A DNA stretch of 64,000 nucleotides from a bacterium (GTDB taxonomy: Bacteria; Pseudomonadota; Gammaproteobacteria; Burkholderiales; Thiobacillaceae). Both the position numbers and the translations under genes were made by a program. Position 1 is the stretch's first letter. Every line of letters starts with the position of its first letter. Location: positions 1 through 64,000 of the forward strand of contig WOUQ01000003.1 of NCBI GenBank assembly GCA_009772925.1, in the 5' to 3' direction. This document shows, piece by piece, positions 1-64,000 of this stretch. The notes under the pieces are model-generated. The model made no database searches and had not been told where the DNA came from. It saw only the letters and a list, made by a program, of their open reading frames with translations.

Positions 1-189
1 TACGATCTTCAGGTTGAAGCTGGCGGTACGAACTTTGTGTTTGCATCCGTGCACCTTACGACATCCAAGGTGTTGCACTTCAGATTTGAGGCCGCCCTGC
101 CATCTGTGCAAGAACAAGGCCGAACCCGAACCTGTGGATTCCGCGATATCAGCAATGCCTGGTCAGGAGAAAGCCTACTGCCGGCCTGA
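1..189 (+). other. Open frame entering from the left edge, unidentified
   Basis: Reading frame 1 is open from the first base to a TGA at 187-189 (62 codons). It could be the tail of a gene that starts outside the window. I recognise no domain, and codon use does not look clearly coding. Its end overlaps the last 15 bases of the convergent gene at 175-615. The stretch may equally be intergenic. Confidence 0.15.
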
Positions 190-615
190 ATCCTTTAGCA
201 GCTTGGCGGAGTCCTGCTTCAACTGCTCCAGTTCCAGGCCCAGTTGCGCCTTGCGCTCGGCCTGCTGGTTGGTTGCGCTGTCGGTTTTCTCGATGTCGGC
301 CAGTTCTTTCTCGAGTCCGCGCTTGCGCTTCTCCAGTTCGTCGATGCGCTTGAGCAGGCTGGCGTCCATCTTCTGGGCGCCCTCGCGCAGGGCTTTGTAG
401 GTGTCGCCGAGCTTGTCGAGGGCGGCGTCGTATTTGCCGGCGTCGTATTTCTCCTTCTCCGACTTGGCGAGTGCGCCAACGGAGACGGCGACTTCCTTCA
501 TCTGGCCGAAGGTCTTCGCGGACTGGGCCTTCTCCTCCTCGCTGCCGAAGAAGTAGTTGTAGGCCAGCAGGCCGATGACCAGCACCACGGCGAGTTTGAT
601 GAGGAATCCGATCAT
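175..615 (-). CDS. Small membrane-anchored coiled-coil protein, function unknown
   Basis: A 146-residue protein with one N-terminal hydrophobic segment (about residues 3-20). The remainder is charged and helical, rich in Glu, Lys, Leu and Ala, with strong coiled-coil character from about residue 85 to 140. The shape is that of an inner-membrane anchored periplasmic or cytoplasmic coiled coil. No catalytic motif is visible and I do not recognise a named family. It is the last gene of the leftward run and lies 30 bases beyond tldD, so co-transcription with tldD is plausible. The ATG at 615 puts the hydrophobic segment at the extreme N-terminus, which supports this start. Confidence 0.7.
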   Translation of the reverse strand: MIGFLIKLAVVLVIGLLAYNYFFGSEEEKAQSAKTFGQMKEVAVSVGALAKSEKEKYDAGKYDAALDKLGDTYKALREGAQKMDASLLKRIDELEKRKRGLEKELADIEKTDSATNQQAERKAQLGLELEQLKQDSAKLLKDSGRQ

Positions 616-645
616 GGCGAGCTCCTGTTCAGTTTCCGCCTGGGC

Positions 646-2082
646 TCAATGGGTGCCGCCCACCGTCAGCCCCTCGATCTTCAGGGTTGGCTGGCCGACG
701 CCCACGGGCACGCTCTGGCCCTCCTTGCCGCAGGTGCCGACGCCCGGGTCCAGCTTCATGTCGTTGCCGATCATGGAGACGCGGGTGAGCACGTCGGGGC
801 CGTTGCCGATGAGGGTGGCGCCTTTCACCGGGTAGGTGATCTTGCCGTCCTCGATCATGTACGCCTCGGCGGCGGAGAAGACGAACTTGCCGCTGGTGAT
901 GTCCACCTGGCCGCCGCCGAAGTTGACGGCGTAGAGGCCCTTTTTCACGGAGGCGATGATTTCCGCCGGATCGCGGTCTCCGGCCAGCATGTAGGTGTTG
1001 GTCATGCGCGGCATGGGCAGGTGGGCGAAGGATTCGCGCCGGGCATTGCCGGTGGGGGCCATGCCCATCAGGCGGGCGTTCATGCCGTCCTGCATGTAGC
1101 CGCGCAGGATGCCGTTTTCGATGAGCACGGTGCGCTGGGTCGGGGTGCCTTCGTCGTCCACGTTGAGGGAGCCGCGCCGGTCGGGCAGGGTGCCGTCGTC
1201 CACCACGGTGACGCCGTCGGCGGCGACCCGCTGGCCGATGCGGCCGGAGAAGGCGGAGGAACCCTTGCGGTTGAAGTCACCCTCCAGGCCGTGGCCGATG
1301 GCTTCGTGCAGCAGGATGCCGGGCCAGCCGGAGCCCAGCACCACGGTCATGGTGCCGGCCGGGGCGGGCTGGGCGTTGAGGTTGGTGAGGGCCTGGTCCA
1401 CCGCCAGCTGGGCATATTCCTTGAGGCGGGCGTCGCTGAACCAGGCGTAATCAAAACGTCCGCCGCCACCGGCGCTACCCTGTTCGCGGCGGCCGTCCTG
1501 TTCGACGATGACCTGCAACGAGACCCGCACCAGGGGCCGCACGTCGGCGGCGCTGCGGCCGTCCAGGCGGGTGACGAACACCACTTCGTACTCGCCGGCC
1601 AGGCTGGCGATGACCTGGGTGACCCGGCTGTCCTGCTTGCGGGCGTAGTCTTCCAGGCGGTGCAGCAGGCTGACCTTGTCGGATTCGGTGAGGGAGGCCA
1701 GGGGGTCGATGGGGGCGTAAAGCGCGCGCCCTTGTGTGCGGCTCGGCACCCGCGTGGTGGCCGACTGCCCGGCGGCGGCGATGGCGCGCACGGTGTTGGC
1801 GGCTTCCCGGATGGCCGGCAGGCGGATGTCGTCGGAATAGGCGAAGGCGGTCTTGTCGCCCACCACGGCGCGCACGCCCACGCCCTGGTCGATGTTGAAA
1901 CTGCCGGATTTCACCTGGCCCTCTTCCAGGCTCCAGGCCTCGGAGCGGGTGTACTGGAAGTAGAGGTCGGCGTCGTCCACCTGATGCGCGGCGAGTTGGC
2001 CGAAGATGCCGTCGAGCTGGGTGGGGTCCACCTCGTTGGGGGCGAGCAGGGTGGATTCGGCGGCGGTGAAGGCGTTGGTCAT
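646..2082 (-). CDS. tldD: Metalloprotease TldD
   Basis: TldD is one half of the TldD/TldE zinc protease, which acts in the cytoplasm. It trims unfolded peptides, processes peptide-modification precursors such as microcin B17, and influences CcdA turnover. The 478-residue length matches the family. The metal motif [12 protein letters not shown] lies at residues 259-270 and has the HExxxH form typical of TldD, followed by the conserved Gly-rich C-terminal half. No partner tldE (pmbA) is present in this window. Upstream lies the nitrilase gene and, beyond it, yhdP; the yhdP-tldD order is shared with E. coli. There is no Shine-Dalgarno sequence before the ATG at 2082. Instead a heptameric repeat tract (2092-2133) ends nine bases from the start codon. 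Confidence 0.96.
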
Positions 2083-2091
2083 GTCGGGGGA

Positions 2092-2133
2092 GAGTAGCGA
2101 GTAGTGAGTGGTGAGTAGCGAGTAGTGAGTGCC
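2092..2133. repeat. Six-copy heptamer tract upstream of tldD
   Basis: On the plus strand this reads as consecutive 7-mers GAGTAGC, GAGTAGT, GAGTGGT, GAGTAGC, GAGTAGT, GAGTGCC, which also makes an imperfect 21-bp unit present twice. In the tldD mRNA sense the tract is C/T-rich. It occupies roughly -10 to -51 from the tldD ATG and leaves no recognisable ribosome binding site. It is one of four 7-bp-period tracts in the window. Confidence 0.85.
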
Positions 2134-2182
2134 GTGGGGGGAGTGGGTTCCCCCCGGTCCTCGTTACTCAGTCCTGAAAAGA

Positions 2183-3097
2183 TCAAGGTTTGATCACATC
2201 CACCGGCGTGCCGGCGGCGCAATCCAGGGTGCGATGCTTGAGGGCGGGGAGACTCTTGCGCAGGCTTTCCTGGTAGGCCCGGTTGATGCCGGCCACCACC
2301 ACGCCGGAGCCGCGTGGCAGGCGGTCGAGGATGTTGCCCCAGGGATCGACGATCATGGAGTCGCCATGGGTTTCCCGGCCGGAGATGTGGTAGCCGCCCT
2401 GCGCGGGGGCGATGACGTAGGCCAGGTTCTCGATGGCGCGGGCGCGCATCAGGATTTCGAAATGGGCCTTGCCGGTGGTGGCGGTGAAGGCCGCCGGCAC
2501 GACGATGAGGTCGACGTTGCCCATGGCCCGGTACAGCTCGGGGAAGCGCAGGTCGTAGCAGACCGACAGGCCCAGGCGGCCGAAGGGGGTTTCCACCACC
2601 ACCACGCGGTCACCGGCTTCGATGGTGGTCTGCTCCTTGTAATGCTCGTTGCCCAGGTCCAGGCCGAACAGGTGGATCTTGTCGTAGCGCGCCACCAGCT
2701 TGCCCTTGTCGTCGTAGACCAGGCAGGCGTTGCGCACTTTCTTCGGGTTGTCGCAGGCCAGCGGCACCGAACCGCCCACCAGCCAGATGCCGTGCTTCTT
2801 CGCCTGGGCGGCAAGGAATTTCTGGATCGGGCCCTTGCCCTCGACTTCCCGCACGTTGACCTTGTCGGTGTCCTTCATGCCCATGATGGCGAAGAACTCC
2901 GGCAGGGCCACCAGCTTGGCGCCGGCCGCCACGGCCATCTCGATGAGCCGTTCCGCCTCCGCCAGATTGGCGGCGACATTCGGGCCGGAAGCCATCTGCA
3001 CGGCGGCCACGCGCAGGACGCCGCCGCCATCGGGGGTGGACTTGGGGGTGGCGCGGGACTTGGTTTTCGCGAAGCTGGCGGAATTGGCGCGGGTCAC
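2183..3097 (-). CDS. Carbon-nitrogen hydrolase (nitrilase superfamily, Nit-like amidase)
   Basis: A cytoplasmic amidase of the nitrilase superfamily. The Nit1/NitFhit-like branch is known to hydrolyse deaminated glutathione and other omega-amides. The catalytic triad can be read in order: Glu in LVALPEFFA, Lys in YDKIHLFGLD, and Cys in GLSVCYDLRFPELYR. Length is 304 residues, a little long because of a basic N-terminal extension. The frame stays open to a TTG at 3178. I chose GTG at 3097 because GGAG lies six bases upstream, and the conserved domain (RVAAVQMASG) begins about 25 residues in. It sits between yhdP (77 bases upstream) and tldD, all leftward. The exact substrate cannot be told from sequence. 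Confidence 0.88.
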   Translation of the reverse strand: MTRANSASFAKTKSRATPKSTPDGGGVLRVAAVQMASGPNVAANLAEAERLIEMAVAAGAKLVALPEFFAIMGMKDTDKVNVREVEGKGPIQKFLAAQAKKHGIWLVGGSVPLACDNPKKVRNACLVYDDKGKLVARYDKIHLFGLDLGNEHYKEQTTIEAGDRVVVVETPFGRLGLSVCYDLRFPELYRAMGNVDLIVVPAAFTATTGKAHFEILMRARAIENLAYVIAPAQGGYHISGRETHGDSMIVDPWGNILDRLPRGSGVVVAGINRAYQESLRKSLPALKHRTLDCAAGTPVDVIKP

Positions 3098-3174
3098 GGA
3101 GGGCTCCGGCTGGATTGAGCGTGTTCGAGGGTACACAAGGATTTCATGCCACCGCAATAGCGCGCGGCGGGAAA

Positions 3175-6100
3175 TCAAGGGGGAGCGGGTTTGTCGCCGG
3201 CGCCCTCCGCCTTGCGGCGTGTGAGCTTGCTCACGTTTGGTTCCGCCCAGCTGCCGGTGACGGCGTATTCGAAGGTGGTGGCCTGGCCCACCGGGTCCTT
3301 CAGCACCTTGCCGGCGATGAAGGTGCCCAGGCCGACCGCCGGGCCGCCGAGCAATGCGCCCGCCACCGCCAGGGAATCGTCCAGCCGGGGTTGCACGCTG
3401 ACGCGCAGGTTCTGGCTTTCCCGCTGCAGGTCGATGACACCGCTCATCGACACGCGCGCGGCGGCGCCGTTCATGCGCAGGTTATTGGTGTAGGCGGAGC
3501 CGCGCTCCAGGTGGATGTTGCCGGTGATGTCCTGGAAGGCGAAGCCCTCGGAAAAGACGTCGCGGAAATCCAGGGCGATGCGCCGGGGCAGGGCCTGCAG
3601 GCTGACGATGCCGAGCAGCTTGGCGACGCCGGGATCAGCTTTGAGGAACTGGCCCTGGCGGACTTTCACGTCGAGGTCGCCGAACAGCGTGGCCAGGCTG
3701 AAGTCCTCCAGGCCGCCGGTCCAGCCGAGTTGGCCGCTGACCTGCATGGGGCCGTCCTTGACCAGGCCCGGCTTGCTCAGGTTGCCGAGCAACTTGCCAA
3801 GGCTGCCGCTGTCCAGTTTCAGGTCCATGCGCGTGGTCTGGCGCGGATGCTCGGCCAGCACGCCCTTGCCTTCCAGGCGGCTCTCCGGCATCGCCACCTT
3901 GAAATGTTCCACCTGGTAACCGCCGCGCGCGGGCGCCATGCGCAGGCGCAGGTCGGACAGTTCAAGTCCTTTCCAGGTGAGCTTGCCGACCACCAGATCG
4001 AGGGCGCCGAGCGAGGCGTCGGTGCGCTCGCTGGGGGCCGGGGAGGCGCCGGGTTCCGCGTCAGGCAGGGCGAGGTGTTTGAAATTCGCCAGCACGCGGG
4101 TCTTGCCGTTTTCCGGCACGGTGGTGACTTCGCCCACCACCTCGCGGCCGGCCAGGTTCACCTGCCAGCCGTTTCCGGCGGGGCGCAGGCGCACGCTGGT
4201 GTCGTGCAGGCGGCGGCCGAGCACGCGCGCCTCGTTGAAGGTGACCTGGGCGCCGCGCAGGGGGGCATCCTCGCCGCCCTGCCCCTCGGCGCCTTCGTGC
4301 AGCCGTAGGGCGAGCCAGGCATCGAGATCGATGAAGCGCAGGTTGCCGCTGATCCACAGGCCCGGGTCGGTGGGCGCCGGCGCATCGCCGGGACCCAGCC
4401 GCACCTGGATCTTCGCGGGCACATCGCGCACCAGTTCGGCGCGCAACGCCATCTGCTCGCCATAGCGGACATGCAGGCTGGAGCGCGCGTCGTCCTCCGG
4501 CCGCCGGGTCATGCGCAGGGGAATGGTGTCGGCGGCATTCTTGCCCAGCGGCGCGGGCAGGTTGACGCGCAGGCCCGTCAGGTCGGAGGTGACGGTGAAT
4601 TCCATGCGGCCGTCGGCATTCAGGCCGATGTCCGCGCGCCAGTCGGTGGCGCCGCTCAGCCGCTCGGCCAGGGCATCCGGCATTTCGGGTTTGAGCAGGT
4701 CGGCGCCGATGCGTCCGCGTGCGCCGATGCGCACCCCGCCCGTCTGGCCCGGCGCGCCGCCACCGCTGAGGTCCACCAGGGCCGGCATGCCCGCGACCTG
4801 GACGCGCACGTCCTTGGCCTGCAAGTCCTTGTCGGTGAACTGCACGGTGCCGTTGATCGCCTCGATGAGCGGCAGGCTGCCGCCGGGTTCCAGCCGGTTG
4901 TCCTGCATGCTGAAGCTGCCGCTGACGGTGGTGGCCTCCAGCCTGCGCACCGGCAGGCGCAGGCGCAGGGACAGCGCACCCCGGCCGTGCGCCTTGAACG
5001 GCGCGGTGAAGCCATCGGTATAGGCGTGTACCGGCGACTGGCGGATGAAATCCAGGAAGGACTGGGTGTCGCCCTGGACCTGTCCGTCCACCAGCACGAC
5101 CTCGTCCCAGGTATGCACCAGGTCGGGAATCACCACCTTCACCGCGCCGATGCGGGTGGCCAGGATGCTGCCGGAGTTGGCCTCCAGGGTCATGGCCTTG
5201 TCGTGGAACCGCAGTTGGCCGTGGATGTTGCGGATCAGCGGCCAATCCGGCGCGTACCTGAGCACGCCGTTCACCATGTTGATGGCGATGTTGAAGGTGC
5301 CGCCGCCCTGATCGAAGGGGAAACGCTCGAGATCGCCGCGCAGGGTCAGGCGGACGTCGTCGGAATGGCCACCCAGCAGGCTGTCGCGCAGCCACGCGTA
5401 GGCGTCCTCGCCCACCGCGTGGGGCAGGTAGCGGTACACCGCAGTGGCCTGGCCATGACTCAGGCGGGCGCCGAGGTCGACCCGCGCGGAGCCGGTGCGG
5501 GGCAGCTCGATGCGGCCTTGCGCACTGCCCTCCAGGTCGGCGTTGGCGATGCGCTCGACGTCGAAATCCAGGCGCAGGCCATCCTTCCCGGCCCGCCAGT
5601 CGGCGCGGGCGTCCAGGTGGCTGAAGGCGAGGGCATGGCGGAACACCCGGGGCCAGTCCAGGTGCAGACCGGGGCTGTCCAGTTCGGCGCGGCCCTCGTC
5701 CTGGTTGGCCTGGACGCGGGCGGACAGGCCGGAGATTCCGGGCAGATTGCCGTAGGCCTGGGCGCCGGCCTCGCGCAGGCGCAGCTTCAGGCTGTAGCGA
5801 CCGTCGCTTTCCCAGTGTCCCTCGCCGCTTTCCACCAGGCCGCGCGGCTTCAGGGTGTCGAGCAGGTCGCGGCCCTGGCGCGGCAGGGGCAGGGCGCTGG
5901 CGAGGGCGGTGACGGTTTCCAGGCGCAGGTTGCTGGCGGTGGCGCCTACGCGGCGGTAACCGCCCTTGCCGTCCGGCGCCAGGCTCAGCCGGAGCGAGGC
6001 GGGCTCGCTCTGGGTGATGCCGGCGCGCTGGAAACGCAGCTTCTCCACGAAATAACTCTGGCTGTCGCGGTCGCGCGACCAGCCGATGCGCCCGCCCAGG

Positions 6101-6996
6101 CTGTCGAAGACCATGTCCGGCAGGTCAGGGTGCAGATTGATCACCACTTCTTCCAGGCGGGCGTCGCCGAGCAGGCCGGAGGCCTCTCCATTCTTGACGT
6201 CCAGCCAGAAACGCAGGTTGCCGACGCCACCCTTCACCGATCCCTGCGCCCAGGGTACCCAGCGGCCCCACTGGTCCAGACGGGCGTCATCGACGCGGGC
6301 ATAGGCCTCGCCGTTCCAGGAGGTTAAATCCTGCACGCCGCGGCCGCGGAAGTCGCCGCGCAGTTCCAGGCGGCCGGCGGCATCGCTGTCGGGCAGGGCG
6401 ACGCCGCCGAAGCGATGGCGGCCGAAACGGTTTTCCAGCAGCAGCCGTACCTTCGAGAACCTCAGTTGCGGCGCCTCCAGTTTCTCGTCCAGCCAGGTGA
6501 GCTCGGCATCCTTGACCAGGATGCGCGGCTGGCGCAGCAGCCAGTCCGGGAAGGGGCTGGGCTCGCCGGCCGTGTTCAACGGGATGCCGGCCAAGGTGAT
6601 GAGGCCGGCGGCATCGCGGCGCACCGCGACTTGCGGGCGGTCGATGAGCAGGTGCGCCAGGCGCATGTCGAACAGCGGCAGCGACAGCCAGGAACCCACC
6701 GCTTCCACGCGCGGCAGCAGCAGCGGCGCGCCGGCGGGCGGCTGGATGCGCACGTCGCGCAGCACCACGCGCGGATTGAGGCCGTGCCAGTCGGCTTCCA
6801 GGGCGCCGACGTCGACGGGCTGGCCCACCGCGGCGCTGGCCGCTTCTTCCAGCAGGCCTTCGTAGGCGGAAATGTTCGGCAGGATCCAGAAGCGCAGGGC
6901 CAGGGCGACCACGCACACCGCGAAGACGGCACCGCCCACGACATAGAAAGCGTAGTGGTAGGCGTGGCGCAGGAGCTTGATGACGCGGGGTGTCAT
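3175..6996 (-). CDS. yhdP: YhdP family AsmA-like inner-membrane bridge protein
   Basis: A 1273-residue protein with one N-terminal membrane anchor (about residues 15-37, after the basic HAYHY segment) and a very long periplasmic part made of AsmA/DUF3971-type repeats. In E. coli the YhdP, TamB and YdbH proteins form periplasmic bridges that carry phospholipid to the outer membrane. The opening RFWILPNISAYEG and the closing LTRRKAEGAGD region are typical of this family (TIGR02099, from memory). Length agrees with the E. coli protein. It precedes the nitrilase and tldD genes, the same order as yhdP-tldD in enterics. The ATG at 6996 is supported by the position of the anchor. Confidence 0.93.
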   Translation of the reverse strand: MTPRVIKLLRHAYHYAFYVVGGAVFAVCVVALALRFWILPNISAYEGLLEEAASAAVGQPVDVGALEADWHGLNPRVVLRDVRIQPPAGAPLLLPRVEAVGSWLSLPLFDMRLAHLLIDRPQVAVRRDAAGLITLAGIPLNTAGEPSPFPDWLLRQPRILVKDAELTWLDEKLEAPQLRFSKVRLLLENRFGRHRFGGVALPDSDAAGRLELRGDFRGRGVQDLTSWNGEAYARVDDARLDQWGRWVPWAQGSVKGGVGNLRFWLDVKNGEASGLLGDARLEEVVINLHPDLPDMVFDSLGGRIGWSRDRDSQSYFVEKLRFQRAGITQSEPASLRLSLAPDGKGGYRRVGATASNLRLETVTALASALPLPRQGRDLLDTLKPRGLVESGEGHWESDGRYSLKLRLREAGAQAYGNLPGISGLSARVQANQDEGRAELDSPGLHLDWPRVFRHALAFSHLDARADWRAGKDGLRLDFDVERIANADLEGSAQGRIELPRTGSARVDLGARLSHGQATAVYRYLPHAVGEDAYAWLRDSLLGGHSDDVRLTLRGDLERFPFDQGGGTFNIAINMVNGVLRYAPDWPLIRNIHGQLRFHDKAMTLEANSGSILATRIGAVKVVIPDLVHTWDEVVLVDGQVQGDTQSFLDFIRQSPVHAYTDGFTAPFKAHGRGALSLRLRLPVRRLEATTVSGSFSMQDNRLEPGGSLPLIEAINGTVQFTDKDLQAKDVRVQVAGMPALVDLSGGGAPGQTGGVRIGARGRIGADLLKPEMPDALAERLSGATDWRADIGLNADGRMEFTVTSDLTGLRVNLPAPLGKNAADTIPLRMTRRPEDDARSSLHVRYGEQMALRAELVRDVPAKIQVRLGPGDAPAPTDPGLWISGNLRFIDLDAWLALRLHEGAEGQGGEDAPLRGAQVTFNEARVLGRRLHDTSVRLRPAGNGWQVNLAGREVVGEVTTVPENGKTRVLANFKHLALPDAEPGASPAPSERTDASLGALDLVVGKLTWKGLELSDLRLRMAPARGGYQVEHFKVAMPESRLEGKGVLAEHPRQTTRMDLKLDSGSLGKLLGNLSKPGLVKDGPMQVSGQLGWTGGLEDFSLATLFGDLDVKVRQGQFLKADPGVAKLLGIVSLQALPRRIALDFRDVFSEGFAFQDITGNIHLERGSAYTNNLRMNGAAARVSMSGVIDLQRESQNLRVSVQPRLDDSLAVAGALLGGPAVGLGTFIAGKVLKDPVGQATTFEYAVTGSWAEPNVSKLTRRKAEGAGDKPAPP

Positions 6997-7038
6997 GGTG
7001 GCATCAACAATGCCACGCGGCGGGCGTGGAATAAAGCC

Positions 7039-8076
7039 TCAAACCGCCCAGCGGGCCAGAGCGGCGCGCAGCGCGGGGCCATCCAGCGTGGCGAAGTCAT
7101 CGCGGGAGGAGACCGCGAACACGCCGGCCATCTCGCTCCAGCCGAAGCCGCCGCTCCAGGCCTCGAGGGCGACCTCGCCCTGGCGCGCGCGCGGGATCAG
7201 CAGCAGGCCGTCGCCGTCGTAGATCAGGTTGTAGGCGGTGCCGGCGCGGTGCAGCGCATCAAGATGAAACCAGGCCTCGCGCGTGTCCCGGTGCCGCTGC
7301 GCGGCCAGCGGATAGGCCGCCGCGCCGGCTTGCGCGGGCAGCGGCGCGTCGCGCACGAAACTCTGGAAATGCAGGTGATTGACCGAAGCGAAGGCGCCGA
7401 AGCTGTTGTAGGCCAGGCCGAAGCCCGCTATCGCGGCGGCGGCCGCGCCGGCGACGCGCCAGGCCCAGTCGTGCATTTCCGGTGTGAGGAGCTGCGGCCG
7501 TTCCTGTTCCGGTTCCGGCACCAGCAGGCCGTGCAGCGGCGCGAAGGGAAACTTGTTGTACAGCAGCCGGGCAGGCTTGCCCGCCAGTTCACCGCGCCAC
7601 AGCACTTCCTTGTCCAGGAAGGGCTTGTTGAAGTGGAAGCCGCGCGCGTCGAAGGGCCGCGCGATGCCCTCGACGCGTTCGCGGCTCATGCGCTCGGGCC
7701 GCAGGGCTCGCAGCGGATTGAACTGGAGCTCCCAGGCCGGCAGGGCTTGCATGGGGTCGGCCGGCACGCGGCGCGATTCGACGGCTGCGAGATGCGGGAA
7801 ACCGATGGCCATCAGCTTCAGGAACACCGTCACGTCGTCCGCCGCCGCCGCCGGCGCGCGGCCAGTTCGCAGCGCCGCGCCGGCGCGCTCGGCATGACGC
7901 GTGTGGCTCTCCTCGAGGGCAACACGCAGGCCGTGCCAGAGCGCGGCGTCCTGTACGGCGTTGGCCAGCACGAGAATGTGCGTGCCGAGTTCGTCATGGG
8001 CGGCCAGCATGGCCTGCAGGCCGGTGTTGAAGAGCTCTTCGAGGTGGGCGCGCGAGGCGAACGGCGGGAACCTCAT
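7039..8076 (-). CDS. HIT-superfamily nucleotidyl transferase/phosphorylase-like protein
   Basis: A 345-residue cytoplasmic protein. Residues 233-238 read NHLHFQ, the His-x-His-x-Gln active-site core of the HIT superfamily, in the arrangement of GDP-sugar phosphorylases and ATP adenylyltransferases. Other landmarks are WELQFNPLRALRPE (about 115-128) and FHFNKPFLDKEVLW (about 147-160), as in DUF4922/VTC2-like proteins. Enzymes of this fold transfer a nucleotide through a histidine intermediate; the substrate is unknown. The start ATG at 8076 overlaps the stop of the upstream phosphatase/ADP-ribosylglycohydrolase gene as ATGA, so the two are translationally coupled. That suggests a shared pathway acting on nucleotide sugars or ADP-ribose. 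Confidence 0.8.
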   Translation of the reverse strand: MRFPPFASRAHLEELFNTGLQAMLAAHDELGTHILVLANAVQDAALWHGLRVALEESHTRHAERAGAALRTGRAPAAAADDVTVFLKLMAIGFPHLAAVESRRVPADPMQALPAWELQFNPLRALRPERMSRERVEGIARPFDARGFHFNKPFLDKEVLWRGELAGKPARLLYNKFPFAPLHGLLVPEPEQERPQLLTPEMHDWAWRVAGAAAAAIAGFGLAYNSFGAFASVNHLHFQSFVRDAPLPAQAGAAAYPLAAQRHRDTREAWFHLDALHRAGTAYNLIYDGDGLLLIPRARQGEVALEAWSGGFGWSEMAGVFAVSSRDDFATLDGPALRAALARWAV

Positions 8077-9647
8077 TCGTTCTCGCGTGCGCCGGCGGAC
8101 CGGCGCCACAGCGGCAGGGCCCAGTCCGCCAGGTCGTACAGCGCGTCCTGCACGTCGAGGCGGCGGATCCAGGCCTGCGGCAGGCCTTCGATGCCGCGCA
8201 AGGCGGCGAACAACTGGCCGGCGATGCCGGCGCCGATGTCGGACAGGCCGTCCTGGTTGGCGGCGATGGCCAGCACCTCGCGGAAATCCGTGCTGCGGTT
8301 GACGGCGTAGTAGCCGATGGCCAGCGCCTCTTCGCCGCTGCGGCCGGCGCCCAGCGCCGCGGGCAGAGCGTCGCCCTGATGGCGCACGCTGGCTTCCAGG
8401 GCCGCCTCCAGGTGGCGCACCACCGGCGCGTGGCCGGGCCAGGCGCGGGCCTGGTCGCAAGCGTGGATGAGGGCGGTTTGCAGGGGTTTGCCTTCCAGCA
8501 GGCCGCACAGGGTGGCAGCCAGGATGCCGGCGGACACGAAGCCGGCCGGATGGCCATGCGTCAGGGCGGCGGCGCGCGCGGCGAGGCGGAATGCGCGCTC
8601 GGCGTTCATCTCCGGCATGCAGGCCACCGCCGCCGCGCGCAACAGGACGCCGGCCTCGCGGCTGTCGTTGGCGGGCTTCTCCGGAGTGCCGGCGGCGCCG
8701 GCGCGCAGCGACTCGATGCAGGATTTCGCGGGGGAGCGCCGCGCGTGCAGGGCGGCGTGCTTGAGCAGGCGGGTGGGGTGGTTGCCGTCGGCGGGAGACA
8801 CGCCCTGGCATTCCAGCCAGTCCAGGTAGGCCAGCCGCACCTGTTCCAGCAGTTCGCGGTCCGTGATCCCGCCGGCGTGGCCGGCGCGGGTGAGGCCCTC
8901 CAGGGTGAACAGGGCGAGCTGGGTGTCGTCCGACACCTCCAGTTGCTGTTTGTGGAACTCAGGCTCGCGCAGACCGGCGGGGCCGTGGCGTTGCTGGATC
9001 GCGGCCAGGCTCTCGAAGGCCACCGGGTAGCCGAAGGCATCGCCGAGGGCGCCGCCGAGCAGGCAGCCCAGGCGCCGCGAGATGGCCTCGTCCTGCGCCG
9101 GCGCGACGCGGCGCGCCTGATGCACGTGATGCTCCTGCTCGGCGGTCTGGATGGCGCCGGGGCGGGCCTTGCGCACCAGGGAGACGGCTTCCGCCGGCGG
9201 CACGCCGAGTTCCACCAGCAGCCGCGCGGCGATGGTGCCGGCACGACCGAGACCGGCCCGGCAGTGCAGCACCACGCGCCCGCCCCGGCGCAGCAGGCGG
9301 CGCAGGCGGGCGCCGGCATAGATCCAGCGGCGCTCGAACTGCCAGCCGGGTTCGCCCATGTCGGGGATGGGCAGGTGGTACCAGTCGAGCCCGGCGGCTT
9401 CCGCCGAGTCGCCCATGCGGCCGACGTGCAGCAGGTCGAATTCGTGGTCCTCGAGCAGGGTCACCAGGGCATGCGCGCCCCAGCCGCGGATGGCGCCCAG
9501 GTCCAGCGGCAGGTCGCGCGCCCAGGCGCCGTTGTGGGCGTAGGGGTCGCACTTGCCGGGGCAGAAGGTGAGACCCAGCGTGCCCTCGCCGGTGGGAATC
9601 GGCAGCGTGGCGATCTGCAGGGGGTGGGAAGTGCTGGAACGGGTCAT
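8073..9647 (-). CDS. Fusion: dual-specificity phosphatase domain + ADP-ribosylglycohydrolase
   Basis: A 524-residue two-domain protein. Residues 1 to about 175 are a dual-specificity/CDKN3-like phosphatase with the P-loop HCRAGLGRAG (128-137, Cys-x5-Arg) and the general-acid region DMGEPGW. Residues about 190-510 are an ADP-ribosylglycohydrolase of the DraG/ARH type: GCLLGGALGDAFGYP, the first metal motif SDDTQ (239-243), NDSREAG, and a C-terminal motif GLSDIGAGIAG (467-477). In classical enzymes the last motif is GDSDSTG, which supplies two metal-binding Asp residues. Here the first is Leu and the Ser/Thr is Ile, so activity may be altered. The start at 9647 was chosen after GGGGA. It lies 19 bases beyond metH and is coupled to the HIT-like gene. 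Confidence 0.88.
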   Translation of the reverse strand: MTRSSTSHPLQIATLPIPTGEGTLGLTFCPGKCDPYAHNGAWARDLPLDLGAIRGWGAHALVTLLEDHEFDLLHVGRMGDSAEAAGLDWYHLPIPDMGEPGWQFERRWIYAGARLRRLLRRGGRVVLHCRAGLGRAGTIAARLLVELGVPPAEAVSLVRKARPGAIQTAEQEHHVHQARRVAPAQDEAISRRLGCLLGGALGDAFGYPVAFESLAAIQQRHGPAGLREPEFHKQQLEVSDDTQLALFTLEGLTRAGHAGGITDRELLEQVRLAYLDWLECQGVSPADGNHPTRLLKHAALHARRSPAKSCIESLRAGAAGTPEKPANDSREAGVLLRAAAVACMPEMNAERAFRLAARAAALTHGHPAGFVSAGILAATLCGLLEGKPLQTALIHACDQARAWPGHAPVVRHLEAALEASVRHQGDALPAALGAGRSGEEALAIGYYAVNRSTDFREVLAIAANQDGLSDIGAGIAGQLFAALRGIEGLPQAWIRRLDVQDALYDLADWALPLWRRSAGARENE

Positions 9648-9666
9648 GCGCTCATGTCCCCGGGTT

Positions 9667-13344
<3,678 letters not shown>

Positions 13345-13603
13345 GGCGGTTTGCTGAAAAAAGTGGCGGATTGTACCACCCGGACCCGTCCGGACCCGGC
13401 GTGTGGCGCCTGTTCACGACGAATAAGAAAAACTGTTGCCTATATAAATAGTGCAAATAGAATCGGCTCAAAGGATGGAGACCTTCATGCGCTTCCCGGT
13501 GGCAACCGCGGGGCGAGGGGGTGTGCCGACTCAGCGAATGGGACGGCTCCGATCCATTCCCTTGTCAACCTCGCAGGAGCCCACATTCGGGGAACACAGC
13601 GCC

Positions 13604-13990
13604 ATGAAACATCTCACCCCCAAGGAAACCGCCGAATTCCTCCACGCCAACACGGACGCCGTGTTCATCGATTGCCGTTCGGAATGGGAGTTCCTGTTCG
13701 TCGGCCATCCCAAACACGCCCTGCTGATCCCCTGGTACGAGGGAGAGAACTGGGACATCAACCCGCGTTTCCTCGGCGAGGTACGCATCGCCGCCTCGCA
13801 CCAGCGGCCGGTGGTGCTGATCTGCCGCTCCGGCAACCGCTCGCGGGAAGCCGGCGAGTTCCTCGAACAACACGGTTTCAGCGACGTGTACAACGTGCTG
13901 TATGGCTTCGAGGGGGAACTCGACGACGACCACCACCGCAGCACCCGCAACGGCTGGCGCCACGACGGCCTGCCGTGGGAGCAGTGCTAG
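13604..13990 (+). CDS. Single-domain rhodanese-like protein
   Basis: A 128-residue cytoplasmic rhodanese-fold protein. The N-terminal part has the CDC25/rhodanese signature VFIDCRSEWEFLFVGHP, and the active-site loop is LICRSGNRSREAG, with the catalytic Cys and the C-R-S-G-N-R loop of sulfur transferases. It probably carries or transfers persulfide sulfur; the partner is unknown. The start at 13604 follows GGGGAAC at a suitable distance. Although the frame is open further upstream to 13451, that extension has no family resemblance. It is divergent from metH across a 259-base gap. That gap holds an AT-rich stretch around 13438-13455 that could carry a promoter, but I see no riboswitch there. 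Confidence 0.9.
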   Translation: MKHLTPKETAEFLHANTDAVFIDCRSEWEFLFVGHPKHALLIPWYEGENWDINPRFLGEVRIAASHQRPVVLICRSGNRSREAGEFLEQHGFSDVYNVLYGFEGELDDDHHRSTRNGWRHDGLPWEQC

Positions 13991-14010
13991 GGTAGCGCTG
14001 AACAAATCCA

Positions 14011-14070
14011 ATCGCGGGCAAGCCCGCTCCTACAAGTGGTTGATTGTGTAGGAGCGGGCTTGCCCGCGAT
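14011..14070. repeat. REP-like perfect inverted repeat (24-bp arms)
   Basis: The left arm at 14011-14034 and the right arm at 14047-14070 are exact reverse complements of 24 bases, separated by a 12-base loop. The core CGGGCAAGCCCG plus CTCCTACA closely resembles the REP elements common in Pseudomonas and some betaproteobacteria. It lies 20 bases past the stop of the rhodanese gene and could also stop transcription or stabilise mRNA ends. Only this pair is present in the window. No RAYT transposase is nearby. Confidence 0.85.
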
Positions 14071-14207
14071 AGAACCGAATTCGAATAAATCAGCGCTTCC
14101 CCAGGGCAGCGTGAACCAATACCTGTTCGTCATTCCGACGGAAGCCGGGGTGACGGATGAGAGTGATCCTTTGGCCAGAAAGAGGACCACACCAGGACCT
14201 TAACGGT

Positions 14208-15065
14208 TCAGTCCGTCCCGCCTGGTGTGAAAAAGCGCTCGCGCAGGCCCTCCAGGCCCAGGCTGACAAGGATCTCCTCCAGGCGACGGGCGGCGCGCCC
14301 GCCGGGCATGTGCTGCTGGCTGGCGATGATCAACTCGTTCTTCATGGAGTGCTCCCAGCCCACCAGTTCGGTGACCTTGACCTGGTAGCCGTGCGCCTCG
14401 AGTTGCAGGCAGCGCAGCACGTTGGTGACGTGGCTGCCGAATTCGCGAGTGTGGATGGGGTGACGCCAGAGCTCGGCCAAGGGAGCGCGCAGCGCCCGTC
14501 CCTTGTTCGCGCGCAGGGCCGCCGCCACCTCCGCCTGGCAGCAGGGCACCAGCACGATGAAGCGGGCCTTTTTCGCCAGGGCGAAACGGATGGCGTCGTC
14601 GGTGGCGGTGTTGCAGGCGTGCAGGGCGGTCACCACCTCCACCCGTTCCGGCAGTCGGGCTGAGGCGATCGAATCCGCCACCGACAGGTCGAGGAATTCC
14701 ATGCGCTCGAAGCCCAGACGCCGGGCCAGGTCACGGGAGCGTTGCACCAGTTCATCCCGGCTTTCGATGCCGAAGACGCGGGCTTGCGGCGCCTCGCTCT
14801 TGAAGAACAGGTCATAGAGGATGAAGCCCAGGTAGGACTTGCCGGCGCCGTGGTCCACCAGGCTGAAGTCCGCGCGTTCCTGCAGCGCCTGCCGCAGCAG
14901 CGGCTCGATGAACTGGAACAGGTGGTAGACCTGCTTCAGCTTGCGCCGGCTGTCCTGGTTCATCTTCCCCTCGCGGGTGAGGATGTGCAGTGCCTTCAGC
15001 AGTTCGACCGATTGGCCGGGGCGGACTTCGTGCATGGGGGAAACGCTTTGATCGGGAGCGCCCAT
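14208..15065 (-). CDS. Class I SAM-dependent methyltransferase (Methyltransf_32-like)
   Basis: A 285-residue cytoplasmic protein. The AdoMet-binding segment is LVDHGAGKSYLGFILYDLFF, followed by an acidic strand end (VFGIESRDELV) and the motifs HACNTATDDAI and VLVPCCQAEV. These are features of the Methyltransf_32 / METTL25-like group, whose substrate (RNA or other) is unknown in bacteria. The start at 15065 is uncertain: a second ATG at 15035 would remove ten residues, and neither has a clear ribosome binding site. Only ten bases separate it from the universal stress gene, so it is probably the last member of the AI-2E/ATPase/Usp transcription unit. Confidence 0.82.
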   Translation of the reverse strand: MGAPDQSVSPMHEVRPGQSVELLKALHILTREGKMNQDSRRKLKQVYHLFQFIEPLLRQALQERADFSLVDHGAGKSYLGFILYDLFFKSEAPQARVFGIESRDELVQRSRDLARRLGFERMEFLDLSVADSIASARLPERVEVVTALHACNTATDDAIRFALAKKARFIVLVPCCQAEVAAALRANKGRALRAPLAELWRHPIHTREFGSHVTNVLRCLQLEAHGYQVKVTELVGWEHSMKNELIIASQQHMPGGRAARRLEEILVSLGLEGLRERFFTPGGTD

Positions 15066-15075
15066 GCTGGCGTGT

Positions 15076-15933
15076 CTAATTCTCGCCCGTCAACAGCACA
15101 TCGCATGCGGCCGCCTGGGCCACGTCCTTGCTGACGCTGCCGAGCAGGTATTCCTCGAGGCCGCTCTGACCGTGGCGGCCGAGGACGATGAGCTCGGCCT
15201 GCCTCGCTTGCGCCGCTTCAAGAAGGCGGGACGGCGGGTAGCCGGTCTCGACATGGCCGCTATGCTTGCCGGGCAGATCGGCCAACAGGTGATGCATCAG
15301 GCCCCCGGCGATCTCGCGCATGCCGGCATCCGCCTGCTTGCGTTCGTGCGCGGGCAGGCGGCGGTCCAGTTCCGGTTCCAGTACGTGCACCACGTCGATC
15401 TGCTCCTCGCCCGCCAGACGTCGCGCCCAGGCCAGCACCGTGCCAGAGCCGCGCGAGAAATCCACCGCCGCGACCACGTGTGCATAGGGCTGGACGTCCT
15501 CGTTGCGCACGATCAGCGTCGGGCTGCCGCGCACGCGCAGCAGCCGATTGGCTGTGGAGCCGAGCAGCAGGCGCAGCAGGGTGTTCTCGCCGCGCGCGCC
15601 CACCACGACCAGATCGGCGCCGATTTCCTCGGCGTACTCGGCGATGCGGGAATGCGCGCGACCGATGCGCCAGGCCGCGTGCGTGCGGATGCCGGCCTCC
15701 CTGGCCAGCCTCTCGGCGAGCGGCCCGAGGCGTTCGCCGGCGGCCGCCAGCGCCGCCTCGTCGAGCGGCCCCGCGTCGATTTCCTGGCCCGCATAGAGGG
15801 TCAGGGGATGCACGACGTGCAGCAGGCGCAGTTCGGCGCCGTGCTGTTTGGCGATCAGGGTGGCGCGGCGCACCGCGCGGTCGGCGGCGGGGGAGAAATC
15901 GGTGGCGGCAAGGATGCGGGTCAGGGCTTGCAT
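15076..15933 (-). CDS. Tandem universal stress protein (two UspA domains)
   Basis: A 285-residue protein made of two UspA folds (about 1-145 and 150-285). Both halves keep the ATP-binding signature Gly-x2-Gly-x9-Gly-Ser: GARGENTLLRLLLGS in the first and GRHGQSGLEEYLLGS in the second, so it should be of the ATP-binding type. Such proteins help cells tolerate energy limitation and other stresses. The start codon lies inside the 3' end of the P-type ATPase gene (13-base overlap), so expression of the two is linked. A regulatory role on the transporter is a guess from context. Confidence 0.93.
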   Translation of the reverse strand: MQALTRILAATDFSPAADRAVRRATLIAKQHGAELRLLHVVHPLTLYAGQEIDAGPLDEAALAAAGERLGPLAERLAREAGIRTHAAWRIGRAHSRIAEYAEEIGADLVVVGARGENTLLRLLLGSTANRLLRVRGSPTLIVRNEDVQPYAHVVAAVDFSRGSGTVLAWARRLAGEEQIDVVHVLEPELDRRLPAHERKQADAGMREIAGGLMHHLLADLPGKHSGHVETGYPPSRLLEAAQARQAELIVLGRHGQSGLEEYLLGSVSKDVAQAAACDVLLTGEN

Positions 15934-18623
15934 TCCGGTCTCCTGATTGCAGACAGGTGTCTGAACAGACGCGCCAGCGCCTTGCGCGCCTCATCGAGGA
16001 ACAGCACGCTGGAGGCCACCGCCGTGGCGAGCGCCCAGTCGGTCAGGCTCAGATCGCTGGTCCGGAACACTGCCTGCGCCGGCGCCCAGTGCACCACCAG
16101 CGCCTGCAGGGCCAGCACCGCCGCCAGCGAGAGCCACAGCCAGCGGTTGCTGAAGAACTGGCGGTTGAAAGCGCTGCCGTGCTCGTTGCGGGCGTTGAAG
16201 ACGTTGAAGAACTGGAACAGCACGAAGGTCGTGAAGGCGAGCGTCAGGGCATAGGTCGCGCCCTGGGGCTGCGCGTACTGGAACAGCGCCAGGGTGCCCG
16301 CGGCCATGGTGAAACCGTAGAGAAACAGGCGGCCGAGGCGGCTGCGGGTGAGGATGCGCGCCTCGGTGGCGCGGGGCGGATCCTCCATCACCCCGCGACG
16401 CGCCGGCTCCACCCCCAGGCTCATGGCCGGCGGTCCATCCATGATGATGTTGATCCACAGAATCTGGATGGCGGTGAACGGCGTGGGCAGGCCCATGAAG
16501 CCCGCTCCCAGCACGGTCTGGATCGCACCCATGTTGGTGGACAACTGGAAGCGCACGAACTTGACGATGTTGTCGTAGATGGCGCGCCCTTCCTTCACCG
16601 CGTGCACGATGGTGGCGAAGTTGTCGTCGGTGAGCACCATGGTGGCCGCTTCCTTGGTCACCTCGCTGCCGGTGATGCCCATGGCCACGCCGATGTCGGC
16701 GTTCTTCAGGGCGGGAGCGTCGTTGACCCCGTCGCCGGTCATGGCGGCGATGTGTCCGTCGGCCTTGAGCGCCCGCACGATGCGCACCTTGTGCTCGGGC
16801 GCGACGCGGGCGAATACGGCCACACGGTTGATGCGCGCGGCGAGTTCCTGCGGGCTCATGCCGTCCAGCTCGCGGCCTTCCAGCACCTCGCCGTGCAGGC
16901 CCAGCTCGTGGGCGATGGCGGCGGCGGTGAGCTTGTGGTCGCCGGTGATCATCTTCACCTGGATGCCGGCGCGGTGGCACAGGGCGATGGCCTCGCGCGC
17001 CTCGGGCCGCGGCGGATCGATGAGGCCGACGAGGCCGATGAAGGTCAGCTCGCCCGCATGCGCCATGAGGTCACCCGCGGGGTCGAAGTCGCGCGCGGCA
17101 ATGGCCTTGCCCGCCACCGCCAGCACCCGCATGGCCCGCGCGGCCAGACGCTCGTTCTCGGACCTCCAGAAACCGGCATCCAGGGCGGCTTCGCCGTTCC
17201 CGTCCGCTTCCCGCGCGGCGCGGCCGAGCAGCACGTCCGGCGCGCCTTTCACGTACATGCGCACCACTTCGCCATCATGATGGAAGGTGGCCTGGAACTT
17301 GTGCGCCGAGTCGAAGGGGATTTCGGCGATGCGCGGCCGTTGCGACGCCAGCGTTTCGGCCCGCACGCCGCCCTTGGCGGCCAGCGCCAGCAAGGCGCCT
17401 TCGGTGGGGTCGCCGATCAAGCGTCCGTCGCGGATGCGGCTGTCGTTGGCGAGCGCCGCCGGATGCAGCAACGGCGCGAAATCGGGGAGCGGGCCGCCGT
17501 CCTCGGCGACGATCTCCCCGGCCGCGCCGTACCCCTCACCCGACACCGTGAAGCGCCGGCCCCGGAACACCGCGGCGCGCGCGGTCATCTGATTCAGGGT
17601 CAGCGTGCCGGTCTTGTCCGAGCAGATCACCGTGGTGCAGCCCAGCGTCTCCACCGCGGCCAGTTTCTTGACGATGGCGCGGTGCCGGGCCATGCGGTGC
17701 ATGCCGATGGCGAGCGTCACCGTCACCACCGCCGGCAGTCCCTCCGGGATGGCCGCCACCGCCAGGGCGATCGAAGTGAGCAGGAGATCGACGATGGGAT
17801 CGCCGCGCGCAATGCCAAGCCCGAGGATGAGCGCGATCACCACGCCGGCGATGATCGCCAGCCGCTTGCCCAGCGCGTCGAGCTGGACCTGCAGCGGCGT
17901 GGGGCCGGGCTCGGCCTCGGCCAGCATGCCCGACAGCCGCCCCATCTCGGTGGCCACGCCGGTGCCGGTGACCAGCAGCTCGGCGCGCCCGCGGGTGACC
18001 ACGGTGTTCATGAAAGCCATGTTCATGCGCTCGGCGAGCGGCGCCGTTTCGGCGACGCGGGCGGCCGCGTCCTTGCCCACCGCATGGGATTCGCCGGTGA
18101 GCGCCGCCTCGTCGATTTCCACGTTGTGGGCGACGACCAGCCGCCCGTCCGCCGGCACCCGGTCGCCTGCTTCGAGGAGCACGATGTCGCCCGGTACCAG
18201 CTCTCTGGCGGCAATCTCTTCCACCTGTCCGGCGCGGCGCACCCGCGCCAGCGGCGCGAGCATCCTCTTCAGCGCCGCCAGCGTCGCCTCGGCGCGGTGT
18301 TCCTGCCAGAAGCCGAGCAGCGCGTTGAACAGCACGACGATGAGGATCACCACCGCGTCCTTGAAGTCGCCGATTGCGGCCGCCAGCGCCGCCGCGCCGA
18401 CCAGCACCAGGATCAGCAGGCTCCTGAACTGGTCGAGGAAGGCGAACCACTTGGAGCGCGGCGGCTTTTCCGGCAGGCGGTTCTCGCCGAAGCGCGACAG
18501 GCGCTCGCGCGCCGCCTCGGCGGTGAGTCCGCCGGCGGGGTCGGTGGCGTGATGGGCGCAGGCAACCGCGGCATCCAGTGCGTGCCAGTTCGGGAGGGGG
18601 GTTTCGGGGGCGGGCTGGGTCAT
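15921..18623 (-). CDS. P2-type cation-transporting ATPase (calcium-pump-like)
   Basis: A 900-residue inner-membrane pump. Visible in order: an N-terminal cation-ATPase domain, the dephosphorylation motif TGES, the membrane motif AAIPEGLPAVVT in M4, the phosphorylation site CSDKTGTLT, the nucleotide-domain KGAPD, MITGDH, and the hinge TGDGVNDAPALKNADIG. M6 reads INIIMDGPPAMSLGVEP. PEGLP and these C-terminal segments place it in the P2 (SERCA/PMCA-like) group, which usually exports calcium, though the ion cannot be assigned securely. The frame is open to 18737. I chose ATG 18623, which gives the usual short N-terminus before PLPNWHALDAA. It overlaps the Usp gene and follows the AI-2E transporter gene by 55 bases. 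Confidence 0.92.
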   Translation of the reverse strand: MTQPAPETPLPNWHALDAAVACAHHATDPAGGLTAEAARERLSRFGENRLPEKPPRSKWFAFLDQFRSLLILVLVGAAALAAAIGDFKDAVVILIVVLFNALLGFWQEHRAEATLAALKRMLAPLARVRRAGQVEEIAARELVPGDIVLLEAGDRVPADGRLVVAHNVEIDEAALTGESHAVGKDAAARVAETAPLAERMNMAFMNTVVTRGRAELLVTGTGVATEMGRLSGMLAEAEPGPTPLQVQLDALGKRLAIIAGVVIALILGLGIARGDPIVDLLLTSIALAVAAIPEGLPAVVTVTLAIGMHRMARHRAIVKKLAAVETLGCTTVICSDKTGTLTLNQMTARAAVFRGRRFTVSGEGYGAAGEIVAEDGGPLPDFAPLLHPAALANDSRIRDGRLIGDPTEGALLALAAKGGVRAETLASQRPRIAEIPFDSAHKFQATFHHDGEVVRMYVKGAPDVLLGRAAREADGNGEAALDAGFWRSENERLAARAMRVLAVAGKAIAARDFDPAGDLMAHAGELTFIGLVGLIDPPRPEAREAIALCHRAGIQVKMITGDHKLTAAAIAHELGLHGEVLEGRELDGMSPQELAARINRVAVFARVAPEHKVRIVRALKADGHIAAMTGDGVNDAPALKNADIGVAMGITGSEVTKEAATMVLTDDNFATIVHAVKEGRAIYDNIVKFVRFQLSTNMGAIQTVLGAGFMGLPTPFTAIQILWINIIMDGPPAMSLGVEPARRGVMEDPPRATEARILTRSRLGRLFLYGFTMAAGTLALFQYAQPQGATYALTLAFTTFVLFQFFNVFNARNEHGSAFNRQFFSNRWLWLSLAAVLALQALVVHWAPAQAVFRTSDLSLTDWALATAVASSVLFLDEARKALARLFRHLSAIRRPECKP

Positions 18624-18678
18624 GGTCGGTTGGCATCGTGACGAGGGCCGCGGGCGGGAAGTTCCCGCGCGGTGCCGG

Positions 18679-19782
18679 TCAGGCGCCGTCCGCGCGCCCG
18701 GCGGGCGGCCCTGGCTTGTCCTCCGGGGCGCCGTCATCCGCCTGCTGCAGCCATTCGCGCCAGACGGCCAGCGAGACCGCCACCAACACCGGCCCCAGGA
18801 ACAGGCCGATCAGGCCGAAGGCGTTCAACCCGCCCAGCACACCCAGGAACACCAGCAGGAAGGGGATGCGCGTCGGCCCGCTGATGGCCAGCGGACGGAT
18901 CAGGTTGTCCACCCAACTGACCACCAGCCCGCCCCACAGGAACAGGCCGATGGCCGCCGAGGTTTCGCCTTGCGCCAGCAGGCCGAGGCCGAGGCCGATC
19001 CAGACCACCGGCCCGACGAAGGGAATGAGCGAGACCAGCGCGGTGACCGCCCCCCAAAATGCCGGCGCCTGGATCCCGGCCACCCAGTAGCCGAGTCCGG
19101 CGAGCACACCCTGGGCCAGCGCGGTGAGGACGATGCCGAACACCACCGCGTGCACGGTGACGCCCACCGCATCGAGATAGCCGCGCGCGGCGGTGCCCAG
19201 CCAATGCGTGCTCACCCGGCCGAACTGCGCCAGGGCGGCCGCGCCATGGCGATACAGGAAGAACAGCGCGAATACCGCCAGGCCGAATTTCGCCAGGTTG
19301 CGCCCGAGGCCGCCGGCCACGCTCCTCCAGGTGGCGGGGTCGTGCAATCCCAGCGCCTCGACGCGCGCCCCTAGCCAGGCCGGATCGGCCTGGATCTCGG
19401 CGTAGCGCGCGGCCAGCCATTCCCCGCCCGGCCAGCCGCGCACGGCGGGGGGCAGCGGCGGCAGACCCTCGGCAGCGATGTGCCGCAGGGCCGCGGCGCC
19501 CTTGGCCACGTCGCCGGCCACCGCGAACATCACCCAGGCCAGCGGCGCCAGCAGCGTCACCGCCACGAACACCGTCATCAACAGGGCGGCCAGCGTTTCC
19601 CGCCCGGCCAGCCGGCGCAGCAGGCGGCGATACAACGGCCAGGTCACGTAGGCGAGGATGCCGGCCCAGGCCAGGGCCGCGAAGAACGGCGACAGCACCC
19701 AGAGGGTAAAACCGAACACGAGCACCAGAAAGAGAGCGGCGCCAAGGCGGCGTGCCAGAGGAGAGGTGAGTTTGAGCGCCAC
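18679..19782 (-). CDS. AI-2E family transporter (PerM/UPF0118)
   Basis: A 367-residue integral membrane protein with about eight hydrophobic segments arranged as in the AI-2E exporter family: two near the N-terminus, a soluble stretch (about 95-170), then a cluster to the C-terminus containing LIPFVGPVVWIGLGLGLL and PLAISGPTRIPFLLVFLG. Family members have been linked to efflux of autoinducer-2 or ions, but most are uncharacterised. I chose the GTG at 19782 because GAGGAG lies eight bases upstream. The frame could extend to 19881, but that extension is not hydrophobic. It leads the leftward unit with the P-type ATPase, Usp and methyltransferase genes. Confidence 0.9.
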   Translation of the reverse strand: MALKLTSPLARRLGAALFLVLVFGFTLWVLSPFFAALAWAGILAYVTWPLYRRLLRRLAGRETLAALLMTVFVAVTLLAPLAWVMFAVAGDVAKGAAALRHIAAEGLPPLPPAVRGWPGGEWLAARYAEIQADPAWLGARVEALGLHDPATWRSVAGGLGRNLAKFGLAVFALFFLYRHGAAALAQFGRVSTHWLGTAARGYLDAVGVTVHAVVFGIVLTALAQGVLAGLGYWVAGIQAPAFWGAVTALVSLIPFVGPVVWIGLGLGLLAQGETSAAIGLFLWGGLVVSWVDNLIRPLAISGPTRIPFLLVFLGVLGGLNAFGLIGLFLGPVLVAVSLAVWREWLQQADDGAPEDKPGPPAGRADGA

Positions 19783-20016
19783 GGGTCTCACTCCTCGCGC
19801 GGCATGGCCGGGACGGCCGAAAGGCCCGGGCTTTTTGGGATGGAGGGCGATGGCATGAGCTTCTCGGATGGGATGTTCCAAGTTGGATTATGCAGATTCA
19901 AGGCGCCAGGCGGACATCGATGCGATGCAGCCTGCCGCTGCCGGCAGCCATCCACCCGCGGGTCGGGTGAGACACCGGCCATGCCTGCTGGCGCGACTGC
20001 TGGGATAATCGCACGC

Positions 20017-20187
20017 ATGTCCCACCTTCTCATCATCCCGCGCCGCGCCGCCACCGACCTGTCGGCCGCTGTGCCGACCCTGCCGCGCCACCGGCCGGTG
20101 CCCCATCTGCCCGCCCCGGTTTACATGGGCTCGGCCTTTGCCCACTATGGCCTGGCTCACCTCGACGCACTGCGCGCACGGGCATGA
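20017..20187 (+). CDS. Putative 56-residue small protein, possibly leaderless
   Basis: A short frame beginning MSHLLIIPRRAATDLS and ending in DALRARA. It is rich in Pro, His, Ala and Arg and has no recognised domain. Support is mainly positional: an extended -10-like TGnGATAAT (20001-20009) ends seven bases before the ATG, as expected for a leaderless transcript. Codon use is not decisive. It may be a genuine small gene, a remnant, or chance. Confidence 0.3.
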   Translation: MSHLLIIPRRAATDLSAAVPTLPRHRPVPHLPAPVYMGSAFAHYGLAHLDALRARA

Positions 20188-20217
20188 CTTTGACAAGACG
20201 CCCTCAGGTATGAAGAT

Positions 20218-20292
20218 CATGCCCGTTTCCCTCACCCCCAGCCCCTCTCCCGCTTGCGGGCGAGGGGAGCTTCGAGAATCGCTCGCGCGATT
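20218..20292 (+). repeat. Dispersed repeat, copy A (upstream of acpS)
   Basis: About 75 bp containing TTTCCCTCACCCCCAGCC, a hairpin CCCCTCTCCCGC/GCGGGCGAGGGG (20242-20267), the constant GAGCTTCGAGAA, and a second hairpin AATCGC/GCGATT (277-282 / 287-292 of 20000+). Two further copies lie at 33747 and 44729 in the same orientation. It ends 21 bases before the acpS ATG. Confidence 0.9.
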
Positions 20293-20313
20293 TTCGCGTT
20301 GACCATCACTCCC

Positions 20314-20694
20314 ATGATCCTCGGTATCGGTACGGACATCGTCGCGGTGGAGCGCCTGCGCGCCATGCACGCCAACCATGGCGAGCGCCTGGCCAGGCGG
20401 CTGCTGGCGCCGGCGGAGTGGGACGACTACGCACGGGTGCCGGACAAACCCCGCCTGCTGGCCAAGCGCTTCGCCGCCAAGGAGGCCCTGGGCAAGGCCC
20501 TGGGCACGGGCATCCGCGCACCGCTGACGCTGACCGCCTGCTGGGTGGCGCACGATGCCCTGGGCCGGCCGGATTTCGCCTGCGCCCCGGAACTGGCGGG
20601 CTGGCTGCGCGAGCGCGGCGCCGGCGCGCTGCATCTTTCCCTGTCCGACGAGCAGGACACCGTGGTCGCCTTCGTCGTCGTGGAGCGCCTATGA
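20314..20694 (+). CDS. acpS: Holo-[acyl-carrier-protein] synthase
   Basis: AcpS transfers the 4'-phosphopantetheine arm of CoA to a serine of apo-ACP, activating it for fatty acid synthesis. The 126 residues open with the hallmark MILGIGTDIVAVERL, where Asp binds magnesium, and contain the second motif KRFAAKEALGKALGTG with the magnesium-binding Glu. Length is normal for the family. The start at 20314 is fixed by the motif, although no ribosome binding site precedes it; a dispersed repeat ends 21 bases upstream. The stop overlaps the nagZ start as ATGA, so the pair is coupled. acpS-nagZ adjacency is usual in betaproteobacteria. Confidence 0.97.
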   Translation: MILGIGTDIVAVERLRAMHANHGERLARRLLAPAEWDDYARVPDKPRLLAKRFAAKEALGKALGTGIRAPLTLTACWVAHDALGRPDFACAPELAGWLRERGAGALHLSLSDEQDTVVAFVVVERL

Positions 20695-21815
20695 CCTTTT
20701 CCACCGCGCAGCATCTGCCCCTTGGCCCGGTCATGGCCGACGTGGCCGGCCTCGCCCTCACCGACGCCGAGCGCGCCCGCCTGCTGCATCCCGGCGTGGG
20801 CGGCGTCATCCTGTTCAAGCGCAACTACGAAAGCCCGCAACAGCTCGCCGACCTGTGCCGCGAGATCCACGCTCTGCGCAGCCCGCACCTGCTCATCGGC
20901 GTCGACCACGAGGGTGGCCGCGTGCAACGCTTCCGCGAGGGCTTCACGGCGATTCCGCCGATGCGCGCCATCGGCGAGACCTGGGACAGCCATCCGCAGC
21001 GCGCCCGCCGCCTGGCCCGCGACGCCGGCTATGTCATCGGCGCCGAATTGCGCGCGGCGGGCGTCGATTTCAGCTTCGCGCCGGTGCTCGACCTGGATTA
21101 CGGCAACAGCGGCGTCATCGGCGACCGCGCCTTCCACCGCAGCCCGCAGGCGGTCACCGACCTGGCCCACGCCCTCGTCCTGGGCCTGCAGGAGGCGGGC
21201 ATGAACGCCGTGGGCAAGCATTTCCCCGGCCACGGTTTCGTCGCCGCCGATTCCCATCTGGCGGTACCGGTCGACGATCGCGTCCTCGCCGACCTGGAAT
21301 TTGCCGACCTGCTGCCCTTCCGCCAGATGATCGACCTGGGCCTCGCCGGCATCATGCCGGCGCATGTCATCTACCCCCGCGTGGACGAACTGCCGGCGGG
21401 TTTTTCGCGCAAATGGCTGACGGAAATCCTGCGCGGCCAGTACGGCTTCGAGGGCGTGATCTTCAGCGACGACCTGACCATGGAAGGCGCTGCCGTCGCC
21501 GGCGGCATCGCCGAGCGGGCGACGGCAGCGCTCACCGCCGGCTGCGACATGGTGCTGGTATGCAACCGGCCCGATCTCGTCGACGCCTTGCTGGCCGGGC
21601 TGAAATGGCCGCTGCCGCCGGTCTCCCTCATCCGCCTCGCGCGCATGCACGGCCGCCCGCACCCGCCTTCGCGCACCGCCCTGCACGAGAGCCGGCGCTA
21701 TGTCGCCGCCCTGCACCATCTGGGCGGTGTCGGCCAGGCTGACGCCGACCTGGCGCTCGCCGACCCTACCAACGTGTGCGGCCGCCAGGACGGTTTTCCG
21801 CATTCCACCCTCTGA
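20691..21815 (+). CDS. nagZ: Beta-N-acetylhexosaminidase NagZ (peptidoglycan recycling)
   Basis: NagZ is a cytoplasmic family-3 glycoside hydrolase. It removes N-acetylglucosamine from anhydromuropeptides during cell-wall recycling, and its products feed AmpC induction where that exists. The family signature KHFPGHG is at residues 176-182 with the catalytic DSH at 187-189, and the nucleophile region IFSDDLTMEG lies about residue 255. Length is 374 residues, about 30 longer than the E. coli enzyme, with the extra part at the C-terminus. The ATG at 20691 overlaps the acpS stop and is followed by the typical TAQHLPLGPVMADVAG opening. Confidence 0.97.
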   Translation: MTFSTAQHLPLGPVMADVAGLALTDAERARLLHPGVGGVILFKRNYESPQQLADLCREIHALRSPHLLIGVDHEGGRVQRFREGFTAIPPMRAIGETWDSHPQRARRLARDAGYVIGAELRAAGVDFSFAPVLDLDYGNSGVIGDRAFHRSPQAVTDLAHALVLGLQEAGMNAVGKHFPGHGFVAADSHLAVPVDDRVLADLEFADLLPFRQMIDLGLAGIMPAHVIYPRVDELPAGFSRKWLTEILRGQYGFEGVIFSDDLTMEGAAVAGGIAERATAALTAGCDMVLVCNRPDLVDALLAGLKWPLPPVSLIRLARMHGRPHPPSRTALHESRRYVAALHHLGGVGQADADLALADPTNVCGRQDGFPHSTL

Positions 21816-21845
21816 CATATCTTTTCGAGCAACAAGGACCGCATC

Positions 21846-23006
21846 ATGAAACGCCGCCGCATCTATGGACGCCATCGCCTTTCCCGAGACGCCGAACGCC
21901 TGGCCTGGCTGGCCCAGGGCCTGGCCGATTCCGGCAGCCGCCTGGAGGACGCCTGGCTGGAAGCGGAAATCGGCGCCCTGATCGAGCGCCTGCTGCGGGC
22001 CGGCGAAGAAGACGCCCTCAACCAGGCCCTGGACCGTCTGCACGAGACCAACGCGCGCGCCTACGACGAACTCGCCGACCTCATCGAGGCGGGTTGCGAG
22101 GTGAGCCGGGTAGGCGACACCGCTCGCCTGATCATCGCCCTGCCGGTGCTGGCCTGGTCGCGTTACGCCATTCCCACGCGCAGCGTGCCCAAGGCCACTC
22201 TCGACGCCCTGCGCGCCCAGCTCGGCGCGCACGTGCTCGGCGCCGAGGCGCGCGCGCATTTCGCCGACTATCTGTTCAGCCCGGACCAGTTGCCGCAGGG
22301 CTATGCCGAGACCCGCGCCTTCGCCGACGAGCTGTGGAATGCCGCCGCCGCCGGCAAGGACCTGAAGGTGGACACCCGGCGCCTGACCGAAAGCCAGGTC
22401 TTCGTCTCCGACGTGCGCTACCTGCTCGCCTCCGTGCAGGTGCCGGTGGGCCGGCCGGTGTTCCGCTGGAACGAGGCCGAGGGCGGCCGGCCGGCGGCGC
22501 TGGCGGCCTGGCGCGAGCAGGGCGGCCCCAACTTCCAGAACCTGCTCACCGGCTGCGCCTACGAACTGCTGCTGCCCGACGCCTACTTCGCCGCCTGGCG
22601 CCAGGCCGACCGCGACACCCGGCCGTTCGCCCTGAAGGCGGCGGTGGAATACCTGAAGACCCTGTTCAACGAGCCGGCCAACCGCATCCGCGCCATCGCC
22701 GCGCCCTATTACGAGCACTGGCTGGAGGAATGGCGCATCGCCTTCACCCTGGCCAACTCCGACGACGTGGTGCACGGCGTCACCTGGCCCCTGCTCGGCC
22801 ACGAGGACGAGAACGCCGACCTCGGCGCCGAGATCGAAACCCTGCTGAAGAGCACCGGCATCGGCGAGGTGCGCATCCTCGACACCCGCATGCCGCTGGA
22901 ATACTGCGACGACTGCGGCGCCCCGCTGTTTCCCAACCCGGACGGCGAGAACGTGCACGCCGAACTGCCCGAGGACATGCAGGGCACGCCGGCGCAGTTG
23001 CATTGA
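21846..23006 (+). CDS. DUF2863 family protein
   Basis: A 386-residue soluble protein of a family found mainly in betaproteobacteria and still without a function. The N-terminus is basic (MKRRRIYGRHRLSR), the middle is alpha-helical with many Asp/Glu-Ala runs, and the C-terminal section carries a CDDCGAPLFPNPDGE segment whose two cysteines could bind a metal. No signal peptide or membrane segment is visible. It follows nagZ by 30 bases on the same strand and may be co-transcribed, although gene order with acpS-nagZ does not reveal a role. Confidence 0.88.
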   Translation: MKRRRIYGRHRLSRDAERLAWLAQGLADSGSRLEDAWLEAEIGALIERLLRAGEEDALNQALDRLHETNARAYDELADLIEAGCEVSRVGDTARLIIALPVLAWSRYAIPTRSVPKATLDALRAQLGAHVLGAEARAHFADYLFSPDQLPQGYAETRAFADELWNAAAAGKDLKVDTRRLTESQVFVSDVRYLLASVQVPVGRPVFRWNEAEGGRPAALAAWREQGGPNFQNLLTGCAYELLLPDAYFAAWRQADRDTRPFALKAAVEYLKTLFNEPANRIRAIAAPYYEHWLEEWRIAFTLANSDDVVHGVTWPLLGHEDENADLGAEIETLLKSTGIGEVRILDTRMPLEYCDDCGAPLFPNPDGENVHAELPEDMQGTPAQLH

Positions 23007-23064
23007 GCGGGTTTCTTCCCCATTCCGTGTTGGCCGAGCGCTTTGGAAAGGGGGAAGTCTGTTC

Positions 23065-23715
23065 ATGGATCCCATGACCTTCACCACCGACTGCGCCGCC
23101 TGCCCCCGCCTGGCCGCCTTCCTCGAAGCCGGCCGCGCCAGTCATGCCGGTTATTACTGCAAGCCGGTGCCGCCCTTCGGCGATGATCGGCCGAAGCTGC
23201 TCATCGTCGGCCTGGCGCCCGGCTTCCATGGCGCCAACCGCACCGGCCGGCCGTTCACCGGCGACCACGCCGGCATCCTGCTCTACGAGACCCTGCACGC
23301 CTTCGGCTATGCGGACCGGCCCGCCTCGATCTCCGCCGACGACGGACTGAGGTTGACCGGCTGCCGCATCACCAACGCGGTCAAATGTGTGCCCCCGGAA
23401 AACAAGCCGGAAACCGCCGAGATCAAGCGCTGCAATGCCTACCTGAAGGTCGAGCTGAACGACCTGCCCGCCGGCGCCGCCGTCCTGGCCCTCGGCCAGA
23501 TCGCCCACAAGGCGGTGCTCATGGCCCTGGGCCTAAAGGGAAAGGCCTACCCCTTCGCCCACGCCGCCCGCCACCTCCTCCCTGTCCAGGGGGGAGAGGG
23601 AGCAAACCTGCGTCTCCACGACAGCTACCATTGCTCGCGCTACAACACACAAACCCGCCGGCTCACCCCCGAGATGTTCCGGGCCGTGTTCCGGCACATC
23701 CAGGAAGGAAACTGA
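23065..23715 (+). CDS. Family 5 (UDGb-type) uracil-DNA glycosylase
   Basis: A DNA repair glycosylase that removes uracil and other deaminated bases. Motif A is GLAPGFHGANRTGRPFTGD, characteristic of family 5 enzymes, which lack the usual polar residue at the water-activating position. Motif B is HDSYHCSRYNTQT. Four cysteines (CAACP near the N-terminus, YYCKP, VKCVPPENKP) are placed as for the iron-sulfur cluster. Length is 216 residues. An unusual short insert, PVQGGEGAN, lies just before motif B and is encoded by a G-rich stretch at about 23580-23605. The ATG at 23065 follows GGGGGAAG; the ATG nine bases later is an alternative. Confidence 0.92.
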   Translation: MDPMTFTTDCAACPRLAAFLEAGRASHAGYYCKPVPPFGDDRPKLLIVGLAPGFHGANRTGRPFTGDHAGILLYETLHAFGYADRPASISADDGLRLTGCRITNAVKCVPPENKPETAEIKRCNAYLKVELNDLPAGAAVLALGQIAHKAVLMALGLKGKAYPFAHAARHLLPVQGGEGANLRLHDSYHCSRYNTQTRRLTPEMFRAVFRHIQEGN

Positions 23716-23716
23716 C

Positions 23717-23905
23717 ATGCCTGTCGTCACCATCAAGCTCGCCGGCAGCCTGAGCCGGGACCAGAAGAAAAAGATCGCCGAGGAAATCACCGACACCCTG
23801 GAGCGCCACGCCCTCAAGCCCAAGCGCTACACCTACATCGCCTTCGAGGAACTGCCGGACGAGAACTGGGCCATCGCCGGGCAGTTGCTGGACGAGGAAG
23901 ACTGA
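23717..23905 (+). CDS. 4-oxalocrotonate tautomerase family protein
   Basis: A 62-residue protein of the tautomerase superfamily. Pro follows the initiator Met (MPVVTIKLAG), so the N-terminal proline that acts as the catalytic base is available after Met removal. The beta-alpha-beta pattern (SRDQKKKIAEEITDTLERH) fits the family, which works as hexamers or trimers on enol/keto substrates. The start is one base after the stop of the glycosylase gene, so the two are probably one transcript. The physiological substrate is unknown. Confidence 0.88.
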   Translation: MPVVTIKLAGSLSRDQKKKIAEEITDTLERHALKPKRYTYIAFEELPDENWAIAGQLLDEED

Positions 23906-23937
23906 CGCAGCCGTGGCGTGGGGGCTGCGCGATCGGC

Positions 23938-24447
23938 CTACTCCGCCAGCAGCTTCTCGATGATGCCGACGGTCTCCGGCGCGTCCCATTCGATGTGGCC
24001 GGAGAGGCTGTAGCGAATCTGTCCCTGCTTGTCGACGAGGAAGCTGGTGGGCAGCACGAAGACGCGCCAGGCCTTCATGCGCGCGCTGTCCTGGTCCAGC
24101 AGGATGGGGAAGGTGAGCGGCACCTCGGCCAGGAAAGGCCGGATCTGTTCCTGCGACTCCCCGGCGTTGGAGGCCAGGATGGTGAAGGGGCGATCCGCGA
24201 GCATCCGCGACAGCCGTTCCATGGAAGGCATTTCCTTGCGGCAGGGCGGGCACCAGACCGCCCAGAAGTTCACCAGCACCACGCGCCCGCGCAGCTCGGC
24301 CAGGTTCACGCCGCCTCCGTCCAGGCGTGGGAGGTTCAGTTCCGGCGCGGGCCGGGGCTTGGTCGGCTTGAGCTGGGCAGCGCTGGCCGGAAATCCGGCG
24401 AGGGCCACGGCGAGACTGGTGACGAGCCAGAACAGAGCACGTTTCAT
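23938..24447 (-). CDS. Exported TlpA-like thioredoxin
   Basis: A 169-residue periplasmic thiol-disulfide protein. Residues 1-23 are a Sec signal peptide (KRALFWLVTSLAVALAG, then ASAA). The thioredoxin fold follows with the active site WCPPC in VNFWAVWCPPCRKEMP and the cis-Pro region VLPTSFLVD. WCPPC is usual for TlpA/ResA/CcmG reductases. The frame is open further upstream to 25185, but ATG 24447 gives the signal peptide and overlaps the upstream gene's stop as ATGA. Its redox partner is not evident in the window. Confidence 0.93.
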   Translation of the reverse strand: MKRALFWLVTSLAVALAGFPASAAQLKPTKPRPAPELNLPRLDGGGVNLAELRGRVVLVNFWAVWCPPCRKEMPSMERLSRMLADRPFTILASNAGESQEQIRPFLAEVPLTFPILLDQDSARMKAWRVFVLPTSFLVDKQGQIRYSLSGHIEWDAPETVGIIEKLLAE

Positions 24448-25208
24448 GGACGGGTTTCCTTCAACAGGGAGGTGATGTGCGGCGCCAGGATTTCGCCCAG
24501 GCGGGCGCCTTCGGCCTGCTCTTGGGTGACCGCGTCGCCGCGATGGTAGAAACGGTCGCGCAGACCGGGCAACACGGTCAACCGCACCCGGCTGCCGGCC
24601 GCCTCGAAAGCGGCCCGCATCGCCTCGCGCCACCAGTAGCCGGCCGAGGACATGGGCACCAGCATCGCCAGGTTGAGCTGTGTCTGGGTGACCACCGGGT
24701 TGTACTCGGGTTCCTCGCCCGGCTCCGGGTCCTGGTAGAGCAGGGGCCAGAGCAGGACGGCGCCGGCGACGGGGGAAGGCGCCTTGAATCGCGACTGCCA
24801 CCCTGCCGTTGCGCGCAGCGGCAGGGTGGTGGCATGGCCGCTGGCGACCAGCACCAGGGGACGGCCGGCATGGCGCTGGCGCATCGCTTCGAGCCACTCG
24901 ACCAGGTCGGCCTCCGGCACCTGCGCGATGCTCGGCGCGGCCTGTGGCAGGAAGTAGGGGGCCAGCCAGTCGGTTAGCCAGACCTCCAGCCCCAGCCCCG
25001 ATAAATAGGCGGCGGCGCGGTGCTCCTCCTCCAGCCGGCCATCCTGGCCCGTGAGCCAGAGCACGACCGCGCCGCGGCTGGCCTGGCCCGCAAAGCGATG
25101 GCTGGTCACCGCGGTGCCCGAGGCCAGGTTGACGGTCTCCTCGGTGGCCGCGGCCCCTACGGTATTGGCCAGCAGGAGCAGGCACAGGCCTGCGAAAAAG
25201 GGTTTCAT
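24444..25208 (-). CDS. Exported alpha/beta-hydrolase-like protein, function unknown
   Basis: A 254-residue protein with an N-terminal signal peptide (about residues 1-19, cleavage after GAA). The pattern VVLWLTGQDGRLEEE, LEVWLTDWL and LVLVASGHAT recalls an alpha/beta hydrolase core. The nucleophile elbow would be A-S-G-H-A, so Ser is present but the Gly pattern is atypical. I cannot name the family. It is translationally coupled to the TlpA-like thioredoxin by a four-base overlap, suggesting joint periplasmic function. It is divergent from uvrC. Confidence 0.75.
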   Translation of the reverse strand: MKPFFAGLCLLLLANTVGAAATEETVNLASGTAVTSHRFAGQASRGAVVLWLTGQDGRLEEEHRAAAYLSGLGLEVWLTDWLAPYFLPQAAPSIAQVPEADLVEWLEAMRQRHAGRPLVLVASGHATTLPLRATAGWQSRFKAPSPVAGAVLLWPLLYQDPEPGEEPEYNPVVTQTQLNLAMLVPMSSAGYWWREAMRAAFEAAGSRVRLTVLPGLRDRFYHRGDAVTQEQAEGARLGEILAPHITSLLKETRP

Positions 25209-25501
25209 GCCGCCTGTTTAACCGGCATCAAGGTTCCGATCAATGCGATGTTCGTGCTAGCCGCCGAACCTCAATCCGGCGGTTTCAACCCGGCAACTAG
25301 AGTTGCCGTCATTCCGGGGCAAGCCGATGGCATGGACGCACCCTTTAAACCAATATCGGCACAATGCCGTCCGGGTATTGCGTCCCAAACAGGTTCCAGT
25401 CGGTGTGAATCAGGCCGGCATGTACGCTTATCTTGTTGATTTATCATGACATTCTCTGCTATACGGCATGCACTCCTGACCCCGCCACGCAACTGCCCGG
25501 C
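25209..25501. other. Intergenic region upstream of uvrC
   Basis: This 293-base gap separates the divergent hydrolase-like gene and uvrC. A weak promoter candidate for uvrC is TTGATT (25436-25441), 17 bases, then CTATAC (25459-25464). No hairpin, repeat or small gene is convincing. A short GTCATTCC motif at 25308 resembles the ends of dispersed palindromes, but no partner arm follows. Confidence 0.4.
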
Positions 25502-27322
25502 ATGAGCGACCCCACCCCCTCCGGCCAGGCCGGCTTCGACCCGGCGCCTATCCTGAAATCCCTGCCCAGCCTGCCGGGGGTGTACCGCATGCTCGGCGAG
25601 GACGGGGCGGTGCTGTACGTGGGCAAGGCGCGGGACCTGAAGAAGCGGGTGTCGAGCTATTTCCAGAAGACCGGCCTGAGCCCGCGCATCCAGTTGATGG
25701 TGGCGCGCATCCGCGATGTGCAGACGACGGTGACGCGCACGGAAGGCGAGGCGCTGCTGCTGGAAAACAATCTGATCAAGGGGTTGGCGCCCAGGTACAA
25801 CATCCTGTTCCGGGACGACAAGTCCTATCCCTACCTGCTGCTTTCCGGCCACGACTATCCGCGCCTGGGCTTCTTCCGCGGCACGCCGGAGCGGCGGCAC
25901 CGGGTGTTCGGTCCCTTTCCGCATTCGCTGGCGGTGCGCGAGAGCATCCAGATCCTGCAGAAGGTATTCCGCCTGCGCACCTGCGAGGACACGGTGTTCG
26001 CCAACCGTTCGCGGCCCTGTCTGCTGTTTCAGATCAAGCGTTGCAGCGGGCCCTGCGTCGGCCGGGTGTCGGCGGTGGACTACGCGCGCGACGCGGAGAA
26101 TGCCGCCCTGTTCCTGGAGGGCAAGGACAACGAGGTGGTGGCGGGGCTCACGGCGCGCATGCAGGCCGCGGCGGCGGCGCTGCGCTACGAGGAGGCGGCG
26201 CTCTACCGCGACCAGATCCAGGCGCTGGCGCAGGTGCGGGCGGTGCAGTTCGTGGAAAGCCGTTCCACCGGGGACGTCGATGTGATCGCGGCGGTGGCGC
26301 GCGGCGGGCTGGCCTGCGTGTACCTCGCCATGGTGCGCGGCGGCCGCAGCCTGGGCGGGCGCGCCTTCTTTCCCAGCCAGGCGGAGGACAGCGATCTGCC
26401 CGGCCTGCTGGAGGCCTTCGCCGGCCAGCATTACGTGGGCTACCCCATCCCCTCCGTGCTGGTGCTGGAATGCGCCGTGGAGGGACTGGCCGAGGCGCTC
26501 GCGGAGCAGGCCGGCCGGCGCGTGCAGGTGGTGGTCCACCCGCAAGGCGAACGCCGGGTGTGGCTGGAGATGGCGCGGAAGAACGCGGAACTGGCCCTGG
26601 CCACCCGGGAGGGGCTGCGCGAGAACCAGTCCAACCGCCTGGCCGCGCTGAACGAGGCGCTGGGCGAGGAGGGCATCGCCCGCATCGAGTGCTTCGACGT
26701 GAGCCACACGCTGGGCGAGGCGACGGTGGTGTCCTGCGTGGTGTTCGACCAGGGCGCCATGTGCAATGCGGAATACCGCCGCTTCAACGTCGCCAACCCG
26801 ACGCCGGGTGACGATTACGCCGCGCTGCGCGAGGCGCTGTCCCGCCGCTACGGAAAGCTGGCGCAGGGCGAGGGCAAACTGCCGGACCTGCTGCTGATCG
26901 ACGGCGGCAAGGGCCAGTTGCACGTGGCGGTGGACGTGCTCACGGAACTCGGCCTGGGCGACCTGCCCATGCTGGGGGTGGCCAAGGGCGTCGAACGCAA
27001 GGCGGGCCAGGAGCAGCTTTTCCTGCCCGGCGAGGTGGAGCCCCTGCGATTGCCGCCGGACCATCCCGGCCTGCACCTGATCCAGCAGGTGCGCGACGAG
27101 GCGCACCGCTTCGCCATCACCGGCCACCGCGCCCGGCGCGGCAAGGCGCGCACGCAGTCGAGCCTGGAGGACATCGCCGGTGTGGGCGCGAAAAGACGGC
27201 AGAAACTGCTGCAAGCCTTCGGCGGCCTGCGCGGCGTGATCGACGCGGGCGTGGAGGAACTGGCGCGCGTGGAGGGCATCAGCCGGGAACTGGCGGAAAG
27301 GATCTATCGGGAACTACACTGA
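25502..27322 (+). CDS. uvrC: Excinuclease ABC subunit C
   Basis: UvrC makes the two incisions of nucleotide excision repair. The 606 residues show the N-terminal GIY-YIG nuclease (GVYRMLGEDGAVLYVGKARD), the cysteine-rich link (CLLFQIKRCSGPCVGRV), the UVR motif region (YEEAALYRDQIQAL), the RNase H-like endonuclease domain (IECFDVSHTLGE and LLLIDGGKGQL), and C-terminal helix-hairpin-helices (IAGVGAKRRQKLLQAFGG). Length is normal. I chose ATG 25502, which opens MSDPTPSGQAGFDPAPI; an upstream TTG at 25433 is open but unsupported. uvrC-pgsA-tRNA order is conserved in proteobacteria. Confidence 0.97.
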   Translation: MSDPTPSGQAGFDPAPILKSLPSLPGVYRMLGEDGAVLYVGKARDLKKRVSSYFQKTGLSPRIQLMVARIRDVQTTVTRTEGEALLLENNLIKGLAPRYNILFRDDKSYPYLLLSGHDYPRLGFFRGTPERRHRVFGPFPHSLAVRESIQILQKVFRLRTCEDTVFANRSRPCLLFQIKRCSGPCVGRVSAVDYARDAENAALFLEGKDNEVVAGLTARMQAAAAALRYEEAALYRDQIQALAQVRAVQFVESRSTGDVDVIAAVARGGLACVYLAMVRGGRSLGGRAFFPSQAEDSDLPGLLEAFAGQHYVGYPIPSVLVLECAVEGLAEALAEQAGRRVQVVVHPQGERRVWLEMARKNAELALATREGLRENQSNRLAALNEALGEEGIARIECFDVSHTLGEATVVSCVVFDQGAMCNAEYRRFNVANPTPGDDYAALREALSRRYGKLAQGEGKLPDLLLIDGGKGQLHVAVDVLTELGLGDLPMLGVAKGVERKAGQEQLFLPGEVEPLRLPPDHPGLHLIQQVRDEAHRFAITGHRARRGKARTQSSLEDIAGVGAKRRQKLLQAFGGLRGVIDAGVEELARVEGISRELAERIYRELH

Positions 27323-27352
27323 GCCGACGCGCTAGAATTCCAGCGCCTCCCC

Positions 27353-27380
27353 TTTTCCCGTTTCCCTTTTCCCTTTTCCG
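27353..27380. repeat. TTTTCCC/GTTTCCC heptamer tract touching the pgsA start
   Basis: Four consecutive 7-mers, TTTTCCC, GTTTCCC, TTTTCCC, TTTTCCG, end on the first base of the pgsA GTG codon. No purine-rich ribosome binding site remains between repeat and start. The core unit equals that of the tract inside metH, but here it is in the opposite sense relative to the gene. Confidence 0.85.
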
Positions 27381-27955
27381 TGCCCTTCAACCTGCCCAAC
27401 GCGCTCACCTGGCTGCGCATCCTGCTCATCCCCCTGTTCGTGGCGGTGTTCTACCTGCCCGACGGCTGGGTGCCCAAGCACGCCATCAACGTTACCGCCA
27501 CGGGCATCTTCCTGCTGGCTTCGGTGACCGACTGGCTGGACGGCTGGCTGGCGCGGCGCCTCAACCAGATGTCGGCTTTCGGCGCGTTTCTCGATCCGGT
27601 GGCGGACAAGCTGATGGTGGCGGCGGCGCTGATCGTGCTGGTGGACTTGCAGCGGGCGGGCATCGCCGCCTCGCTCATCATCATCGGCCGCGAGATCGCC
27701 ATCAGCGCCCTGCGCGAGTGGATGGCCAAGGAAGGCCAATCCCGCAGCGTGGCGGTGTCCTACGTCGGCAAGCTGAAGACCACGGCGCAGATGCTGGCCA
27801 TCACCCTGTTGCTCTACCACGATCCGTTCGCCGGCCTGAGCGCGCAATGGCTGGGACGCTGGCTGCTCGACCTGGCGGCCTTCCTCACGCTCTGGTCGAT
27901 GTTCCACTACCTGTTCATGGCCTGGAAGGCGCTGAAACACTCGCCCGCCAGTTGA
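27380..27955 (+). CDS. pgsA: CDP-diacylglycerol--glycerol-3-phosphate 3-phosphatidyltransferase
   Basis: PgsA makes phosphatidylglycerophosphate, the committed step towards phosphatidylglycerol and cardiolipin, at the inner membrane. The 191 residues contain the CDP-alcohol transferase signature Asp-Gly-x2-Ala-Arg...Gly...Asp...Asp, read here across DWLDGWLARRL and FGAFLDPVADK. Several hydrophobic segments are present, as expected. The start is GTG at 27380: the opening PFNLPNALTWLRILLIPLF matches family N-termini, and the codon directly abuts a heptamer repeat. The stop codon lies within the -35 hexamer of the tRNA promoter. Confidence 0.96.
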   Translation: MPFNLPNALTWLRILLIPLFVAVFYLPDGWVPKHAINVTATGIFLLASVTDWLDGWLARRLNQMSAFGAFLDPVADKLMVAAALIVLVDLQRAGIAASLIIIGREIAISALREWMAKEGQSRSVAVSYVGKLKTTAQMLAITLLLYHDPFAGLSAQWLGRWLLDLAAFLTLWSMFHYLFMAWKALKHSPAS

Positions 27956-27979
27956 CAGAGAGGGATTCGTCGCTAAAAT
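27952..27979 (+). promoter_or_regulatory. Sigma-70 promoter of the tRNA-Gly/tRNA-Cys unit
   Basis: TTGACA at 27952-27957, a 16-base spacer, and TAAAAT at 27974-27979, with transcription expected to begin about ten bases before tRNA-Gly. The -35 hexamer is perfect and contains the pgsA stop codon TGA (27953-27955). Confidence 0.8.
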
Positions 27980-27995
27980 GCGCGTTCACTTCGAC

Positions 27996-28071
27996 GCGGG
28001 AATAGCTCAGTTGGTAGAGCGCAACCTTGCCAAGGTTGAGGTCGCGAGTTCGAGCCTCGTTTCCCGCTCCA
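27996..28071 (+). tRNA. tRNA-Gly (anticodon GCC)
   Basis: A 76-base cloverleaf with the acceptor stem GCGGGAA/TTCCCGC, discriminator T and encoded CCA (28069-28071). The D-loop contains AGTTGGTAGA and the T-loop GTTCGAGCC. The anticodon loop TTGCCAA gives GCC at 28029-28031, reading GGC and GGT glycine codons. It follows pgsA, as in many betaproteobacteria. Confidence 0.97.
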
Positions 28072-28079
28072 GTTTTATC

Positions 28080-28107
28080 GGGGAAAGCCCAGGTGCTTTC
28101 CCCTTTT
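28080..28107 (+). terminator. Terminator-like hairpin between tRNA-Gly and tRNA-Cys
   Basis: The stem GGGGAAAGC (28080-28088) pairs with GCTTTCCCC (28095-28103) around a six-base loop and is followed by TTTT. It may stop transcription after tRNA-Gly or serve as a processing signal, since no separate promoter for tRNA-Cys is obvious. Confidence 0.6.
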
Positions 28108-28132
28108 GGTTTCTAGGCGGCGATTTCATCGC

Positions 28133-28206
28133 GGCGCGTTAGCAAAGCGGTTATGCAGTGGATTGCAAATCCATCTAGGTCGGTTCGACTCCGGCACGCG
28201 CCTCCA
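28133..28206 (+). tRNA. tRNA-Cys (anticodon GCA)
   Basis: A 74-base cloverleaf with the acceptor stem GGCGCGT/ACGCGCC, discriminator T (a known cysteine tRNA determinant is U73) and encoded CCA (28204-28206). The anticodon loop ATTGCAAAT gives GCA at 28165-28167. The T-arm contains GGTTCGACTCC. It lies 61 bases after tRNA-Gly. Confidence 0.97.
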
Positions 28207-28221
28207 AATAATCATAGAGTT

Positions 28222-28247
28222 AAGGCCAGTCCCAGAGCGGGCCTTTT
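28222..28247 (+). terminator. Likely terminator after tRNA-Cys
   Basis: AAGGCC (28222-28227) pairs with GGCCTT (28240-28245), followed by TT. The stem is short and the T-run modest. Position, 16 bases after the tRNA, fits an end-of-unit terminator. Confidence 0.45.
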
Positions 28248-28301
28248 GCATGCGGGCCCTCCCCTCGGAGGGGATTAAAGTCTGCCGCCCGATTGCCGTT
28301 A

Positions 28302-28326
28302 ACGCGTACGTGGATACGTGTTTTTT
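28302..28326 (+). terminator. Intrinsic terminator abutting the riboswitch aptamer
   Basis: ACGCGTA (28302-28308) and TACGTGT (28315-28321) form a seven-base stem with one G-T pair, followed directly by TTTTT (28322-28326). The first aptamer base is the next nucleotide. It may insulate the riboswitch from tRNA read-through. The region 28248-28301 also holds a small CCCCTC/GAGGGG palindrome and nothing else I can name. Confidence 0.5.
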
Positions 28327-28412
28327 ACCTGATTGGGGCAAACCCGTCGAAAGGCGGGGACGCAAAATCACCGGTCTAAAGGGGTCACCCCAGGATAGCG
28401 GGATTGCCAGGT
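28327..28412 (+). promoter_or_regulatory. Cyclic di-GMP-I (GEMM-I) riboswitch aptamer
   Basis: The region carries the GEMM-I consensus. P1 pairs ACCTG (28327-28331) with CAGGT (28408-28412). GGGGCAAACC follows, then a P2 hairpin closed by a GAAA tetraloop (28349-28352, stem CCCGTC/GGCGGG), and the core GGGACGCAAA. CCGGTCTAAA leads into P3 (GGGG TCA CCCC, 28381-28391), and GGATAGCGGGATTGCC closes the aptamer, with the tetraloop-receptor-like elements in place. Downstream, GAAACCGC/GCGGTTTC (28420-28427 / 28436-28443) can pair and may be part of the expression platform, although no T-run follows. The gene controlled is the DUF1631 gene at 28567; the 360 bases between tRNA-Cys and that gene hold only these elements. 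Confidence 0.9.
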
Positions 28413-28566
28413 GGATCGTGAAACCGCGCGCGACGGCGGTTTCCACTGTTCATGACTTGCATATTCCGTCATCCTCAGCATGCGGTGATTCGCACGGGTA
28501 TCCGTTGTGATGGGCGCGCGCGTCGAGCCGAACACGCAGGCGCGGCGGCCGCCGGAGGATAGGGCA

Positions 28567-30981
28567 ATGCAAGACTCTCGCAAGAACAACGTTGTTGCGC
28601 TCAACCCGCTCGGCCAGGGCCGGGGCGCTTTGGGCGCGGATGCCGCGCGCATCCTCAACGAATGCGGCGAAATGGCGGCCGCGGGTTTTGCCACCGCCCT
28701 GGCGAAAGCCCTGGAACGGGCGGCGGGCGAACTCCTGGAACTGACCGACCGGGTGACGGAGTACGACTCCCGCCGGGTCTACGGCGCCGCCGCCGATTTC
28801 GCGCGGGATCAACGCGGCGCGGTGGAAACGGAATTCCGCCGCCGCTTCTACCAGCACTTCAAGCGCGCCTGCCGCCGCGACAACGCCCGGTCCGCGGGAC
28901 AAAGCGAACTGGACGCTGCGGAGCTCAGCCTGGTGGCGCCGGACGACCTCGAGGAATCCCTGGCGGCCAGCACCATCGAGAACGCCCTCAACAACCACTG
29001 CGGCGAGGAGCTGTTCGGCTTGGCCAAGCGCATGGGGGTGCTGCTGGACGATCCCGAATTGCAACTGGGTGCCAATCCCGTCGGCCCGGAGACCATAGGC
29101 GCTGCGGTCATGGACACCCTGAAGGCGCAGGACCTGCCGGTCAAGGCGCAACTCGTCCTGGTCCCCCCGATCAACCGTTTCCTCTCGCGCCACGTGCGCG
29201 AGGTCTACCAGGGCCTCAACCGCTACCTCGTCGATGCCGATGTGTTGCCCACCATCCGTGTCGGTGTCAGGAAAGCCGCGCCGACGCCGCGCCCGCAAGA
29301 CGCGCCCGAGAAACAGGCCGGAGTTGAAGCGCCGGCAGCCGTCGAGGAAGGCCAGGATATCTTCAACCTGTTGCGTCAGCTCATGGCCCTCGGCGGCATG
29401 GCTGGTGGCGGCGGCATCGGCGGTACTGTCGGCGGGCCGCCGGGCTTCGGTGGCATGCCGGGCATGGCGGCAACGGTTTTGCCGGGCGCGGCTGGCGGCA
29501 TGGCCGGCATGCTGACCGGCCAGGCCGGCGGCGCAGTCGTTGCAGCCCCGGTGATCACCAGCCTGACCCAGCTCCAGCGCGGGCAGGCCAAGGCGGTGGC
29601 GGCGGCGGGCCTGGACGGGGCCCGCATCAGCGACGGCCAGGTCAATATCCTGCGCGAGATCCGCAACAGCCCGGTGGCGGGCGGCATGGGCCAGATGGAT
29701 GCGATGACGCTGGACATCGTCGCCATGGTGTTCGACTTCATCCTCGACGACCGGCGCATTCCCGATGCCATGAAGGCCCTGATCGGTCGCCTGCAGATCC
29801 CGGTGCTGAAGGTGGCCATGCTGGACCCCGCCTTCTTCTCGCAGAAGACCCATCCCGCCCGCCGCCTGCTCGACGCGCTGGCCGAGGCCTCGATGGGCTG
29901 GAACGAGGACGAGGGCCACGAAAGCGAGCTGTATCGCAAGGTCGATGAGCTGGTCCAGCGCATCCTCAACCAGTTCGACGAGGACATGGATGTATTCGCC
30001 AGCGGGCTGGAGGATTTCCTCGGCTTCCTGGCCGAGGAAAAACAGCGCATCGATGCGCTCACCAGCCGCAGCGCGCAACTGCTGCGCCGGCGCGAACAGG
30101 GCGAACTGGGTCGCATCGTCGCCCACAACGAGGTGGAAAGCCATCTGTTCGACCAGCCCATGCCGGAGTTCATCCGCGCCTTCCTGCTGGGCCACTGGGA
30201 ACAGGTGCTGGCCACCCACTGCGCGCGCGACGGGGAAGGCGGGGAAACGTGGAATCAGGCCCTGCGCAGCATGGACGATCTGATCTGGAGCGTGCAGCCG
30301 AAGACTCGGCAGGATGACCGCAAGCGCCTGGTGGCCTTGCTGCCCGACCTGCTCAAGCGCCTGGACGAGGGTTTCCAGGTCCTCGACACGCCGGCGGAAA
30401 TTCGCGACCAGTTCTTCACCGGCCTGGTGAAGTGCCACGCCATGGCGGTGCGCGCGGGTCTGCGCGGTGCCGGGGATGCGCCGCTGCCGCCCGAGCCGGC
30501 GCCCATTCCGGCGCCGGCGCCGGCTGCGGCGCTGACGGGCGATGAGGATTTTGCCGAGATCCCGGTGCTGACCGAGGTGGTGGAAGTCGATCCCGATCTG
30601 ATCCAGGAAATCGCGGCCGAACCCGAGGAACGCACCGTGGTCGAGGAAATCGTCATCGGCGACGTGGGCTGGCTGGCGCGTGGCGGCGACACGCCCAGGC
30701 AGGACGAGCACGATCTGCAGGTGCAGAAAATCAAGCGGGGAACCTGGATCGAATACACCCAGGACGACGGTTCCACGGTGCGCGCCAAGCTGGCCTGGGT
30801 CAGCCCGCTGAAGGGCATCTATCTGTTCACCAACCGGCTGGGCCAGCGCGCCATGTCCATCCAGGGCGCCGGCCTGGCCGCCAAGTTCCGCCAGGGCCAG
30901 GCGCGGATCATCGACGATGTGCCGCTGATGGAGCGCGCGGTCAGCAATCTCCTGGAAAAACTCCAGCAGAAGGTGTCCTAG
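28567..30981 (+). CDS. DUF1631 family protein, PilZ-like C-terminus, under c-di-GMP riboswitch
   Basis: A 804-residue cytoplasmic protein of the DUF1631 family, whose function is not established. Most of it is helical, with a Gly/Met-rich linker around residues 275-325 (GGMAGGGGIGG type). Residues about 720-790 (QKIKRGTWIEYTQDDGS, then AKLAWVSPLKGIYLFTNRLG) look like a PilZ-type beta barrel, though the RxxxR c-di-GMP motif is not obvious. The start at 28567 has GGAGG eight bases upstream. A GTG at 28507 is also in frame but lacks such a site. The gene lies 154 bases beyond a c-di-GMP-I aptamer, so its expression should respond to c-di-GMP. ygiD follows after five bases. Confidence 0.9.
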   Translation: MQDSRKNNVVALNPLGQGRGALGADAARILNECGEMAAAGFATALAKALERAAGELLELTDRVTEYDSRRVYGAAADFARDQRGAVETEFRRRFYQHFKRACRRDNARSAGQSELDAAELSLVAPDDLEESLAASTIENALNNHCGEELFGLAKRMGVLLDDPELQLGANPVGPETIGAAVMDTLKAQDLPVKAQLVLVPPINRFLSRHVREVYQGLNRYLVDADVLPTIRVGVRKAAPTPRPQDAPEKQAGVEAPAAVEEGQDIFNLLRQLMALGGMAGGGGIGGTVGGPPGFGGMPGMAATVLPGAAGGMAGMLTGQAGGAVVAAPVITSLTQLQRGQAKAVAAAGLDGARISDGQVNILREIRNSPVAGGMGQMDAMTLDIVAMVFDFILDDRRIPDAMKALIGRLQIPVLKVAMLDPAFFSQKTHPARRLLDALAEASMGWNEDEGHESELYRKVDELVQRILNQFDEDMDVFASGLEDFLGFLAEEKQRIDALTSRSAQLLRRREQGELGRIVAHNEVESHLFDQPMPEFIRAFLLGHWEQVLATHCARDGEGGETWNQALRSMDDLIWSVQPKTRQDDRKRLVALLPDLLKRLDEGFQVLDTPAEIRDQFFTGLVKCHAMAVRAGLRGAGDAPLPPEPAPIPAPAPAAALTGDEDFAEIPVLTEVVEVDPDLIQEIAAEPEERTVVEEIVIGDVGWLARGGDTPRQDEHDLQVQKIKRGTWIEYTQDDGSTVRAKLAWVSPLKGIYLFTNRLGQRAMSIQGAGLAAKFRQGQARIIDDVPLMERAVSNLLEKLQQKVS

Positions 30982-30986
30982 CGCAT

Positions 30987-31772
30987 ATGTCCGCGCCCAT
31001 GCCCGCCCTGTTCGTCGGCCATGGCACGCCGATGAACACGCTGGAGCGCAACGTGAACAGCCGCGCCTGGCGCGACATCGCGGCCGAACTGCCGAGACCC
31101 GGGGCGATCCTGGCGATCTCGGCGCACTGGTATGGACCCGGCCTGGCGGTCACCGCCAGCGAACAGCCCGCCACCCTGCACGATTTCAGGGGATTCCCGC
31201 GCGAGCTTTTCGAGTTCCGCTATCCGGCGCCCGGCGATCCCGCCCTCGCCGAGCGCGTCGCCGCCCTGCTGGCGCCGCTTCCCGTCGACTCCGACCTGGA
31301 GTGGGGACTGGACCACGGTACCTGGTCGGTCCTCGCCCATCTTTTTCCGGGCGCCGATATCCCGGTGGTGCATCTGCGTCTGGACAGCACCCGCCCAACC
31401 GCCTGGCATGCCGATCTGGCGCGGCGTCTGGCGCCGCTGCGCGAGGAGGGCGTATTGCTGCTGGGCAGCGGCAACGCGGTGCACAACCTGCGGCGCATGG
31501 ATCTGGCTAGCGCGGAAAGCACGTTCGCCTGGGCGGATCGTTTCAACACGCGAGTGCGCGAGGCCCTGCTGGGCATGGATGTCGACGCGCTGGTGGACCT
31601 GGCGGCGGCCGACATCCCGGACGAGGACGCGCGCTTGGCCGTGCCGACGCCCGAACATTACCTGCCGCTGCTCTACATCGCCGCGCAGTGGCGCGAAGGC
31701 GAGGCCGTCCGCTTGTTCAACGACCGCATCGAGTACGGCTCCATCGGCATGCTGTGTTGCCGGGTGGGCTGA
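30987..31772 (+). CDS. ygiD: Class III extradiol dioxygenase, DODA/YgiD type
   Basis: A 261-residue cytoplasmic dioxygenase of the LigB superfamily, in the group of 4,5-DOPA dioxygenase and E. coli YgiD. Metal-ligand histidines can be seen in LFVGHGTPMN, AISAHWYGPG and the C-terminal TPEHYLPLLYI, with GLDHGTWSVL between them. Length matches the family. The true substrate is usually unknown in bacteria. It begins five bases past the DUF1631 stop, so it may share the riboswitch-controlled transcript. It ends exactly where the convergent pyrC ends. Confidence 0.93.
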   Translation: MSAPMPALFVGHGTPMNTLERNVNSRAWRDIAAELPRPGAILAISAHWYGPGLAVTASEQPATLHDFRGFPRELFEFRYPAPGDPALAERVAALLAPLPVDSDLEWGLDHGTWSVLAHLFPGADIPVVHLRLDSTRPTAWHADLARRLAPLREEGVLLLGSGNAVHNLRRMDLASAESTFAWADRFNTRVREALLGMDVDALVDLAAADIPDEDARLAVPTPEHYLPLLYIAAQWREGEAVRLFNDRIEYGSIGMLCCRVG

Positions 31773-32801
31773 TCACAGCAGGCGCCAGGCAAGCGTCTCC
31801 CCGGCCCTGAGCGGCACCACGCCGGAGGGATGATCGGCCGCCACCGGGGTGTTTTCCCGCACCAGGGTGACGGGTTCCGTGTTGCGCGGCAGGCCGTAGA
31901 AATCCGGGCCGTAATGGCTGGCGAAGGCTTCCAGCCTGTCGAGGGCGCCGGCACCGTCGAAGATTTCCGCGTACAACTCCAGGGCGGCGTGCGCCGTGTA
32001 GATGCCGGCGCAGCCGCAGGCCGATTCCTTCGCCTCCCTGGCGTGCGGGGCGCTGTCGGTGCCCAGGAAGAACTTGGCGTTGCCGCCGGTGGCGGCCTCC
32101 AGCAGGGCGAGCCGGTGGATCTCGCGCTTGAGCACGGGCAGGCAGTAATAGTGCGGGCGCATGCCGCCCTGAAACATGGCGTTGCGGTTGTAGAGGAGGT
32201 GATGCGCGGTGATGGTCGCGGCCACGTTGGCCGGCGCCGTCGCCACGAACTCGGCGGCGTGGCGGGTGGTGATGTGTTCCAGCACGATCTTGAGGCACGG
32301 CAGGCGCTGCACGAGGGGCAGCAGGATGCGTTCGATGAATACCGCTTCGCGATCGAACACGTCGACGCCGGGATCGGTGACCTCGCCATGCAGCAGGAGG
32401 GGCAGCCCGGCTTCCTGCATGGCTTCCAGCACGGCCTGCACGCGATGGATGTCGGTGACGCCGGAATCCGAGTGGGTGGTGGCGCCGGCCGGGTAGTACT
32501 TCACCGCCTTGACGAAGCCGCTGGCCACGGCCCTGGGGATTTCCGCCGGATCGGTATTGTCGGTCAGGTAGAGGGTCATCAGCGGCTCGAAGCGCATGCC
32601 GGCGGGCAGGGCGGCGAGGATGCGGTCGCGGTAGGCGGCGGCCTCGGCGACGCTGCGCACCGGCGGCTTCAGGTTGGGCATGACGATGGCGCGCGCGAAA
32701 CGCCGGGCGGTGTCGGGCAGCACGGCGGCCAGCATGGCGCCGTCGCGCAGATGCAGGTGCCAGTCGTCCGGGCGGGTGAGGGTCAGGCGGTCCATGCTCA
32801 T
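31773..32801 (-). CDS. pyrC: Dihydroorotase
   Basis: PyrC closes carbamoyl aspartate to dihydroorotate in pyrimidine synthesis. The 342-residue class II enzyme shows the zinc-binding HLHLRDG near the N-terminus, the carbamylated-Lys region [14 protein letters not shown], the histidines in [10 protein letters not shown] and [12 protein letters not shown], and the late Asp in [14 protein letters not shown]. The ATG at 32801 overlaps the rsmI stop as ATGA, so the two are translationally coupled. An internal ATG six bases on is an alternative start. The stop directly adjoins that of ygiD on the other strand. Confidence 0.97.
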
Positions 32802-33661
32802 TCCTCTTTCTTCATAGACAGAGCGAGATCGTACAGCGCGTTCTTGCGCGCGCCGCTGAGCCGCGCGGCCAGATGGGCGGCCTGCCGCACCGGCAGTTCC
32901 TCCAGCAGGATACGCAGGATTTGCCGCGCCTCGACGTCGTCCTCGCTGCCGGCGGCGCGCGCGGGCGGCGAGACGACGAGGACGAATTCACCGCGCCGGT
33001 GGTGTTCGTCCTCCGCCAGCCAGGCCGGCGCGGATGCCAGCGGGCAACGATGGACCTGCTCGAAACGTTTGGTGAGCTCGCGCGCGATGAGGAGTTCGCG
33101 CTCGCCACCCAGAATTTCGAGCAGGTCGCCGATACATTCCTCGATGCGGTGAGGCGCCTCGTACAGCACCAGGGCGCAGGGCAGGGCGGCGAGATCGCGC
33201 AGGGCCTGGCGGCGGGCGGCGGATCGGGCCGGCAGGAAACCGACGAACAGCCAGGGATCTTCCATGCCCGCTACCGAAAGGGTGGCGGTGACCGCGCTGG
33301 CGCCCGGGATGGGGCTTACCGGCAGGCCCGCGGCCCGCGCCGCGGCGACCAGGCGGGCGCCGGGATCGGAGATGCCCGGCGTGCCGGCATCCGAGATGTA
33401 GGCCACGCTTTTTCCGGCCCGCAGGGCCTCCACCAAGCGCGTGGCGGCGGCGGCCTCGTTGTGCTCGTGCAGCGCGAACAGCCGCGCGCGGATGCCGTGG
33501 GCGGCGAGCAGGGTCTGGCTGGCGCGGGTGTCCTCCGCCGCGATGAGATCGGCGGTGCGCAGCACGTCCAGGGCGCGCAGGCTGATGTCGCGCAGGTTGC
33601 CGATGGGGGTGGCGACGATGTGCAGGGTGCCGGGCCTCGCCGGTTGGGGGGTGTCGAACAT
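32798..33661 (-). CDS. rsmI: 16S rRNA (cytidine-1402-2'-O)-methyltransferase RsmI
   Basis: RsmI methylates the 2'-oxygen of C1402 in 16S rRNA. The 287 residues begin with the tetrapyrrole-methylase-like signature [19 protein letters not shown] and continue with [25 protein letters not shown] and [16 protein letters not shown], all typical. The frame is open upstream to 33937, but that part is a translation of the dispersed repeat and is not coding. ATG 33661 gives the usual N-terminus. It is divergent from yraN, as is common, and coupled to pyrC downstream. Confidence 0.96.
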
Positions 33662-33746
33662 GGGGCTTGTGCGGGTAACCTGACGGCAGTGTAGCGAACT
33701 CGCATGGCTGGGTGGCCGTTCCGTGTCACGTAAGTTGTCGGCCAGC

Positions 33747-33821
33747 CATGCGTGTTCCCTCACCCCCTGCCCCTCTCCCGCTTGCGGTAGAGGGGAGCTT
33801 CGAGAAGTCGCTGCGTGACTT
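33747..33821 (+). repeat. Dispersed repeat, copy B (between rsmI and yraN)
   Basis: A second member of the family at 20218 and 44729. It has TTCCCTCACCCCCTGCC, the hairpin CCCCTCTCCCGC/GCGGTAGAGGGG with one mismatch region, the constant GAGCTTCGAGAAGTCG, and a second short hairpin AAGTC/GACTT. It lies 24 bases before the yraN ATG, which has its own GGGAGG site in between. Confidence 0.9.
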
Positions 33822-33845
33822 GCATGGGAAAGGGAGGCGGACGAC

Positions 33846-34193
33846 ATGGGCAGGGATGCTGCATCCATCGGCGCGGCTGCCGAACGGCAGGTGGCCGAGT
33901 TCCTGACACGGCATGGCCTGAAGCCGGTGGCGAGCAATTACCGCTGCCGTGGCGGTGAAGTCGATCTGGTCATGCGGGAGGGCGAAGTCCTGGTGTTCGT
34001 GGAAGTGCGCGCGCGTGCGTCTTCACGTTTCGGTGGCGCGGCGGAGAGCATCACCCCCGCCAAGCGGGCGCGCCTCATCCTGGCGGCGCGCCACTATCTG
34101 GCCCGTCATGGCGTGGACGCACCCTGCAGATTCGACGCGGTGCTGCTGGATGGTGGCGAATTGACCTGGATCAGGAACGCTTTCGAGACCTGA
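33846..34193 (+). CDS. yraN: YraN family (UPF0102) endonuclease-like protein
   Basis: A 115-residue protein of the UPF0102 family, which has a restriction-endonuclease-like fold. The signature elements are GAAAERQVAEFLTRHGL, NYRCRGGEVDLVMREGEVLVFVEVR (Glu-Asp then Glu-x-Arg, the PD-(D/E)xK-type core) and AESITPAKRARL. Role is unknown, although the gene is widespread beside rsmI and diaA, as here. GGGAGG lies eight bases before the ATG at 33846. diaA follows after 148 bases that contain a promoter element and the large heptamer tract. Confidence 0.93.
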   Translation: MGRDAASIGAAAERQVAEFLTRHGLKPVASNYRCRGGEVDLVMREGEVLVFVEVRARASSRFGGAAESITPAKRARLILAARHYLARHGVDAPCRFDAVLLDGGELTWIRNAFET

Positions 34194-34228
34194 TGGCTCG
34201 AAGCCGACGATCGTAAGGCAGTGCCCGC

Positions 34229-34234
34229 TATAAT
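34229..34234 (+). promoter_or_regulatory. Perfect -10 hexamer upstream of diaA
   Basis: TATAAT at 34229-34234 would start transcription at about 34241, the first base of the CACCCTT tract. No good -35 hexamer is seen at 15-19 bases upstream, so strength or an activator requirement is unknown. Confidence 0.5.
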
Positions 34235-34240
34235 TTTGCG

Positions 34241-34336
34241 CACCCTTCACCCTTCACCCTTCACCCTTCACCCTTCACCCTTCACCCTTCACCCTTCACC
34301 CTTCACCCTTCACCCTTCACCCTTCACCCTTCACCC
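34241..34336. repeat. CACCCTT heptamer x13.7, leader of diaA
   Basis: Thirteen perfect copies of CACCCTT run from 34241 to 34331, followed by CACCC and further C residues. The ATG of diaA is at 34342. The tract therefore forms nearly the entire predicted 5' leader, is all pyrimidine plus A, and displaces any Shine-Dalgarno sequence. Copy identity is perfect, which implies recent expansion. Confidence 0.97.
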
Positions 34337-34341
34337 CCCCC

Positions 34342-34920
34342 ATGCCCCTCACCCAGCGCATCCACGACCAGCTGCAGGCCTGCATCCAGGTGCTGAGCGA
34401 TGCCGGCGGCAGCCTGGCGGAGCCGCTGGGCACGGCCGCGCGGGCGATGACCGATTGCCTGCTGGCGGAAGGCAAGATTCTGACCTGCGGCGTGGGACCC
34501 TCCGGCCTCCCCGCGAGACACCTGGCGGCCATCCTGGTGGACCGGCTGGACAAGGAGCGGCCCGGCCTGGCCGCCATCGCCCTGCATGGCGACGGCGCCG
34601 GCATGGTGGACGACGCGGAATTTTCACCGGGTTTCGCCCGCCAGATCGCCGCCCTGGGGCATCCCGGCGACCTGCTGGTGGTGTTTTCCGCCTACGGCCA
34701 GGCCCGCGCCGTGGTGGAGGCCATCCATGCCGCCCACGAACGCGACCTGCGGGTGGTGGTGCTGGCCGGGGGGGATGGCGGCCAAGCCGCCGAAATCCTG
34801 ACCGAGAACGACGTGCTCATCTGCCTGCCGGCCGAGTCCGCGTCCCGCATCCACGAGGTCACGCTTTTTGCCGTCCACGCCCTGTGTGACGGCATCGATT
34901 ACTTTCTGCTTGGAGCCTGA
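34342..34920 (+). CDS. diaA: SIS-domain protein, DiaA/GmhA-like
   Basis: A 192-residue SIS-domain protein. In E. coli the homolog between yraN and dolP is DiaA, which binds DnaA and times replication initiation; GmhA-type phosphoheptose isomerases are close relatives. Here the order yraN-diaA-dolP supports DiaA. SIS landmarks are CGVGPSGLPARHLAAILVD, LLVVFSAYGQARAVVEAIH and VVVLAGGDGG. The expected Ser of G-x-S in the first loop reads P-S-G. The start ATG 34342 directly follows a large heptamer repeat and has no ribosome binding site. dolP begins three bases after the stop. Confidence 0.87.
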   Translation: MPLTQRIHDQLQACIQVLSDAGGSLAEPLGTAARAMTDCLLAEGKILTCGVGPSGLPARHLAAILVDRLDKERPGLAAIALHGDGAGMVDDAEFSPGFARQIAALGHPGDLLVVFSAYGQARAVVEAIHAAHERDLRVVVLAGGDGGQAAEILTENDVLICLPAESASRIHEVTLFAVHALCDGIDYFLLGA

Positions 34921-34923
34921 ACC

Positions 34924-35493
34924 ATGAAAAAGCTGCTGCTTGTCACCCTGCTGGGCCTGTCGACACTCCCCCTCACCGGTTGCGCCCCCCTGGTGGTGGC
35001 CGGCGCCGGAACCGGCGCCGTGATGTACGAGGATCGTCGTTCCAGCGGCGCCTTCGTGGCGGATCAGGAAATCGAACTTAGAGTGGCCAGCGAGATTCGC
35101 GAGAAATACGGCAAGAACACGCACGTCAACGTCACCAGCTTCAACCGCCGCGTCATGCTCACCGGCGAGGTGCCGGATGCCGCCACCCGCGATCAGGTCG
35201 CGGCCCTCGCGCGCGGCGTCAAGGATGTACGCGAGGTGCAGAACGAGCTGATTGTAGGCGAGACGAGCGGTTTCCTCGCCCGCAGCAAGGACGGCTACAT
35301 CACCAGCAAGGTGAAAACCCGTTTCCTGGATGACAAGCGCTTCAGCACCAATCACGTGAAGGTGGTTACCGAGGCGCGCACGGTTTACCTGATGGGTGTC
35401 GTCAAGCGCGAGGAAGGCGATGCGGCCGCCGAGATCGCCGCGAGAACCAGCGACGTGGTCAAGGTGGTCAAGGTTTTCGAATACATTGACTGA
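34924..35493 (+). CDS. dolP: BON-domain outer-membrane lipoprotein DolP
   Basis: DolP (formerly YraP) supports outer-membrane integrity and binds anionic phospholipid near the division site. The 189 residues start with a lipoprotein signal ending LTGC (Cys20 lipidated), followed by two BON domains (about 45-115 and 120-189) with conserved Gly in RRVMLTGEVPD and RTVYLMGVVKREEGD. Length and architecture agree with the family. It lies three bases after diaA and is probably co-transcribed with it. The DNA between its stop and the next gene (72 bases) has no clear terminator. Confidence 0.95.
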   Translation: MKKLLLVTLLGLSTLPLTGCAPLVVAGAGTGAVMYEDRRSSGAFVADQEIELRVASEIREKYGKNTHVNVTSFNRRVMLTGEVPDAATRDQVAALARGVKDVREVQNELIVGETSGFLARSKDGYITSKVKTRFLDDKRFSTNHVKVVTEARTVYLMGVVKREEGDAAAEIAARTSDVVKVVKVFEYID

Positions 35494-35565
35494 CCGCTGC
35501 CGCTTGTCCGCGCGCGCCGGGATGGACAGAATGCGGGCCTGTTCCCCCTTGCCTGGAGGTGAAGC

Positions 35566-36228
35566 ATGCGCACGCGAGAGGTGTTGATCCCGCTGCTCCT
35601 GGCTGTAGCCCTGCTCGGCCCAGTCACCGCCGTCGCCGACGGCGGTGTCGGCATCACCCAGGACATCGCCGCGGTGGACGTGCGGCACCAGGGCGGCATG
35701 GTGCGCATCGAGCGCAATCCGGACACCGAGAACATGCTGGATCCGGATTTCTCCCTGACCTCGCGGCCCTGTCCGCCGTTCTGCATCCAGCCCATGACCC
35801 TGGCGCCGGGGGTGGAAACGATCGGCGAACTGGAACTGCTGGCTTACCTGAAACGGGTCGGCGACGATGCCGGCGTGCTGGTCATCGATTCACGCGACGG
35901 TGACTGGCCCCTGCGTTCCGGCATCATCCCCGGCGCGGTCATGTTGCCCTGGCAGAATCTGCACCCCGCGCATGCCGACGCGGAGAAGATCGCCGAGATC
36001 CTGGTATTCCGCTTCGGCGCCTCGCGCCAGGGCGTCCTCTGGAACTTCGAGAACGCGAGGACCCTGGTGTTCTACTGCAACGGCCCCTGGTGCGGGCAAT
36101 CGCCCACCAATATCAAGCAATTGCTGGCCGTGGGTTATCCGGCCGACAAGCTCAAGTGGTATCGTGGTGGGATGCAGGACTGGAAAATGCTGGGCCTGAC
36201 CACGGTGGCCCCGCCCAAGCCGCAATAA
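35566..36228 (+). CDS. Exported rhodanese-domain protein
   Basis: A 220-residue periplasmic protein with a signal peptide (about 1-24, LLLAVALLGPVTAVADG). A CPPFC motif (in SRPCPPFCIQPM) precedes a rhodanese domain whose active loop reads FYCNGPWCGQSPTNI, with two cysteines in a Cys-x4-Cys spacing rather than the common C-R-x-G-x-R loop. Such proteins occur in sulfur-metabolising bacteria and may carry sulfane sulfur or act on thiols. GGAGGTG sits just before the ATG at 35566. The downstream DUF302 gene is 45 bases away and probably shares the transcript. Confidence 0.87.
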   Translation: MRTREVLIPLLLAVALLGPVTAVADGGVGITQDIAAVDVRHQGGMVRIERNPDTENMLDPDFSLTSRPCPPFCIQPMTLAPGVETIGELELLAYLKRVGDDAGVLVIDSRDGDWPLRSGIIPGAVMLPWQNLHPAHADAEKIAEILVFRFGASRQGVLWNFENARTLVFYCNGPWCGQSPTNIKQLLAVGYPADKLKWYRGGMQDWKMLGLTTVAPPKPQ

Positions 36229-36273
36229 TACTTCGTTCGCGTCACTGACGTTCTTACTGGAAGGAATTTGTAC

Positions 36274-36972
36274 ATGAAACGCTCGCTCGTCGCCGTTCTG
36301 GCACTCTCCCTGGCCGCGCCCGCGCTGGCCCAGCAGGCCGCCGCCCCCGCCCCCGCCAATCCCTACCTGCAGCACGTGCCGATCACCGCCGGCCCGATGG
36401 TGCTGCCCGTCTCTCCCGGTGGTCGTGGAACCCGGCCTTATGAGATGTCGCGCATCGTCCCGCCCGAGGAAAAAGACAAGCTGATGAAGCAGATGATGCC
36501 CATGATGGGCACCATGACGCGCATGGACGTGAAGGACGTGATGAATCTCATGGCCATCAAGTACAAGGCCAAGCCCGGCCTGACCTTCGACGACGTCAAG
36601 CAGTCCATGGAACTGCGCGCCAACCAGCTCAACTTCAAGAAGGTGGGCGAGAGCCCGATGTGGAAGGACATCCAGGCGGTGCTGGGCGACAAGGACGCGC
36701 CGCGCATGGAGGTGTACCACTACTGTGACATCGCCGCCGGACGCGCGGTCTTGCAGTACGCGCCGGAATCCATCGTCTACCTGCCGTGTCGCATTGCCAT
36801 CATGGAGGACGCGGACAAGCAGATCTGGGTGCTGACCCTGGACTGGAACACTGCCTGGCTGGATTCCATTTCCGGCAAGATGGGCGCGCCGGACGAACTG
36901 ATGAAGCAAGCCAAGGACATCCGCGACAAGATGGACGTGATCATGCGCGCCGCCGCCGACGGCGAGATCTAA
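36274..36972 (+). CDS. Exported DUF302-containing protein
   Basis: A 232-residue protein with a cleavable signal peptide (KRSLVAVLALSLAAPALA). A Met-rich stretch (KLMKQMMPMMGTMTRMD, about 70-88) precedes a DUF302 domain, recognised by MEVYHYCDIAAGRAVLQYAP and the closing VLTLDWN. DUF302 proteins are small periplasmic proteins often found near sulfur oxidation or metal stress genes; the biochemical role is not established. AAGGAA lies upstream of the ATG at 36274. The Met-rich stretch could bind copper or another soft metal, which is inference only. Confidence 0.85.
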   Translation: MKRSLVAVLALSLAAPALAQQAAAPAPANPYLQHVPITAGPMVLPVSPGGRGTRPYEMSRIVPPEEKDKLMKQMMPMMGTMTRMDVKDVMNLMAIKYKAKPGLTFDDVKQSMELRANQLNFKKVGESPMWKDIQAVLGDKDAPRMEVYHYCDIAAGRAVLQYAPESIVYLPCRIAIMEDADKQIWVLTLDWNTAWLDSISGKMGAPDELMKQAKDIRDKMDVIMRAAADGEI

Positions 36973-37018
36973 TCCCTGCCGGGAAGCCGTCGAAGTTCCA
37001 GTAATCGTCTGTCTATCG

Positions 37019-37044
37019 ACCGCGCCGGCTTGTCCGGCGCGGTT
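37019..37044 (+). terminator. Strong GC hairpin between DUF302 gene and Pro/Ala-rich protein gene
   Basis: ACCGCGCCGG (37019-37028) pairs perfectly with CCGGCGCGGT (37034-37043) around a five-base loop. It is followed by TTG only, so it may be a weak terminator or an mRNA stability element 47 bases after the DUF302 stop. Confidence 0.5.
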
Positions 37045-37077
37045 GCGTTCCGCCCCGCGACCTGCCTGGAGATTGTG

Positions 37078-38214
37078 ATGAAACGTCTCGTCCTGTTCCT
37101 GCTTGCCGGCGTTGCCGGCGCTTCCCATGCCTTCGGTCCCACTGGTGGCATGTATCCCATTCCGGGCCTGAGCCCTTATGCCGGCGTCAATCCCTTCGCA
37201 CCCAGTCTGCTGGGGGGAAGCCCGTTCGGATATGGTGGGTATGGTGGATATGGCGCCAGCCCGTTCGGTATGGGTAACCCGCTGGGTCTGGGCAACCCGC
37301 TGGGTCTGGGCAACCCGCTGGGTCTGGGCAACCCGCTGGGCATGGCTGCTCCCCTGGGGCTGGGTATGGCGTCGCCCCTGGCTGGCGGTTTGCTGGGCGG
37401 CCCGATGTATCCGGCCATGCAGTTGACGCCCAACATGATGTCACACCAGCACTACAATCAAATGGCCAATCCTTATGCCGGCGGCCCGTTTGCCGGAAAT
37501 CCCTACCTGCAGCGCAGCCTGCCCAACCCCTTCGCGGCTCCCGCGTTTTCGCCCTCGATGCCGACGGTGCCTTCCCTGCCGTTCGCCGCGCCGCAGCAGC
37601 AGGGTGGTTTCGCAGGTTTCATGCCGCAGCCCCAGCAGCAGGGTGGTTTCGCAGGTTTCATGCCGATGCAGCAGCAGGCTCCGTCCTATTGGCCGCCTGG
37701 AATGGCCGCGCCCGCGCCCGCGCCACAGTCGACGCCCTGGGCCACGCCGCAAGTGGCGCCCCCGGCGGCTCAGCCAGGATTGTTCCCCTTCCCGACGGCG
37801 AAACCACCCCAGGCCGCGCCGGCCCCAACTCGGCCGGCTACGCCCCAGTCCGCCGCGCCCGCTTTCCTGCCTTTCCTGCCCGCCGCCCCGCAGGCCGCAC
37901 CCGCCCCGGCGCAGCCCGCGGCGCCCCAATCCGCCGCGCCGAACTTGCTGCCTTTCCTGCCCTTGGCGCCGCAGCCCGCCGCGGCGCAGCCGGTAACTCC
38001 TGCGCCTGCCGCGTCACAGCCGGCGGCCTCGGGAACGCTGCCGTTCTGGCCGATGCTGCCGCCGGCGGCGCCTCCCCAGCCGGCCGCCAAAGCGCCCGCG
38101 CAAGTCGCGGCTCCGCTGCCTCCCACGGCGGAAGCGGCCGCGCCGACGGCCCCGCCCCTGGATCCGGCGACCTTCATGCAGATGTTCATGAAGCCGGCCG
38201 AGGCGCCCAAATGA
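37078..38214 (+). CDS. Exported Pro/Ala/Gly-rich repeat protein
   Basis: A 378-residue low-complexity protein with a signal peptide (KRLVLFLLAGVAGASHAF). The N-terminal third is Gly/Tyr/Phe-rich with four consecutive Gly-Asn-Pro-Leu-Gly-Leu units encoded by an 18-bp repeat (37273-37344). The middle has two copies of a QQQGGFAGFMP block with 39-bp period. The C-terminal half is Pro/Ala/Gln-rich, with repeated AAPAFLPFLP and APNLLPFLP motifs. No enzymatic domain is visible. It resembles extracellular matrix, sheath or surface-coat proteins in composition only. GGAG lies six bases before ATG 37078. The in-frame upstream TTG/GTG starts would lose the signal peptide. Confidence 0.82.
   Translation: MKRLVLFLLAGVAGASHAFGPTGGMYPIPGLSPYAGVNPFAPSLLGGSPFGYGGYGGYGASPFGMGNPLGLGNPLGLGNPLGLGNPLGMAAPLGLGMASPLAGGLLGGPMYPAMQLTPNMMSHQHYNQMANPYAGGPFAGNPYLQRSLPNPFAAPAFSPSMPTVPSLPFAAPQQQGGFAGFMPQPQQQGGFAGFMPMQQQAPSYWPPGMAAPAPAPQSTPWATPQVAPPAAQPGLFPFPTAKPPQAAPAPTRPATPQSAAPAFLPFLPAAPQAAPAPAQPAAPQSAAPNLLPFLPLAPQPAAAQPVTPAPAASQPAASGTLPFWPMLPPAAPPQPAAKAPAQVAAPLPPTAEAAAPTAPPLDPATFMQMFMKPAEAPK
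37273..37344 (+). repeat. 18-bp in-frame tandem repeat x4
   Basis: Four units of GGCAACCCGCTGGGTCTG (first begins GGT, last ends GGCATG) encode Gly-Asn-Pro-Leu-Gly-Leu. Near identity at the DNA level, including third positions, points to recent duplication or ongoing slippage that keeps frame. Confidence 0.92.
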
Positions 38215-38282
38215 GCTTCTCGTGTGGAATGCGGGTGCGGCCGGACTAGGCCTGGGGTGGGGATTGCGCGGATAATGCCGAC

Positions 38283-38549
38283 ATGAACACGCCAGATCAT
38301 CCCTCTCCACGGCAGCGCCTGAAGGCCTTGCTGTCCATACCGGACAGTCAGCGCACCGAGGCGCAGTGGGACGAAATCGTCGAGCTCGAAATCACCCTCG
38401 CTCCCGGCAACCGGGACGACGCGCCGCATCCGGCGCCGCGCGAGAAAGGGCCCATGGCGGCGGGCCCGGGCAAGCCGGCCGGGGCGCCTTCCACGGGCAG
38501 GCGATCCTCCCGCCGCTTCAAGAAGAAACCCAAGGCCGAGCCGGTCTGA
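38283..38549 (+). CDS. Small basic-tailed protein, function unknown
   Basis: An 88-residue protein with an acidic, helical N-terminal half (SPRQRLKALLSIPDSQRTEA, WDEIVELEITLAPGN) and a Pro/Gly-rich then strongly basic tail (RRSSRRFKKKPKAEP). The clean charge partition and normal codon use suggest a real gene, perhaps one that binds nucleic acid or ribosomes. The -10-like GATAAT at 38271-38276 ends six bases before the ATG, so the mRNA may be leaderless. No family is recognised. Confidence 0.6.
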   Translation: MNTPDHPSPRQRLKALLSIPDSQRTEAQWDEIVELEITLAPGNRDDAPHPAPREKGPMAAGPGKPAGAPSTGRRSSRRFKKKPKAEPV

Positions 38550-38586
38550 GCCTGATACAGGTGCGGGTGCGGCGCCCGCCGGGCGG

Positions 38587-39660
38587 TCAGCCGGCGGAGG
38601 TTTTCCTCGCAGCGGTGAGTGCCCGCATGTCGGCCATGATCGGTGCTACCACCGGCTCGATCTTGCGGCGCATGAGCGAACCGATGGCGGTCGAGCGGGC
38701 GAAGATCGGCTTCACCGAATCCTCGCGGACGCCGGCCAGGCGAACCGTCGCCTCGAGCAGGGGGGCAAAGCCCTGGCAGGCCGGCGGATCGATCCCCTCG
38801 GGCCAGGCTTCGGATCCGCTGAAATAGCGGCCGATGGCATTCAGGGTGCGGGTGACCACTTCCTGCGTCTCCGGCCTTTCCAAAATTTCCACCGCGGCGG
38901 CCAGGAATGTCTGGCCCTGGCCCGACAGGGCGCGCTCCAGGGCCAGGGCGACAGGCTGGCCGGCGGCGATCTGCTCGGCCAGGGCAGCGCGGACGGCGGG
39001 CAGTTCCGCGTGATCCGGTCTGGCCAGGGGCAGACTGCCCGCCGCCATTTCCAGGAAAGCCACGTAATGGCTGTTGCTGCGCTTGCCCCGCTTCCAGGTG
39101 GCTTCCATTTGTTCGCGCGAGAGCACGCCGGAGTGCAGCAGCACCGCCACCGTGTCCATGATGGCGAGGTGGTCGTCCTGTAAGAAGGGAAGGTGTTCCA
39201 CCAGGAAGTCGGCCAGCACCTTGCCCATCTCCCCCCTGGCCACCGCCTCCCGGCGCAGCATGAGGCGGGCGTTCTCGATGGTGGGCTGGGTCCACCAGGC
39301 GTGGCGGGCCAGTTCGTCGGTGAGGGCGGGGGAATACACCACCGCCACCACCGCCTCGGGTTCACCGGTGAGCAGCAGCTTGCCCAGGTTGATGCCTTCC
39401 ATCTGGCCATGCCGGGTCCAGCGCGAGAGATAGACCGGATAACCGCCGGGCGAGCCCAGGGCATGGCCGGAGAGCAGTTCGCGGATCAGGCGCAGGTATT
39501 TGTCCGGCCGGCAGTTGGGCGCCAGGGGAATGCTGGCCTCGCCCTGCTCGGTGAGCGCGTGCAGCACCAGGTTGGACTCGTCGATGCGTACCGCCTTCAG
39601 GTCCTGGGCGAGCAGGACTTCCAGGCGGAAGCTGTCCTCGGGGGAGAGGTCTTCGTTCAT
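38587..39660 (-). CDS. DsrS-like protein (tentative)
   Basis: A 357-residue cytoplasmic protein with no membrane segment. Its opening (LSPEDSFRLEVLLAQDLKAV, RIDESNLVLHALTEQGEA) and the segment HALGSPGGYPVYLSRWTR match my memory of DsrS, a protein of unknown function encoded at the end of the dsr sulfur-oxidation cluster in Allochromatium and found alone in some betaproteobacteria. No other dsr gene lies in the window. The remainder is helical with no catalytic signature. It ends a leftward group with hemL, thiE and thiD and starts ten bases past the hemL stop, so it is likely in the same transcript. The assignment rests on recall. Confidence 0.6.
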   Translation of the reverse strand: MNEDLSPEDSFRLEVLLAQDLKAVRIDESNLVLHALTEQGEASIPLAPNCRPDKYLRLIRELLSGHALGSPGGYPVYLSRWTRHGQMEGINLGKLLLTGEPEAVVAVVYSPALTDELARHAWWTQPTIENARLMLRREAVARGEMGKVLADFLVEHLPFLQDDHLAIMDTVAVLLHSGVLSREQMEATWKRGKRSNSHYVAFLEMAAGSLPLARPDHAELPAVRAALAEQIAAGQPVALALERALSGQGQTFLAAAVEILERPETQEVVTRTLNAIGRYFSGSEAWPEGIDPPACQGFAPLLEATVRLAGVREDSVKPIFARSTAIGSLMRRKIEPVVAPIMADMRALTAARKTSAG

Positions 39661-39669
39661 CCCTCGAAT

Positions 39670-40942
<1,273 letters not shown>

Positions 40943-40956
<14 letters not shown>

Positions 40957-41587
40957 GGGTTTCCTCGATGAGTGTCAGGAATTGTCGGGTGGTCTCGTAG
41001 GGGTCGGTGGCCTCGAACAGGGCGCTGATCACGGCCAGCAGGTCGGCCCCGGCGGCCACCAGTTGGCCGGCGTTGGCCGGGGTGATGCCGCCGATGGCGC
41101 ACACCGGCAGGCCGGTTATCGCCTTGCCCGCCGCCAGCAGCGCCGGCTCGGCCCGCAACGCCCGTGGCTTGGTGGGCGAGGCGAAGAAGCTGCCGAAGGC
41201 GATGTAGTCGGCGCCGGCCTTCGCCGCCGCTTCCGCCAGGTCCAGGCTCTGGTAGCAGGAGGCGCCCAGGATTCTACCGGGTCCGGCGTGGTCCAGGCGG
41301 GCGCGGGCCTGGGCCAGTCCTCCGTCGGTCTCGCCCAGGTGGACGCCGTCGGCCTCGCAGAACAGGGCCAGATCCAGATCGTCATTGACGATGAGGCGGG
41401 CGCCGAATTGGCGGGTGAGACCGCGCAGGGCCACGGCCTGCTCCTGGCGATGGCGGTCGGACGCGACCTTGTTGCGGTACTGGAGCCAGCGGCAGCCGGC
41501 GGCCAGGATGGCTTCGCTGGTTTCCAGCAGACGGTGGCTGTCGGACCAGTCCGGGGTGATCGCGTACAGGCCCGCGTTACTCTTCAT
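40943..41587 (-). CDS. thiE: Thiamine-phosphate synthase
   Basis: ThiE joins hydroxymethylpyrimidine diphosphate and hydroxyethylthiazole phosphate to give thiamine phosphate. The 214-residue TIM barrel shows the expected elements: [62 protein letters not shown] and [19 protein letters not shown]. The start overlaps the thiD stop by 11 bases and the end overlaps hemL by 14, so the three genes form a tight unit. No TPP riboswitch precedes the group in this window. Confidence 0.97.
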
Positions 41588-42398
41588 CGTCCCCGCGCAC
41601 CCAGTACAGCCGGTCCGGGATGTATTGCCCCATGCCGGGCCGGTAGGCGTTCTTCAGGGTCTGGTAGGTATATTCCTGGGCTTCCTTCACCGCGTCGGCG
41701 ATGTCCTGGCCCTGCGCCAGCAGGGCGGCGACGGCCGAGGCCAGGGTGCAGCCGGAGCCGTGGTAGGAGCCGGGCAGGCGGTCCCAGTGCAGGCGATGCA
41801 CGACGCCGCGGGTGTTGTAGAGGGCGTTGCTGACCTGGGCACCCTGTTCGTGGGCGCCCGTGATGAGGACATATTCGCAGCCGAGATCCATGAGCCGGCG
41901 AGCGCATTCGTCCAGATCGGGATCGTCGTTGTCCTCGTCGACGTCTTCCGCCAGCCGCCGCGCCTCGATGCTGTTGGGCGTGAGCAGTGTGGTCTGCGGC
42001 AGCAGCAGATCGCGCACGGCTTCGAGCAGTTCCTCGTTGGCCAGGGGGTCACCGCGGCCGGAGGTGAGCACCGGGTCCAGCACCAGGGGGATGTCCGGGT
42101 AGTCGGAGACCACCTCGGCGATGGCGGCCACGGCCTCGACACTGCCAAGCATGCCGATCTTGATGGCGGCCACCGGCATGTCTTCGAGCACGCCGCGGGC
42201 CTGGTCGGCGATCCATTCGGGATCGATGGGCAGGTAGTCATCCACGCCCACGGTATCCTGCACGGTGACGGCGGTGACCACGGACAAGGCATGGCAGCCC
42301 AGGCTGGACAGGGTGAGCACGTCCGCCTGCAGGCCGGCGCCGCCGGTGGGATCGGTGCCGGCGAAGACGAGCACGGCGGGAAGGGACGGCAGAGGCAT
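41577..42398 (-). CDS. thiD: Hydroxymethylpyrimidine/phosphomethylpyrimidine kinase
   Basis: ThiD phosphorylates hydroxymethylpyrimidine twice to the diphosphate used by ThiE. The 273-residue ribokinase-fold protein shows VLVFAGTDPTGGAGLQADVL, IKIGMLGSVEAVAAIAEVV, VLDPVLTSGRGDPLA, TLLTPNSIEARRLA and the catalytic anion hole Gly-Ser-Gly-Cys in GSYHGSGCTLASAVAA. The ATG at 42398 is the only sensible start. A guanine-run stretch lies immediately upstream, shared with the divergent rubredoxin gene. Confidence 0.96.
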   Translation of the reverse strand: MPLPSLPAVLVFAGTDPTGGAGLQADVLTLSSLGCHALSVVTAVTVQDTVGVDDYLPIDPEWIADQARGVLEDMPVAAIKIGMLGSVEAVAAIAEVVSDYPDIPLVLDPVLTSGRGDPLANEELLEAVRDLLLPQTTLLTPNSIEARRLAEDVDEDNDDPDLDECARRLMDLGCEYVLITGAHEQGAQVSNALYNTRGVVHRLHWDRLPGSYHGSGCTLASAVAALLAQGQDIADAVKEAQEYTYQTLKNAYRPGMGQYIPDRLYWVRGDDEE

Positions 42399-42426
42399 GG
42401 GGGACCCTTGGCGGGGCGGGGCGGGG
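42399..42426 (+). other. Potential G-quadruplex sequence between thiD and rubredoxin genes
   Basis: The plus strand holds GGGGG (42399-42403), then GGGG at 42413-42416, 42418-42421 and 42423-42426 with loops of nine, one and one bases. Four runs of this kind can fold as a G-quadruplex in DNA. The thiD mRNA would carry the C-rich strand. Confidence 0.5.
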
Positions 42427-42475
42427 TTGGCAGAATGCGATTCTATTACACAAGCAGCTTGCCCCCGATCGTTGC

Positions 42476-42661
42476 ATGGAATACAAGACTTGGATGTGCG
42501 TGGTCTGCGGCTTCATCTATGACGAGGCCAAGGGAATACCGGACGAGGGCATCGCCCCTGGCACCCGCTGGGAGGACGTGCCCGTGAACTGGACCTGTCC
42601 CGAGTGCGGCGCGCGCAAGGAAGATTTCGAGAGGCTGGGAGTCAGCCAGACGGGAAACTGA
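42476..42661 (+). CDS. Rubredoxin
   Basis: A 61-residue one-iron electron carrier. The four cysteine ligands are in MCVVCG (8 and 11) and CPECGARK (41 and 44), with the usual aromatic core (Tyr15, Trp32, Trp39). Its partner here is unknown. In many beta- and gammaproteobacteria a rubredoxin gene lies just upstream of the pilG cluster, as here, and divergent from thiD. The start ATG at 42476 is family-typical (MEYKTWMCVVCGF). Confidence 0.97.
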   Translation: MEYKTWMCVVCGFIYDEAKGIPDEGIAPGTRWEDVPVNWTCPECGARKEDFERLGVSQTGN

Positions 42662-42737
42662 TTACAGATTCCCCCGTTTGCGCCGATAACACCGCGTATC
42701 CCCGCGATTGCGGAGGGGAATGGCAAGGAGGATGAAT

Positions 42738-43916
42738 ATGCGATGGCTCTCTGCCCTGTGCCTGACGATCCTGGCCTGGGCCGCGCACGCCAGCCCGGCT
42801 CTGGTGCTGAACGTCACCCTGGACTATGACCAGGAGCGTGACCATGCCACCACCCGCGCGGTCCTGGGCGATCTCGCCAACTTTCTCGGCGGCGAACTGA
42901 AGCAGCCGGTCAAGTTGATCATGACCCAGAATGCGGAACGCGTCGGCGAGCATATCCGCACCGGCAGTTACGCCATGCTGCTGGCCCCGGCCCAGTTGGT
43001 GGGACTGGCCATGCGCAGCGGGTATACGCCCGTGGCGAAGACCGAGCAGGGCGCCCAGGTGGTGCTGGTCGCCGGCGCCAATTCCCGCATCCGTAACCTG
43101 GATGACGCGCGTGGCAAGCGCATCGTGCTGCCGCATCAGGAGTCCCTGGTGAGCTACATGGTGCGTGGCGAGATGAATGCCCTCGGCCATTCGCCCACGC
43201 GCTTCTTCCGTCAGGTCAATTATGTGAACCAGTACGGTGCGGTGCTCTATGCCCTGGAAATCGGCCAGGCCGAACTGGCCGCCCTGAAGTCCGACGTGGC
43301 GCGCGACTGGATCGGCCGCAACCCCGGCGCGACGGTGGTGAAGACCCTGGCCAGCGTGCCGCAGGCCGGCGTGGTGGTGAGCGACAAGCTTTCCCCCGAG
43401 CTGCGCGACCGCATCCGCTCCGCCTTCACGCGCATCGACGCAAATCTGGAAGCCCGCCTCAAGCGGGCCCGCGTGGGCGGCTTCGATCCGGCCGACCGGC
43501 ACGATTTCGAGTTCGTTTCCACGCGCGGTTTCTATACGCCGGAAGTGCTCGCGGGAGTGAGCATTCCCACCGCCGAGCAGGTGAAGAGTATGTTGGATCA
43601 GGGCGTGCCTCTGATCGACGTGCGGCCGCACGCGCATTTCCGGGAAGGCCATATCCCCGGCGCGGTGAACGTGACCTACGTGATGAACAGTCCGAAGGAG
43701 ATCGAATACGACGATTCGGTCGACAGTTTCGACCTGAGCAAGCTGCCCAAGGACAAGAACGCCCCCCTCATCGTGCAATGCAATGGCGCCGAGTGCTGGT
43801 ACAGCTACAAGGCTGCCCGCTATCTGCTGAAACGGGGATATACGAAAATCCACTGGTTCCGCACCGGGCTGCCGGCCTGGAAGGCCGCCGGCCAGCCGGT
43901 GCGGCGCGGATCCTGA
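42738..43916 (+). CDS. Fusion: PhnD-type periplasmic binding domain + rhodanese
   Basis: A 392-residue exported protein. After a signal peptide (MRWLSALCLTILAWAAHA) comes a phosphonate/phosphate-type solute-binding domain (about 22-250) with DYDQERDHATTRAVLGDL, MLLAPAQLVGLAM, QGAQVVLVAG and PHQESLVSYMVRGEM. A rhodanese domain follows (about 285-390): VPLIDVRPHAHFREGHIPGA, with an active loop IVQCNGAECWYSYKAA carrying Cys-x4-Cys as in the exported rhodanese at 35566. The start at 42738 has AAGGAGG six bases upstream; earlier ATG codons at 42720 and 42732 are in frame but worse placed. Only 20 bases separate it from pilG, so it likely heads the chemosensory operon. Possibly it senses or binds an anion and transfers sulfur. 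Confidence 0.87.
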   Translation: MRWLSALCLTILAWAAHASPALVLNVTLDYDQERDHATTRAVLGDLANFLGGELKQPVKLIMTQNAERVGEHIRTGSYAMLLAPAQLVGLAMRSGYTPVAKTEQGAQVVLVAGANSRIRNLDDARGKRIVLPHQESLVSYMVRGEMNALGHSPTRFFRQVNYVNQYGAVLYALEIGQAELAALKSDVARDWIGRNPGATVVKTLASVPQAGVVVSDKLSPELRDRIRSAFTRIDANLEARLKRARVGGFDPADRHDFEFVSTRGFYTPEVLAGVSIPTAEQVKSMLDQGVPLIDVRPHAHFREGHIPGAVNVTYVMNSPKEIEYDDSVDSFDLSKLPKDKNAPLIVQCNGAECWYSYKAARYLLKRGYTKIHWFRTGLPAWKAAGQPVRRGS

Positions 43917-43936
43917 TACAACCTCCAGGAGGGAGC

Positions 43937-44332
43937 GTGGACAACTCCAACGACATGGCCGGCACCAAGGTAATGGTGATCGACGACAGCAACACCATAC
44001 GCCGCAGCGCCGAGATTTTCCTGCTGCAGGCGGGATGCGAGGTGATCCTCGCGGAGGACGGTTTCGATGCCCTGGCGAAGATCGCCGACCATCAGCCCCA
44101 GGTGATCTTCGTGGACATCATGATGCCGCGCCTGGACGGTTACCAGACCTGCGCCCTGATCAAGAAGAACGCCCGCCTGCGGGAAACGCCGGTCATCATG
44201 CTGTCCAGCAAGGACGGTCTGTTCGATCGCGCGCGCGGTCGCCTGGTGGGCTCCAATGAGTACCTGACCAAGCCTTTCACCAAGGACTCCCTGCTGGAGG
44301 CGGTGCGCCGCCACCGGCCGAGGGCGGCCTGA
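43937..44332 (+). CDS. pilG: Twitching-motility response regulator PilG
   Basis: A 131-residue single-domain receiver of the Pil-Chp chemosensory system. PilG-type regulators favour pilus extension and, in Pseudomonas, cAMP production. Acidic pocket VMVIDDSNT, phospho-acceptor Asp in IFVDIMMPRLDGY, Ser/Thr in VIMLSSKDG and the Lys in YLTKPFTKD are all present. I chose GTG 43937, which has AGGAGGG just upstream, giving MDNSNDMAGTKVMV. An ATG at 43955 is a shorter alternative. It is followed by pilH after 17 bases. Confidence 0.94.
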   Translation: MDNSNDMAGTKVMVIDDSNTIRRSAEIFLLQAGCEVILAEDGFDALAKIADHQPQVIFVDIMMPRLDGYQTCALIKKNARLRETPVIMLSSKDGLFDRARGRLVGSNEYLTKPFTKDSLLEAVRRHRPRAA

Positions 44333-44349
44333 AGCCGGGGAGTCACGCC

Positions 44350-44715
44350 ATGACCGTAAAGAAGGTGCTGATCGTCGATGATTCTCCCACCGAGCGCTTC
44401 TTTCTCACCGATCTTCTGCGCAAGCAGGGCTACGACGTGCTGACCGCGGATAGCGGTGAACTTGGCATCGCCGTGGCGAAGACCGAAAAGCCCGACCTCA
44501 TCCTCATGGATGTGGTCATGCCTGGGCTCAATGGTTTCCAGGCCACCCGCCAGTTGTCGCGCAATCCGGAAACCCAGGCCATTCCGGTGATCCTATGCAC
44601 CACCAAGGGCCAGGAAACCGACCGGGTCTGGGGCATGCGCCAGGGGGCGGTGGAATATCTGGTGAAGCCGGTGGTGGCGCAGGAGTTGTTGGACAAGATC
44701 AAGGCCCTGGGCTGA
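44350..44715 (+). CDS. pilH: Twitching-motility response regulator PilH
   Basis: A 121-residue receiver domain, the second regulator of the Pil-Chp pathway, generally acting on pilus retraction and as a phosphate sink. Landmarks are KVLIVDDSPTERFFLTDLL, the acceptor Asp in LILMDVVMPGLNGFQATRQL, CTTK for the Thr/Lys switch and VEYLVKPVVAQELLDKI. A stem and repeat copy C separate its stop from pilI by about 97 bases. GGGG sits upstream of the ATG at 44350. Confidence 0.94.
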   Translation: MTVKKVLIVDDSPTERFFLTDLLRKQGYDVLTADSGELGIAVAKTEKPDLILMDVVMPGLNGFQATRQLSRNPETQAIPVILCTTKGQETDRVWGMRQGAVEYLVKPVVAQELLDKIKALG

Positions 44716-44728
44716 TGGGCATGAAAGC

Positions 44729-44804
44729 CATGCCCATTTCCCTCACCCCCAACCCCTCTCCCGCAAGCGGTAGAGGGGAGCTTCGAGAAGTCGCGTTGCG
44801 ACTT
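44729..44804 (+). repeat. Dispersed repeat, copy C (between pilH and pilI)
   Basis: The third member of the family at 20218 and 33747. It has TTTCCCTCACCCCCAACC, hairpin CCCCTCTCCCGC/GCGGTAGAGGGG with an AA turn, GAGCTTCGAGAA, and a clean second hairpin AAGTCGC/GCGACTT (44788-44794 / 44798-44804). It ends eight bases before the pilI ATG. Confidence 0.92.
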
Positions 44805-44812
44805 TGGCCTTG

Positions 44813-45325
44813 ATGGAAGCCAAGGAAAGCCTGCGCGAATTCCAGACCCGCCTGGCGGATAAGCTCAAGGCGGCGGAGGCGACCGAGGGTGCGTCCAGCA
44901 AGCTGGGCTTCACCGCTGGCGGCCGGCATTGGCTGGTCGATCTCGACCAGGTCAACGAAGTGGTGACCCTGGCCGCGTTGACCGAAGCCCCCTGGGCCAA
45001 ACCATGGTTCGCCGGGGTGACCAGCGTGCGTGGCACGCTGTATGGTTGCGTCGATCTGGCCGCCTATCTTGGCCTGGCGGAACCCTTGCCGCCGGGCGAA
45101 GCCCGCCTGCTCCTGGCGCATCCGCGTTTCGGCCTGAATGTCGCGCTGCGTGTGGAGCGCGCTCTAGGCCTGCGCGGCGTGGCGGATTTGGTGCCGGAAC
45201 CCGCGGCGGTGGATGCGGCATCGTGGCAGCAGGCGCGATGGCATGACTGGGAGGGGCAGCTTTGGACGGAAATCAGCGTGGAACGCCTGCTACGGGAGCC
45301 GGAAATCCTGGAAGCCGGGCTGTGA
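44813..45325 (+). CDS. pilI: CheW-like adaptor PilI
   Basis: A 170-residue CheW-domain protein that links the receptor PilJ to the histidine kinase. The fold is seen in LGFTAGGRHWLVDLDQVNEVV, WFAGVTSVRGTLYGCVDLAAYLG and NVALRVERALGLRG, with the typical VRG element. I chose ATG 44813 (MEAKESLREF). Two TTG codons upstream (44804, 44810) read through the end of repeat copy C. No ribosome binding site is visible between the repeat and the ATG. pilJ follows after about 50 bases. Confidence 0.9.
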   Translation: MEAKESLREFQTRLADKLKAAEATEGASSKLGFTAGGRHWLVDLDQVNEVVTLAALTEAPWAKPWFAGVTSVRGTLYGCVDLAAYLGLAEPLPPGEARLLLAHPRFGLNVALRVERALGLRGVADLVPEPAAVDAASWQQARWHDWEGQLWTEISVERLLREPEILEAGL

Positions 45326-45376
45326 TGCCGGTACGCACGGGAGTCGGACGCGGGAGCAATCGGAGAGGACAGCGCA

Positions 45377-47485
45377 ATGGCGTCGAGTAAGGCGGGAATG
45401 GTGTTGGGCAGGGGATTCACGAAGTTCGCGGACCGCATCAGTCCGTGGGTGGGCCGGGTCATGGCACGCTGGGTCGCGGTGGATCCGGGGCGGCTGCCGA
45501 TCCTCAACCGGCTTCCCGTGGAACAGCGGCAACCCGCGGTGCTGCTGATATTGCTGGTATCGCTGGCCCTGGCCATCGTGCTCAGCGCATGGAACACCGT
45601 TCAGGTGGGCAACCGGGCGGGTTACGTCGAAATCTCCACGCGCCTGCAGATGCTGTCGCAGCGCTACACCAAGTCGGCGCAGCAGGCGGTGTTGGGTAAC
45701 AAGGCCGCGTTCATGCAACTGGAGGAAAGCCGCCGCGACTTCGCCGAAGGACTGAACGCCCTCATCGACGGTGGCCTCGGCGTACCCGCCTCGCCGCGCT
45801 TCATGCAGTCTGGCCTGACGGAACTCAAACAGCGCTGGGAGGTGTCGCGCAAGGACATCCAGCATCTGATCGACCAGCAAAACGTGCTGGTGGAATTGGC
45901 GCAGGGCCTGGCCGAGATCAACCAGCGCAATGCCGAACTGCTCGACCTGACCGAACAGATCATCGTCCTGATGCCGGGCGATGCCAGGAAACAGCTGGCC
46001 CTGGCCAACCAGCAGGCCCTGTGGACCCAGCGCATGGCGAAGAACGCCAACGCGTTGTTGTCCTCCGACCAGATCAATCCGGAAACCGCCTACCAGCTCG
46101 GCCAGGATTTGCTCACCTTCCGCGAGTCCCTGGACGGCCTGCTGAAGGGCAGCGCGGCTCTGGGTGTGGCGGCGGTGGGCGACGCCAGCGCGCGCGGGAA
46201 GCTGGAGGAGCTGCGCGACGTCTTCGCCCGCTTCGAGCAGCGGGCCAGTCACATCCTCAAGAACATGCCGCAGCTGGTGGAGGCGAAACGCGCGGCACGC
46301 GAGATTTTCGACGAATCGGAACAACTGCTGACCGTGACCCGCCAGCTGACTCAGGGTTACCAGGGCATCGGCACCGGATTTACCCTGGTGTTCGCCGTCT
46401 TCTTCGCCGTTGTCGCCCTGACAGCCCTGCTGGCGCTGGGCGTGATCAGCGTCGGCGAGGCGCGCCGGCGCGCCGACGAGGCGGCCCAGGAAAACCAGCG
46501 CAACCAGGACGCCATCCTGCGTTTGCTGAATGAAATGGGCGACCTGGCGGAAGGCGACCTGACCGTGCAGGCGACGGTGACCGAGGACATCACCGGCGCC
46601 ATCGCCGATTCGGTGAATTACGCCATCGAGGAATTGCGCATGCTGGTGCAGGGCATCAACGGTGCCGCCGACCAGGTCAGCCAGGCCGCCGGCGAGGCGC
46701 GCGCCAGTTCCGACGAACTGCTCGCCGCCGCCGAGCGGCAGGCCGCGGAGATCGCGGAAACCACCGCGGCGGTCAACCAGATGTCCGACTCCATCGCGCA
46801 GGTGTCGCGCAATGCCGCCGAATCGGCCCGCGTGGCGGAGCAGTCGCTGGATACCGCGCGCAAGGGCGGCGACTCGGTGCGCCAGGCCATCGTCGGCATG
46901 AACGCCATCCGCGACCAGATCCAGGAAACCTCCAAACGCATCAAGCGGCTGGGCGAATCCTCACAGGAAATCGGCGAGATCGTCGATCTGATCGCCGACA
47001 TCACCGACCAGACCAACGTGCTGGCGCTCAACGCCGCCATCCAGGCCGCCGCGGCGGGCGAGGCCGGGCGCGGCTTCAGCGTGGTGGCGGAGGAGGTGCA
47101 GCGCCTGGCGGAACGTTCCGCCCAGGCGACGCGGCGCATCGGCGCCATCGTCAAGACCATCCAGAGCGATACCCAGGACGCGGTCAACGCCATGGAGGGG
47201 TCCACCCAGGGCGTGGTGCAGGGCGCCGCGCGTTCCGACGCGGCGGGCCAGTCGCTGGCCGAGATCGAGACGGTTTCCGACGAGCTGGCGGGCCTCATCC
47301 AGAGCATTTCCGATACCACGCGCGCCCAGGTCGAAACCGCGGAGCGCATCGCCGGCAACATGCGGCGGATTCTCGCGGTGACCGAGCAGTCCTCCGATGG
47401 CGCGCGCCGCAGCGCGGATTCCATCGGCCAGCTGGCGGAGCTGTCCAGCGAACTGAAGGTGTCCGTGTCCGGCTTCAAGCTGTGA
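45377..47485 (+). CDS. pilJ: Methyl-accepting chemoreceptor PilJ
   Basis: A 702-residue inner-membrane receptor of the Pil-Chp system. It has one membrane segment near residues 54-72 ([19 protein letters not shown]), a large periplasmic part with PilJ-type helical bundles (about 75-340), a second segment near 335-360, a HAMP region and a cytoplasmic signalling domain. The hairpin tip reads [20 protein letters not shown] followed by [20 protein letters not shown], diagnostic for MCPs. In Pseudomonas PilJ senses surface contact and phosphatidylethanolamine. GGAGAGG precedes ATG 45377. ChpA follows after 22 bases. Confidence 0.95.
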
Positions 47486-47507
47486 CCCTGAAATAGGAAG
47501 GCATGCC

Positions 47508-50500
47508 ATGAGTGTGGAATTGGAATTCGACCTGGGGCCGCTCACCTGGATCAAGGGGGAACTCGATAACGCCCTGGACGCGGCTACGGCAGCGCTCACC
47601 GCCTGGAACGGCGAGGACCTGACCCCCCTGAAGGCCGCCGCTGCGCATCTGCACCAGGTCTATGGCGCCTTGCAGATCGTCGACCTGCAGGGCGTGTCGC
47701 AACTCACCTCGGAAACCGAGCGTCTGCTGGCGGACATGGGCGAACACGCCGACAAGCGCCATCCGGAAACCGCGGATACCGTGCTGCGCGCCATCGCCGC
47801 CCTGAAAAGTTATCTCGATGGACTCGTGGCCGGGGCGCCGCACGCCGAACTCAAGCTCACCCCCATCTTTCAGGAGGTGGTGGCGCGGCGGGGCGCGGAG
47901 CCGCCGGCGCCGAGCGAGTTGTTCTACCCGGACACGGGCCTGCGCGTGGCCAGGACGGAACCCGAGATGGCCCTCGACGAGGCGGCCCTGGCGCGCGCCG
48001 TGCACACGGCGCGCAGCCAGTACCAGCGCGGCTTGCTGCTGTTCCTGCAAAACAAGAACGCCGCCGCCGGCCTGATGCAGATGGAACAGGCGGTGCAGCA
48101 GGTGGAGCGGCTGGCGCCGGGACTCGCCCAGTACACCTTCTGGTGGAGCGTCGGCGGGCTCATGGAGGTGCTGCGCCAACAGCGCATCCCCGCGGACGGT
48201 TGGCTCAAGCGCGTATGTGGCCGCGTCGACTTGCAGATGCGGCGTCTCATGGAGGGTTCCAGGCAACTGGCCGAGCGTCTGTTCCGCGACGTGCTCTATT
48301 ACGTGGCGCAGGACGACAGCACGCAAGGACGCGCGGCGCAGACGCGCGAACATTTCCAGTTGCAGTACTACTTCCCGGCGGAAGTCGCCGCGCCGCTCTC
48401 GGACCAGCTCAGCCACTTGGCCCTGCTCAAGGAAAACCTCGGCATCGCCCGCGACCACTGGGTACGCTACTGCTCGGGTCGCACCGACAGCCTGGAACCT
48501 TTCCAGAATGCGGCGATGGCGGTGTTCGAGGCGTCCGTGCGCCTGCCCAACGCCGCCATGCAAAGCCTCGCGCGCATGATCCAGGCCATCGCCAAGCGGC
48601 TGCCCGGTGTCGCCGACGCCACGCAGAACGAGGCCCTGCAACTGGAAATGGCCACCGGCCTGTTGCTGGCCCTCAACGCCGCCGAGCATTTCAAGGCATT
48701 GGGCGAAGAATTCGACAAGCAGTCCGAGGTCCTCACCATGCGCCTGCAGGCGGCCATCGATCCTGCCTTCGACACCTCGCGCATCCCCGAGGTGGACCTG
48801 CTCGACGAATACTCGCGCAAGGCCCAGGAGAAGCTGGTGGTGGCCCAGGTCACGCACGAGATCCAGGCCAACCTCAATGCCGTCGAGGAACTGCTCGACC
48901 GTTTCTTCCGCGACGCCAACGAGCGCGGCGGCCTGCCCATGGTCCCCAGCCTGATGAAGCAGATCCTGGGCGCCCTCAACATCCTGCAGATGGACGTGGC
49001 CGCCGACCTGGTCAACGAGGCGATCCTGCGCATCCAGCATTTCACCGAAGCGGACGCACAGATCGCCCCGGAGAACCTCGACTGGGTGGCCGAGGCTCTG
49101 TCCACGCTGGGCATGTACATGGATGCCTTGCGCTACGGCCGCGACGACAGCCGGGCCATGGCGGGCCTGCTGGCTCGGCCCGAGGTCAGGCCGGCCGCCG
49201 AGGCTTCCGTGGAAAGCCAGATCCGCGCGGAGACCGAGCGTCTCAAGGAGTCCGTCGAGGAGTGGGCGGCGGCCGGCGCCGATGCCGAGGGCCGCGAAGC
49301 CCTGAAGACCGAATTGGGGCAACTCGCGCGGGACGCCGATCTGGTCGGGGATGCCGACCTGCGCAGCCAGGCCGATGCGGCCCTGCGCGCGCTCGGCGGC
49401 GAGGCCGCCCCCGAAGCGGTGATGCAGGCGGTCGAGGGTCTGGGCGGCTCCGGCGCCAGCGCCCCGGCGCCGAGCGCCGAGTCTGTGCGCCTGGCCGCCG
49501 AGTCGGCCGAGACCATCGACCGCGAATTGCTGGCCACCTACATCGAGGAGGCCAACGAGGTGCTCGGCGGCATCGCCGTGCAGACCGCGCGCCTCAACGT
49601 CAGTCCCTATGATTTCGACGCCTTCACCTTCGTGCGCCGCGGATTCCATACCCTCAAGGGTAGTGGCCGCATGGTGGGCATGCATGATTTGGCCGAGGTG
49701 GCCTGGGAAGTGGAGCAGACCCTGAACGCCTGGCTGCGCGACGAAAAGGCGCCGAACCCGGAGATGCTGCGCTTCATGGAGGAAGCCGCCAACGCCTTCC
49801 AGGTCTGGGTGACCGAGCTCGAGGAGCAGGGCCGCGCGCGCGTCGAGGCCGGCCCGCTGACGCGCACCGCGCGCCGCCTGCGCGGAGCCGAGGACGATAG
49901 CGGGGAGCCGCCGCCCCCAAAGCCTGAGGCCGGCGCCCCGGAGGTCGATGCCCGGGACGCCGGCCAGCGCAACCCACGGGAAGATGCGGCGCCGAGCGAG
50001 AACGAAGGGCAGGATCAGAGGGTGGCCATCGGTCCGCATGAGTTGCCGGCCGAGTTGTTCCACATCTTCACCGACGAGGCGGCGCAGCGACTGCAAGCCC
50101 TGCGCGAGGCCCTGGCAGAAATGGCGAAAGGACACCGGCCCTCAGCCTGGGAAAACTTCATCCGCGCCGCCCATACCCTGGCTGGTATCTCCCGGACCAC
50201 CGGTTTCGCGCCGCTGGCCGAGGCCGCCCACGCGGTGGAACTGTGGGCCGGGCGCTGGCCGGACAAGACCCTCGCGCTGACGGCGGACGCGAACGCCCTC
50301 CTGGAAGAAATCCTCGGCCTGCTGCGGGAGAGCGTCGCGGGCATCCTGGAACGGCGCTTCCCCGAGGCGCAGCCGCGCATCGCGCAGGCTCTGGCCGAAC
50401 TGGACGCCGCAGCGGCAGCGACGGAGAGCGTGCCGCTCGCCGTCGTCGAGACGCCCGCGTCGCCGCGCGCGGTGGACGAACTGGATGAGCAACTGCTGCC

Positions 50501-52811
50501 CGTCTTCCTGGAGGAAGCGCACGAGCTCATGCCGCGTATCGGCGAAACCCTGCGCGCCTGGCGGGCCGACCCCGCCGCGATCGCCCCGCGCGACGAGCTC
50601 AAGCGCGCCCTGCATACCCTCAAGGGTTCCTCGCGCATGGCCGGCGCCATGGTCCTGGGGGAGGCGGTACATGCCCTGGAAACGCGCATCCTCGGGCTGG
50701 GTGGGGCGCCGGCCGGCCCGGCTTTCATTGACGAAGTCGAAGCGGAATACGACCGCCACGCCGATCTCATCGAGCAACTCAGGGGCGGCGAGCTCGCCGC
50801 GAGTGCCGCCCCGCCACGCCCGCTCGAGACGCCGGAAATTGAAACTCCGCCGCCGCCGGCCGAGCCGTCAGCGGTCACGGACCAGGCACCGGCGCACCCG
50901 ATTCAGTCCTTGTCCGCGTCGTCGACCGAGCCGGAGGAAACCCGGATCGCCGCGCCGATCTCCGCCGCGGCAAAGCCGACCTCGCCGTCACCCCGCGCGC
51001 CGGCCGCCGAGGAGCCGCGCGCGCGGCGTGGCGCGCGCCTGAAGGCCGATATCCTGGATACCCTGCTGAACGAGGCGGGGGAAGTGGCCATCGCCCGCGC
51101 GCGCATCGAGAACGTGCTGAATGCCTACAAGCTGACCACGCTGGAACTCGCCAGCAACGTCGAACGTCTGCGTGGCCAGTTGCGCGAGCTGGAGATCCAG
51201 GCGGAGACGCAGATGCGCTCGCGCCTGTCGCAGGTCGACGAAAGCCAGTTCGATCCCCTGGAGTTCGACCGCTTCTCGCGCCTGCAGGAACTCACCCGCC
51301 TGATGGCGGAAAGCGTCAACGACGTCTCCACCGCCCAGGACAACCTGCTGGCCGGTCTCAACGAGGCCGACAGCGCCCTGATCCAGCAATCGCGCATGTC
51401 GCGCACGCTGCAGGAAGAACTCATGCACCTGCGCATGGTGCCGTTGAGCGCCCTCACCGAACGCCTGCACCGCGTGGTTCGCCAGGCCGCCAGGGAGACC
51501 GGCAAACGTGCCCGCCTGGAACTGGACGGCGGCCAGACCGATCTCGATCGCGCCGTGCTCGACAAGATCGCCGCGCCGCTGGAACACCTGGTGCGCAATG
51601 CCGTCGCGCATGGCCTGGAGAGCCCGCAGGCACGACTGCAGGCGGGCAAGGACGAGGTCGGCGAGGTGCGCCTGAGCGCCGCCCAGGAAGGCAACGAAAT
51701 CGTCCTCGCGCTGGCCGACGATGGTGCCGGCGTCAACTTCGCCGCCGTGCGCGCGCGTGCCATCGCCCACGGCTGGATAGCGCCGGAGGAGGAAATGACG
51801 GCCGAACGGCTGGAGCAGTTCCTGTTCCGTTCGGGCTTCTCCACCGCCGAAACGGTCACCGAAGTGGCGGGACGCGGCATCGGCCTGGATGTGGTGCGCA
51901 ACGAGATCGCCGGCATCGGCGGCCGCGTGCGGCTGCAGACCGAAGCGGGTCGGGGTAGCCGCTTCACCATCCGCCTGCCGCTCACCCTGGCCATGACCCA
52001 GGTGGTGCTGGCCCGCGCCGGCGGCCAGACCTACGCGCTGCACGCCAACCTCATCACCCTGGTGCGCGAGGTGCGCGCCGACCAGGTGCATGCCCTGCAC
52101 GAGGCGGGCGGCATGGAATTCGCCGGCGAAACCTATCCCCTGCGCACCCTGGCCGAACTGGTCGGCCGCAAGGCCCAGCCCGACGACGGCCGCTTCCGCA
52201 CCATCCTGTTCCTGAAGGCGGGGGAACAGCGTGTGGCCGTGCGCGTCGACGCCATGGAAGGCAACTTCGAGGCGGTGGTGAAGAACATCGGCCCGCAACT
52301 GGCGCGCATCGCCGGCATCAGCGGCGCCACAGTGCTGGGCGACGGCCGCGTGGTCCTCATCCTCAACCCCTTCCAGTTGGCCGAGCGCGCCCCGCGCCTG
52401 AGCGTGGAGGAAGAGGCGGAGGATGCGCGCGAAGGCTCTCTGGTCCTGGTGGTGGACGACTCCCTGACGGTGCGCAAGATCACCAGCCGCCTGCTGACGC
52501 GCGAAGGCTTCCGCGTGGCGACCGCGCGCGACGGCGTGGAGGCCCTGGAAATGCTGGAAAAGGAATCGCCCGCCATCATGCTGCTGGACATCGAGATGCC
52601 GCGCATGGACGGTTTCGAGGTGGCGCGCAGCGTGCGCGGCGACACCCGGTACGGCGACCTGCCCATCATCATGATCACTTCGCGCACGGCCGAGAAGCAC
52701 CGCCGGCACGCCCTCGAACTGGGCGTCGACGCCTATCTGGGCAAGCCCTACCAGGAAGAGGAGTTGCTGGCGGAAATCCGCCGTCTGACCGGCATGGCGG
52801 TGCCGGCCTGA
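47508..52811 (+). CDS. chpA: Hybrid chemotaxis histidine kinase ChpA/PilL
   Basis: A 1767-residue CheA-like kinase with extra phosphotransfer domains. Visible Hpt-type histidines are His714 (GFHTLKGSGRMVG), His889 (AAHTLAGISRTTG) and His1036 (ALHTLKGSSRMAG). The second lacks the usual Lys after Thr-Leu. The first 650 residues are helical and contain degenerate Hpt-like bundles. The ATPase domain has HLVRNAVAHGLE (about 1360) and GRGIGLDVVRNEIAG; a CheW-like domain follows (about 1490-1630); a C-terminal receiver carries LVVDDSLTVRKI and Asp1694 in LLDIEMPRMDGFE. Pseudomonas ChpA is longer (about 2470). AGGAAGG precedes ATG 47508. It ends the rightward cluster, eight bases from the convergent uppP stop. 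Confidence 0.95.
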   Translation: MSVELEFDLGPLTWIKGELDNALDAATAALTAWNGEDLTPLKAAAAHLHQVYGALQIVDLQGVSQLTSETERLLADMGEHADKRHPETADTVLRAIAALKSYLDGLVAGAPHAELKLTPIFQEVVARRGAEPPAPSELFYPDTGLRVARTEPEMALDEAALARAVHTARSQYQRGLLLFLQNKNAAAGLMQMEQAVQQVERLAPGLAQYTFWWSVGGLMEVLRQQRIPADGWLKRVCGRVDLQMRRLMEGSRQLAERLFRDVLYYVAQDDSTQGRAAQTREHFQLQYYFPAEVAAPLSDQLSHLALLKENLGIARDHWVRYCSGRTDSLEPFQNAAMAVFEASVRLPNAAMQSLARMIQAIAKRLPGVADATQNEALQLEMATGLLLALNAAEHFKALGEEFDKQSEVLTMRLQAAIDPAFDTSRIPEVDLLDEYSRKAQEKLVVAQVTHEIQANLNAVEELLDRFFRDANERGGLPMVPSLMKQILGALNILQMDVAADLVNEAILRIQHFTEADAQIAPENLDWVAEALSTLGMYMDALRYGRDDSRAMAGLLARPEVRPAAEASVESQIRAETERLKESVEEWAAAGADAEGREALKTELGQLARDADLVGDADLRSQADAALRALGGEAAPEAVMQAVEGLGGSGASAPAPSAESVRLAAESAETIDRELLATYIEEANEVLGGIAVQTARLNVSPYDFDAFTFVRRGFHTLKGSGRMVGMHDLAEVAWEVEQTLNAWLRDEKAPNPEMLRFMEEAANAFQVWVTELEEQGRARVEAGPLTRTARRLRGAEDDSGEPPPPKPEAGAPEVDARDAGQRNPREDAAPSENEGQDQRVAIGPHELPAELFHIFTDEAAQRLQALREALAEMAKGHRPSAWENFIRAAHTLAGISRTTGFAPLAEAAHAVELWAGRWPDKTLALTADANALLEEILGLLRESVAGILERRFPEAQPRIAQALAELDAAAAATESVPLAVVETPASPRAVDELDEQLLPVFLEEAHELMPRIGETLRAWRADPAAIAPRDELKRALHTLKGSSRMAGAMVLGEAVHALETRILGLGGAPAGPAFIDEVEAEYDRHADLIEQLRGGELAASAAPPRPLETPEIETPPPPAEPSAVTDQAPAHPIQSLSASSTEPEETRIAAPISAAAKPTSPSPRAPAAEEPRARRGARLKADILDTLLNEAGEVAIARARIENVLNAYKLTTLELASNVERLRGQLRELEIQAETQMRSRLSQVDESQFDPLEFDRFSRLQELTRLMAESVNDVSTAQDNLLAGLNEADSALIQQSRMSRTLQEELMHLRMVPLSALTERLHRVVRQAARETGKRARLELDGGQTDLDRAVLDKIAAPLEHLVRNAVAHGLESPQARLQAGKDEVGEVRLSAAQEGNEIVLALADDGAGVNFAAVRARAIAHGWIAPEEEMTAERLEQFLFRSGFSTAETVTEVAGRGIGLDVVRNEIAGIGGRVRLQTEAGRGSRFTIRLPLTLAMTQVVLARAGGQTYALHANLITLVREVRADQVHALHEAGGMEFAGETYPLRTLAELVGRKAQPDDGRFRTILFLKAGEQRVAVRVDAMEGNFEAVVKNIGPQLARIAGISGATVLGDGRVVLILNPFQLAERAPRLSVEEEAEDAREGSLVLVVDDSLTVRKITSRLLTREGFRVATARDGVEALEMLEKESPAIMLLDIEMPRMDGFEVARSVRGDTRYGDLPIIMITSRTAEKHRRHALELGVDAYLGKPYQEEELLAEIRRLTGMAVPA

Positions 52812-52818
52812 AGCCGGC

Positions 52819-53640
52819 TCAGGTCGGCCAGTCGACCCAGCCTGCGTAGGCGGTCAGCAGCACCACCAGGCCGAAGACGATGCGGTAGTAGGCGAAGCCG
52901 ATGAAGGTATGGTTGGAAACGAAGCCGAGAAAGGCTTTCACCGCGATCATGGCGGAAACGAAGGAGGCGACGAAGCCGACGGCGAACACCGGCAGGTCAC
53001 CCAGGTTGAGCAGGGCCCAGTTCTTGTAGAGGTCGTACACCGTGGCCGCGAGCATGGTGGGGATGGCCAGGAAGAACGAGAACTCGGTGGCCGCCTTGCG
53101 CGACAGTCCGAAGACCAGGCCGCCCATGATGGTGGCGCCGGCGCGGGAAACGCCGGGAAACATGGCCACGGCCTGGGCGAAGCCCACCTTCAGGGCGACC
53201 TTCCAGTCCATTTCGTCGACGCTCTGTATGCGCGGGTGGTAGGCGCGCTTCTCGATATACAGGATGACCAGACCACCGACGATGAGGGCGCCCGCTACGG
53301 TCAAAGGGTTGAACAGGTAGGCCTTGATGGTGCCGTGGAACAGCACGCCCAGCACGGCGGCGGGCAGAAAGGCCACGAGCAGGTGGCCGACGAAGCGGCG
53401 CTGCGCCGGGTCCGTGCCCAGGCCGCCGGCGACCTGCGCGATGCGTGCGCGGTAGTCCCAGCACACCGCCAGGATGGCCGCCAATTGGATGACGATCTTG
53501 AACACCTTGCTCTGTTCGTCGGTGTAGCCCAGCAGGCTGCCGACGATGATCAGGTGGCCGGTGGACGACACCGGCAGGAACTCGGTGAGGCCTTCGACGA
53601 TGCCCAGGATGAGGGCTATGAACAGCAGGGAGTAATCCAA
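52819..53640 (-). CDS. uppP: Undecaprenyl-diphosphatase UppP (BacA)
   Basis: An inner-membrane phosphatase that recycles undecaprenyl diphosphate for peptidoglycan and surface polysaccharide synthesis. The 273 residues are strongly hydrophobic, with the catalytic elements [20 protein letters not shown] at the N-terminus and [14 protein letters not shown] near residue 165-180. The start is TTG at 53640, giving [17 protein letters not shown], which matches the family; no ATG is available at that point. Expression may therefore be modest. It is convergent with chpA, and its relation to the nearby exopolysaccharide locus is functional (lipid carrier supply) rather than operonic. Confidence 0.95.
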
Positions 53641-53721
53641 TTTTCGGGAGCGCGGGCAGCCTGGGAGCCCACATTCTAACAGGCGGTCCCGCCGGCGATG
53701 GCGGTCGCCGCCGGACGTGCA

Positions 53722-54354
53722 TCAGGCGCGGCGGGACTTCCGCAGGTGCTGCAGGACCAGGGTGGCTACCTGCACGCGATTGTGGAAATTCAGCTTCTGC
53801 ATGATGTTGGCCAAGTGGTTGCGCACCGTGTTGTCGGAGAGGTTGAGCTTGCCGCCGATCACCTTGTTGCTATGCCCCTGCGCCACGTATTCGGCGATCT
53901 CCAGTTCCCGCACCGAGAGCTTGGCGAGCGGGTCCTCACCGCTGGAGCGCGTGAGCTTCTGCACCACCTGGGGAGGAAAGGCGCCGGCATCCTGCAGGAC
54001 GATGCCGATGGCGTGGGTGATCTGTTCGGTATCGGAGGACTTCAGCAGGTAGCCGTCCACGCCGGCATCCACCGCGGCGCGGATCTCTGCGTCGGCATCC
54101 TCCACCGTCAGCACGATCACCTTCATGCCCGCCGCCTTCAACAGGGGAATCACTTCGAGGCCGTCGCCGTCCGGCAGGCTGCGGTCGAGGATGACCACGT
54201 CGGCCTTGCCGCCGGCGTTCAGCCATTGCCTGACCGTGGCCAGGTCGGCGCATTCCGAGACGACCTCGAAACCCGCCTCGTTTTCCAGGGAGCGGCGCAC
54301 ACCGAGGCGCAACAAGGGATGGTCGTCAACCAGCAGGATGCGAATGGAGGCCAT
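53722..54354 (-). CDS. Orphan NarL/LuxR-type response regulator
   Basis: A 210-residue two-domain regulator. The N-terminal receiver has LLVDDHPLLRLGVRRSLE, the acceptor Asp in VVILDRSLPDGDGLEVI and VLTVEDADAEIRAAVDAG. The C-terminal LuxR helix-turn-helix reads LSVRELEIAEYVAQGHSNKV, then IGGKLNLSDNTVRNHLANIM. No sensor kinase is adjacent, so its partner must be elsewhere. I chose ATG 54354, preceded by GAGGAA; the frame is open much further upstream without support. The 229 bases before greB hold two small inverted repeats (GCCGCT/AGCGGC at about 54500-54513 and AAGTCGTTC/GAACGACTT at 54533-54565) and no gene. Confidence 0.93.
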   Translation of the reverse strand: MASIRILLVDDHPLLRLGVRRSLENEAGFEVVSECADLATVRQWLNAGGKADVVILDRSLPDGDGLEVIPLLKAAGMKVIVLTVEDADAEIRAAVDAGVDGYLLKSSDTEQITHAIGIVLQDAGAFPPQVVQKLTRSSGEDPLAKLSVRELEIAEYVAQGHSNKVIGGKLNLSDNTVRNHLANIMQKLNFHNRVQVATLVLQHLRKSRRA

Positions 54355-54583
54355 GTTGTGGAGTTCCTCGGGTTGTATTGCGTCCATCATAGCGGATGCC
54401 GCGCGCTCGTGTGGTACGGCAGGGTGAGTTGTGCCCGGCTCGAAAAAAGCACCCGAGCCGCCCCCCGTGCACCCGAAAGGGGCAGGCCGTATCTGTAATG
54501 CCGCTGAAGCGGCAACGGCTACGCTCGGGGCCAAGTCGTTCTTGGGGCGGCCCGGCGAACGACTTGAGAGCCGCGCGGCTGTG

Positions 54584-55141
54584 TCAATCCAGCGGCAGGT
54601 AGTCGATGGCGACGATCTCCAGGGCGCGGGCGCCGCCCGGCGCCTGAAAGCGCACGCTGTCGCCCACCCGTGCCTTGAGCAGCGCGCGCGCCAGCGGGGA
54701 GAGCCAGGAGATGCGCTGTCTGCCGGGATCGGCCTCGTCCATGCCGACGATGCTGTAGCGGATTTCCTCGCCGGATTCGTCCAGCACGGTGACCGTGGCG
54801 CCGAAATACACGGCGTCGGTGTCGGCGCGGTCGCGCGGATCCACAACCAACGCATTTTCCAGGCGCTTGCCGAGAAAGCGGATGCGGCGGTCGATCTCGC
54901 GCAGACGCTTCTTGCCGTATAGGTAATCGCCGTTCTCGGAGCGGTCGCCGTTGCTCGCGGCCCAGGCCACCACGTTGACCACCTCAGGCCGTTCCACCCT
55001 TACCAGATGCGCCAACTCCGCCTGCATGCGGGCATGGCCCGCCGGCGTCATGTAGTTGCGGGTTCCCGCCGGCAGGGCGGGGAGGCCGGCATCCTCGTCA
55101 TCCTCCTCCGGCGCCTCCTCGCGCACGAAGGCCTTGCTCAT
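54584..55141 (-). CDS. greB: Transcript cleavage factor GreB
   Basis: GreB rescues backtracked RNA polymerase by stimulating transcript cleavage. The 185 residues have a 30-residue acidic N-terminal extension (EEAPEEDDEDAG), then the coiled coil starting YMTPAGHARMQAELAHL. The tip acidic residues are in SNGDRSENGDYLYGKKRLRE, and the C-terminal FKBP-like domain contains ISWLSPLARALLKARVGDSV. The YLYGKKR variant distinguishes GreB from GreA. The mlaA stop overlaps its start region in an ATGA arrangement (55138-55141), making mlaA its downstream, coupled partner. Confidence 0.94.
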   Translation of the reverse strand: MSKAFVREEAPEEDDEDAGLPALPAGTRNYMTPAGHARMQAELAHLVRVERPEVVNVVAWAASNGDRSENGDYLYGKKRLREIDRRIRFLGKRLENALVVDPRDRADTDAVYFGATVTVLDESGEEIRYSIVGMDEADPGRQRISWLSPLARALLKARVGDSVRFQAPGGARALEIVAIDYLPLD

Positions 55142-55830
55142 TCGTCCAGGGGGGGCGGATTGCCGTCGTGCACCAAGCTGCGGCGGCGCTCCAGGTAGAG
55201 GTCACGGGTGAATTCGTAGCCGTCCAGCGCGGCGACATCCAGCGCCCGCTTCGCATCCAGCAGGTCGGCGCGGCGGCTGACCACGCGCAGTGCCATGGTG
55301 GGGTCGCGGGTGGACAGGTTGTCATAGTTGTACACCAGGTCGGTATAAGCGGTGTCGACCACCATACCGGCGGTATCTCGAACATTGCCGGGCCCGAGGA
55401 AGGGCAGGACCAGATAAGGGCCGGCTCCTACACCCCAGTAGCCCAGGGTTTGCCCGAAATCCTCGTTGTTCTTCTTCAGGCCCATCTCGCTGGCCACGTC
55501 CAGCAGGCCGAACAGTCCGAATGTGGAATTGAAGGCGAGGCGCAGGAAATCGCGCGTGCTTTGTTCCGGCTTCAGTTGCAGGATGTTGTTGGCGAGGACG
55601 GTGACATCGTTCAGATTGGAGAAGAAATTGCGCACGCCGGACTGCGCGAAATCCGGCAGCACCCAGGCATAGCCCCGGGCCACGGGCTTCAGCACATAGC
55701 GGTCGAAACTCTCATTGAAGCTGTGGATGGGCCGGTTGATGGCTTCCAGCGGGTCGCGCGGATCGCCATTGACGGCGCAGCCGGCCAGGGCCAGCGCGAG
55801 CAGCGGAGTGAGAGCGGGATAACGGCGCAT
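55138..55830 (-). CDS. mlaA: Outer-membrane lipoprotein MlaA (VacJ)
   Basis: MlaA removes misplaced phospholipid from the outer leaflet of the outer membrane and passes it to MlaC. The 230 residues begin with a lipoprotein signal (ALAGC, Cys18), then DPLEAINRPIHSFNESFDRYV and, near the middle, NILQLKPEQSTRDFLRLAFN and GVGAGPYLVLPFLGPGNVRD, all highly conserved in the family. The start at 55830 is set by the signal peptide; longer open sequence upstream has no such feature. Its last four bases overlap the first bases of greB in the order of reading, so the end of mlaA lies at 55138 and greB starts at 55141 on the same strand. Confidence 0.93.
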   Translation of the reverse strand: MRRYPALTPLLALALAGCAVNGDPRDPLEAINRPIHSFNESFDRYVLKPVARGYAWVLPDFAQSGVRNFFSNLNDVTVLANNILQLKPEQSTRDFLRLAFNSTFGLFGLLDVASEMGLKKNNEDFGQTLGYWGVGAGPYLVLPFLGPGNVRDTAGMVVDTAYTDLVYNYDNLSTRDPTMALRVVSRRADLLDAKRALDVAALDGYEFTRDLYLERRRSLVHDGNPPPLDE

Positions 55831-56035
55831 GATGCTGGCGGTTTCGGTGATCGGATGGTGATGGTTAACGGTAGTACGCGAGTTTACTTTAACGCAGCCA
55901 ATGCGTGACCGGTCGTCGCGCGGAAGGGGTGCGCCGGTGTTCCCGTCCGACAGGCTGCGAGTGCGCCTGCGACTGCGGGAAAGAGGTTTATCCCTGGACA
56001 CAAGAAGGTTGCCGTGCGGGAGCGGGGTGGGGACA

Positions 56036-56365
56036 ATGTCCGCCACTTCCGAACGGATCAAGACGATGAACAGCGACCCTATGAACAGCGAAGCGGAACT
56101 CAGCAAGGAACAGCAGATCCTGCGTGCCATGCGCAAGACGCTGACCTCGATCGTGCGCGATGTGGCGCCGCGCGATGGCGTGCCCAGCCCTTTCAGCCCG
56201 GAAACGGTGGAGAACATCCGCATGTGCCTGGGGCTGATTTCCGCGCGCGAGGCGGAATTGGCCGATGCGCTCGGGCTCTCCCGCAACGAAAGGCCGACCT
56301 ATGCCGACGAGCCGCCCGCCACGCATGCCGTGCATTTCATGGCGCCGGAAAAGAAGCTGAACTGA
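56036..56365 (+). CDS. Conserved-looking small protein, function unknown
   Basis: A 109-residue soluble protein. The middle reads LSKEQQILRAMRKTLTSIVR and PFSPETVENIRMCLGLISAR followed by EAELADAL, a regular helical pattern with normal codon use, so it is very likely real. I have a faint memory of similar proteins in sulfur-oxidising betaproteobacteria but cannot name the family. The start at 56036 is uncertain, since ATG codons at 56066 and 56081 are also in frame; GGGGTGGGGA lies upstream of the first. Its stop overlaps the next start as TGATG. Confidence 0.7.
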   Translation: MSATSERIKTMNSDPMNSEAELSKEQQILRAMRKTLTSIVRDVAPRDGVPSPFSPETVENIRMCLGLISAREAELADALGLSRNERPTYADEPPATHAVHFMAPEKKLN

Positions 56366-56619
56366 TGGCCGAGGCCATATCCAGTCTGATCGCCGATACC
56401 GAATCGCCACTGGTGGGCACCGGCCATGTCGTCATCTATGCGCCGAATGGCCGCAACCGGAAGCGTTACCCCGAAGGTTGCGTGCGGCTGTGCGCATCGG
56501 AGGCGGAGGCGAGCGCCGCCGCGCGACCGCACGAGGGCTACTACGCCGCCGTGGCCAGCGGCCCCTCGCGCTCTTCGGAGGGCTTCCGCCTGTATTACCT
56601 GGTGCGCTGGCTCGACTGA
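56365..56619 (+). CDS. Small protein coupled to the preceding gene, function unknown
   Basis: An 84-residue protein starting MAEAISSLIADTESPLVG and ending GFRLYYLVRWLD. It alternates hydrophobic and charged residues (GHVVIYAPNGRNRKRYPEGC), suggesting a small beta-rich fold. No known motif is present. The start codon shares a base with the stop of the upstream gene (TGATG), so the two are translated together. It ends 130 bases before the exopolysaccharide operon and may or may not be functionally connected. Confidence 0.7.
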   Translation: MAEAISSLIADTESPLVGTGHVVIYAPNGRNRKRYPEGCVRLCASEAEASAAARPHEGYYAAVASGPSRSSEGFRLYYLVRWLD

Positions 56620-56705
56620 GGCGGAGTATGCGTCGGTCACCCCGCCGCAAAGCCGGAAAGTCAGGAAGACTCAAGTTCCGAGTAAAAATGCCGACATAGC
56701 GCCTG

Positions 56706-56720
56706 TGGCATAATCCACGC
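56706..56720 (+). promoter_or_regulatory. Promoter candidate of the exopolysaccharide operon
   Basis: TGGCATAAT (56706-56714) is an extended -10 (TGnCATAAT) located 36 bases before the first gene. The same bases also fit the spacing of a sigma-54 site: GG at 56707-56708, ten bases, GC at 56719-56720, with TGGCA conserved but TTGC replaced by ACGC. No good -35 hexamer is present. Either reading is possible. Confidence 0.45.
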
Positions 56721-56749
56721 GCTTTTCGACCTGTAGTGGGAGAACCCGA

Positions 56750-57379
56750 ATGAAACGCCATTTCCTGCCCGTCCTGCTGGCGGCTTTCCTGACCGCCTGT
56801 GCCAGCGATCCCCTTTACCCCCCGGCCCCGGTCAAGGCGACGCCCGTTCCGGCCAAGGCCACCGCGCCATCGGACTGGCTGTACATCCTCGGGCCCGGTG
56901 ATTCCATCAACGTGTTCGTGTGGGGCAATCCCGAGGTTTCCGGCTCCTTCCCCATTCGCCCGGACGGCAAGGTCACCATGAACCTGGTGGAAGACCTGCA
57001 GGCCAGCGGCCGGACGCCCACCCTGCTGGCACGGGAAATCGAGAAAATCCTTGCCCGTTACATTCAGGATCCCGTGGTCACCGTCACCGTCGCCGGCGGC
57101 GTCGGGCCCTATGACCAGCAGATCCGCGTGCTCGGCCAAGCCACCAAGCCGCAGACACTCAGTTATCGCGAGCACATGTCCCTGGTCGATCTCATGATCA
57201 TGGTGGGCGGCATCACGGATTTCGCCGATGGCAACCGCGCCAGCATCCTGCGCGTGGTGGACGGCAAGCCGCAGCAGTACGGTGTCCGGCTCGAGGATCT
57301 GCTGAAGGAAGGCGATATTTCCGCCAACGTGGATATCCTGCCCGGTGACGTGCTGCTCATCCCCGAAAGCTGGTTCTGA
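56750..57379 (+). CDS. Polysaccharide export lipoprotein (Wza-like, XrtA-type)
   Basis: A 209-residue outer-membrane export protein. The lipoprotein signal ends LTAC (Cys17). The export domain begins YILGPGDSINVFVWGNPEVS and continues PIRPDGKVTMNLVEDLQASG, followed by a SLBB-type part (IRVLGQATKPQTLSYREHMS). The size matches the short Wza-like proteins of PEP-CTERM/exosortase A loci (TIGR03027, from memory) rather than full Wza. It probably forms or lines the outer-membrane exit for the polymer. It is the first gene of the rightward operon. Confidence 0.93.
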   Translation: MKRHFLPVLLAAFLTACASDPLYPPAPVKATPVPAKATAPSDWLYILGPGDSINVFVWGNPEVSGSFPIRPDGKVTMNLVEDLQASGRTPTLLAREIEKILARYIQDPVVTVTVAGGVGPYDQQIRVLGQATKPQTLSYREHMSLVDLMIMVGGITDFADGNRASILRVVDGKPQQYGVRLEDLLKEGDISANVDILPGDVLLIPESWF

Positions 57380-57422
57380 TTCGTCCGCGTGAAGCAGCCT
57401 TTCCTGCCAGGAGACAAACGGG

Positions 57423-58985
57423 ATGAATGAAGCCTTTGATCAGGTCATGGGGTATGCCCTGGCGGTATGGCGCAAGCGCTGGGTGGTGCTGGTCATCGCC
57501 TGGCTGGTTGCGGTAGTGGGCTGGGCGTGGGTGTATACCCTGGAGAACCGCTACGAGGCCCAGGCCCGCGTCTACGTCGACACCCAGTCGCTGCTGCGCC
57601 CGTTGATGTCGGGCATGGCGGTGCAGCCGAACGTGGAACAGCAGGTGGCCATGGTCACCCGCACGCTGGCGAGCCGCCCCAACCTGGAAAAGGTGGCGCG
57701 CATGACTGACCTGGACCTGCGTGCGAAGACGCCCAAGCAGCAGGAGGAGTTGTATACCGAGTTGGCCAAGGCCATTCAGCTCTCGGGCACCAATCGCGAG
57801 AACCTGTACACCATCGCCTACCAGCATGCCAACCCCGACCTGGCGAGAAGGGTGGTGCAGGCGCTGTTGACCATCTTCACGGAAAGCAGCCTGGGCGGCG
57901 CGCGCAAGGATATTTCCAATACCCAGAAGTTCATCGAGGACCAGCTCAAGTCCTACGAGGCCCGCCTGCTCGAAAAAGAGAAGGAAGTCGAGGAGTTCAA
58001 GCGCCGTAACGTCGGCACCATGCCGGGCCAGGGTGGGGACTTCTACTCCAAGCTCAGCCAGATCAGCGTCGCCCTGGAGCAGGCCAAGCTGGACCTTGAC
58101 GAGGCGGCCAACCGCAAGAAGCAACTGCAACAGCAACTCGAAGATCAGGAAGAGGTGCTGGTCAGTCCCGGGCCCGGTCCCGCTCCCGTCACTGCGACCA
58201 CCACCGCCCTGGACGGACGCATCGCGGCCCTGCAGGGCCAATTGGATAATCTGCGCCTGCGCTATACCGATGTGCACCCGGACATCGGCCGCACGAAGCA
58301 GTTGATCGCCCGACTGCAGGAGCAGAAGAAACAGGAGGAGGAGGCCTTCAAGGCCCAGGTCAAGGAACAGCCGCACAGCACGCTGAAGGCGCAGAACCCG
58401 ATCTACCAGCAGTTGACCATCGCCATCGCCGAGGCGGACGGCAACCTGGCTTCGCTCAAGGCCAGGGTGGGGCAGATGGAGAGGAAACGCGCCGAGCTCT
58501 ACCGGGCGGTGGACCGCATCCCGCAGATCGAGTCTGAGTACACCCAGCTGACCCGCGATCTTGGTGTTTACCAGCAGAAGTATTCCGAAATGGTGGCGCG
58601 ACGGGAAACCGCGAGCTTGTCCGGCGAGGTGGAAAGCAAGACCGACATCGTCGATTTCCGCGTCGTCGACCCGCCGCGGGTACCCAACAAACCGGCCTGG
58701 CCGAATCGCCCCCTGCTGGTTTCCGTCGTGCCCCTGGGCGGTATCGGCGCCGGTCTGGCCCTGGCCTTCCTGTTGACGCAGTTGCGGCCGACGGTGGACA
58801 GCCGGCGGCAACTGCGCGATCTGTCCAACGTGCCGCTGCTGGGCATGGTGACCCTGATCGAGACGGATGCGTCCCGTCGCAAGGCGCGCCGCGCCAACCT
58901 GTTGTTCGGCGCTGGCGCCTTGGCCTTGGGCTTGGCCCTGATCGCCCAGTTGATCTACTACCTCGTGCTTTCCCCGGCGGCATAG
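57423..58985 (+). CDS. XrtA-system polysaccharide chain-length determinant
   Basis: A 520-residue inner-membrane Wzz-type protein. It has a membrane segment at about residues 19-40 (VVLVIAWLVAVVGWAWVY), the Wzz domain (RYEAQARVYVDTQSLLRPLM), a long coiled-coil periplasmic part (about 160-390), a conserved proline region near RVVDPPRVPNKPAWPNRPLL and further hydrophobic segments at about 433-452 and 495-516. This layout matches the TIGR03007 family of exosortase A loci. It sets polymer length together with the autokinase encoded next, 14 bases downstream. GGAG lies upstream of ATG 57423. Confidence 0.95.
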   Translation: MNEAFDQVMGYALAVWRKRWVVLVIAWLVAVVGWAWVYTLENRYEAQARVYVDTQSLLRPLMSGMAVQPNVEQQVAMVTRTLASRPNLEKVARMTDLDLRAKTPKQQEELYTELAKAIQLSGTNRENLYTIAYQHANPDLARRVVQALLTIFTESSLGGARKDISNTQKFIEDQLKSYEARLLEKEKEVEEFKRRNVGTMPGQGGDFYSKLSQISVALEQAKLDLDEAANRKKQLQQQLEDQEEVLVSPGPGPAPVTATTTALDGRIAALQGQLDNLRLRYTDVHPDIGRTKQLIARLQEQKKQEEEAFKAQVKEQPHSTLKAQNPIYQQLTIAIAEADGNLASLKARVGQMERKRAELYRAVDRIPQIESEYTQLTRDLGVYQQKYSEMVARRETASLSGEVESKTDIVDFRVVDPPRVPNKPAWPNRPLLVSVVPLGGIGAGLALAFLLTQLRPTVDSRRQLRDLSNVPLLGMVTLIETDASRRKARRANLLFGAGALALGLALIAQLIYYLVLSPAA

Positions 58986-58999
58986 GCAAAGGAGCGGAC

Positions 59000-60004
59000 A
59001 TGAGCATCATCGAACGCGCGGCGGGCAAACTGGGCCAGGAGGAAACGCCTCCCCCATCCGCCATCGTTTCCAACCGGCCCGCGGCGTCCAGGGAAGACAG
59101 CGGCCGCCTGATCGAGGCCGCCATCGAGCGCGCCGAAGCCTCCTTCACGAAGCCCGCCGAGCCGCCCAGGGTGGCTCCGGCTCACACCATAGAGGAGGAC
59201 GAGGGTCCCGCCACCGTGATCGGCAGCCAGCGGGGCTCCGTCGATATCGCCCGATTGCACAGGATGGGCGCCCTCACCCCGGATGCGGGGCGCAGCAAGA
59301 TCGCCGAGGAATACCGGCTCATCAAACGCCCTCTCATCACCAATGCCCTCGGCCATGGGGGCAATGCGCCGGTGCGCAACGGCAACCTGATCATGGTCAC
59401 CAGTTCATTGCCTGGCGAAGGCAAGTCCTTCACCGCCATCAACCTGGCCATCAGCATGGCCACCGAGCTCGAAAGCACCGTGCTGCTGATCGACGCGGAC
59501 GTGGCCAAATCCTCGATTCCCCGCTATCTCGGACTGGATGCCGATCTCGGGTTGCTGGACGTGCTGCGCGATCCTGCATTGGAACTCTCCGACGTGATGA
59601 TCAAGACCGACATCGCCAAGCTGACCATCCTGCCCGCCGGCCGCGGTTTCGCCCATTCCACCGAACTGCTGGCGAGTTCGGCGATGCGCGATTTCGTGCA
59701 GGACATCGCCAGCCGCTATCCAGACCGCATCATCATCTTCGACTGCCCGCCGTTGCTGGCGACCAGCGAGGCGACAGTGCTGGCGTCCTACATGGGCCAG
59801 ATCGTCTTCGTCGTCGAGGCCTCGCGCACGCCGCAGGAGGCGGTGAAGGACGCTCTCGCGCATATCGCCGATTGCGAACACGTGGGCATCGTCCTCAACA
59901 AGGCCCCGTCGCGTGGCGGCGGCCTTGACTACTACGGCTACGGATACGGGTACGGTTATGGCTACGGCAGTTATGGCGAGTACGGACAGCAGCAGAAGCA
60001 GTAG
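59000..60004 (+). CDS. XrtA-associated tyrosine autokinase
   Basis: A 334-residue cytoplasmic BY-kinase (TIGR03018 type). Walker A is SLPGEGKS (residues 136-143), Walker A' is VLLIDADVAKSS (about 155-166), and Walker B is IIIFDCPPLLAT. The C-terminal tail from about residue 306 is a dense tyrosine cluster (DYYGYGYGYGYGYGSYGEYG) that serves as the autophosphorylation region in such kinases. Phosphorylation cycles control polymer export with the chain-length protein. The tail DNA, a TAC/TAT-GG repeat, overlaps the predicted start of the next gene by 32 bases. Confidence 0.95.
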   Translation: MSIIERAAGKLGQEETPPPSAIVSNRPAASREDSGRLIEAAIERAEASFTKPAEPPRVAPAHTIEEDEGPATVIGSQRGSVDIARLHRMGALTPDAGRSKIAEEYRLIKRPLITNALGHGGNAPVRNGNLIMVTSSLPGEGKSFTAINLAISMATELESTVLLIDADVAKSSIPRYLGLDADLGLLDVLRDPALELSDVMIKTDIAKLTILPAGRGFAHSTELLASSAMRDFVQDIASRYPDRIIIFDCPPLLATSEATVLASYMGQIVFVVEASRTPQEAVKDALAHIADCEHVGIVLNKAPSRGGGLDYYGYGYGYGYGYGSYGEYGQQQKQ

Positions 60005-61589
60005 TCCCGCGCTCCTTCTGCTTTTGTTGTTGCCCACGCTGGCGACGGCGGGGGATTGGGAAATCAGGCCCCGCCTGACCCTTGGGCAGGGCTATTCCGA
60101 CAACCCTGACCTGGTGAGCAGTGGGGACGCCAAGTCATCCTGGATCACCGAAATCACCCCGGCAGTCTCGGTCAAGCGCGAGGGGGGGCGCATGAAGGTC
60201 CAGGCCGACTACCGCATGACCGGGTTGCTGTATGCCAACGATTCCAGTCGCAATGATATCTACCACGGCCTCGATGGCAGGGCGAACGCCGAGTTGGTGG
60301 AGGACTGGTTCTATGTGGATGCGACCGCGCGCATTTCCCAGCAATTGCGCGAGGGTGCCCGTGGAGGCGACACCGGAGTGGTGGGCATTGGTGGTGTGGG
60401 AGGTATCGGAGGAGGGGTCGGCGGCGGTGGCCAGGTCGGCGTCTCCGGCATCAATAACACCACGCAAGTGGGGGCTTACTCCATCAGTCCCTACCTCAAG
60501 CGCCGCCTGGGCTCGTTCGCCACGGTGGAAGCCAGGGTGAGTTTTGATGACGTGATTTCCCAGGACTCGGACGTCTCCGACGGCCGCACCACCCGCTATC
60601 GCCTCGGCGCGGTGAGCGGCAATATGTATTACCCCCTGACCTGGAGCGCCAGTTACGAGAGGCGGGACACCAACAACAGCGACTCCGACGACACCAGCGA
60701 CGACCGGGCTTCCGCGAACGCGCGCTATGCCTTGAGCAGGAAGTTCGGCCTGACCGCCCAGGCCGGCCTGGAGAAGAACGACTATTCCGGCGTGGACGAG
60801 GACCAGGAGGACTACCGCTATTACGGCCTGGGTTTTTATTACACGCCCAGCCGGCGTCTTTCCGCCGATGTCTATTACAACCATTCCAACAATGACGGCA
60901 ATTTCGTGAGCGGCAGCGTCACCCTCAACCCCACGCCGCGCACCTCCCTCAGGGCCTCCACCAGCCAGCGCTCCTTCGGCCGAACCTATGGGCTGAATTT
61001 CAGTCACCGCACGCGTCAGTCCAACTGGACCTTGAGCTACCAGGAAGACCTGACCGACTCGAAACAGCAGTTTCTGAACTACACCGGCACCCTGTATGCC
61101 TACAACTGCGCGGGCTCCATCGTGTACACCAATTCGCCCATCGCGCCAGGTGGCTGTTTCGCCGTCCCCGGCCTGAACATCAACCTGGTCAACCAATCCC
61201 AGACCGACGAAACCTACACCTCCAAGATCCTCAGCGGGGCAGTGACCTACACGAAACGGCGCAGCACCTTCCTGCTCAGCACCTACCTCAACCAGCGCAG
61301 TTACCAGTCAAGCGGTGGCGACGAGAAGACCTATGGACTGCAAGGGTCCTGGAATCTGAAGGCGACCCCGGCCACCACCTTTACGCTCGCCGGGGGGCTG
61401 TCCAAGGAGGAAACCAGCGGCGGCGGTGATGGCAGCGACCTATGGAACCTCGGGTTGTCCTGGACGCACCAGATCGATGCCAAGACCTCCGCCACCCTGG
61501 GAGTGCGTCGCCAGCAGCGCAGCTCGGACGACGCGGGCGAAAGCTACAAGGAAAACGCCGTGGCGGCCCGACTCAACATGAGCTTCTGA
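59973..61589 (+). CDS. XrtA/PEP-CTERM-associated outer-membrane beta-barrel protein
   Basis: A 538-residue exported barrel of the TIGR03016 type. A hydrophobic signal (ALLLLLLLPTLATAG) precedes DWEIRPRLTLGQGYSDNPDL, and the rest is alternating beta strands with acidic turns, ending in the aromatic-terminated NAVAARLNMSF expected of outer-membrane proteins. A Gly-rich loop (GVVGIGGVGGIGGGVGGGG, about 130-155) is unusual. The start at 59973 lies within the tyrosine tail of the kinase gene; ATG 59958 is an alternative, and no ribosome binding site is seen for either. It may form a polymer exit channel with the export lipoprotein. Confidence 0.9.
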   Translation: MASTDSSRSSSPALLLLLLLPTLATAGDWEIRPRLTLGQGYSDNPDLVSSGDAKSSWITEITPAVSVKREGGRMKVQADYRMTGLLYANDSSRNDIYHGLDGRANAELVEDWFYVDATARISQQLREGARGGDTGVVGIGGVGGIGGGVGGGGQVGVSGINNTTQVGAYSISPYLKRRLGSFATVEARVSFDDVISQDSDVSDGRTTRYRLGAVSGNMYYPLTWSASYERRDTNNSDSDDTSDDRASANARYALSRKFGLTAQAGLEKNDYSGVDEDQEDYRYYGLGFYYTPSRRLSADVYYNHSNNDGNFVSGSVTLNPTPRTSLRASTSQRSFGRTYGLNFSHRTRQSNWTLSYQEDLTDSKQQFLNYTGTLYAYNCAGSIVYTNSPIAPGGCFAVPGLNINLVNQSQTDETYTSKILSGAVTYTKRRSTFLLSTYLNQRSYQSSGGDEKTYGLQGSWNLKATPATTFTLAGGLSKEETSGGGDGSDLWNLGLSWTHQIDAKTSATLGVRRQQRSSDDAGESYKENAVAARLNMSF

Positions 61590-61591
61590 CG

Positions 61592-62602
61592 ATGTACGAA
61601 AGCTATTACCACCTGCGCGACAAGCCGTTCCAGCTCAACCCCGACCCGCGCTTCTTCTTCGCCAGCAAGGGCCACAAGCGCGCCTTCGCCTACCTGGAAT
61701 ACGGGCTCTCGCTGGGCGAGGGCTTCATCGTCATCACCGGCGATGTGGGCGCGGGCAAGACCCTGCTGGTCAAGAGCCTGCTGAAGAAGCTGGAGAACGG
61801 TACCTACCTCATCGGCCAGCTGGTCAGCACCCAGCTCGACGCCGACGACACCCTGCGCAGCGTCGCCGCCTCCTTCGGCCTGCAGGCCGAGGGCCTGACC
61901 AAATCCGCCCTGCTCAAGAGCCTGGAGGATTACCTGCGCCTGGCCGTGCGGCAGAACCGCCGCCCCCTGCTCATCGTCGACGAGGCGCAGAACCTGAATC
62001 ACCGCGCCGTCGAAGAGTTGCGCATGCTGTCGAACTTCCACGAGGGCGACAAATCCCTGCTGCAAAGCTTCCTGCTCGGCCAGCCCGAATTCCGCGACAC
62101 CATCCAGAGCCCGGAAATGCTGCAACTGCGCCAGCGGGTGATCGCCTCCTACCACCTGGGGCCGCTCGACCGCAACGAGACCATCCAGTACATCGTGCAC
62201 CGCCTGAACACCGCGGGCTGGCAGGGCAATCCCTCGTTCAGCGAGGATGCCTTCGACATCATCCACCAGTTCTCCGGTGGCGTGCCCCGGCGCATCAACA
62301 CCCTGTGCGACCGCCTGCTGCTGTTCGGCTATCTGGAGGAGCGTACGCACCTGGATTCCGCCGCCGTGCAGGAAGTGATCAGCGACCTGCAGCAGGAAGT
62401 CCACCACCAGGCGCCGCGCGCGCACAGGCCCGAGCCGGCCGAGGCCCCGGCGGCAACGCATGTGCCGCCAATGCAGGCCGTGGCGGTCCTGCCGGAAAAC
62501 CTGGAGGAACGTCTGCTGGCCATGGAGCGTTCCCTCAATCGTCTCGCTCCCCTGGTACGCAAGGTGCTTTTCACCGTCACTTCCGGCCGGGAATCCGAAT
62601 GA
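61592..62602 (+). CDS. XrtA-associated ATPase (ExeA-like AAA)
   Basis: A 336-residue cytoplasmic AAA ATPase (TIGR03015 type). It starts MYESYYHLRDKPFQLNPDP, has Walker A GDVGAGKT (residues 50-57), Walker B LLIVDEAQNL, and a sensor region SGGVPRRINTLCDRLL. The C-terminal 60 residues are Pro/Ala-rich and then helical. Family members occur only in exosortase A loci and resemble ExeA/GspA; the exact role is unknown. ATG 61592 is two bases past the barrel gene stop. The end overlaps wecB as ATGA. Confidence 0.94.
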   Translation: MYESYYHLRDKPFQLNPDPRFFFASKGHKRAFAYLEYGLSLGEGFIVITGDVGAGKTLLVKSLLKKLENGTYLIGQLVSTQLDADDTLRSVAASFGLQAEGLTKSALLKSLEDYLRLAVRQNRRPLLIVDEAQNLNHRAVEELRMLSNFHEGDKSLLQSFLLGQPEFRDTIQSPEMLQLRQRVIASYHLGPLDRNETIQYIVHRLNTAGWQGNPSFSEDAFDIIHQFSGGVPRRINTLCDRLLLFGYLEERTHLDSAAVQEVISDLQQEVHHQAPRAHRPEPAEAPAATHVPPMQAVAVLPENLEERLLAMERSLNRLAPLVRKVLFTVTSGRESE

Positions 62603-63708
62603 GCGTCGAAGTGGTCTGCGTGGTGGGCGCGCGCCCCAATTTCATGAAGATCGCGCCCATCATGGCCGCCTTCCGCGCCAAGCCCATCGCCGCTAAGCTG
62701 GTGCACACCGGGCAGCACTACGACCCGTCGATGAGCGACAGCTTCTTCGCGCAACTCGGCATTCCCCGCCCGGACGTCAATCTGGAAGTCGGCTCCGCCA
62801 GCCACGCGGTGCAGACCGCCGACATCATGCGCGCCTTCGAACCGGTGCTCGACGCGGAAAAGCCCAAGGCGGTGCTGGTGGTGGGCGACGTCAACTCCAC
62901 CATCGCCTGCGCCCTGGTGGCGGCCAAGAAAGGCATCCAGGTGATCCACGTGGAAGCCGGTCTGCGCAGCTACGACCGTGCCATGCCGGAGGAGATCAAC
63001 CGGGTGCTCACCGACCAGATCTCCGATCTGCTGTTCACCACCGAGCGCTCCGCCCTCGATAACCTGAAGCGCGAGGGCATCGCCCCGGAGCGCGTGCATT
63101 TCGCCGGCAACGTCATGATCGACACCCTGCGCGGCCATCTCGACCGCGCCGTGCCCGCCGAGGTGACGCTGGGCGGCAAGCCGACGCGGGGCTACGCCGT
63201 GGTCACCCTGCATCGTCCGTCCAACGTGGACAATGCGGACACCCTGCGCGGCCTGCTGGACACCCTGGGTGAGGTGGCCGGCCACCTGGATGTGGTCTTC
63301 CCCATCCATCCGCGTACCCGCGCCGCCGCCGAACGTTTCGGCCTGGGCGGCCTGCTGGAGCGTCCCGGCATGCGCCTGCTGCCGCCGCAGGGATACCTGC
63401 AGATGCTGGGCCTCACGCGCGAGGCGACGCTGGTGCTGACCGACTCCGGCGGCCTGCAGGAGGAAACCACCGCGCTGGGTGTGCCCTGCATCACGGTGCG
63501 CGAGAACACCGAGCGTCCCATCACCATGACGGACGGCACCAATACCCTCACCGGACCGACGCCGGAGAAGATCCTGGCCTGTTTCGCCGATATCCAGGCG
63601 ACGGGCGGCAAACGCGGGCGCGTGCCGGAATTCTGGGACGGGCGCGCGGCCGAACGCGTCGCCGATTTCCTGCGTCCCTGGCTGGACGCGCTGCCGGCGC
63701 GGCCCTGA
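62599..63708 (+). CDS. wecB: UDP-N-acetylglucosamine 2-epimerase (non-hydrolysing)
   Basis: WecB interconverts UDP-GlcNAc and UDP-ManNAc, supplying ManNAc-type sugars for surface polysaccharides. The 369 residues show VVCVVGARPNFMKIAPIM, LVHTGQHYDPSMSD, VLVVGDVNSTIACALVA, IHVEAGLRSYDRAMPEEINR, the substrate-binding TLHRPSNVDN, and the C-terminal LTDSGGLQEETTALGVPC. All catalytic positions appear intact. ATG 62599 overlaps the ATPase stop. Its presence inside this operon suggests that the polymer contains ManNAc or a derivative. Confidence 0.97.
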   Translation: MSVEVVCVVGARPNFMKIAPIMAAFRAKPIAAKLVHTGQHYDPSMSDSFFAQLGIPRPDVNLEVGSASHAVQTADIMRAFEPVLDAEKPKAVLVVGDVNSTIACALVAAKKGIQVIHVEAGLRSYDRAMPEEINRVLTDQISDLLFTTERSALDNLKREGIAPERVHFAGNVMIDTLRGHLDRAVPAEVTLGGKPTRGYAVVTLHRPSNVDNADTLRGLLDTLGEVAGHLDVVFPIHPRTRAAAERFGLGGLLERPGMRLLPPQGYLQMLGLTREATLVLTDSGGLQEETTALGVPCITVRENTERPITMTDGTNTLTGPTPEKILACFADIQATGGKRGRVPEFWDGRAAERVADFLRPWLDALPARP

Positions 63709-63714
63709 AGCGGC

Positions 63715-64000
63715 ATGCGCGGCGTGGACATCACCAATGTGATGAGCGTCGACGTGGAAGACTACTTCCAGGTCGGCGCCTTCGAGCACACCATCCACCG
63801 CGACCACTGGGAACGCTGGCCCTGCCGCGTCGAAGCCAACATCGAACGCATCCTGCTGCTGTTCGAGCGGCACAAGCTTCGCGCCACCTTCTTCACCCTG
63901 GGCTGGATCGCCGAACGCTATCCCGGCGTGGTCCGTTCGTTGGTCGATGCCGGCCACGAACTGGCCAGCCACGGCTACGGTCACCAGCGCGCGATGGCAT
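63715..64000 (+). CDS. XrtA-system polysaccharide deacetylase, truncated by window edge
   Basis: Only the first 95 codons are present. They open MRGVDITNVMSVDVEDYFQV, typical of the TIGR03006 exosortase A deacetylases, with the metal-binding and catalytic Asp-Val-Glu-Asp segment. They continue to FFTLGWIAERYPGVV and the metal motif ASHGYGHQ (Ser-His-Gly-Tyr-x-His). The enzyme would remove N-acetyl groups from the polymer or an intermediate. It starts six bases after wecB, in the same operon. The remaining two thirds lie beyond the window. Confidence 0.93.
   Translation, partial: MRGVDITNVMSVDVEDYFQVGAFEHTIHRDHWERWPCRVEANIERILLLFERHKLRATFFTLGWIAERYPGVVRSLVDAGHELASHGYGHQRAMA

What the first reader, a model, noticed from the sequence alone, without database searches (positions are those of the whole stretch)
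2092..34336. Heptamer repeat tracts recur directly before start codons
Four tracts with 7-bp period occur at 2092-2133, 10280-10307, 27353-27380 and 34241-34336. Three lie immediately upstream of tldD, pgsA and diaA, and in each the mRNA strand is pyrimidine-rich and no Shine-Dalgarno sequence is present. The unit differs (ACTACTC-like, TTTTCCC, CACCCTT), so this is not one transposed sequence. It may be a shared expansion mechanism with a length preference for seven, or an unusual class of translation leader.
Basis: partly seen in the sequence, partly recalled or inferred. Interest (0 to 1): 0.72.

Follow-up and report, generated by a model that had tools for sequence, protein, structure and literature searches.

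The report
Seven-base repeat hairpins between operon genes
The seven-base repeats before start codons belong to a class of repeat elements, often paired into hairpins, that sit between neighbouring genes of a betaproteobacterial genus and carry different seven-base words from species to species, which makes an old puzzle about such repeats easier to test.

Summary
The four tracts are real. Three end 0-9 nt before the called starts of tldD, pgsA and a diaA-like gene; the fourth lies inside metH. In 43.6% of the genome, period-7 tandem arrays number 34 against 0.3 in shuffles. All 24 intergenic ones share one polarity: C-rich before a start or G-rich after a stop. Many are arms of one structure: stop, G-rich heptamers, loop, C-rich heptamers, start. 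Of 40 strict heptad hairpins in this genome and its nearest relative (sampled), 40 lie between co-directional genes and 39 have the G-rich arm first. At orthologous slots with ~95% identical flanks the content is replaced in 10 of 19: the tldD slot has GAGTAGY here, ten CACCCTT copies in the relative. Other species of the genus carry other heptamers at shared slots. Placement matches GGGAATC repeats of Xanthomonas; quadruplex capacity does not generalise (17 of 40). Most likely this is a fast-turnover class of 7-nt repeat elements; the paired form may act as an RNA boundary between cistrons (inferred). The pgsA and diaA tracts are lone arms that this does not cover. A preference for seven is supported; a special translation leader is not shown.

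The parts
2092..2130 (-). C-rich (sense) heptamer tract, GAGTAGY on + strand, ending 9 nt before the called tldD start; 3' side of the amidase|tldD slot
   Evidence: in the nearest relative G020 this slot holds GGGTAAA units and ten full CACCCTT copies instead
2157..2175 (-). G-rich (sense) partial partner AGGACTGAGTAACGAGGAC between the amidase stop and the tract; pairing with the tract is imperfect
   Evidence: read; best inverted-repeat score of the slot only 8, below the threshold of 12
2083..2182 (-). whole intergenic slot amidase|tldD
   Evidence: gene calls, ortholog comparison
10278..10308 (-). (GGGAAAC)4 tract inside metH, in frame; the site is a length-variable stretch in which some other members of the genus carry other insertions
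   Evidence: G020 has a same-length degenerate version
27350..27379 (+). lone C-rich arm (CCCNTTT)4 abutting the called GTG start of pgsA; no partner arm
   Evidence: same length, different seventh bases in G020
27333..27338 (+). TAGAAT, -10-like hexamer upstream of the pgsA tract (by eye, not tested)
   Evidence: read
34241..34336 (+). lone C-rich arm (CACCCTT)13.7 ending 5 nt before the called diaA-like start; no partner arm
   Evidence: 3 full copies in G020 against 13 here
34229..34234 (+). TATAAT, -10-like hexamer 6 nt upstream of the CACCCTT tract, so the transcript may begin at the tract (by eye, inference)
   Evidence: read; conserved in G020
646..2082 (-). tldD
   Evidence: NF008006 over cut-off
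2183..3097 (-). nitrilase/amidase-family gene upstream of tldD
   Evidence: deaminated glutathione amidase, below cut-off
9667..13344 (-). metH
   Evidence: NF007024, TIGR02082 over cut-off
25502..27322 (+). uvrC, upstream of pgsA
   Evidence: TIGR00194 over cut-off
27380..27955 (+). pgsA (GTG start as called)
   Evidence: TIGR00560 over cut-off
33846..34193 (+). yraN, upstream of the diaA-like gene
   Evidence: NF009150 over cut-off
34342..34920 (+). DiaA/GmhA-like protein (SIS type, recalled)
   Evidence: below both cut-offs

Best explanation
What it is (shown): the tracts belong to a class of elements found across the sampled genome, built of 7-nt tandem units and placed at gene borders with a fixed polarity: G-rich heptamers just after a stop codon, C-rich heptamers just before a start codon. 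In the full form both arms occur between two co-directional genes and form a hairpin whose arms are heptamer arrays. In the reduced form, as at pgsA and diaA, only one arm is present. The heptamer unit differs between sites and is often replaced wholesale at the same slot between close relatives, while slot, polarity and period stay. How it works (inferred): units are gained and lost in 7-nt steps (3 against 13 full copies at diaA), and arms are rewritten by slippage plus arm-to-arm copying. The paired form is kept between cistrons of operons such as ftsW|murG|murC and gap|pgk|pyk because the RNA hairpin separates the fates of neighbouring cistrons, most likely as a barrier to mRNA decay or a processing boundary, as REP-type hairpins do. 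Its sequence hardly matters, so different hairpin families replace each other. The lone arms are probably by-products of the same expansion process, tolerated in leaders.
For: Period 7: 34 arrays against 0.3 in shuffles; of 101 intergenic inverted repeats of score 12 or more, 40 have arms with period 7 and at most 7 any other period from 2 to 13 (period 14, the harmonic, 31); 0 strict heptad hairpins in 2,658 shuffled intergenic regions. Polarity: 24 of 24 intergenic arrays (10 of the 24 lie in the window or in stretches chosen for hits), 39 of 40 hairpins against 23 of 42 other co-directional inverted repeats, 26 of 26 heptad hairpins in four slots of the genus. Placement: 40 of 40 between co-directional genes (Fisher, co against convergent: p=0.002 relative to other inverted repeats, p=0.0099 relative to all intergenic regions); median 4 nt after the stop, 18 nt before the called start. 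Not intrinsic terminators: 1 of 40 has TTTT within 9 nt after the 3' arm. Slot kept, sequence replaced: 10 of 19 element slots unalignable between G000 and G020 against 11 of 68 other co-directional regions, p=0.002, at ~95% flank identity. gap|pgk slot: of 22 readable genomes, 11 hold a heptad hairpin, 10 another inverted repeat and 1 neither by the score used, yet all 22 give z below -2 on folding (limits under evidence against). Precedent: in E. coli 26 of 34 such decay sites follow a stable hairpin without U-tract (PMC5927463, passages).
Against: pgsA and diaA tracts have no partner arm, and the tldD slot here scores only 8 as an inverted repeat, so inside the window the hairpin reading fits at best one of three upstream tracts. 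10 of 34 arrays lie in coding sequence, where no RNA boundary is needed. The ftsW|murG slot has no detected inverted repeat in 15 of 23 genomes, so the element is dispensable there. Convergent inverted repeats are few (11), so the avoidance of convergent sites rests on small numbers, and 1 of 4 heptad hairpins in outside relatives is convergent. The z-scores were computed only on the hairpin span where one was found and are inflated by that choice; in G001 that span lies 72 nt downstream and in G013 the region is 1,214 nt long. 3 of the 40 hairpins and most G020 stretches were fetched because of GGGAAAN hits. No RNA data exist here; starts are from a home-made caller, and for murG the true start is probably upstream.
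Confidence: 0.45

Rival explanations
1. Mutational only: replication slippage with a 7-nt step, plus quasi-palindrome correction between arms, creates and rewrites the arrays; their place at gene borders is just where they are tolerated.
For: 10 of 34 arrays lie in coding sequence, including metH; copy number changes in 7-nt steps (diaA, L052 11043, L036 11634); loops of the GGGAAAN family are hardly more alike than shuffles (mean score 5.7 against 4.9), so whole elements were probably not copied; the ftsW|murG slot is often empty.
Against: Does not by itself explain the polarity (24 of 24, 39 of 40), the absence from convergent regions in this sample, or the same few units recurring at many sites of one genome and differing between species.
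Confidence: 0.3
2. Mobile palindromes of the REP kind, moved by a REP-associated tyrosine transposase or another enzyme and inserted between stop and start.
For: GTAGC-family elements share loop sequence (14.6 against 5.9 in shuffles) and in 2 of 3 same-family slots compared the loop aligns better inverted between species; other palindromes such as GTAGGAGCGGC occupy the same slots.
Against: G020, G010, G015 and G021, which carry heptad hairpins, have no Y1_Tnp match; genomes with REP-like content at pgk|pyk (13, assigned by eye) have more Y1_Tnp matches than the 7 with heptads (p=0.013, not corrected for kinship); loops of the largest family are not shared.
Confidence: 0.12
3. One reading: pyrimidine heptamers before a start codon bind S1 or a cold-shock protein and replace the Shine-Dalgarno.
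For: Lone C-rich arms abut the called starts of pgsA and diaA downstream of -10-like hexamers; TAACTGA heptamers of Beggiatoaceae sit the same way and CspB is said there to bind heptamer repeats (PMC4679880, passages).
Against: SD frequency after heptad hairpins not significantly lower (11 of 40 against 250 of 607); several hairpins are followed by an SD-like sequence (by eye); G-rich partner arms after stops are unexplained.
Confidence: 0.08
4. G-quadruplex elements as proposed for the Xanthomonas and Nostoc heptamers.
For: GGGAAAN, GGGTGAA and GGGTAAA units have G3 runs every 7 nt; 30 of 40 hairpins hold at least one GGG (or CCC) in an arm; the most frequent arm length is four units (17 of 40).
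Against: Only 17 of 40 hairpin regions contain a G3x4 pattern on either strand; units without GGG such as AGGACTG, AAGTGGC and GTCGAGA take the same slots.
Confidence: 0.04
5. RNA-templated addition of heptamers to DNA ends by a telomerase-like reverse transcriptase, since the geometry resembles two G-rich repeat ends joined head to head.
For: The G-rich 3' ends face each other in 39 of 40 hairpins; the GGGAAAN family recurs at many sites with unrelated loops.
Against: G020 (98% complete) has no RVT_1 match and G000 one weak match.
Confidence: 0.01

Closest known systems
GGGAATC / GGGGA(C/T)T heptamer repeats of Xanthomonas and Nostoc (Rehm et al. 2015, PMC4692102; abstract, Results and Discussion read)
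   Same: 7-nt units; preference for four units; mainly between aligned genes; G-rich strand antisense within 50 bp upstream of an ORF or sense within 50 bp of a stop; paired copies in convergent orientation forming inverted repeats; 83% of sites shared between two species, with length changes; no function found.
   Different: Here several unrelated units in one genome, 23 of 40 hairpin regions without a G3x4 pattern, and at the same slot the unit is often replaced between close relatives and across a genus; 0 of 40 between convergent genes against 16% there.
TAACTGA direct repeats of Beggiatoaceae (MacGregor 2015, PMC4679880; abstract, two sections and passages read)
   Same: Heptamer direct repeats within several nt before start codons, few Shine-Dalgarno sequences.
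   Different: One unit, unstructured, a single inverted repeat reported; here units vary and arms pair.
REP/BIME palindromes and REP transposases (recalled; PMC12306157 passages, PMC2817692 search listing only)
   Same: Palindromes close to gene ends inside operons; REP-like palindromes use the same slots in this genus.
   Different: Arms made of heptamer arrays; four carriers lack Y1_Tnp matches.
Intercistronic mRNA-decay barriers (malE-malF; PMC5927463, passages; puf seen there only as a reference title)
   Same: Stable hairpin without U-tract between co-transcribed genes, directly after the upstream gene.
   Different: Function and co-transcription not measured here; heptamer arms and fast replacement are extra.

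Membership tests
Xanthomonas/Nostoc G-rich heptamer repeats (PMC4692102) | unit GGGNATC or GGGGAYT | tested here: not met
   G000/G020 units are GGGAAAN, AGGACTG, AAGTGGC, GTAGCNN, GGGTGAA and others; one other genome of the genus, G015, shows GGGGAAT-like units at ftsW|murG by eye
Xanthomonas/Nostoc G-rich heptamer repeats (PMC4692102) | quadruplex-capable G3 x4 | tested here: not met
   met by 17 of 40 hairpin regions only, so not a feature of the class; G4 formation itself not testable here
Xanthomonas/Nostoc G-rich heptamer repeats (PMC4692102) | G-rich strand antisense before starts, sense after stops, close to the ORF | tested here: met
   24 of 24 intergenic arrays, 22 within 25 nt
Xanthomonas/Nostoc G-rich heptamer repeats (PMC4692102) | between aligned genes, often as convergent inverted pairs | tested here: met
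   40 of 40 strict hairpins co-directional
TAACTGA start-codon repeats (PMC4679880) | unit TAACTGA | tested here: not met
   no such unit among the arrays listed
TAACTGA start-codon repeats (PMC4679880) | rarely accompanied by a Shine-Dalgarno | tested here: inconclusive
   11 of 40 against 250 of 607, p=0.098
REP elements with RAYT transposase | REP transposase (Y1_Tnp) in the carrier genome | tested here: not met
   no match in G020, G010, G015, G021; G000 has 2, and other carriers have some
REP elements with RAYT transposase | copies of one sequence including the loop | tested here: inconclusive
   GGGAAAN loops unrelated, GTAGC loops related
Intercistronic mRNA-decay barrier | stable hairpin without U-tract between co-directional genes | tested here: met
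   (1 of 40 with a T-run)
Intercistronic mRNA-decay barrier | changes relative stability of the flanking cistrons | not testable with these tools
   needs RNA decay data
Phase-variable simple sequence repeat | length changes switch expression within a population | not testable with these tools
   only between-species copy changes seen

The most novel reading that the evidence does not exclude
Operons of this genus hold conserved intercistronic hairpin slots whose structure is under selection while their sequence is continually rewritten with species-specific 7-nt words, implying a dedicated or at least strongly 7-nt-biased rewriting process and a sequence-blind RNA function.
Probability: 0.25. 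Interest if true: 0.85.

Novelty: new variant of a known kind. Interest (0 to 1): 0.6.

Why it matters
The abundance of heptamer repeats in bacteria has been noted without a function. Here the same slots are filled with different heptamers, with other palindromes or with nothing in close relatives, which makes a natural experiment: shared features (period 7, polarity, co-directional setting) can be separated from incidental ones (G-quadruplex capacity, a given unit, a given transposase). If the hairpins set mRNA decay boundaries, this is an example of structure kept under wholesale sequence replacement, which alignment-based RNA searches would miss.

Tried and rejected
Telomerase-like or retroelement origin: no RVT_1 match in G020 and one weak match in G000. 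REP transposase as the common driver: no Y1_Tnp match in four heptad carriers. G-quadruplex as the common denominator: 17 of 40. Leader without Shine-Dalgarno: difference not significant. Copying of whole elements for the GGGAAAN family: loops unrelated. Intrinsic terminators: 1 of 40 with a T-run; a looser either-side test on the 11 convergent inverted repeats gave 3. Wider spread: in 79 loci of named relatives (1.29 Mb) only 4 heptad hairpins among 447 intergenic regions, 3 co-directional and 1 convergent, and GGGAAAN triples in 4 of 300 genomes of the order, this one included. One slot table dropped loci lying on the minus strand and was replaced. A test of enriched 6-mers showed TTTCCC before starts (29 against 7 for its complement) among many GC-rich words. 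A tree of Pgk plus MurG proteins was printed with cut labels and is not used. Published accounts: searches listed, by title, no other paper on such hairpins than the two heptamer papers cited; the library lacks most subscription journals, so this is weak evidence of novelty.
Full report
Observation. The four tracts exist at the stated places (sequence). Three end 9, 0 and 5 nt before the called starts of tldD, pgsA and a DiaA/GmhA-like gene; the fourth is in frame inside metH. To test chance I sampled 1,405,504 bases (101 stretches with the window, 43.6% of the 3.22 Mb draft genome G000; 50,858 are N). Perfect runs of at least 20 bp and 2.5 copies, periods 4-30: period 7 has 26, period 8 two, 9 eight, 10 one, 14 two, 18 one, all others none. 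With a mismatch-tolerant score and periods 4-15, period 7 has 34 arrays against a mean of 0.3 in 20 shuffles that permuted codons in genes and dinucleotides elsewhere. Leaving out the window and three stretches chosen for hits, it has 22. Period 14 has 12 (partly the same arrays). Coding-related periods also exceed their shuffles (6: 9 against 3.6; 9: 15 against 2.4; 12: 14 against 2.05; 15: 7 against 2.15), but by far less than period 7. The preference for seven is real.

Where the arrays lie. Of 34 period-7 arrays 10 are in called coding sequence and 24 intergenic, although 87.5% of the sample is called coding. All 24, assigned to the nearest gene border, obey one polarity: 14 are C-rich and within 25 nt before a start codon, 10 are G-rich after a stop (8 within 25 nt); none has the opposite polarity. 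By the list, 10 of the 24 lie in the window or in the three stretches chosen for hits. Reading the intergenic regions on the sense strand shows the plan: stop, G-rich heptamers, a loop (6 to 50 nt in the strict set), C-rich heptamers, start. Units include GGGAAAN, AGGACTG/GAGTAGC, AAGTGGC/AAGTCGC, GTAGCNN and GGGTGAA/GGGTAAA.

Statistics of hairpins. In the G000 sample plus the G020 stretches, with a home-made gene caller, 101 intergenic regions of 20-400 nt hold an inverted repeat of score 12 or more; 40 have arms with period 7 (22 in G000, 18 in G020), and at most 7 have any other period from 2 to 13. All 40 lie between co-directional genes (intergenic regions: 647 co-directional, 155 divergent, 84 convergent), 39 have a G-rich 5' arm (other co-directional inverted repeats 23 of 42), with median 4 nt after the stop and 18 nt before the called start. 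None of 2,658 shuffled regions gives one. One of 40 has TTTT within 9 nt after the 3' arm. Downstream genes have a 4-mer Shine-Dalgarno in 11 of 40 cases against 250 of 607, p=0.098. Three of the 40 lie in stretches of G000 chosen for hits, and 13 of 20 G020 regions were placed on GGGAAAN hits, so the share of that family is inflated.

Turnover at fixed slots. G020 is the public MAG 'Betaproteobacteria bacterium isolate K_DeepCast_150m_m1_387': its contig 11 has the length of VGVT01000011.1 and the overlap I sampled is identical at every 60-mer that could be checked (40 of 95 lie in the overlap). Of 87 orthologous co-directional regions, 19 hold a heptad array or hairpin in either genome; 9 of 19 are alignable against 57 of 68 others (p=0.002), with flanks about 95% identical. 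Examples: ftsW|murG GGGAAAN against AAGTCGC; murG|murC GGGAAAN against GTAGC; gap|pgk GGGAAAT against AAGTGGC; pgk|pyk GGGAAAC against a GTAGGAGCGGC palindrome (gene names). In the window: tldD GAGTAGY against GGGTAAA plus ten CACCCTT copies; diaA 13 against 3 full copies; pgsA same length with different seventh bases. The metH tract has a same-length degenerate version in G020, and some other members of the genus carry other insertions there.

Across the genus. Two genes, pgk and murG, each flanked by two slots, were followed through 23 genomes, with laxer limits than (score 10, 55% match). Of 52 slot sequences with an inverted repeat, period 7 marks 26 and any other period at most 3. I count 26 heptad hairpins in 13 of 23 genomes, all with a G-rich 5' arm, in about a dozen unit families grouped by eye; other slots carry other palindromes or no inverted repeat. 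Folding gave z below -2 at gap|pgk in 22 of 22, at pgk|pyk in 19 of 22, at murG|murC in 9 of 15, at ftsW|murG in 9 of 22 (where an inverted repeat was found only its span was folded, which inflates z; in G001 and G013 the span at gap|pgk is not the element next to the stop). GGGAAAN triples occur in G000 and G020 only among the 23 and in 4 of 300 genomes sampled over the order. Named relatives outside have few such hairpins (4 of 447 regions).

Mechanism. Shown: 7-nt unit gain and loss between species; replacement of content at kept slots; fixed polarity; exclusive co-directional setting in the strict sample of the two genomes. Inferred: slippage with a 7-nt bias plus copying between arms makes and rewrites the arrays. 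Loops are unrelated in the GGGAAAN family and related in the GTAGC family, where in 2 of 3 slots compared the loop aligns better inverted between species, so more than one route may act. Inferred too: the paired form works as an RNA boundary between cistrons, in line with stable hairpins without U-tracts at 26 of 34 decay sites with a stabilised upstream part in E. coli (PMC5927463, passages). Against it: pgsA and diaA have lone arms, the tldD slot pairs poorly here, ten arrays are in genes, and the ftsW|murG slot is often empty.

Known relatives. Rehm et al. 2015 (PMC4692102) describe GGGAATC repeats of Xanthomonas with the same placement and inverted pairs, propose quadruplexes and find no function. 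MacGregor 2015 (PMC4679880) describes TAACTGA repeats before start codons. This case shares their placement, fails their unit and quadruplex criteria as a class, and adds unit replacement at fixed slots. I found no account of that in searches of an open-access library, judged from the listings.

Caveats. The genomes are drafts, many of them metagenome-assembled, so tract lengths may be wrong. Genes and starts come from my own caller; for murG the true start is probably upstream, since the called start removes the first strand of the protein (recalled knowledge). Sampling was by stretches, not complete.

Noticed in passing
window 10278-10308; loci L122, L125, L130: One position of MetH is a repeat-insertion spot in the genus: different genomes carry different in-frame translated repeats there (for example SRESGNPG-like and PPPPGEGLGVR-like).
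   Followed up: partly
L288-L309, gap|pgk slot: Between the element and pgk a leader of about 60 nt (GTGAGCCGTAAGGCCTGAG...AAGGAGCACCCAA) recurs with small changes in most genomes of the genus and looks like a structured regulatory leader.
   Followed up: no
L029 9750, L067 13131 versus L240, L236: GTAGC-family hairpins whose central GC-rich loop aligns better in inverted orientation between G000 and G020.
   Followed up: partly
L269 (G004) versus L264 (G000), ftsW|murG: In G004 the ftsW stop overlaps a possible murG start (ATGA), whereas in G000 a 119-nt hairpin region follows the stop and the murG start codon is unclear.
   Followed up: partly
genus, pgk|pyk slot: Genomes with a GTAGGAGCGGC-like palindrome at this slot have more Y1_Tnp matches than those with heptad hairpins (p=0.013, not corrected for kinship).
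   Followed up: partly
window 37260-37678: Tandem repeats of 18, 36 and 39 bp (GGTCTGGGCAACCCGCTG and others) in a possible low-complexity coding region.
   Followed up: no
L030 8998-9139 (G000 contig 32): Long double tract: about 11 CACCCTT copies followed by about 10 CCCTTTT copies, ending 2 nt before a called start codon.
   Followed up: no
L142 14397-14545: A Thiobacillus MAG carries about 21 copies of the heptamer GGTCAGC with a partner arm, a different unit again.
   Followed up: no
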